A stretch of 23,473 nt of DNA, taken from contig JAEOTJ010000173.1 of assembly GCA_016839905.1 (NCBI GenBank), positions 1-23,473 of the forward strand. Direction: 5' to 3'. Within the stretch, counting starts at the first letter, position 1. Every line of letters begins with the position of its first letter. This document shows positions 1 to 23,473 of the stretch, piece after piece. The position numbers and the translations under genes were made by a program. Below the pieces are notes generated by a model. That model searched no databases. It was given only the letters and a program-made list of their open reading frames with translations, and was not told where the DNA came from. The stretch comes from Promethearchaeota archaeon (GTDB lineage Archaea; Asgardarchaeota; Lokiarchaeia; Sigynarchaeales; SOKP01).

Positions 1-2788
1 ATTTAATATTTCCAACTGTATCATTAGCATAAAACCTTATAGTAAACGTGTTTCCATCAGAAGTGGCTTCCCAAGCAGCATCCCAAGCAGCTTTATCAAA
101 TGTACTATTCTGTGTAAATTCATAGTGTCCAATCCCCTCGATTGAATACCATAATATATCTAAATTGAATTCCTGAACATAAAAATTGAAATCTCTTTCT
201 GACTTTTTACGAGAAGAATAATTCCCAGGATTAACAATAACTAGATTAGGAGCTAATACATCTTTATAAAGAAATCTTTCTGCTAAAGTTTCTCCATTTG
301 AATTATTTGCCCAGAATCTAACAATAACAGATCCATTTGGAGCTGTGTTCCACAAGGTTTGGTCGATCTCCACACCTGTCCATGTAGCATTATTCGTCCA
401 TACAGACCCATTGAAGAAAGAAAACCACTCTTCATCAATAGAAACTCCTGTTATTTGTACATTAAAAATGGGAACTGTAGCATTACACAATTGACCTTCT
501 GTTGGTGAAATTATCGTTATTACGGGGGCATTATCTCCATCCCACCAGATTGGCTTGTTATCTACAGCTCCTCCTCCACCGGGAATCGCATGAGGAGTAT
601 CACCAATACCATCATCATCATTATCAATTCCAGTATAATTATCCCAATAATTCCCTTTAGTTCCATTGTCCCAAAAATTTTCATTACTTTGTTCCCAAGC
701 ATGAATAGAATTATCTGTAAAATTGTTCAAATTAATCATATTATAATCTGTGTTTGACTCAGTATAGATTCCATATGTATTATCTTTAATATCATTCATT
801 GTAATATTGTTCCAATCAGCATTATCGAAATATATACCAAAATCATCATTGAGTAATATATCATTGTCAGTGATATTATTCCAGAGAGTATCTTGTAAAT
901 GGATTCCACCTTGGAACGCACCAGAATGACCATTATTTATGATTTCATTATTGTAGACATAATTATCATCACTATCCCCAATAAAAACACCATTATCAAG
1001 ATTATTTTTAATTTCATTATCCAGAATAGAAGTATCGTGGCTTATAGCCCATATATATATTCCGTAATTAACATTCTCACTGATATTATTTTTATAAATA
1101 GTATTATTATAGCAAGCCCCAGCAATATAAATTCCCATACTGCCTCCGAATCTTATGTCGTTAAAAGAGATATTATTATACTCAGAATTTGATTCAATAA
1201 AAATACCTTCATCATTATTACCATGAATAGTATTGTTTATAATATCATTCCAAAGAGAACCTCTTACATAAATTCCTCGTGCTTGTGGGAATCCAGCTGC
1301 AGTATTAGTACAATTGTTTTCGAGGATAAGATTATTAATACCTGCACCATCAAGATAAATTCCCTCATTGGAGTTATCATTACAAGTATTATTATACACA
1401 AGACTATTAGCAATATTTGCTGTAACTAAAATACCTATACCATTTTCATTCACTGTATTATGAGTTACGTTGACGTTATCACAGTTCCAAACCTCTATTC
1501 CAGCATATCCAGTAAATTTCACATCATTTTTAGAGATTTCATTATCATCACTGAGATGGTAAAGATGAATTCCACGACCTCCTCCAGTTACAATATTTTC
1601 AATAATTGTATTGTTAGAATTATAATATTTTAACTGGATATTCATATAATGCGAATCCTTCACTGTATTGTTCATAATGGTATTATTGTCGCAATTATAG
1701 GAGAGTTTAATTCCATAATCATTATCTCTTAACCTATTATGGGTTATGTTATTATGGCTAGAAGTATGTAATTGAATTCCCATCGAAGTGTAAGAGATAT
1801 TAAAGTTTGAGATAGTAGAATAACTACAATTAAACAATAATATTTGTCCAGGATCGCCCACGCTTGTAAAATCAGCTGTATCTAATCCAATTTGGTCTTT
1901 ATAATAATAAACAGGTTTGCCATTCACCGTATTATTAGTGAAAATCTCCATTGTTCTAAGATCGTCCCAGTTATGCGTTAAATTAATCCCCACATTGGTC
2001 ATGGTATTTCCAGATATTGTTAAATTTATCGAATAAGCCGACGCCGTTATTCCATTATGAGCCCCCAATAAAGTATTATTTCTTATAACAATATTTTCTG
2101 CATCGACTGAAATACATGCCACTCCTCCTACAATTGTATTGTTTTCAGCGATGCTTTCATCCCCGAACAAAGCAATCCCATTAACAGTAGAATTTATTAT
2201 CGTATTATTGATCGCGTAATTGAGATAATTATCCTGCCATCTAAAATATATCCCTTCTTCATTGCGATTTATAGTGTTTTTTTTTATTGTAATATTTTCA
2301 CAATACTCATACAAGAAAATTCCCGCCCCATTGTTATTTGAAATATTACAACTATATATATTTCCATTGCTGGCATTTAGTAACTTTATCCCTGCGTTTC
2401 CATAAACAGCATCTGAATTAGTAAAGGTACAGTTTTGAATTATGAAATCCACAGTAGAGTTTGCGATTATAAATGAACTACCTGTACCATCAGGATTATT
2501 GAGAGTAATATTTTCTATGAGATAAAGAGAACCATCACCGTTAACATCGACACACCAGCTGTATATTCCTGCTATATCTGCCCAAGTTCCATTACCACAA
2601 GCGTATATACCATTATCGATCCACAATTCATTATAAGACTGAAAGCTTGCTTTAGGCTTTAAATCTTCAACCTCTCTTAGTTCTTGACTGCAAGCTGTAT
2701 TCTGATTCTCTAAATTAATGTTAAAAGAAAAGATACTTGAGACCATTACGATTATCAAACAAAATATAATTGTTTTTTTAGAAAGCAT
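1..2788 (-). CDS. Secreted NosD-like parallel beta-helix surface protein, C-terminus beyond window
   Basis: The minus-strand frame starting at the ATG at 2788 stays open to position 1, so 929 codons are visible and the C-terminus is missing. Residues 1-22 form a signal peptide or membrane anchor (MLSKK followed by a hydrophobic run). From about residue 60 to 700 the chain is built of short repeats of the type N-N-T-I-x-N-N-G-I, typical of PbH1/NosD right-handed beta-helix domains, including the NosD-like phrase VNGKPVYYYKDQ. Near residues 710-735 comes the familiar closing segment NYWDNYTGIDNDDDGIGDT, an Asp-rich and possibly calcium-binding loop. After it come two or more Ig-like beta-sandwich segments (APVITIISPTEGQ and a similar APNLVIVNPGN). 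N-x-S/T sequons are very frequent, which suits a glycosylated archaeal surface protein. No ligand or enzyme activity can be assigned. It is divergent from the gene at 2926. Confidence 0.88.
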   Translation of the reverse strand, partial: MLSKKTIIFCLIIVMVSSIFSFNINLENQNTACSQELREVEDLKPKASFQSYNELWIDNGIYACGNGTWADIAGIYSWCVDVNGDGSLYLIENITLNNPDGTGSSFIIANSTVDFIIQNCTFTNSDAVYGNAGIKLLNASNGNIYSCNISNNNGAGIFLYEYCENITIKKNTINRNEEGIYFRWQDNYLNYAINNTIINSTVNGIALFGDESIAENNTIVGGVACISVDAENIVIRNNTLLGAHNGITASAYSINLTISGNTMTNVGINLTHNWDDLRTMEIFTNNTVNGKPVYYYKDQIGLDTADFTSVGDPGQILLFNCSYSTISNFNISYTSMGIQLHTSSHNNITHNRLRDNDYGIKLSYNCDNNTIMNNTVKDSHYMNIQLKYYNSNNTIIENIVTGGGRGIHLYHLSDDNEISKNDVKFTGYAGIEVWNCDNVNVTHNTVNENGIGILVTANIANSLVYNNTCNDNSNEGIYLDGAGINNLILENNCTNTAAGFPQARGIYVRGSLWNDIINNTIHGNNDEGIFIESNSEYNNISFNDIRFGGSMGIYIAGACYNNTIYKNNISENVNYGIYIWAISHDTSILDNEIKNNLDNGVFIGDSDDNYVYNNEIINNGHSGAFQGGIHLQDTLWNNITDNDILLNDDFGIYFDNADWNNITMNDIKDNTYGIYTESNTDYNMINLNNFTDNSIHAWEQSNENFWDNGTKGNYWDNYTGIDNDDDGIGDTPHAIPGGGGAVDNKPIWWDGDNAPVITIISPTEGQLCNATVPIFNVQITGVSIDEEWFSFFNGSVWTNNATWTGVEIDQTLWNTAPNGSVIVRFWANNSNGETLAERFLYKDVLAPNLVIVNPGNYSSRKKSERDFNFYVQEFNLDILWYSIEGIGHYEFTQNSTFDKAAWDAAWEATSDGNTFTIRFYANDTVGNIK

Positions 2789-2925
2789 AATTTTTCACTT
2801 TTTTTATAATTTAATTAATATAGATTAATAAAAAAATATATTAAAAAAAATCCAATTAAACATTTTTAAATTTTGACGTTTTCAATTAATTAATGAAGAT
2901 TTTAATTATGATATTTTAAATAATT

Positions 2926-3578
2926 ATGACAAGATATGAAATTAGAATAGCGGGGTATGGCGGTCAAAGCAAGAGAGATCTCCTCTTTGCGTCAATGGCG
3001 TTATCACGCTTTCAAAAATGATCATAACGGCATCTTCTTTATATGAGGGTTTAGCAGCCACGCAAACCGAGGCGTACAGTGCCGCAGCTAGAATATTACT
3101 ATAAACGAGTAATTTGGTTAAAGGCGGCAGATGTTGGGCAGAAGTAGTTGTTGATCTCGATAGTAATATAAGACAGATAGATTACCCACGCGCATCGGAG
3201 CCCTACGATGCATTAATCGTTCTCTCAGAAGAAGCTGCAAGGGACATTAAACCAAATTTTTTAAAAAAAGAAGATACAGGATTTCTTATTTGGGATTCTT
3301 CAACAATCAATAGATTTAGAGCGGCTAAAAAAATTAAGAAAGCATTGAGTTTGCCAGTTCAGAAGCTTTCAATTGAAAGGTTTGGGAATACGGTATTTGG
3401 AAATTCAATAATTTTTGGTGCTTTTACTATCATGGCGAATATTTTTTCAGAGGAATCTGCCATCCAAACAATTAAAAAATTTGTTCCAAGCCCAACTTTA
3501 AGCAAGAATTTAGAAGCTTTTGAATTAGGAAAACAAAAAGGGCAAGAATTTATATCTAAATTACAAGAGGCGGCATGA
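2926..3578 (+). CDS. 2-oxoacid:acceptor oxidoreductase gamma-type subunit, split by two BHB introns
   Basis: Three coding blocks lie in different frames: 2926-2967, 2997-3091 and 3122-3578. Joined, they give 197 residues, a normal length for PorG/KorC-type gamma subunits. The product starts MTRYEIRIAGYGGQ, continues GVITLSKMIITASSLYEG and ATQTEAYSAAARGGRCWAE, then DYPRASEPYDALIVLSEEAA, all family hallmarks. Without splicing the first frame stops at 3022-3024, and the second block runs into a TAA inside the second insert. Everything outside the inserts is intact, with no other stops or gaps, so this does not look like a decayed gene. The ATG at 2926 begins the conserved TRYEIRIAGYGGQ. The stop at 3576-3578 directly abuts the ATG of the FrhB-PyrK fusion, implying one operon. 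No alpha or beta subunit is in the window. The block 3114-3578 alone would start from a TTG inside an intron and should not be taken as the gene. Confidence 0.88.
2968..2996 (+). other. 29-nt BHB intron (gamma subunit, intron 1)
   Basis: The insert sits between CAA (Gln) and GGC (Gly) of the GGQ-G motif; removing exactly 29 nt restores GYGGQGVITL. Fold: exon 2962-2965 (GGUC) faces intron 2991-2994 (GUCA) with two Watson-Crick pairs plus U-U and G-A. Bulge 1 is AA|A (2966-2968). The inner helix is 2969-2975 with 2983-2990 (U2986 unpaired) and a 7-nt loop. Bulge 2 is AU|G (2995-2997). An unusually long exon-exon helix follows: 2960-2961/2998-2999, 2954-2957/3002-3005 and 2949-2952/3007-3010, separated by mismatches. 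Cuts after the second nucleotide of each bulge coincide with the boundaries demanded by the protein. The length is not a multiple of three. Confidence 0.82.
3092..3121 (+). other. 30-nt BHB intron with in-frame stop (gamma subunit, intron 2)
   Basis: The insert interrupts the AGA codon before GGC GGC, at the AAR-GGRCWAE junction. Fold: exon 3086-3089 (AGCU) pairs with intron 3116-3119 (GGUU) through two Watson-Crick and two G-U pairs. Bulge 1 is AG|A (3090-3092). The inner helix is 3093-3100 with 3108-3115 (one U-U mismatch, core AUUACU/AGUAAU) and a 7-nt loop. Bulge 2 is AA|A (3120-3122). The exon-exon helix is 3080-3085 with 3124-3129, six perfect pairs, leaving G3123 unpaired. The reading frame through the insert carries a TAA, so unspliced mRNA cannot make the full subunit. 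Confidence 0.85.
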
Positions 3579-5396
3579 ATGAAAATTAATAAAATTCAAA
3601 AAGGTTGGAATGAATTAGATTCTGAAATTGTCAAAACTGGAAAATGTCTCTATTGTGGAGCATGTGCTGCTTTTTGTTTAAACATTAAATATGATAAAGA
3701 TAAAGAAATCCCCACTGAAGATGGTTCATGTAAGGATGTGAATACATGTCGAGATGGTTTTGGAGTTTGTTATAATTTATGTCCTAAAACTGGGATTGAA
3801 CAAATACCCGTATCTTTATTGGATAAATGGGTATTTGGAAAGAGACAAGATAAAATATTAGGTCATTATATAGAGATTATATCTGCAAGATTAACTGATT
3901 CTGGAAAAACCGCCATTAATGGAAATGCTGGACCAATAACAGGGCTTTTAACTGTAGCAATGGAAAAAGGTTTAATTGACGCAACAATAGTAACAGGTAA
4001 AGATGAGAATTATAGACCCTATCCTATAATTGTGGATAATCCAAAAGATTTAATCCAATCCATTGGTTATAAACCAAGTCAGAGTCCTACACTTTCTTTA
4101 GTTGGAGTAGCTATTAATAAAGAGAATGTGGATATTGCTGTAGTCGGAACTCCTTGCCAAATTCAATCATTACGCAAAATGCAAAATCATCCTGAACTTG
4201 ATTTCGAAGTTCATGATTTAGTTTCTCTTGCTATAGGAACTTTTTGTTTCGGTACGTATCATAATCAACTCCTAGCAGAATGTTTTAAGGAAAATGGAGT
4301 AAATCCTACTGAAATAGAAAAGATTGAATCTGATTATAATTATTTTAAAATGATAATCTCAACAAAATCTGGAAAGAAGGAAATTTCTCTTAATTATTTG
4401 CATGATAAGGCAATAAAAAAGGTTTGCTATACGTGTTCTGACTACACGGCATCATTTTCGGATATTTCTGTTGGAAATGTAGGTAGTGAAAAAGGATGGA
4501 AAACTTTAATTATTAGAACTGAACGAGGAAAACAAATCTTAGATTTAGCAATAGAGAAGGGTTATCTTGAGACAAATTCATTATCAAAGGATAAAGAAGA
4601 ATTAATTTTAGATCTTACTAGAGCTAAAACAGATATAATTAAAATTGAAGCCATCCAAGAACATTCTCCAGAAATTAAAAGTTTTATATTAAGAAGCGAG
4701 AGAATCGCTAGAACATATCGTCCAGGAATGTTTGTCATGCTTTGGTTACCAGATATCGATTTTTTACCCATGTCAATTTCTAATGTTAATGGAAATCAAA
4801 TAGAAATTACCGTGCAAAAAATTGGCGAAGGAACGGTAAAATTATTTGATTTAAAGGTGGGTGATAGCATTGGGATAAGAGGTCCTTTTGGAAATTCTTG
4901 GAATTATGAAGATGCTCAAAATATACTTGTTGTTGGCGGGGGAATGGGCATCGCAGCATTGACATCCTTAATAGAACCTTTAAAACAAAATAAAAAGAAT
5001 GTAACTGTAACAATTGGAGCTAAAGATGATACATCATTAATTTTTGTTGATCGTTTAATTGAACTCATACCAAGTACAATGTGTTCCACTGATGATGGTT
5101 CTATTGGGAAGAAATGCTATGTAACAGACACCATTATGGATATTCTCGCTAATAATGATATAGATTTAATAATGACGTGCGGCCCAGAAGTCATGATGAA
5201 AAAAGTTATGGAAATTGCTACTGAAAAAAACATAATGCTGCAGGCTTCTCTTGAGAGAAAAATGAAGTGTGGAGTAGGTTCATGTGGATCATGTTGTATG
5301 GGTGAAAATAATGATATTACCGTTTGTAAAAATGGTCCAATTTTCAATTCAAAGCAGTTAAACAATTTTCCGCAATTTGGAAAATATTTTAAGTAA
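3579..5396 (+). CDS. FrhB/FpoF-like iron-sulfur protein fused to PyrK/DHOD-type flavin reductase
   Basis: The protein has 605 residues in two parts. Residues 1 to about 345 resemble the coenzyme F420 hydrogenase/dehydrogenase beta family: an N-terminal cysteine cluster CLYCGACAAFC, further cysteines in CKDVNTC and VCYNLCP, a VVGTPCQIQSLRK segment, and the family's C-terminal signature CSDYTASFSDISVGNVG followed by GWKTLIIRTERG. Residues from about 350 resemble the dihydroorotate dehydrogenase electron-transfer subunit (PyrK) and ferredoxin reductases: an FAD-binding barrel (RPGMFVMLW, LPMSIS), an NAD(P)-binding motif GGGMGIAAL, and a [2Fe-2S] site CGVGSCGSC plus a later Cys. It likely shuttles electrons between NAD(P)H, flavin/Fe-S centres and F420 or ferredoxin; the direction cannot be told. 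It follows the gamma subunit without a gap, so the two are probably one functional unit. Confidence 0.88.
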   Translation: MKINKIQKGWNELDSEIVKTGKCLYCGACAAFCLNIKYDKDKEIPTEDGSCKDVNTCRDGFGVCYNLCPKTGIEQIPVSLLDKWVFGKRQDKILGHYIEIISARLTDSGKTAINGNAGPITGLLTVAMEKGLIDATIVTGKDENYRPYPIIVDNPKDLIQSIGYKPSQSPTLSLVGVAINKENVDIAVVGTPCQIQSLRKMQNHPELDFEVHDLVSLAIGTFCFGTYHNQLLAECFKENGVNPTEIEKIESDYNYFKMIISTKSGKKEISLNYLHDKAIKKVCYTCSDYTASFSDISVGNVGSEKGWKTLIIRTERGKQILDLAIEKGYLETNSLSKDKEELILDLTRAKTDIIKIEAIQEHSPEIKSFILRSERIARTYRPGMFVMLWLPDIDFLPMSISNVNGNQIEITVQKIGEGTVKLFDLKVGDSIGIRGPFGNSWNYEDAQNILVVGGGMGIAALTSLIEPLKQNKKNVTVTIGAKDDTSLIFVDRLIELIPSTMCSTDDGSIGKKCYVTDTIMDILANNDIDLIMTCGPEVMMKKVMEIATEKNIMLQASLERKMKCGVGSCGSCCMGENNDITVCKNGPIFNSKQLNNFPQFGKYFK

Positions 5397-5440
5397 TCCG
5401 TAAGTTTTTTAATCTGTAAGTTTATTAATTTTTAGAGGAT

Positions 5441-5450
5441 TTTTTTTTTT
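5441..5450 (+). terminator. Oligo-T tract after the gamma/FrhB-PyrK operon
   Basis: An uninterrupted run of ten T lies 45 nt after the stop codon at 5396. Archaeal transcription terminates at such coding-strand oligo-T tracts without needing a hairpin. It is close to the start of the next gene (5471), so it could also simply be A+T-rich leader. Confidence 0.35.
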
Positions 5451-5470
5451 ATAGAAATAGGTCATAGAAA

Positions 5471-6196
5471 ATGAATGAAGATAGGAATATGTTTAATGCC
5501 CCAGCAGAGAAAGATAAAAATGCTATAGATTCTCAAATTTTAGAAAAAATAGCTCTGATTAAACAAGAAGAAGATGGTCCTGGTAGTAAAATAAATAAGT
5601 TCCATTTATTAAAAGATATTATCACAACTCAAAGACAAGAAATTTCGTGGAAAAATGAGGATATTAAAAATTTAGAGGGTAAAATAGTCAAATTAACTGA
5701 AGAAATCTTCGAGCTAGGTAAGAGAAATGAAATTGAAAGGATGGCAGATTTTTCTGATAGGGAAATTAATGAATTAAAAACAACTATTGATAGATTAGAA
5801 AAAGAGTTACAGAGTTTAAAGTTTAAAAATACAGAATTAGAAGCTGTAAATAAAAAAAGCGAAGAGACAAATAGAATGCTAAAAGCAGCATTGTTAATGA
5901 CGGTAGATACGGAAACCAAAAATGTTGCTGAAGCCCCTGAAACATTATCAGAAGATAAACTTATTGAAGTCAAAACATCTGAGGATAAGACAGTTGGCTT
6001 AACCCAAGGACCTAGCAAGGTTCAAGCACCCCTCGAAGATGGAGACCAACATGAAAGAAAAAGGAAGTGTCCTAGCTGCGGTGCCACGAGCGCATTCATA
6101 CTTGAAATTGATGATAAATCGCACATAATTTATCAGAATCCTACCATTTATGGTAAAAAGTACAAGTGCGGCGATTGTCGATACGATTGGAAATAA
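5471..6196 (+). CDS. Coiled-coil protein with C-terminal zinc ribbon
   Basis: The protein has 241 residues and an unknown specific role. Residues about 20-145 are strongly charged with heptad-like spacing (KNEDIKNLEGKIVKLTEEI, DRLEKELQSLKFKNTELEA), which predicts a long coiled coil. Residues 145-200 are an acidic, low-complexity linker. The last 45 residues form a zinc ribbon: CPSCG, then about 30 residues later YKCGDCRYDWK. The layout is like TFIIS-type or RPB9-type ribbons, whose second knuckle reads CxxCxYxW. A long coiled coil tethering a ribbon is a common plan in Asgard archaeal proteins of unknown role. It is a stand-alone gene between the electron-transfer operon and the SDR gene. Confidence 0.8.
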   Translation: MNEDRNMFNAPAEKDKNAIDSQILEKIALIKQEEDGPGSKINKFHLLKDIITTQRQEISWKNEDIKNLEGKIVKLTEEIFELGKRNEIERMADFSDREINELKTTIDRLEKELQSLKFKNTELEAVNKKSEETNRMLKAALLMTVDTETKNVAEAPETLSEDKLIEVKTSEDKTVGLTQGPSKVQAPLEDGDQHERKRKCPSCGATSAFILEIDDKSHIIYQNPTIYGKKYKCGDCRYDWK

Positions 6197-6301
6197 TTTT
6201 TATATCATTTTTTAATGCTTTGAAAATCCATTAAAAGAAAAATTAATTATTTTCTACTATTTCTAATCTTAAACTATATTTTAAAAGATGGTTAAATTAA
6301 T

Positions 6302-7063
6302 TTGAACTCTAAAAACATTTTAATTACTGGATCAGGTTCAGGGATTGGAAGAGCAATGGCAATTAGATTAGCATCAGAAGGTCATAATATTATATTAAAT
6401 GGCAGAACTGAAAGTAAATTAGTTGAAACAGAGACAATGTTAAAAGTTTATGATATAAAAACGATGATTAAGGCTGGTGATGTCTCAAATTCCGCTTTTG
6501 TCAAATCGATGATTTCCGATATTGTGAGTGAATGGGAATTACTGCATGTTGTGATTAATAATGCTGGAATTAGTGGAGATCCAGCTTCAGTAATAGATAT
6601 TTCAGAAGAAAAGATGCAAAAAATCATGGATATTAATTTCAAGGGAACTTGGTTAGTATCTAAATTCGCAGCCAAAATAATGAAGAAGCAGAGAAAATTA
6701 AAGCCCATAAGCGGCAAAATTATTAATGTATCTTCCATCGCAGGGAAAAATCCTTGGAAACTAATTGGAATTTATGGTTGTAGCAAGGCGGCAATAAATG
6801 TATTAACAATAATAATGGCAAAAGAATTAGCTCCAAGGATAACCGTAAATGCTATTTGTCCGGGTTTTCATGTCACGCCCATTTACAAGGATAATCCTAA
6901 TTTAATTGAGGATATGATGTCAATCGCAAATTTAAAACCAGTATTAGGAAGAATAGGAACCGCTGAAGATGTTTCAGGATTAATTTCGTTCTTGGTTTCA
7001 GAGGATTCAAATTATATGACGGGACAATCAATTAATATTGATGGTGGAGCCGTTTTTCATTAA
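6302..7063 (+). CDS. Short-chain dehydrogenase/reductase (SDR), 3-oxoacyl reductase-like
   Basis: A classical SDR of 253 residues with an NAD(P)-binding Rossmann fold. The nucleotide motif TGSGSGIG lies at residues 9-16, with INNAG in the middle, the catalytic serine in NVSSIAG, and Tyr/Lys in YGCSKAA. The C-terminal SDR phrase MTGQSINIDGGAV is present. The start is TTG at 6302, because the Rossmann strand NILITG begins four residues later and no upstream ATG fits. The likely reaction is NAD(P)H-dependent reduction of a 3-oxoacyl thioester or a similar ketone; the substrate is not resolved. It is convergent with the unknown gene at 7090-7455. Confidence 0.88.
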   Translation: MNSKNILITGSGSGIGRAMAIRLASEGHNIILNGRTESKLVETETMLKVYDIKTMIKAGDVSNSAFVKSMISDIVSEWELLHVVINNAGISGDPASVIDISEEKMQKIMDINFKGTWLVSKFAAKIMKKQRKLKPISGKIINVSSIAGKNPWKLIGIYGCSKAAINVLTIIMAKELAPRITVNAICPGFHVTPIYKDNPNLIEDMMSIANLKPVLGRIGTAEDVSGLISFLVSEDSNYMTGQSINIDGGAVFH

Positions 7064-7089
7064 ATAAATTTTTAAGAATATAAAAAAAA

Positions 7090-7455
7090 TTAAGCGCTAA
7101 AATCTCCTAATTTATTGATGACAGAAAAGTCCCCCTTTAAAGCTCCTTTTACAATCTGAGTCATACTATCCGGTAATTTACCTAAAGTCTCACTAACTTT
7201 TAATAAATCTTCTTTATTTTGCATCATGATATCAATCTTTTGGGACTCTTCATTAATATTAATTTCCATAGGGACCTCTTCCTTTAATCCGCCAAAAATT
7301 CTCAGCATGTCCTTGATTTCATATTCTTCTCCTAATTCTTTTTTGGATCCCTTCTTTCCCTTAATGAGAATGCTCAAGGTTAAGGTATTTTCATTTTTTT
7401 GAATTTCTATTGTCTCTTCTAACAACCTTTTCATGTTACCAATAAATCTTTCCAT
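7090..7455 (-). CDS. Small hypothetical protein
   Basis: This 121-residue protein is not recognised. It is soluble, rich in Lys and Glu, and appears to alternate strands and helices (ETIEIQKNENTLTLSILIKG, PMEININEESQKIDIMMQ). A C-terminal helix-rich part follows (KEDLLKVSETLGKLPDSM). There are no cysteines, no signal peptide and no membrane segment. It lies 28 nt downstream of the S15-type hydrolase on the same strand, so co-transcription is likely. The body, a beta-rich N-terminal half and a helical C-terminal half, is loosely like small lipid- or ligand-binding proteins, but this is only an impression. Confidence 0.6.
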   Translation of the reverse strand: MERFIGNMKRLLEETIEIQKNENTLTLSILIKGKKGSKKELGEEYEIKDMLRIFGGLKEEVPMEININEESQKIDIMMQNKEDLLKVSETLGKLPDSMTQIVKGALKGDFSVINKLGDFSA

Positions 7456-7483
7456 TTTAAATCATCCATCTATTATTTTATCA

Positions 7484-9304
7484 TCAAATTTCGTTTCTAA
7501 TTTTAATAGGAATGTCGATAAAAGAAGCATTTAAAGCATTTCGTGCAATTTTTATCGTAGGTTTACCCTCAGGAGGGTATTGTTTAAAAGTATCCTTATC
7601 CGCACCCGCAATGGCAAGTTTGAGGCGATGTCCTTTAGGAATGAAAACTGATGTGGGCCTAAATGCAAATGTAGCTTCGACTATTTCACCAGGTACTATT
7701 GGAGTCGAATCTTTTTTCAAGTAGGAATGATAGGGTACTAAAATCTTGTAAGGAGGTTTCTCTGTCGATATTTTTCGATGAAGTAGACGCAGATTTCCAT
7801 CTGAAAAATAATGGATATTGCCCTCTTCATCCAGTTCTTCTAAATATGCATAAATCGCTCCATCTTCATGCGTTGAGGAAAGAAATAAGCTTATAGTTGC
7901 GTGTCCTGTAATTTCTATATTTTCTTGTAAGGGCGGACTAGTATAACATAACAATCTTTTGTCAGCTTTTTCTCTATTTGAATAATCAATTGGTAATCCT
8001 AAAAGAGTCCACCATCGATTCAATCTACCAGATGTGGCCCGAAAGTTAATTTTATAACTATCTTCTCCTTGTTGGCTCTCTGGTTTTGATACTGATAAGG
8101 TATTTCCATCTGTCAAATACCATTTTTGTCTGTTCATTCCTTCGGGAGGCCAAGAATGAGTCTTTTTCCATTTTTCTTCGCCCATTGTATAATAATAAAG
8201 AGTTTTTCCTTGAATATCCTCACCATAAATGATATTTTCAAAGAAATCTATCCACTTAGTAATTCGTTCTTTTGGAGATGGTGAGACTTTATGCTTTTCA
8301 GGGCTAAGCGGGTTACCTGGAAAGGAGGCACCATGGTTCCAATCTCCTATTATTGCTATGTGTGGATTTTCTAGATTAATAAATCGATTAATTACAGAAT
8401 CAACATACGCAGAGTCTAGCCATGATACCCAACTTAGCACTTTAACATTTGATTTTTCAAGTTCTTTTTTATGAGGGAATGCGCTGATATCATCAATAGT
8501 AGAGCCATCTGGAAGAAGATCATCTCTGAAGTCCTTATCGTTAGATAATTCATAGACATATACGTTCGAACCGTGTTCTTTAATGGCTTCCTTTAATAAA
8601 CTCTCGTTACTATCAGAGTCAATAGGTTTGACACCTTTCATGAGGAGCCATCCAATGGGTATTAATTGCCGCATGGGTGTGCAGTCGTTATGATCAAGCT
8701 TTTTTCCCATAAAAGACCACATTTGCATAAAGGCCTTGTTATAACATCCTCCGGGCGCGACAATATCAGTAAAAGCATCCCATAGAGAGTGTCCGGGCAT
8801 TACTGCCTTCACTGCGGGATGATTATTTGTTGCGAGTAATTCGGCTGATAATCCAGAATATGAAATTCCATTGGCTACCACATTTCCATCTGACCATGGC
8901 TGCGAAATGATCCAATCAACAATTTCCGGGCTATCCTTATTTTCTTCCTTTGAAAAGGGATATGGTCGAGTCCCAAAAGATGCTCCACACCCTCTTACAT
9001 CCGTATAAACAACGGCATACCCTCGATTTGTAAACAATCTGGGCGTAGGTGAGTTTATTAATGTTTCTCTAAATATCCACCTAAATGGAATTCTTAGTTT
9101 GGAAGATCTCCAATATCTTGTTTGAAATAATAGAGTAGGTATCTTAGTGCCATTAGCTAATCCTTTAGGAAGGCAAATTGTCGCAGCAATTTTCACATCA
9201 TCTCTCATTTGAATGTAGATATTAGTTATGCTATAATCCTCATAATTTTGCCTTTCTGGAGAATTCCATTTTAACATGAAGGGATTGTCATTATTATCGC
9301 CCAT
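7484..9304 (-). CDS. CocE/NonD family hydrolase (peptidase S15-like)
   Basis: A 606-residue alpha/beta hydrolase of the X-Pro dipeptidyl-peptidase/cocaine esterase type. The N-terminal domain carries DVKIAATICLPKG, the segment VVYTDVRGCGASFG, and the nucleophile elbow GISYSG with Ser148 as the likely nucleophile. The expected Asp is in the region LSWVSWLDSAYVDS and the likely catalytic His is in GDWNHGA. The C-terminal part, from about residue 390, is a jelly-roll domain (TGHATISLFLSSTHEDGAIYA; FIPKGHRLKLAIAG), as in the family. No signal peptide is seen, so it is probably cytoplasmic. The substrate could be an ester, amide or proline peptide. It is followed by a small unknown gene in the same direction. 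Confidence 0.88.
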   Translation of the reverse strand: MGDNNDNPFMLKWNSPERQNYEDYSITNIYIQMRDDVKIAATICLPKGLANGTKIPTLLFQTRYWRSSKLRIPFRWIFRETLINSPTPRLFTNRGYAVVYTDVRGCGASFGTRPYPFSKEENKDSPEIVDWIISQPWSDGNVVANGISYSGLSAELLATNNHPAVKAVMPGHSLWDAFTDIVAPGGCYNKAFMQMWSFMGKKLDHNDCTPMRQLIPIGWLLMKGVKPIDSDSNESLLKEAIKEHGSNVYVYELSNDKDFRDDLLPDGSTIDDISAFPHKKELEKSNVKVLSWVSWLDSAYVDSVINRFINLENPHIAIIGDWNHGASFPGNPLSPEKHKVSPSPKERITKWIDFFENIIYGEDIQGKTLYYYTMGEEKWKKTHSWPPEGMNRQKWYLTDGNTLSVSKPESQQGEDSYKINFRATSGRLNRWWTLLGLPIDYSNREKADKRLLCYTSPPLQENIEITGHATISLFLSSTHEDGAIYAYLEELDEEGNIHYFSDGNLRLLHRKISTEKPPYKILVPYHSYLKKDSTPIVPGEIVEATFAFRPTSVFIPKGHRLKLAIAGADKDTFKQYPPEGKPTIKIARNALNASFIDIPIKIRNEI

Positions 9305-9360
9305 AATAAAATCATCTTATAATTTTAAATAAGTCTTACTTGATCTTTTCAAAAGTATCT

Positions 9361-11514
9361 TTATTGGTATGGTTTTATAACATGAATAACATCATCATAA
9401 TCAATTCCTAACTCCTTTACTAGTTCAATTGTCGGACAACCAAACGCATTCCAACCACGTTTTCTATAAACTGCTTCTTGAAGTTTTAAATATTGAATCT
9501 CTCTATATTTTCTTAATATTTTCATTTTCTCCTCCGTGGATTTCCCTTCAATATTTATATCCAATTCCTTCAACTGTTCATCATATCTCTCTTGGCGACT
9601 TTCGTATTCCATCTTAGTTACGGGGCCCATCGCTCGATAGGGAAGATTTGAATCGTGCTTTCTTAAGCCCTTCCCTTGTCGAATACTGAAAACTTTTTGT
9701 AAATTGTATACTCGCTCAGACATTTTTATTAAATCATCTGGTTCAGATTTAATTCCTGTAACTGCAGAATAATAATCAGCATACCATTGTACGTGCTGAG
9801 GTATCTTAGCTTGTATTAATTCCCCTCCCATTTTTATCGGTAAATCGTAGTTAGAGGGAGGAGGTACATCATTCCAGCCCAATTTACAGAGCCCGACCAG
9901 CCCGAACCATGTACGCCAAAGTGGAAACCAATAAAGTGCTTTGGCTTTATCTTCGAATGTTGGGATTGAATGCCGGACTATATCTTCAAAAATAAGCCAT
10001 GCTTCGTCATGCTGGGGCCCTTTTAAAGCGTAACCGTAACCTCCTTGTTGGGTAAGGCTCTCTTTGGTTATATATTCTGAGAATTCTAATCCTTTGTGCT
10101 CCATCCCGATGTCTTGGAGGAATTGGGCGTCAGCGTTATATTTTTCAGCGAAAAGTTTCTTTAAACGTTTTATTCCTTGGCCTATGACTACTCCAAAACC
10201 TTCATCCCTTGCCATCTGATGAATTAATTCAAGAGCAGCTTCAGCATTTCCAAAACTTAAATCGAGCCCTCCAGTGATCTCTTTATTTATTATACCTTCT
10301 TCAAAACATTCCATTATAAAAGCAATTCCCGTACCAACTCCGATCGTATCTAAACCATATGTATCGCAATAAAAATTTGCTTCAAGCACCCAATTAATGT
10401 CCCATACTCCCCAATTGGATCCACAACCTGCCACAGTCTCATACTCGGGACCATCTACAATGACCTTTTCACCCTTAAATGGACCTGTCTTTAGTTCATA
10501 ATCATTTACCCAGTGGGAACAACTTATGCTGCAACCTAACCAGCAATTATCTTGGCCCTTACCTGTAGTTTCTCCAAAGACTTCAAACCATGCTTGGCGA
10601 GTATAGGGGATATTTTTATCTTTTATCTCGCGATGTTGACCAAGTCTATAATTTTCTGTTGGTAATAAGTCTGAGATATTCATAATATCTGTTAAATATC
10701 CTCCTGTACCAACAAATCTCATTTGGTTCATTTTTGGATCCCATTCAACAATTTCCTTCTTATGCTTAGTTCCTATTTCAAGTAATTTATCAACATCTGC
10801 GGGATCATTTTTAATTGCTCCATAAACAGGACCACGACATATAAGAGCTTTCAGTTTCTTATCTGCAAATACTGTTCCAATACCTCCACGACCAGCTTGT
10901 TTGTAAGAAGCCCATTTTCTCTTTCGGACATACCAGGAAGAGTTTAACATCCCCCACCTCGAGAATCTAGCAGCTGGACCCGTGCTTACTACAGCCGTAA
11001 GTTGCTTTTCTTTCTCAGTCGGTTCCTTCGCATATTTCTCAGTTAATTGTTGAGTAAGTATATGAGAATATTCTGATAGTCCGTCAGATTCTTTAACTTT
11101 TTCAATCTGAACAATATGATCCTGACCGTTAATAAAAATAATCACTTCTTTTTCTGCTTTCCCTTGAATTTCAATAGCATCAAAGCCCGACAATTTGGAA
11201 TACGGTCCAAAATGACCCCCTACATTACTGTCTATAATTATACCCGTTAGCGGAGATATTGTGGTCACAATGGATTTTCCACCACCAGGATAATAAGTTG
11301 AGGCTCCAAGTGGTCCCGTGGCCCAACAAATTTCATTTTCTGGATCATCCCATTTGACAATGCGGTCTTTAGGAAGGCCGTTCCACATGAGCCAGAGGTC
11401 AAATCCCCTTCCACCGATGAATTTTTCTTTCATTTCATCTGTGACGGGTTTAATGGCGATTTCATTTGCCGTTAGGTTAATGTATAGCGTTCGCCCAGTA
11501 TAGCCTCTCTCCAT
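9361..11514 (-). CDS. Tungsten-dependent aldehyde:ferredoxin oxidoreductase (AOR family)
   Basis: The enzyme has 717 residues if the ATG at 11514 is used. This is preferred over the TTG at 11550, because the family normally begins with a phrase like MERGYTGRTLYINLT. AOR enzymes oxidise aldehydes to acids, passing electrons to ferredoxin through a tungsto-bispterin site and a [4Fe-4S] cluster. Visible family marks are IGGRGFDLWLM, ATGPLGASTYYPGGGKS, the pterin-loop QAGRGGIGTVFADKKLKA, and the cluster cysteines in CWLGCSISC with a later GLCKLGW. The first three cysteines are spaced C-x3-C-x3-C, whereas the Pyrococcus AOR type is C-x2-C-x3-C. The chain is about 100 residues longer than Pyrococcus AOR, with extra charged sequence near the C-terminus (ESRQERYDEQLKELDINIE). 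It could be one of the less characterised AOR subfamilies rather than AOR itself. Confidence 0.9.
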   Translation of the reverse strand: MERGYTGRTLYINLTANEIAIKPVTDEMKEKFIGGRGFDLWLMWNGLPKDRIVKWDDPENEICWATGPLGASTYYPGGGKSIVTTISPLTGIIIDSNVGGHFGPYSKLSGFDAIEIQGKAEKEVIIFINGQDHIVQIEKVKESDGLSEYSHILTQQLTEKYAKEPTEKEKQLTAVVSTGPAARFSRWGMLNSSWYVRKRKWASYKQAGRGGIGTVFADKKLKALICRGPVYGAIKNDPADVDKLLEIGTKHKKEIVEWDPKMNQMRFVGTGGYLTDIMNISDLLPTENYRLGQHREIKDKNIPYTRQAWFEVFGETTGKGQDNCWLGCSISCSHWVNDYELKTGPFKGEKVIVDGPEYETVAGCGSNWGVWDINWVLEANFYCDTYGLDTIGVGTGIAFIMECFEEGIINKEITGGLDLSFGNAEAALELIHQMARDEGFGVVIGQGIKRLKKLFAEKYNADAQFLQDIGMEHKGLEFSEYITKESLTQQGGYGYALKGPQHDEAWLIFEDIVRHSIPTFEDKAKALYWFPLWRTWFGLVGLCKLGWNDVPPPSNYDLPIKMGGELIQAKIPQHVQWYADYYSAVTGIKSEPDDLIKMSERVYNLQKVFSIRQGKGLRKHDSNLPYRAMGPVTKMEYESRQERYDEQLKELDINIEGKSTEEKMKILRKYREIQYLKLQEAVYRKRGWNAFGCPTIELVKELGIDYDDVIHVIKPYQ

Positions 11515-11550
11515 CTCTCGATGTTCGTATTTTTTCTCTGCTAAGATCAA

Positions 11551-11765
11551 TAATTTTCACGTGTTGATTTATATTGATAATATTAATTTTATATAATAGT
11601 TGAAATTAATCATTTTCTTAAAGATTTAATGAATTGATTAATGATTAATGATACTAAATTTATATTGTTGAATTTAAAAATAAACTAACATTAAGAAGAA
11701 TTATAAGTATTTATATTTGAAAGTTGAATTAAAAAATATTATAAATAATTTTTAAAAAAAAAAAT
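11551..11765. other. A+T-rich intergenic leader, no gene seen
   Basis: This is the first part of the gap between the divergent AOR and SCP2 genes. It is almost entirely A and T, with short repeats of ATTAATGATTAATGAT type near 11627-11652. No open frame of note or stable fold is visible. It must hold the promoters of both directions, but no TATA box can be singled out in such biased sequence. Confidence 0.6.
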
Positions 11766-11766
11766 G

Positions 11767-11836
11767 ACATTTGCGGCGACGGTGGCAACAACACGCATAA
11801 TGTTAACAATGTCACCAACAAGGCGAATGTAATAGA
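11767..11836 (+). ncRNA. Candidate structured RNA (possible H/ACA-like guide or 5' leader element)
   Basis: A G+C-rich island in very A+T-rich DNA that folds well. Stem 1 is 11767-11774 with 11823-11830, eight pairs including one U-G. A symmetric internal loop of six plus six nucleotides follows (11775-11780, 11817-11822). Stem 2 is 11781-11787 with 11810-11816, seven pairs including one G-U. A small hairpin of 11790-11793 with 11801-11804 sits inside the terminal loop. Just after stem 1 comes AAUAGA, which holds an ANA-type triplet. A stem, a pocket, a stem and an ANA tail is the archaeal H/ACA plan, but no clear kink-turn is seen. The element ends 33 nt before the SCP2 start at 11864, so a cis-acting leader is the alternative. 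The strand is assigned from that context. Confidence 0.45.
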
Positions 11837-11863
11837 CCATAATAAGTATAAGATGTGTGTAAA

Positions 11864-12253
11864 ATGAGTGAAGAGGAAAAGATTTGCGTTAGGGTGTTAA
11901 TTAATATGATTACATTCGCAATTAAGCAAATAACAACAATGGATGCTGAATACAAGGCAAAAATAGAGCCTTTAAATGAAATAACCCAATGGAATATTGG
12001 AGATGATATATCATATTATTCTGAAATGAAGGGAACTGATATCAAGCTAATTGAAGGAAAAGCACCAAGTCCATCCTTAACTATTGAGATAATTGATGCA
12101 CCTTCAGCATTGCAAATGTTAACTGGTCAAGCTCCGATTCAACAAATGATGGTAGATAAAAAATTCAACGTTATTGGAGACCAGCAAAGAATACCTAATG
12201 TTATGTTTATATTTGATACTGTAAATAAATATTTAGGAGATATGCGTCAATAG
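11864..12253 (+). CDS. SCP2-like sterol/lipid carrier domain protein (first copy)
   Basis: A 129-residue single-domain protein starting at the ATG at 11864 (MSEEEKICVRV); a GTG nine bases upstream is the alternative. An alpha/beta plan is visible: an N-terminal helix, then strands around ITQWNIGDDISYYSEMKGT, then APSPSLTIEIIDAPSALQMLTG. The last phrase matches the SCP2 pattern of a strand reading xxTIxxxD followed by a helix over the lipid cavity. The C-terminal part KFNVIGDQQRIPNVMFIF corresponds to the family's segment V.GD...a..l. Members bind acyl-CoAs or other lipids. The neighbour at 12262 is a paralogue of the same length, eight bases downstream, so the two form an operon. Confidence 0.68.
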   Translation: MSEEEKICVRVLINMITFAIKQITTMDAEYKAKIEPLNEITQWNIGDDISYYSEMKGTDIKLIEGKAPSPSLTIEIIDAPSALQMLTGQAPIQQMMVDKKFNVIGDQQRIPNVMFIFDTVNKYLGDMRQ

Positions 12254-12261
12254 GTGATTAT

Positions 12262-12651
12262 ATGGATAAGAAAGAATTGCAAATTAAAATGTTTGTTTAT
12301 ATCATGATGAAAGCTGTTGAAGAGATTGCTAAAGTTGACGAAGAGATGCAGGAAGACATGGAGGAATATGTAGTAAAAATTCAATGGAGGATTGGTGAAA
12401 ACGTAAAGGGATATCAAGTTTTCAACGAAGGAGAATATTCATATGCTTTGGATGCTGAAATTGATGATCCTGATGTAACCATGACAATTAATGATATAGA
12501 TAAAGCAAAAGCCTTCTTTATGGGAGAAATAGATGGAACTTCTGCATACATGTCTGGAGATCTTACAATTGAAGGAAGCCTACCTTTGATTTTAGAATAT
12601 AATAATATTGCAGATCATATCATGGATTATTTAGAGCCAATAAGAGGGTAA
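12262..12651 (+). CDS. SCP2-like sterol/lipid carrier domain protein (second copy)
   Basis: A 129-residue paralogue of the preceding gene with the same order of elements: an N-terminal helix (MFVYIMMKAVEEIAKVDEEM), YVVKIQWRIGENVKGYQVF, then DPDVTMTINDIDKAKAFFMGEIDG and AYMSGDLTIEGSLPLILEYN. The phrase SGDLTIEG aligns with FNVIGDQQ of the first copy, and DPDVTMTI with SPSLTIEI. It is preceded by GGTGAT five bases before the ATG, a good Shine-Dalgarno match. Probably the two proteins act together, for example as a heterodimeric lipid carrier, but this is inferred only from the tandem arrangement. Confidence 0.68.
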   Translation: MDKKELQIKMFVYIMMKAVEEIAKVDEEMQEDMEEYVVKIQWRIGENVKGYQVFNEGEYSYALDAEIDDPDVTMTINDIDKAKAFFMGEIDGTSAYMSGDLTIEGSLPLILEYNNIADHIMDYLEPIRG

Positions 12652-12809
12652 ACAGTTTTTATTAAGATATATTAAATTTATTTCAATTATATTTTTTTAA
12701 ACTTTTTTTTATTGAAAGTTGAAGGTTTAAGAGATTTTTAAAAAGAAGTTAAATTAAAAATAATTCATTCAAATAATTTATTTCTAATAATTTATTTCTC
12801 CTTAATAAC

Positions 12810-13763
12810 TTGGATAATGATAATATAAAAAAAGGAATTATTTTTGGAATAATTGGAGTCTTAATAGTAGGATTTCAGCCAATAATCGCTAACTCAAGAC
12901 CTGCAATACTCGATTTTTACATCTTTGCTGCTATGACCATGATTGTAGAAGCATTAATCTTCTTTCCTCTCCTTCTTTTAGAGAGAAGAAAGATTAGGAC
13001 GAATTATAAGAATAAATTAATCACTTTTGAAGAAAAGGATTCATTACTTAACGGATATAAGAAAAATATGCTTCTCCTAATCTTTGTGGGTGTTGCTTTT
13101 GGTATTGGAATGATGCTTTTCTTTATTGGTTATCAGGAAGCAGGAGTGATAAATGGCTCCTTAGCTCAAAAATCAACGGTAATTTTTTCTTTATTATTTG
13201 GTTTTTTAATTTTAGGGGAAAGAATTTCAAAAAGTCAAATCTTTTTTTCATTAGTATTATCATTTGGACTAATATTAGCCGTTACTCAGGGTTCTTTCAA
13301 TTTACTTGAGTTTAATGCAGGAGTTTTAATAATACTCATATTATCAGGAATTTGGATGTTAGGTCATACATTGACTAAGCCAGTCCTCGATAGAAATGAA
13401 GCTACTCCCATTTTGATCATATTTTTGCGAAATTTAATTGGGGGGATTTTGTTATTTCTTACATATTTCTTGTTTTTTCCCATATCAAATCTAAGATTTT
13501 TTCATGATCCAATCAATATTTTCTTTTTTATTGTAATGGGCGTGGTGTATGGAACCGGGTTATATTGTTGGTATCAAACTCTCTCATGTTTAGATGTTTC
13601 CAAAGCTTCAATATTAGTTTCACCCACTCCTATTATAACGGCTTTATATGCCATTTTATTTTTTGGAGTTTTTCTAAACATTTACCAACTTATTGGAACG
13701 TGTATAGTTATTTTATCAATAATTTTACTTTTTAGAGAAAAGGAAAGTGATGAAAAAAAATGA
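12810..13763 (+). CDS. DMT-superfamily (EamA-like) permease
   Basis: A 317-residue membrane protein starting at TTG 12810. About ten hydrophobic helices are visible in two halves: for example GIIFGIIGVLIVGF near the N-terminus and GVLIILILSGIWMLGHTLT at the start of the second half. The EamA repeat ends are recognisable as SLLFGFLILGERISKSQIF in the first half and ALYAILFFGVFLNIYQLIG in the second. Such proteins export or import small metabolites; no substrate can be read from the sequence. A charged cytosolic loop (LLERRKIRTNYKNKL) interrupts the first half. It is flanked by long A+T-rich spacers and stands alone. Confidence 0.82.
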   Translation: MDNDNIKKGIIFGIIGVLIVGFQPIIANSRPAILDFYIFAAMTMIVEALIFFPLLLLERRKIRTNYKNKLITFEEKDSLLNGYKKNMLLLIFVGVAFGIGMMLFFIGYQEAGVINGSLAQKSTVIFSLLFGFLILGERISKSQIFFSLVLSFGLILAVTQGSFNLLEFNAGVLIILILSGIWMLGHTLTKPVLDRNEATPILIIFLRNLIGGILLFLTYFLFFPISNLRFFHDPINIFFFIVMGVVYGTGLYCWYQTLSCLDVSKASILVSPTPIITALYAILFFGVFLNIYQLIGTCIVILSIILLFREKESDEKK

Positions 13764-13808
13764 AACTATCTGATAGAAGTTTTCTATTGGTTCATAATCT
13801 CGACAAAC

Positions 13809-14255
13809 TTAGATTGAATTTACGATTTTTTTTGGTTTTATCAAGGAGATATGTATCGATACAAGACTCGCTATAATGATCAATAGGATCTGAACCCATA
13901 AAATTGATATAAATATAATTGAAATTATAATCGTTATCCATAAAAGGATTATTGTAATTGCCTTTACTTTAAAGGTAAGTCCTTTACCAGCTCGATAATC
14001 TCTTATTATTTTTCCAAATAGTTTATTATTTAATAACCAATTATATGCTTTTTCTGAACTTCTATAATAACAAGCTGCGGCTAAAAGTAAAAAGGGCGTT
14101 GTAGGAAATATAGGTATAACTATCCCAATAATACCTAATATTAAGCTGGTTGTACCAGCGATATAATATAATCCTCTTTTTAATTTACTTTGGGATATTT
14201 TAAGTTCCTTTGAAGTATTTTCCTCAAGTCTGGTTTCTAATTCTTCAGTCATCAT
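13809..14255 (-). CDS. DUF454 (YbaN-like) inner-membrane protein
   Basis: A 148-residue protein matching the DUF454/YbaN family. After a charged N-terminus comes RGLYYIAGTTSLILGIIGI, then the family signature PIFPTTPFLLLAAACYYRSS. The segment NWLLNNKLFGKIIRDYRAG follows, and then two hydrophobic helices near the C-terminus. The role of the family is not established. It lies downstream of katG on the same strand with a gap of 41 nt, but its base composition is A+T-rich like the host and unlike katG. Confidence 0.85.
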   Translation of the reverse strand: MMTEELETRLEENTSKELKISQSKLKRGLYYIAGTTSLILGIIGIVIPIFPTTPFLLLAAACYYRSSEKAYNWLLNNKLFGKIIRDYRAGKGLTFKVKAITIILLWITIIISIIFISILWVQILLIIIASLVSIHISLIKPKKIVNSI

Positions 14256-14296
14256 TAAAGTTTAAACCTCAATAAAAAAAAATTAAGATTAAGGTA

Positions 14297-16516
<2,220 letters not shown>

Positions 16517-16548
16517 TTAGAATTTTTAATTTTAAACCCACTTAAAAT

Positions 16549-16600
16549 TATACTATTGATTCATTATTTTAGTATAGTTATAATTCTATGTCTTATAATT
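16549..16600. promoter_or_regulatory. Candidate PerR operator between katG and perR
   Basis: The spacer between the divergent genes holds an inverted repeat TATACTA (16549-16555)/TAGTATA (16570-16576). It also holds two copies of TTATAATT (16578-16585, 16593-16600) spaced 15 bases apart, about one and a half helical turns. The known Bacillus PerR box is TTATAATNATTATAA, so TTATAATT is a matching half-site. In such A+T-rich DNA, chance matches are easy. Confidence 0.35.
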
Positions 16601-16729
16601 TATTTAATCAATATTCATTCCTAAGTAGGATTGAATACTAAATGATTTTTATTATTAAAAAAGGTTATCTTTATATAATAAAAGTTATTTTTAGATCACA
16701 GAATATATTTTAAAATAAAACATAAACAA

Positions 16730-17167
16730 GTGCTATCGATGGATGATGATGAACTGATTAATCTTTTTAGAGATAAGGGATTTAAAGTAACAGTTCAACG
16801 ATTAACAATATGCAAATACGTGTTAACAAGAGATGATCATCCATCAGCAGATCAAATATATCAAGCTTTAAAAATTGATTATCCTACAATAAGTTTGGGA
16901 ACCACTTATAAGACACTACATTTATTAAAAGAGCTTGGATTGATACAAGAACTTGGATTTAACGAGGGTACTATAAGATATGATCCCGATGTGGTTCTTC
17001 ATATCAATATTGTATGTAATAAATGTGGTAAAATATATGACCACAAACCTGAGGATCTTGAGATTTATTGGGAAAAAATACTCTCTACACTGGATTTTGA
17101 ACCTCAAGGTCAGCGGATTGACATTTATAAAGAATGCAAAGAATGTAGAAATCCTTTAAAGTTGTAA
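16730..17167 (+). CDS. perR: PerR-type peroxide-sensing Fur family repressor
   Basis: A 145-residue Fur-family regulator. From the GTG at 16730 the key residues fall at the same numbers as in Bacillus PerR: His37 (DDHPSAD), Asp85 (RYD), His91, Asp104 (KIYD), and the zinc cysteines 96, 99, 136 and 139 (CNKC, CKEC). Position 93 is Asn, where Bacillus has the metal ligand His. Asp104 is the usual mark of PerR rather than Fur. PerR represses peroxide-defence genes until its Fe-bound histidines are oxidised by H2O2. The divergent neighbour katG is the natural target. The ATG at 16739 is an alternative start. The next gene follows after 7 nt. Confidence 0.88.
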   Translation: MLSMDDDELINLFRDKGFKVTVQRLTICKYVLTRDDHPSADQIYQALKIDYPTISLGTTYKTLHLLKELGLIQELGFNEGTIRYDPDVVLHINIVCNKCGKIYDHKPEDLEIYWEKILSTLDFEPQGQRIDIYKECKECRNPLKL

Positions 17168-17174
17168 TATATAA

Positions 17175-18107
17175 ATGAAAAAGTCTAAATTAGAATATGA
17201 GGATTATTGGTTTAATTACGTTTTAAAAACTGATCCTAACAAAATTAAAGCAATAATTAAAGAAGAATATATAGAGTCTGATAATTTAAAAATCCATTTG
17301 GATATCTATGATAATGAACGCTCGCTAGATAAAACAATTATTTTTATTCATGGTACATCAGTTTACAGTCGATTTTATGCAGAATTCTGTTATAATCTTT
17401 ATACTAAAGGATATCAGATTGTTGCACCTGATATGATTGGTCATGGTTTGAGTGAAGGAGTTAGAGGTCATTTTACTATGAATGAATACACTAAAACTAT
17501 TTATAATGTAAGTTCTTACATAATAGATAACTATAATGATAATATAATTGTAATGGGATCGAGTTTGGGAGGAATAACTTCATTATATTGTGCTGCTAAT
17601 GATAATAGATTAAAAGGGGCTATTTGTCATAATGTGGCAATTTTTAATGAAGAAGCTCATAAAAAAATCATTAGAGGAGATAAAAGATTCGAAGATTTAA
17701 AAGCAAAAGTACCTAAATTAGCAAAAATCTCTCCCAAATTTAAAGCAAGTGTTCTAAGTTATTTGGATTTCAGTAAATTAGCAAAATCAAAGAAGATGCA
17801 AGATGTAATAGATGTTTTATTAAAGGATAAGATTTTAGCTTTAAAATATACTCTTACCTCGCTAATGACTCAAATGACTGCTCCTTTATCGAGGCCTGTC
17901 GAAAAAATTGAAATACCAGTAATGATAATTAATGGAAATGAGGATATTTTATTTTCTGTTGACTATATGAAAGAGATTTTTAACAGACTAACGTGTGAAC
18001 ATAAAAAATTGGAAATCATTGAAGGAGCATCGCATTTAATCCTCCAAGAAAACATTAATGATGTTATTTCATGCATAATTCCATGGATAGAAAAGGTTTT
18101 ATATTAA
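17175..18107 (+). CDS. Alpha/beta hydrolase, monoacylglycerol lipase-like
   Basis: A serine hydrolase of 310 residues. The oxyanion region is IIFIHGTSVYSRFY, followed by VAPDMIGHGLSEGVRGHF, a phrase typical of monoacylglycerol lipase/lysophospholipase (Hydrolase_4) proteins. The nucleophile elbow is MGSSLGG, the Asp is in INGNEDILF and the His in EGASHLI. No signal peptide is present, so a cytosolic lipid esterase is likely. It is transcribed 7 nt after perR and may share its promoter, so it might be peroxide-responsive; that is inference. Confidence 0.85.
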   Translation: MKKSKLEYEDYWFNYVLKTDPNKIKAIIKEEYIESDNLKIHLDIYDNERSLDKTIIFIHGTSVYSRFYAEFCYNLYTKGYQIVAPDMIGHGLSEGVRGHFTMNEYTKTIYNVSSYIIDNYNDNIIVMGSSLGGITSLYCAANDNRLKGAICHNVAIFNEEAHKKIIRGDKRFEDLKAKVPKLAKISPKFKASVLSYLDFSKLAKSKKMQDVIDVLLKDKILALKYTLTSLMTQMTAPLSRPVEKIEIPVMIINGNEDILFSVDYMKEIFNRLTCEHKKLEIIEGASHLILQENINDVISCIIPWIEKVLY

Positions 18108-18182
18108 GAAATAAGTTTAAATTGTAATTCAGAGTAATGTATAATATTACAGGAAATAATATTTTTTTTTCAATTACCCAAA

Positions 18183-19031
18183 ATGCTTGAAATGGACACT
18201 CAAAGTTTAGAGATATCATGTCCCATTTGTGAAATTTTAAAAAGCATAAATGTTCCTAAACAAATCTTTTCACAAAAAAAATTTGGAATGATTAAAATTC
18301 AAGTTCCTCCAAATGTAACTTGCGAACATCATTATATCGTGTTTGTAGATGTAAAAGGAACTGTGAAAGGTTATGAAAAAATTGATATCCAAATGCAGCC
18401 ACTTTCAGTAGAAGAAATGGCAGATAGATCGATATTAACAATTTCAAAATTTATTCAAATATTTGGAGCATATGGATTGTCTTGCCTAATACATGCGAAA
18501 ATATTTAATTATCCGGCATATATCATGCGAGGGGCAAATACGGATGGACTTAATGAAAAATTCATTAATGCCATGGGAGATCATATCCTTCCTACAAGAT
18601 ATCGTGGAACAAGTTCAATAACTTTTCTTGAAGAAACTATTTTAAAAAACATTAAGCTAAAAGATAAAGATATATTATTGATTGATTCGCAAAAAAATAT
18701 ATTGCAAACTCCATGGGAAGAAAAATTAAAATTTGAAGAATTTGTCATTAACAAGGCTTTAGAGATTATTAATGATAAAGAACAATTTATCATAGTAGAA
18801 CAGGAGATTGCAAAATTGATTAAGGAAGCCGAGTATGTTAATAAATTCCTTGAAAATATAAAAGAAATTTATGAAGATGACTTGATAGAAAAAGTATCAA
18901 GTGAATTAATGCTTCCAAAAATGAATTACTATCGTTTAAACTTAATTAAAGAATTTTTAAGGAGACGATATTCGCCAAAACTTATTTCAAAAATAAAGAA
19001 TAAAGTTGAAGAATTTTTAAATCTAATTTAA
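18183..19031 (+). CDS. Unknown protein with N-terminal CPIC motif and C-terminal helices
   Basis: A 282-residue protein not recognised as a named family. Near the N-terminus is CPICEI, then a beta-rich part with CEHHYIVFVDVKGTVKGYEK. The CPxC and CEHH elements could form a Cys/His zinc site. Residues 75-165 look like an alpha/beta domain of roadblock- or longin-like size (SILTISKFIQIFGAYGLSCL; ITFLEETI). The C-terminal 100 residues are helical and charged (EQEIAKLIKEAEYVNKFLEN; LIKEFLRRRYSPKLISKIKN). Asgard genomes hold many small GTPase-regulator domains of this style, but nothing here proves it. It is not tightly linked to its neighbours. Confidence 0.7.
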   Translation: MLEMDTQSLEISCPICEILKSINVPKQIFSQKKFGMIKIQVPPNVTCEHHYIVFVDVKGTVKGYEKIDIQMQPLSVEEMADRSILTISKFIQIFGAYGLSCLIHAKIFNYPAYIMRGANTDGLNEKFINAMGDHILPTRYRGTSSITFLEETILKNIKLKDKDILLIDSQKNILQTPWEEKLKFEEFVINKALEIINDKEQFIIVEQEIAKLIKEAEYVNKFLENIKEIYEDDLIEKVSSELMLPKMNYYRLNLIKEFLRRRYSPKLISKIKNKVEEFLNLI

Positions 19032-19144
19032 TTCTAAGTCTAAGTATTCTTTTTTCTTAAATAACAGAATTTTTAAAAATAATGATCATTAATTACTATT
19101 AAAAAATAATTCAATTCTTATAATTTGAAAAAGTGTGGTAAAAT

Positions 19145-20003
19145 ATGAGTAAATTAGTTGGCGACTGGGGTTTTAAAAACCGATTTAATAGAATTGTCAA
19201 GCCAAAAACTGGTCGATGCGTAATGCTTGCAGTCGATCATGGATATTTTGGAAACATACCCGGACAATTAAAAGATTTTTCTAGCCTTGGTCCATTGTTT
19301 GAACACGCAGATGCATTGATGCTGACACGAGGAATGCTTAGGAATAGCGTCCCTTCAGAAGTAGATAAACCCATAGTATTAAGGGTTTCAGCAGGAGCAA
19401 GTATGTTAAAAGAGCTTTCAAATGAAGAGATTAACGTCACCATCGAGGAAGCCATTAGATTAAATGTAGCAGCAATTACATGCTCTATTTTCGTAGGTGG
19501 CGAGCATGAAAAGCAGAGTTTATTAAATCTTTCAAAACTTGTAAATTGGGGTCAACAATATGGAATTCCCACGCTTGCAGTCACTGCAGTTGGTCGTGAA
19601 ATGGTAAGAGATGCTCGATATTTAGGGATGGCAAGTAGGATGGCCGCAGAGATGGGTTCTACGTTTGTAAAGACGTATTATTGTGAGGAATTTGAAAAAG
19701 TAACAGGCATTTGTCCATCACCGATTGTCATTGCTGGGGGCTGGGGATTGGTTTTCCTAATCCTCCCCTACAAAAAGATCCCAGAACGGGATGCACTGCA
19801 AATGGCAAGGAATGCTATTGATAAGGGAGCTGTCGGCGTAGACTATAATTGAGAGAAAAATTATAGGCGCATATATGGGAAGGAATATTTTCCAATCTGA
19901 CAGCCCAATTGGCATGATAAAAGCAGTAAGGGCAGTAGTTCATGAAGGCGCATCAGTAGATGAAGCATTTGAAATTTATAAAAATGGTCCGAAAGGATTA
20001 TAA
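19145..20003 (+). CDS. DhnA/LsrF-type class I aldolase, split by two BHB introns
   Basis: The coding blocks are 19145-19741, 19772-19841 and 19873-20003. Joined, they give 265 residues, close to the class I archaeal-type aldolase family (FbaB, LsrF and related). Marks are AVDHGYF, ALMLTRGM, the Schiff-base lysine region FVKTYY, IVIAGG and GVD-MGRNIFQSD. The unspliced frame reads on through the first insert but stops at 19850-19852 inside the second. The real C-terminus (MGRNIFQSDSPIGMIKAVRA and on to KNGPKGL) sits in another frame with no defect. E. coli LsrF reads IVIAGGKKLPEREALEM and GVDMGRNIFQSD at these places, so both inserts can be placed to within a nucleotide or two. The stop overlaps the end of the convergent surface-protein gene. 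It probably cleaves or thiolyses a phosphorylated sugar; the substrate is open. Confidence 0.92.
19742..19771 (+). other. 30-nt BHB intron, in frame and stop-free (aldolase, intron 1)
   Basis: Removing it joins IVIAGG to KKIPERDAL, the exact family sequence; left in, it would insert ten residues, WGLVFLILPY, into the phosphate-binding loop. Fold: exon 19736-19739 (GGGG) pairs with intron 19766-19769 (CCCU). Bulge 1 is GC|U (19740-19742). The inner helix is 19743-19751 with 19757-19765, nine unbroken pairs including two G-U, and a 5-nt loop. Bulge 2 is AC|A (19770-19772). The exon-exon helix beyond is weak (U19735-A19773 only, then mismatches). Cuts after the second bulge nucleotides match the boundaries required by the protein. 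Confidence 0.83.
19842..19872 (+). other. 31-nt BHB intron with in-frame stop (aldolase, intron 2)
   Basis: Removing it turns GTA G|AT ATG GGA into the conserved GVDMGRN. Fold: exon 19836-19839 (GCGU) pairs with intron 19867-19870 (GCGC), three Watson-Crick pairs and one U-G. Bulge 1 is AG|A (19840-19842). The inner helix is 19843-19850 with 19859-19866 (CUAUAAUU/AAUUAUAG), eight perfect pairs, with an 8-nt loop. Bulge 2 is AU|A (19871-19873). The outer exon-exon helix is poor. The length shifts the frame, and a TGA lies within the insert, so full-length enzyme requires removal. Confidence 0.86.
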
Positions 20004-21068
20004 ATTTTTTTCTATTTCTTTTTTTTCTTTATTACGTAAATTTTTGCCAAATTCTTTAAGTTTTTCTTTATTAACTTTTTCTTTAAGCTTTTCTTTAGTA
20101 TTACCAAGCTTTTCTTTAAGGACAGTACCACTCGCTACTAGTTTTTCTTTGAAAATCCCTCCTCCTTCAACAAGCTTCTCTCGTGCTTTTCTTAAATTTG
20201 CTTTAAATTGTTCGGGATCTTTCCTATAATAAAATGCTGAAACTCCTGCTACAGCTCCAATTATAATGAAACCGACTACTAAACCAGCAACGACTGCAGT
20301 CGAAATACCAGTATCCACATCATCATCTCCACCTCCTCCACCTCCTCCACCCCCTCCACCACCATTTCTCGAGTAAGGTGTAAATTCTATTCCTAAAGAA
20401 TTGGTAGGATTGGCAAAGTTCGTATATTTATTACTATAAATACCATCTCCCTTATTCAACCCACAAGCATATGGAGTTATTATGTCAATGTTATTTAATG
20501 ATTGATAATTGAAAAGAATTTTACCATCTGCATAGAGTACTACTTGAAAATCACCTGCTGCCGATGTATTATCAAGAACAGCATTTATATAAGAAACCAC
20601 CCAATAAGTACTAGTATTTTTCACAGATATACTTGCTGATCCATCTAAATTGGTCCAGTATGGTGCAATAAGATATTGGGCTTTTGTACTTGTTGATGGT
20701 ATAGTCCCACTTTCTTGAACTGGGTTGATATTTGCAAAAGTAAGGTAGCCTTCGGAAGCAACATAAATGTTTGAAACAATATTATCGTAGAAAGCGAAAT
20801 TAAATGGTAGAGGTGTTTGAATATCGGCTTTATTTCCTAAACCTAAATCCGTACCCCCCGATGGATCTATCCAAGAATAGTAGCTGCTTCCCGCTACCAT
20901 GGTATAATTATTAAGATCTGCATTCAGCTGAATTGTGGTGGGATCTTCATTGTTCTTAATTTTGGTTTTATTCAAAAATAAAGCATTACTTAGTATTAAT
21001 AATATAAATAGAATGAGAGAAAAAGAAATTATTTGTTTTCTTGCTCTATTTTTCAGAAATATCATCAC
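19998..21068 (-). CDS. Cell-surface protein: signal peptide, NIDO-like domain, Gly stalk, one membrane span, charged tail
   Basis: This 356-residue protein is type I in plan. An N-terminal hydrophobic segment (QIISFSLILFILLILSNALF) serves as signal or anchor. The exported domain, about residues 45-230, reads like nidogen-type or related extracellular domains (PLPFNFAFYDNIVSNIYVAS; EGYLTFA; LIAPYWTNLDG; FQVVLYADGKILFNYQ; YACGLNKGDG). A stretch of about twelve glycines and three aspartates follows as a flexible stalk. Next comes a membrane helix (AVVAGLVVGFIIIGAVAG) and then a strongly basic/acidic cytoplasmic tail with repeated KEKL units. The tail is helical and could bind cytoskeletal or regulatory partners. 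Its last six bases overlap the end of the aldolase gene on the other strand. Confidence 0.83.
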   Translation of the reverse strand: MMIFLKNRARKQIISFSLILFILLILSNALFLNKTKIKNNEDPTTIQLNADLNNYTMVAGSSYYSWIDPSGGTDLGLGNKADIQTPLPFNFAFYDNIVSNIYVASEGYLTFANINPVQESGTIPSTSTKAQYLIAPYWTNLDGSASISVKNTSTYWVVSYINAVLDNTSAAGDFQVVLYADGKILFNYQSLNNIDIITPYACGLNKGDGIYSNKYTNFANPTNSLGIEFTPYSRNGGGGGGGGGGGGDDDVDTGISTAVVAGLVVGFIIIGAVAGVSAFYYRKDPEQFKANLRKAREKLVEGGGIFKEKLVASGTVLKEKLGNTKEKLKEKVNKEKLKEFGKNLRNKEKKEIEKNL

Positions 21069-21254
21069 ATTTTTTATTTTTTTTTGTTTATATTATAACA
21101 AAATATAAATTTAAATTTTAAGTAGTATACTTAGCTTTTTTCTTCAGAACAATTTAAGAAGCACATTGTTAGTCATATTAAGGTCAAATAATTAAATAAT
21201 AATTCGTATATTATAGTGTAAAAAAACATTTAAAAAAGATTCTTTAGACACTTA

Positions 21255-22217
21255 ATGTTACCATCGCAAATCAAAAATATAGAAATTCACGAATTACCCG
21301 AAAAAATTTTATTAATTCATCAAATAAAAGCATCTTCTACCTTTACACGGTGTGATGGTTTAATTATATTACCTAAAGAAGGCCGTAACTCTCAATCAAT
21401 AATTCTTGATCTCAATTTAGAACCTCAATACATTAAGACAATCCATAATAAATTCGGTCCTGTATCTGATTATGTATGCACTCATACACATTTAGATCAT
21501 TCTGCGCACGTTCATATTTGGGAAGAATTAGGGGTAAAAATTCACGCTCCATATCCAGAGCATCAACATTTATTAAATCCAGAAAGGTTATTAGAGAATT
21601 TTGGCTTTCTAGAGGCTATAAGCTTACAGACAGGTAGAAAATTCTTCGATAATAATGGTTTTAAAGCATGCCAAAAAGTTAATTCATTTAATCCAGGAGA
21701 TACTTTAGTTTTTGATGCGTTTAAGGTTAAAACAATACCATTTTTAGGGCATTCATTAGGTCATGTGGGACTTCTCCTTGAATCTGAAAAAATCCTGCAT
21801 GTAAGTTGCTTGGGATTTGATAAAACAAGTCCGGATGTTGATGGTTTTGGTCCTTGGTATGGTTTTAAAATATGTATGATTGAACAATATTATAAAGATA
21901 TTGATACAGCAGAGGAGATATTTCTCAATAAGGCTGAATTTTTAACTTCAAGTCATTCTTATATTGTTAGGAATCCTGATAGAACGCCTTTTGACTACAT
22001 GAGAAGGAAAATCCAAGAAAATCAAGAAAGAGTTGATAAAGCATTAAAGACATTAAATTTTCATCCTAAGTCTGTAGATGATGTAGTAAATCAACTACTA
22101 AAATTGGACATTTTTTTTCCAAAAAGAAAAATGAGCGGGTTTTTGCTTGAAATTTATACCCTGTGGGAGTCGTGGATAATAAGAAAGCATGTTGAGCGAA
22201 GTAAGTATTTAAAATAA
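21255..22217 (+). CDS. Metallo-beta-lactamase-fold hydrolase
   Basis: The protein has 320 residues. The metal-binding motif HTHLDHSAH (HxHxDH) lies about 75-83 residues in, preceded by the strand SDYVCTHTH. Later histidines expected for the di-metal site are in PFLGHSLGHVGLL and SSHSYIV. An aspartate-rich loop DKTSPDVDGFGPWYG replaces the usual region between them. Family members hydrolyse thioesters, phosphodiesters or lactones; the sequence does not tell which. The C-terminal 90 residues are helical and basic. It stands alone, convergent with the alcohol dehydrogenase. Confidence 0.88.
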   Translation: MLPSQIKNIEIHELPEKILLIHQIKASSTFTRCDGLIILPKEGRNSQSIILDLNLEPQYIKTIHNKFGPVSDYVCTHTHLDHSAHVHIWEELGVKIHAPYPEHQHLLNPERLLENFGFLEAISLQTGRKFFDNNGFKACQKVNSFNPGDTLVFDAFKVKTIPFLGHSLGHVGLLLESEKILHVSCLGFDKTSPDVDGFGPWYGFKICMIEQYYKDIDTAEEIFLNKAEFLTSSHSYIVRNPDRTPFDYMRRKIQENQERVDKALKTLNFHPKSVDDVVNQLLKLDIFFPKRKMSGFLLEIYTLWESWIIRKHVERSKYLK

Positions 22218-22245
22218 TATCTATATTAAATTATATCGATTAAGA

Positions 22246-23295
22246 TTAATCTTTATTAGGTTCAAGTATCACTTTCATTGATTCACCAGCTTCACATACA
22301 ACCTTAAAAGCTTCACCAGCTTTTTCAAGTGGAAATCTGTGTGAAATTAAATCGACTACAGTAATTTTCTTTGATTTAATCCAATCACATGCCTCATCTA
22401 AATCTTGAGGGGCTGCACCATAAGAGGTAGTAATCGTCACTTCATTTCTCCAATAATTATTAATTGGAATTTCAATATTTATACCAGGTTTAGGTACGGC
22501 AAAAAAAATGATAGTAGTTCCAGATCCCGCACATTCTATTGCCTGCTTTGCGGCAGTCAACGCACCTGTGCATACAATGATGCAGTCAGGTGTCATATCA
22601 TTGTTTCCTTTCTTAAATTCATTAAGAATATTTTCTTTTGCGTGAATAATATTATCTGCTCCGTAGTCTTTTGCTAATTTTAATCGATATTCGTTAATAT
22701 CTGTACATGTAACTCTTTCAATACCTTTAGCCTTTGCTAGTTTTAGATGTAGCAAGCCTGACATACCGCTTCCTAAAATTAATATGTATTGTCCTTTCCT
22801 GATATTTGCTAACCTTTGAGCACGACAAACGCAACCAAGAGGTTCTATAAACACACCTTCCTCGTATGATACTTCATCATCTAATACATAAACTCCCTTT
22901 TTTTCTATATTAATGCTCGGAACTCTAAGGTATTCTGCAAAGCCCCCAGGATCGTAGTTTGTATTATGGAGTAAATGGCAAGCTGTGTGATGTCCAAGTT
23001 CGCAATGATGACATTTAAAACATGGAACGTGATGAGAGACAAAAACTCTATCGCCTACTTTCAGGTTCTTAACATCCTCACCTATTTCCACGATATCTCC
23101 AGCGATTTCATGACCAAGGACTAGACTTTTAACGCCCAATTTATTCATTTTTGCAAATCTGTAATATTCAAGAATATCCGATCCGCAAATTCCAGATTTT
23201 TTTACTTTAACTAGAAATTCTCCCTGATTAATCTCAGGTATGGGTATTTCCTCGAGTCTAATGTCATTATTATTATAATATTTAGCTACTCTCAT
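22246..23295 (-). CDS. Zinc-dependent medium-chain alcohol/polyol dehydrogenase
   Basis: A 349-residue MDR-family dehydrogenase of the threonine/sorbitol dehydrogenase branch. The catalytic zinc ligands are in GICGSD (Cys), LGHEIAG (His, Glu) and FIEPLGC (Glu). A structural zinc loop with four cysteines is present: CFKCHHCELGHHTAC. The Rossmann motif is LGSGMSGLL followed by CTDINEYRLKLAKDYGAD, where the Asp after the second strand favours NAD over NADP. It oxidises a secondary alcohol, possibly of a sugar or amino acid. Start ATG at 23295. The 178 bases to the right edge contain no visible gene. Confidence 0.92.
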   Translation of the reverse strand: MRVAKYYNNNDIRLEEIPIPEINQGEFLVKVKKSGICGSDILEYYRFAKMNKLGVKSLVLGHEIAGDIVEIGEDVKNLKVGDRVFVSHHVPCFKCHHCELGHHTACHLLHNTNYDPGGFAEYLRVPSINIEKKGVYVLDDEVSYEEGVFIEPLGCVCRAQRLANIRKGQYILILGSGMSGLLHLKLAKAKGIERVTCTDINEYRLKLAKDYGADNIIHAKENILNEFKKGNNDMTPDCIIVCTGALTAAKQAIECAGSGTTIIFFAVPKPGINIEIPINNYWRNEVTITTSYGAAPQDLDEACDWIKSKKITVVDLISHRFPLEKAGEAFKVVCEAGESMKVILEPNKD

Positions 23296-23473
23296 AGTTA
23301 AATAATTAATGAATCAATCTTCTTAATATTTTTTTTTTGGATATTTATTATCAGTTTCAAAGGAAGTAGAACTCTAAATCCCCTTTAACTGAATCTTTTT
23401 CTATAAATATTTACTTCTAATTTTTATTATTTAACTATTATTTTTTTCCACTTATTTCCAATGGAAGTCTACC

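Follow-up and report, generated by a model that had tools for sequence, protein, structure and literature searches.

Two neighbouring questions are raised by the 23,473-nt stretch of Promethearchaeota DNA analysed here (contig JAEOTJ010000173.1 of assembly GCA_016839905.1; hereafter the window), in which two protein-coding genes on the forward strand are each interrupted by two inserts of about 30 nt. The first is whether such inserts are introns, and by what means they would be removed; the second is how they came to lie where they do. The reading in which we place considerable confidence is that they belong to a family-wide set of inserts of about 30 nt, mostly of the bulge-helix-bulge (BHB) type, for which removal by the splicing endonuclease and RtcB is predicted and which were likely gained horizontally, with replacement of the flanking exon DNA.

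Four inserts and their host genes

The first of the two genes, encoding a 2-oxoacid:ferredoxin oxidoreductase gamma-like subunit (POR gamma), occupies positions 2926..3578, with exons at 2926-2967, 2997-3091 and 3122-3578. Its spliced frame of 197 amino acids is free of stops and aligns over about residues 1-195 with intron-free relatives; the NCBIfam models for POR gamma match the last exon alone, at scores under their cut-offs. Intron 1 (29 nt; 2968..2996; GGTC AA|A..GTCA AT|G) breaks the GGQG motif, and intron 2 (30 nt; 3092..3121; AGCT AG|A ... GGTT AA|A) has a BHB in which the exon side of the central helix, 3086..3089, pairs at 4/4 positions with 3116-3119, the inner stem containing one mismatch.

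The second gene, of the LsrF-type class I aldolase family, extends over 19145..20003, with exons at 19145-19741, 19772-19841 and 19873-20003, and gives after splicing a complete frame of 265 amino acids without stops. Model NF006081 of NCBIfam matches 19145-19849 above its cut-off, and the nearest relatives of the window gene are Candidatus Lokiarchaeota records. Aldolase intron 1 (30 nt; 19742..19771; GGGG GC|T ... CCCT AC|A; BHB score 29.1), in which 19736..19739 pairs with 19766-19769 at 4/4 positions, keeps the reading frame open and contains no stop, so that an ORF finder reads straight through it; it is lacking in all 52 queries that align at that position. Intron 2 (31 nt; 19842..19872; GCGT AG|A ... 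GCGC AT|A) likewise has a BHB, and its central helix, 19836..19839 with 19867-19870 (4/4), is part of the minimum-energy fold.

The protein junctions after splicing are GYGGQ|GVITL and AAAR|GGRC in POR gamma, and AGG|KKIP and GVD|MGRN in the aldolase; the intron boundaries in the window restore conserved motifs, save where identical bases allow a shift of 1 nt. The preliminary description of this DNA had placed four introns of 29, 30, 30 and 31 nt here, and their placement stands, since removal restores both frames and most relatives have empty sites. The bulges are also as it gave them, namely AAA/ATG, AGA/AAA, GCT/ACA and AGA/ATA. Its further claim, that four nucleotides of each intron pair back to exon 1, holds at 4/4 for three introns and fails for 2968-2996, where GGTC/GTCA provides two pairs of four and the central helix is non-canonical. 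At none of the four sites is the plain folding energy unusual (z = -1.95, -1.67, -0.94 and -1.43).

The same sites in related genomes

In a survey of 50 aldolase loci with a spliced aligner blind to RNA structure, 43 proved to be free of inserts, and seven, together with the window, contained from one to three. Five loci (L003, L007, L016, L048 and L049) have an insert at aa222 (window 19842-19872), with stem letters changing in pairs, and L048 also has one at aa198 (window 19742-19771). Two sites that are empty in the window are filled elsewhere: aa32 in L047, L048 and L049, and aa10 in L018. The last of these inserts, in genome G018, is in frame and lacks a BHB; it could be an ordinary insertion. 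In L017 two stops remain in the aldolase gene, and no intron was found there.

For POR gamma, two of 30 loci share sites with the window, L127 at aa14 and L129 at both aa14 and aa45, and the remaining loci are empty or cut (L108). The site of the non-canonical intron 2968-2996 has a 4/4 central helix in these occupied loci, GGTC/GACT in G046 and GCCA/TGGT in G007. Stem letters change at shared sites while the pairing stays, as at POR aa45, where L129 has TGCT/AGCA and a perfect inner stem of 8 bp, against AGCT/GGTT in the window. With regard to protein conservation, the sites at POR aa14, aldolase aa222 and RNA polymerase aa42 rank among the top 6-16% of alignment windows; aldolase aa10 and POR aa45 lie near the average or under it. 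On this comparison the inserts of the window are true insertions, at sites that are empty in most relatives.

A patchy set of candidate introns in conserved genes

The preliminary description had supposed that the four introns belong to a wider population, and such a population was indeed found, interrupting conserved genes of relatives in a patchy fashion. The catalogue holds 35 candidate introns in nine genes (two EF-2 paralogues being treated separately) from 14 Lokiarchaeal genomes and the window. It is a non-random sample, drawn from 49 genomes gathered through the aldolase search plus G051, and includes several introns per site, there being 16 sites by label. The length is 30 nt in 21 of the 35, one of which is the hand-split part of a 65-nt insert, and one gene may contain up to three introns.

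A comparison of genes that took in the loci, the window and stretches of four genomes (G005, 1.2 Mb; G007, 196 kb; G046, 379 kb; G048, 239 kb) yielded further introns: two in RNA polymerase A' of G007, and others in the CODH/ACS subunit gene CdhD of the same genome and in an aldehyde-ferredoxin-oxidoreductase-like (AOR) gene of G047. The same comparison gave 127 in-frame insertions without a BHB, which were taken as ordinary indels. Introns are present in RNA polymerase A' in six of 46 sequences, some of them partial (G003, G007, G017, G037, G045 and G051). The rows for G007, G051, G019, G038 and G043 are partial in this alignment, the aa42 site is missing in G038, and the inserts at aa902-911 were excluded as belonging to a variable tail; the G017 insert labelled aa79 is displaced downstream by 4 nt relative to the others at that site. 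For one EF-2 paralogue (residue numbers refer to a reference without its first 17 residues), all five stop-bearing copies that were read have introns (G007, G012, G035, G017 and G047), the record for G012 being a single-contig 'chromosome'; the second paralogue of G047 is also intron-bearing, and CdhA, a further CODH/ACS subunit gene, has an intron in G007. The RtcB motif GGVGYDINCGVRL is split by 29-nt BHB introns in G017 and G036, and is unbroken in G007. The intron-bearing copies of aldolase, POR gamma and RNA polymerase A', and those of the EF-2 and CdhA sets, are free of stops once the introns are removed. Genes with a stop or break that stand outside the catalogue are EF-2 of G045, G018 and G048, CdhA of G006 and rpoB of G017.

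The density of introns was gauged on contigs chosen without regard to them. G007 had four introns in three genes, against 53 comparable reference ORFs (its partial RNA polymerase gene being outside the 53), and none was found against 71 such ORFs in G046 or 34 in G048. These uneven densities indicate a patchy distribution, with some genomes heavily populated. Among 66 genes comparable between G007 and its sister G005 there are eight insertions of at least 18 nt, and all eight are these introns, part of the G007 DNA in this comparison having been picked because intron-holding genes lay there. A search across the phylum with the N-terminus of RNA polymerase A' gave a match in at least 206 of 227 genomes; in 18 genomes with two matches that were rechecked, the double match reflects a second copy, matches lying on different contigs or a divergent stretch that stays in frame, and no clear introns. 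G209 has one TAG.

BHB architecture and its statistical support

The shared pattern consists of a 4-nt exon helix, a 3-nt bulge, an inner hairpin, four nucleotides pairing back and a second 3-nt bulge. The boundary defined by the protein falls between nucleotides 2 and 3 of each bulge, slides between equivalent positions being allowed, in agreement with the BHB rule as given in the literature (PMC2738675). For at least seven catalogued boundaries the position was shifted by 1-2 nt to an equivalent one (in AOR this alters one silent letter), and the boundaries in RtcB, in G045 (where the first 30 nt only were counted) and at EF-2 aa16 of G047 were placed manually. The central helix is complete (4/4) in 30 of the 35 introns, has 3/4 pairs in two, and fewer in three, namely aldolase aa10 of G018, aldolase aa198 of G047 and window intron 2968-2996. 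The second bulge starts with A in 33 of 35, as expected from the preliminary observation that each intron ends in A plus one base.

When partners were exchanged among introns in 10,000 permutations, the 130 central pairs found out of 140 compared with a mean of 63.6 and a maximum of 86; with one intron per site the figures were 58 of 64 against a mean of 30.1 and a maximum of 47, and for the inner stem 186 of 210 against a mean of 95.8 and a maximum of 129. The pairing is specific to each intron, and swapping partners halves it. As a further control, 20,000 coding positions were drawn at random with matching length and register; a 4/4 helix occurred in 5.0% of them and a full BHB score of 20 or more in none, while 17 of the 28 introns first catalogued score at least 22. 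The strict scorer finds no BHB in ten of those 28, several of which nonetheless have a 4/4 helix. A reference-free BHB scan of 2.34 Mb on both strands gave 121 frame-restoring matches, against 92-112 in length-shifted controls; of the ten frame-restoring matches scoring at least 25, six are introns supported by the protein. On its own, the BHB descriptor fails to distinguish introns from chance matches.

Two longer inserts, of 65 nt in G045 and 50 nt in G017, were searched under a strict rule for two-step splicing, and nothing was found. By eye, the G045 insert can be resolved into an intron of 30 nt, then an exon of 4 nt, then another intron; the helix of this last would span the first junction, an arrangement that would fix the order of splicing. 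Searching the window and six intron-bearing loci against Rfam at gathering scores gave no matches, so that no group I or group II core is recognised there.

Predicted processing enzymes

The type of splicing endonuclease and the presence of RtcB, to which the preliminary description had pointed as the probable enzymes, were also looked for. The PF01974 endonuclease family is represented in 48 of 49 genomes; 39 have two matches or more, in most cases on distinct genes about 200 amino acids long. The catalytic subunit of G007 is best matched by PDB chains 3p1z_B/3ajv_B, which we take to be from the heterotetramer of Aeropyrum pernix; the other subunit, judged by eye, is missing the catalytic histidine and gives a weaker match to EndA. 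Heteromeric splicing endonucleases have been tied to relaxed substrate recognition (PMC12397907, PMC2738675). RtcB was found in 43 of 49 genomes, and was not found in six, among them G005 and the intron-bearing G048.

From the fold we infer that a two-subunit splicing endonuclease would cut the BHB inserts of about 30 nt from the pre-mRNA, and that RtcB would reseal the exons after release of the intron. Since introns lie inside the catalytic motif of RtcB itself in G017 and G036, the ligase may then be required for maturation of its own mRNA.

Exon tracts beside the introns, and how the introns may have moved

On a quick tree of 51 rows, in which the EF-2 carriers G012 and G035 are unlabelled, 13 carriers require at least 10 changes; shuffled labels gave a mean of 11.8, and 57 of 500 shuffles were as low, so the carriers cluster no more tightly than shuffled labels do. 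Close pairs of genomes are discordant for introns (G003/G006, G007/G005, G037/G040 and G045/G015). Their empty sites are exact, and the exon DNA differs near the intron, the rest of the gene (for RNA polymerase A' of G007, codons up to 181) being nearly identical. Thus RNA polymerase A' of G037 and G040 is 90-100% identical per ten codons, but 70-87% over the first 60 codons, around the aa42 intron; G051 and G005 likewise share 90-100%, but 73-77% at codons 60-90, around the aa79 intron. Across 25 close pairs for this gene, the six that are discordant show the six largest local drops in identity, 0.09-0.16, against -0.03 to 0.07 for the other 19. The codons compared (30-90) and the cut-off (0.92) were both picked after the profiles had been seen, the pairs share genomes, and the comparison carries no P value; five of the discordant pairs were marked by script, and G007/G051 was added by hand because the aa42 intron occurs in G007 alone. 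Other genes of G007, compared with G005, behave variously: EF-2 has its minimum (67%) at the intron bin, with 80-83% around it and mostly 90-100% later; CdhA shows a dip to 57-80%, most of it 20-60 codons further downstream than the intron; and the CdhD flanks, with 109 of 120 positions identical, have little tract.

Proteins are nearly unchanged over these tracts and silent sites differ, with switches between the serine codon boxes among the differences. Judged by the nearest outgroup, the allele of the intron bearer is the foreign one within the tract in three of five RNA polymerase A' pairs (G051, G003 and G037). Of the other two, both undecided, G045/G015 leans towards the empty allele as the displaced one and G007 is weak; for G051 a farther outgroup, G011, points the opposite way, and the polarity of the aldolase and POR genes of G007 is mixed. 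The G051 tract is nearest to those of other bearers (G007, 0.896; G045, 0.885), and no donor for the G037 and G003 tracts was found among the genomes compared. Bearers have silent flank sites in common beyond expectation at one site of seven, aldolase aa222 (p = 0.004); at the six others such sharing is not significant. The association of tracts with intron presence, and the foreign character of the bearer in three of five pairs, make horizontal gain with co-conversion the likely source of most of the tract pattern. On this account the introns would have been gained by recombination with DNA of another lineage, flanking exon DNA being replaced as well; a trans-acting homing endonuclease may have driven the transfer, or recombination alone may have sufficed. 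Neither this apparent flank replacement nor an intron within the RtcB gene had been foreseen in the preliminary description.

An alternative that we consider unlikely, though it deserves to be weighed, is that the introns were already present in the ancestor of Lokiarchaeota and that their patchiness reflects many precise losses, for instance with cDNA or intron-free alleles as recombination partners. Occupation of identical sites in distantly related species, with sister species lacking the intron, suits loss as well as gain, the cbf5 introns of Crenarchaea are described as having undergone lineage-specific loss (PMC2738675), and the lean of G045/G015 is in the same direction. However, loss through the cell's own cDNA would leave the flanking exon DNA unreplaced, yet tracts exist, and by the nearest outgroup it is the bearer's allele that has been displaced in G051, G003 and G037.

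That the local divergence is instead a scar of integration, left by error-prone repair and owing nothing to imported DNA, seems quite unlikely. This alternative has been discussed for fungal mobile introns (PMC5378118), and the want of a donor for the G037 and G003 tracts would fit it; against it stand the silent character of the differences, the serine codon-box switches in nearly constant proteins, and the closeness of the G051 tract to other bearers. We infer that the tracts derive from recombination with another lineage and not from local mutagenesis.

Very improbable is translational bypassing, in which the ribosome would jump over the hairpin; the precedents are phage T4 gene 60 and the mobile hairpins in mitochondria of Magnusiomyces. 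The latter are likewise short and mobile, but bypassing as a rule is expected to involve matched take-off and landing triplets, which occur in none of the 35 introns, and we know of no role in it for exon-intron pairing in the BHB register. It is barely credible that the genes are pseudogenes, that the assemblies are in error or that the inserts are peptides which the proteins tolerate. In favour of such a reading are the metagenomic origin of the assemblies, the divisibility by three of 22 of the 35 lengths, and the open frame of 19742-19771. Against it, the same sites recur across independent assemblies, the hosts include RNA polymerase A' and EF-2, the genes are stop-free after removal of inserts of which 13 of 35 shift the frame, and spliced RNA polymerase A' of G007 equals that of G005 over the first 100 amino acids.

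Relation to known introns and significance

Introns of this kind are already known from archaeal mRNA, and the Lokiarchaeal set is a novel variation within the kind. The intron in cbf5 pre-mRNA of Desulfurococcales and Sulfolobales (Watanabe 2002; Yokobori 2009, PMC2738675) affects one gene and is described there as inherited from a common ancestor with losses, whereas the Lokiarchaeal set spans nine genes, with up to three introns in a gene, a length of 30 nt in most cases and signs of horizontal gain. The intron in the 5'-UTR of HVO_1309 of Haloferax likewise has a BHB in an mRNA, cut by the splicing endonuclease, but it is a single case in an untranslated region; in its account of earlier reports, the 2020 paper describing it names cbf5 as the only other archaeal mRNA with a BHB intron (PMC7714728). 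Our search of open-access papers, preprints excluded, found none on such introns in Asgard archaea. Archaeal tRNA and rRNA introns have the same fold and the same predicted enzymes as the Lokiarchaeal set, but their hosts are non-coding RNAs; many of those in rRNA are reported to encode homing endonucleases (PMC2738675), for which introns of about 30 nt are too short. The homing group I and group II introns of fungal mitochondria resemble the present set in the raised exon divergence beside the intron and in residing in conserved genes, and differ in being self-splicing, far longer and often accompanied by endonuclease genes (PMC5378118).

It is tempting to suggest that these non-coding hairpins of 30 nt are the smallest mobile introns known to us, spliced by the tRNA-intron machinery and homing between Lokiarchaeal species into fixed sites of essential genes with conversion of the flanks; we put this forward tentatively, with somewhat less than even confidence. 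The flank tracts open the gain of archaeal mRNA introns to direct testing. The Lokiarchaeal lineage is usually placed near the ancestor of eukaryotes, and if the inserts are spliced, then mRNA splicing free of a spliceosome would be a routine need of core genes in this archaeal lineage, and some gene models for Asgard core proteins would be truncated or contain false inserts. The finding also bears on how prokaryotes in which translation is presumably coupled to transcription may tolerate introns in genes such as those for RNA polymerase and EF-2.

Longer inserts in RNA polymerase subunit A'

Two relatives carry longer inserts at residues 79-80 of RNA polymerase subunit A': one of 65 nt in genome G045 (locus L267, 2915-2979, minus strand) and one of 50 nt in G017 (locus L268, 740-789). 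The 65-nt insert looks from its sequence like two introns flanking a 4-nt exon, and the helix of the second would seem able to form only once the first has been removed. Near residue 460 of the same subunit, collinear matches on contigs G051:C88 and G065:C31 are separated by a large open insert, which appears to be an intein.

Aldolase loci and neighbouring sequence

Spliced alignment of the aldolase locus L017 left two in-frame stops and detected no intron there. The outgroup of the tree, on a long branch, was L045 (CP070739.1). Although titled Methanomassiliicoccales, this record encodes an aldolase sharing 79% identity with the Lokiarchaeal query across residues 7-199; its endonuclease is a single 352-aa frame carrying two matches to the splicing-endonuclease family. 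Within the window, G+C content is about 50% around a catalase-peroxidase-like gene, named by eye (14297-16504), against about 28% on both sides; this stretch is perhaps a recent acquisition.

tRNA genes and RtcB

ARAGORN found four tRNA genes without its intron option and 16 with it in 3.25 Mb of fetched Lokiarchaeal DNA, counts below our expectation; the tRNA genes in this DNA may be heavily interrupted. Among 49 genomes searched, RtcB had no match in G005, G010, G013, G014, G019 and G048, assemblies that may be incomplete; G005 is also the sister genome in which no ~30-nt intron was found. Candidate bulge-helix-bulge introns lie in the RtcB catalytic motif in G017 (locus L288, 283-311) and G036 (locus L289, 185-213, minus strand). 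Ligation in this splicing pathway is itself predicted to be the work of RtcB, and with an intron in its own gene the enzyme could possibly be caught in a self-dependent expression loop.
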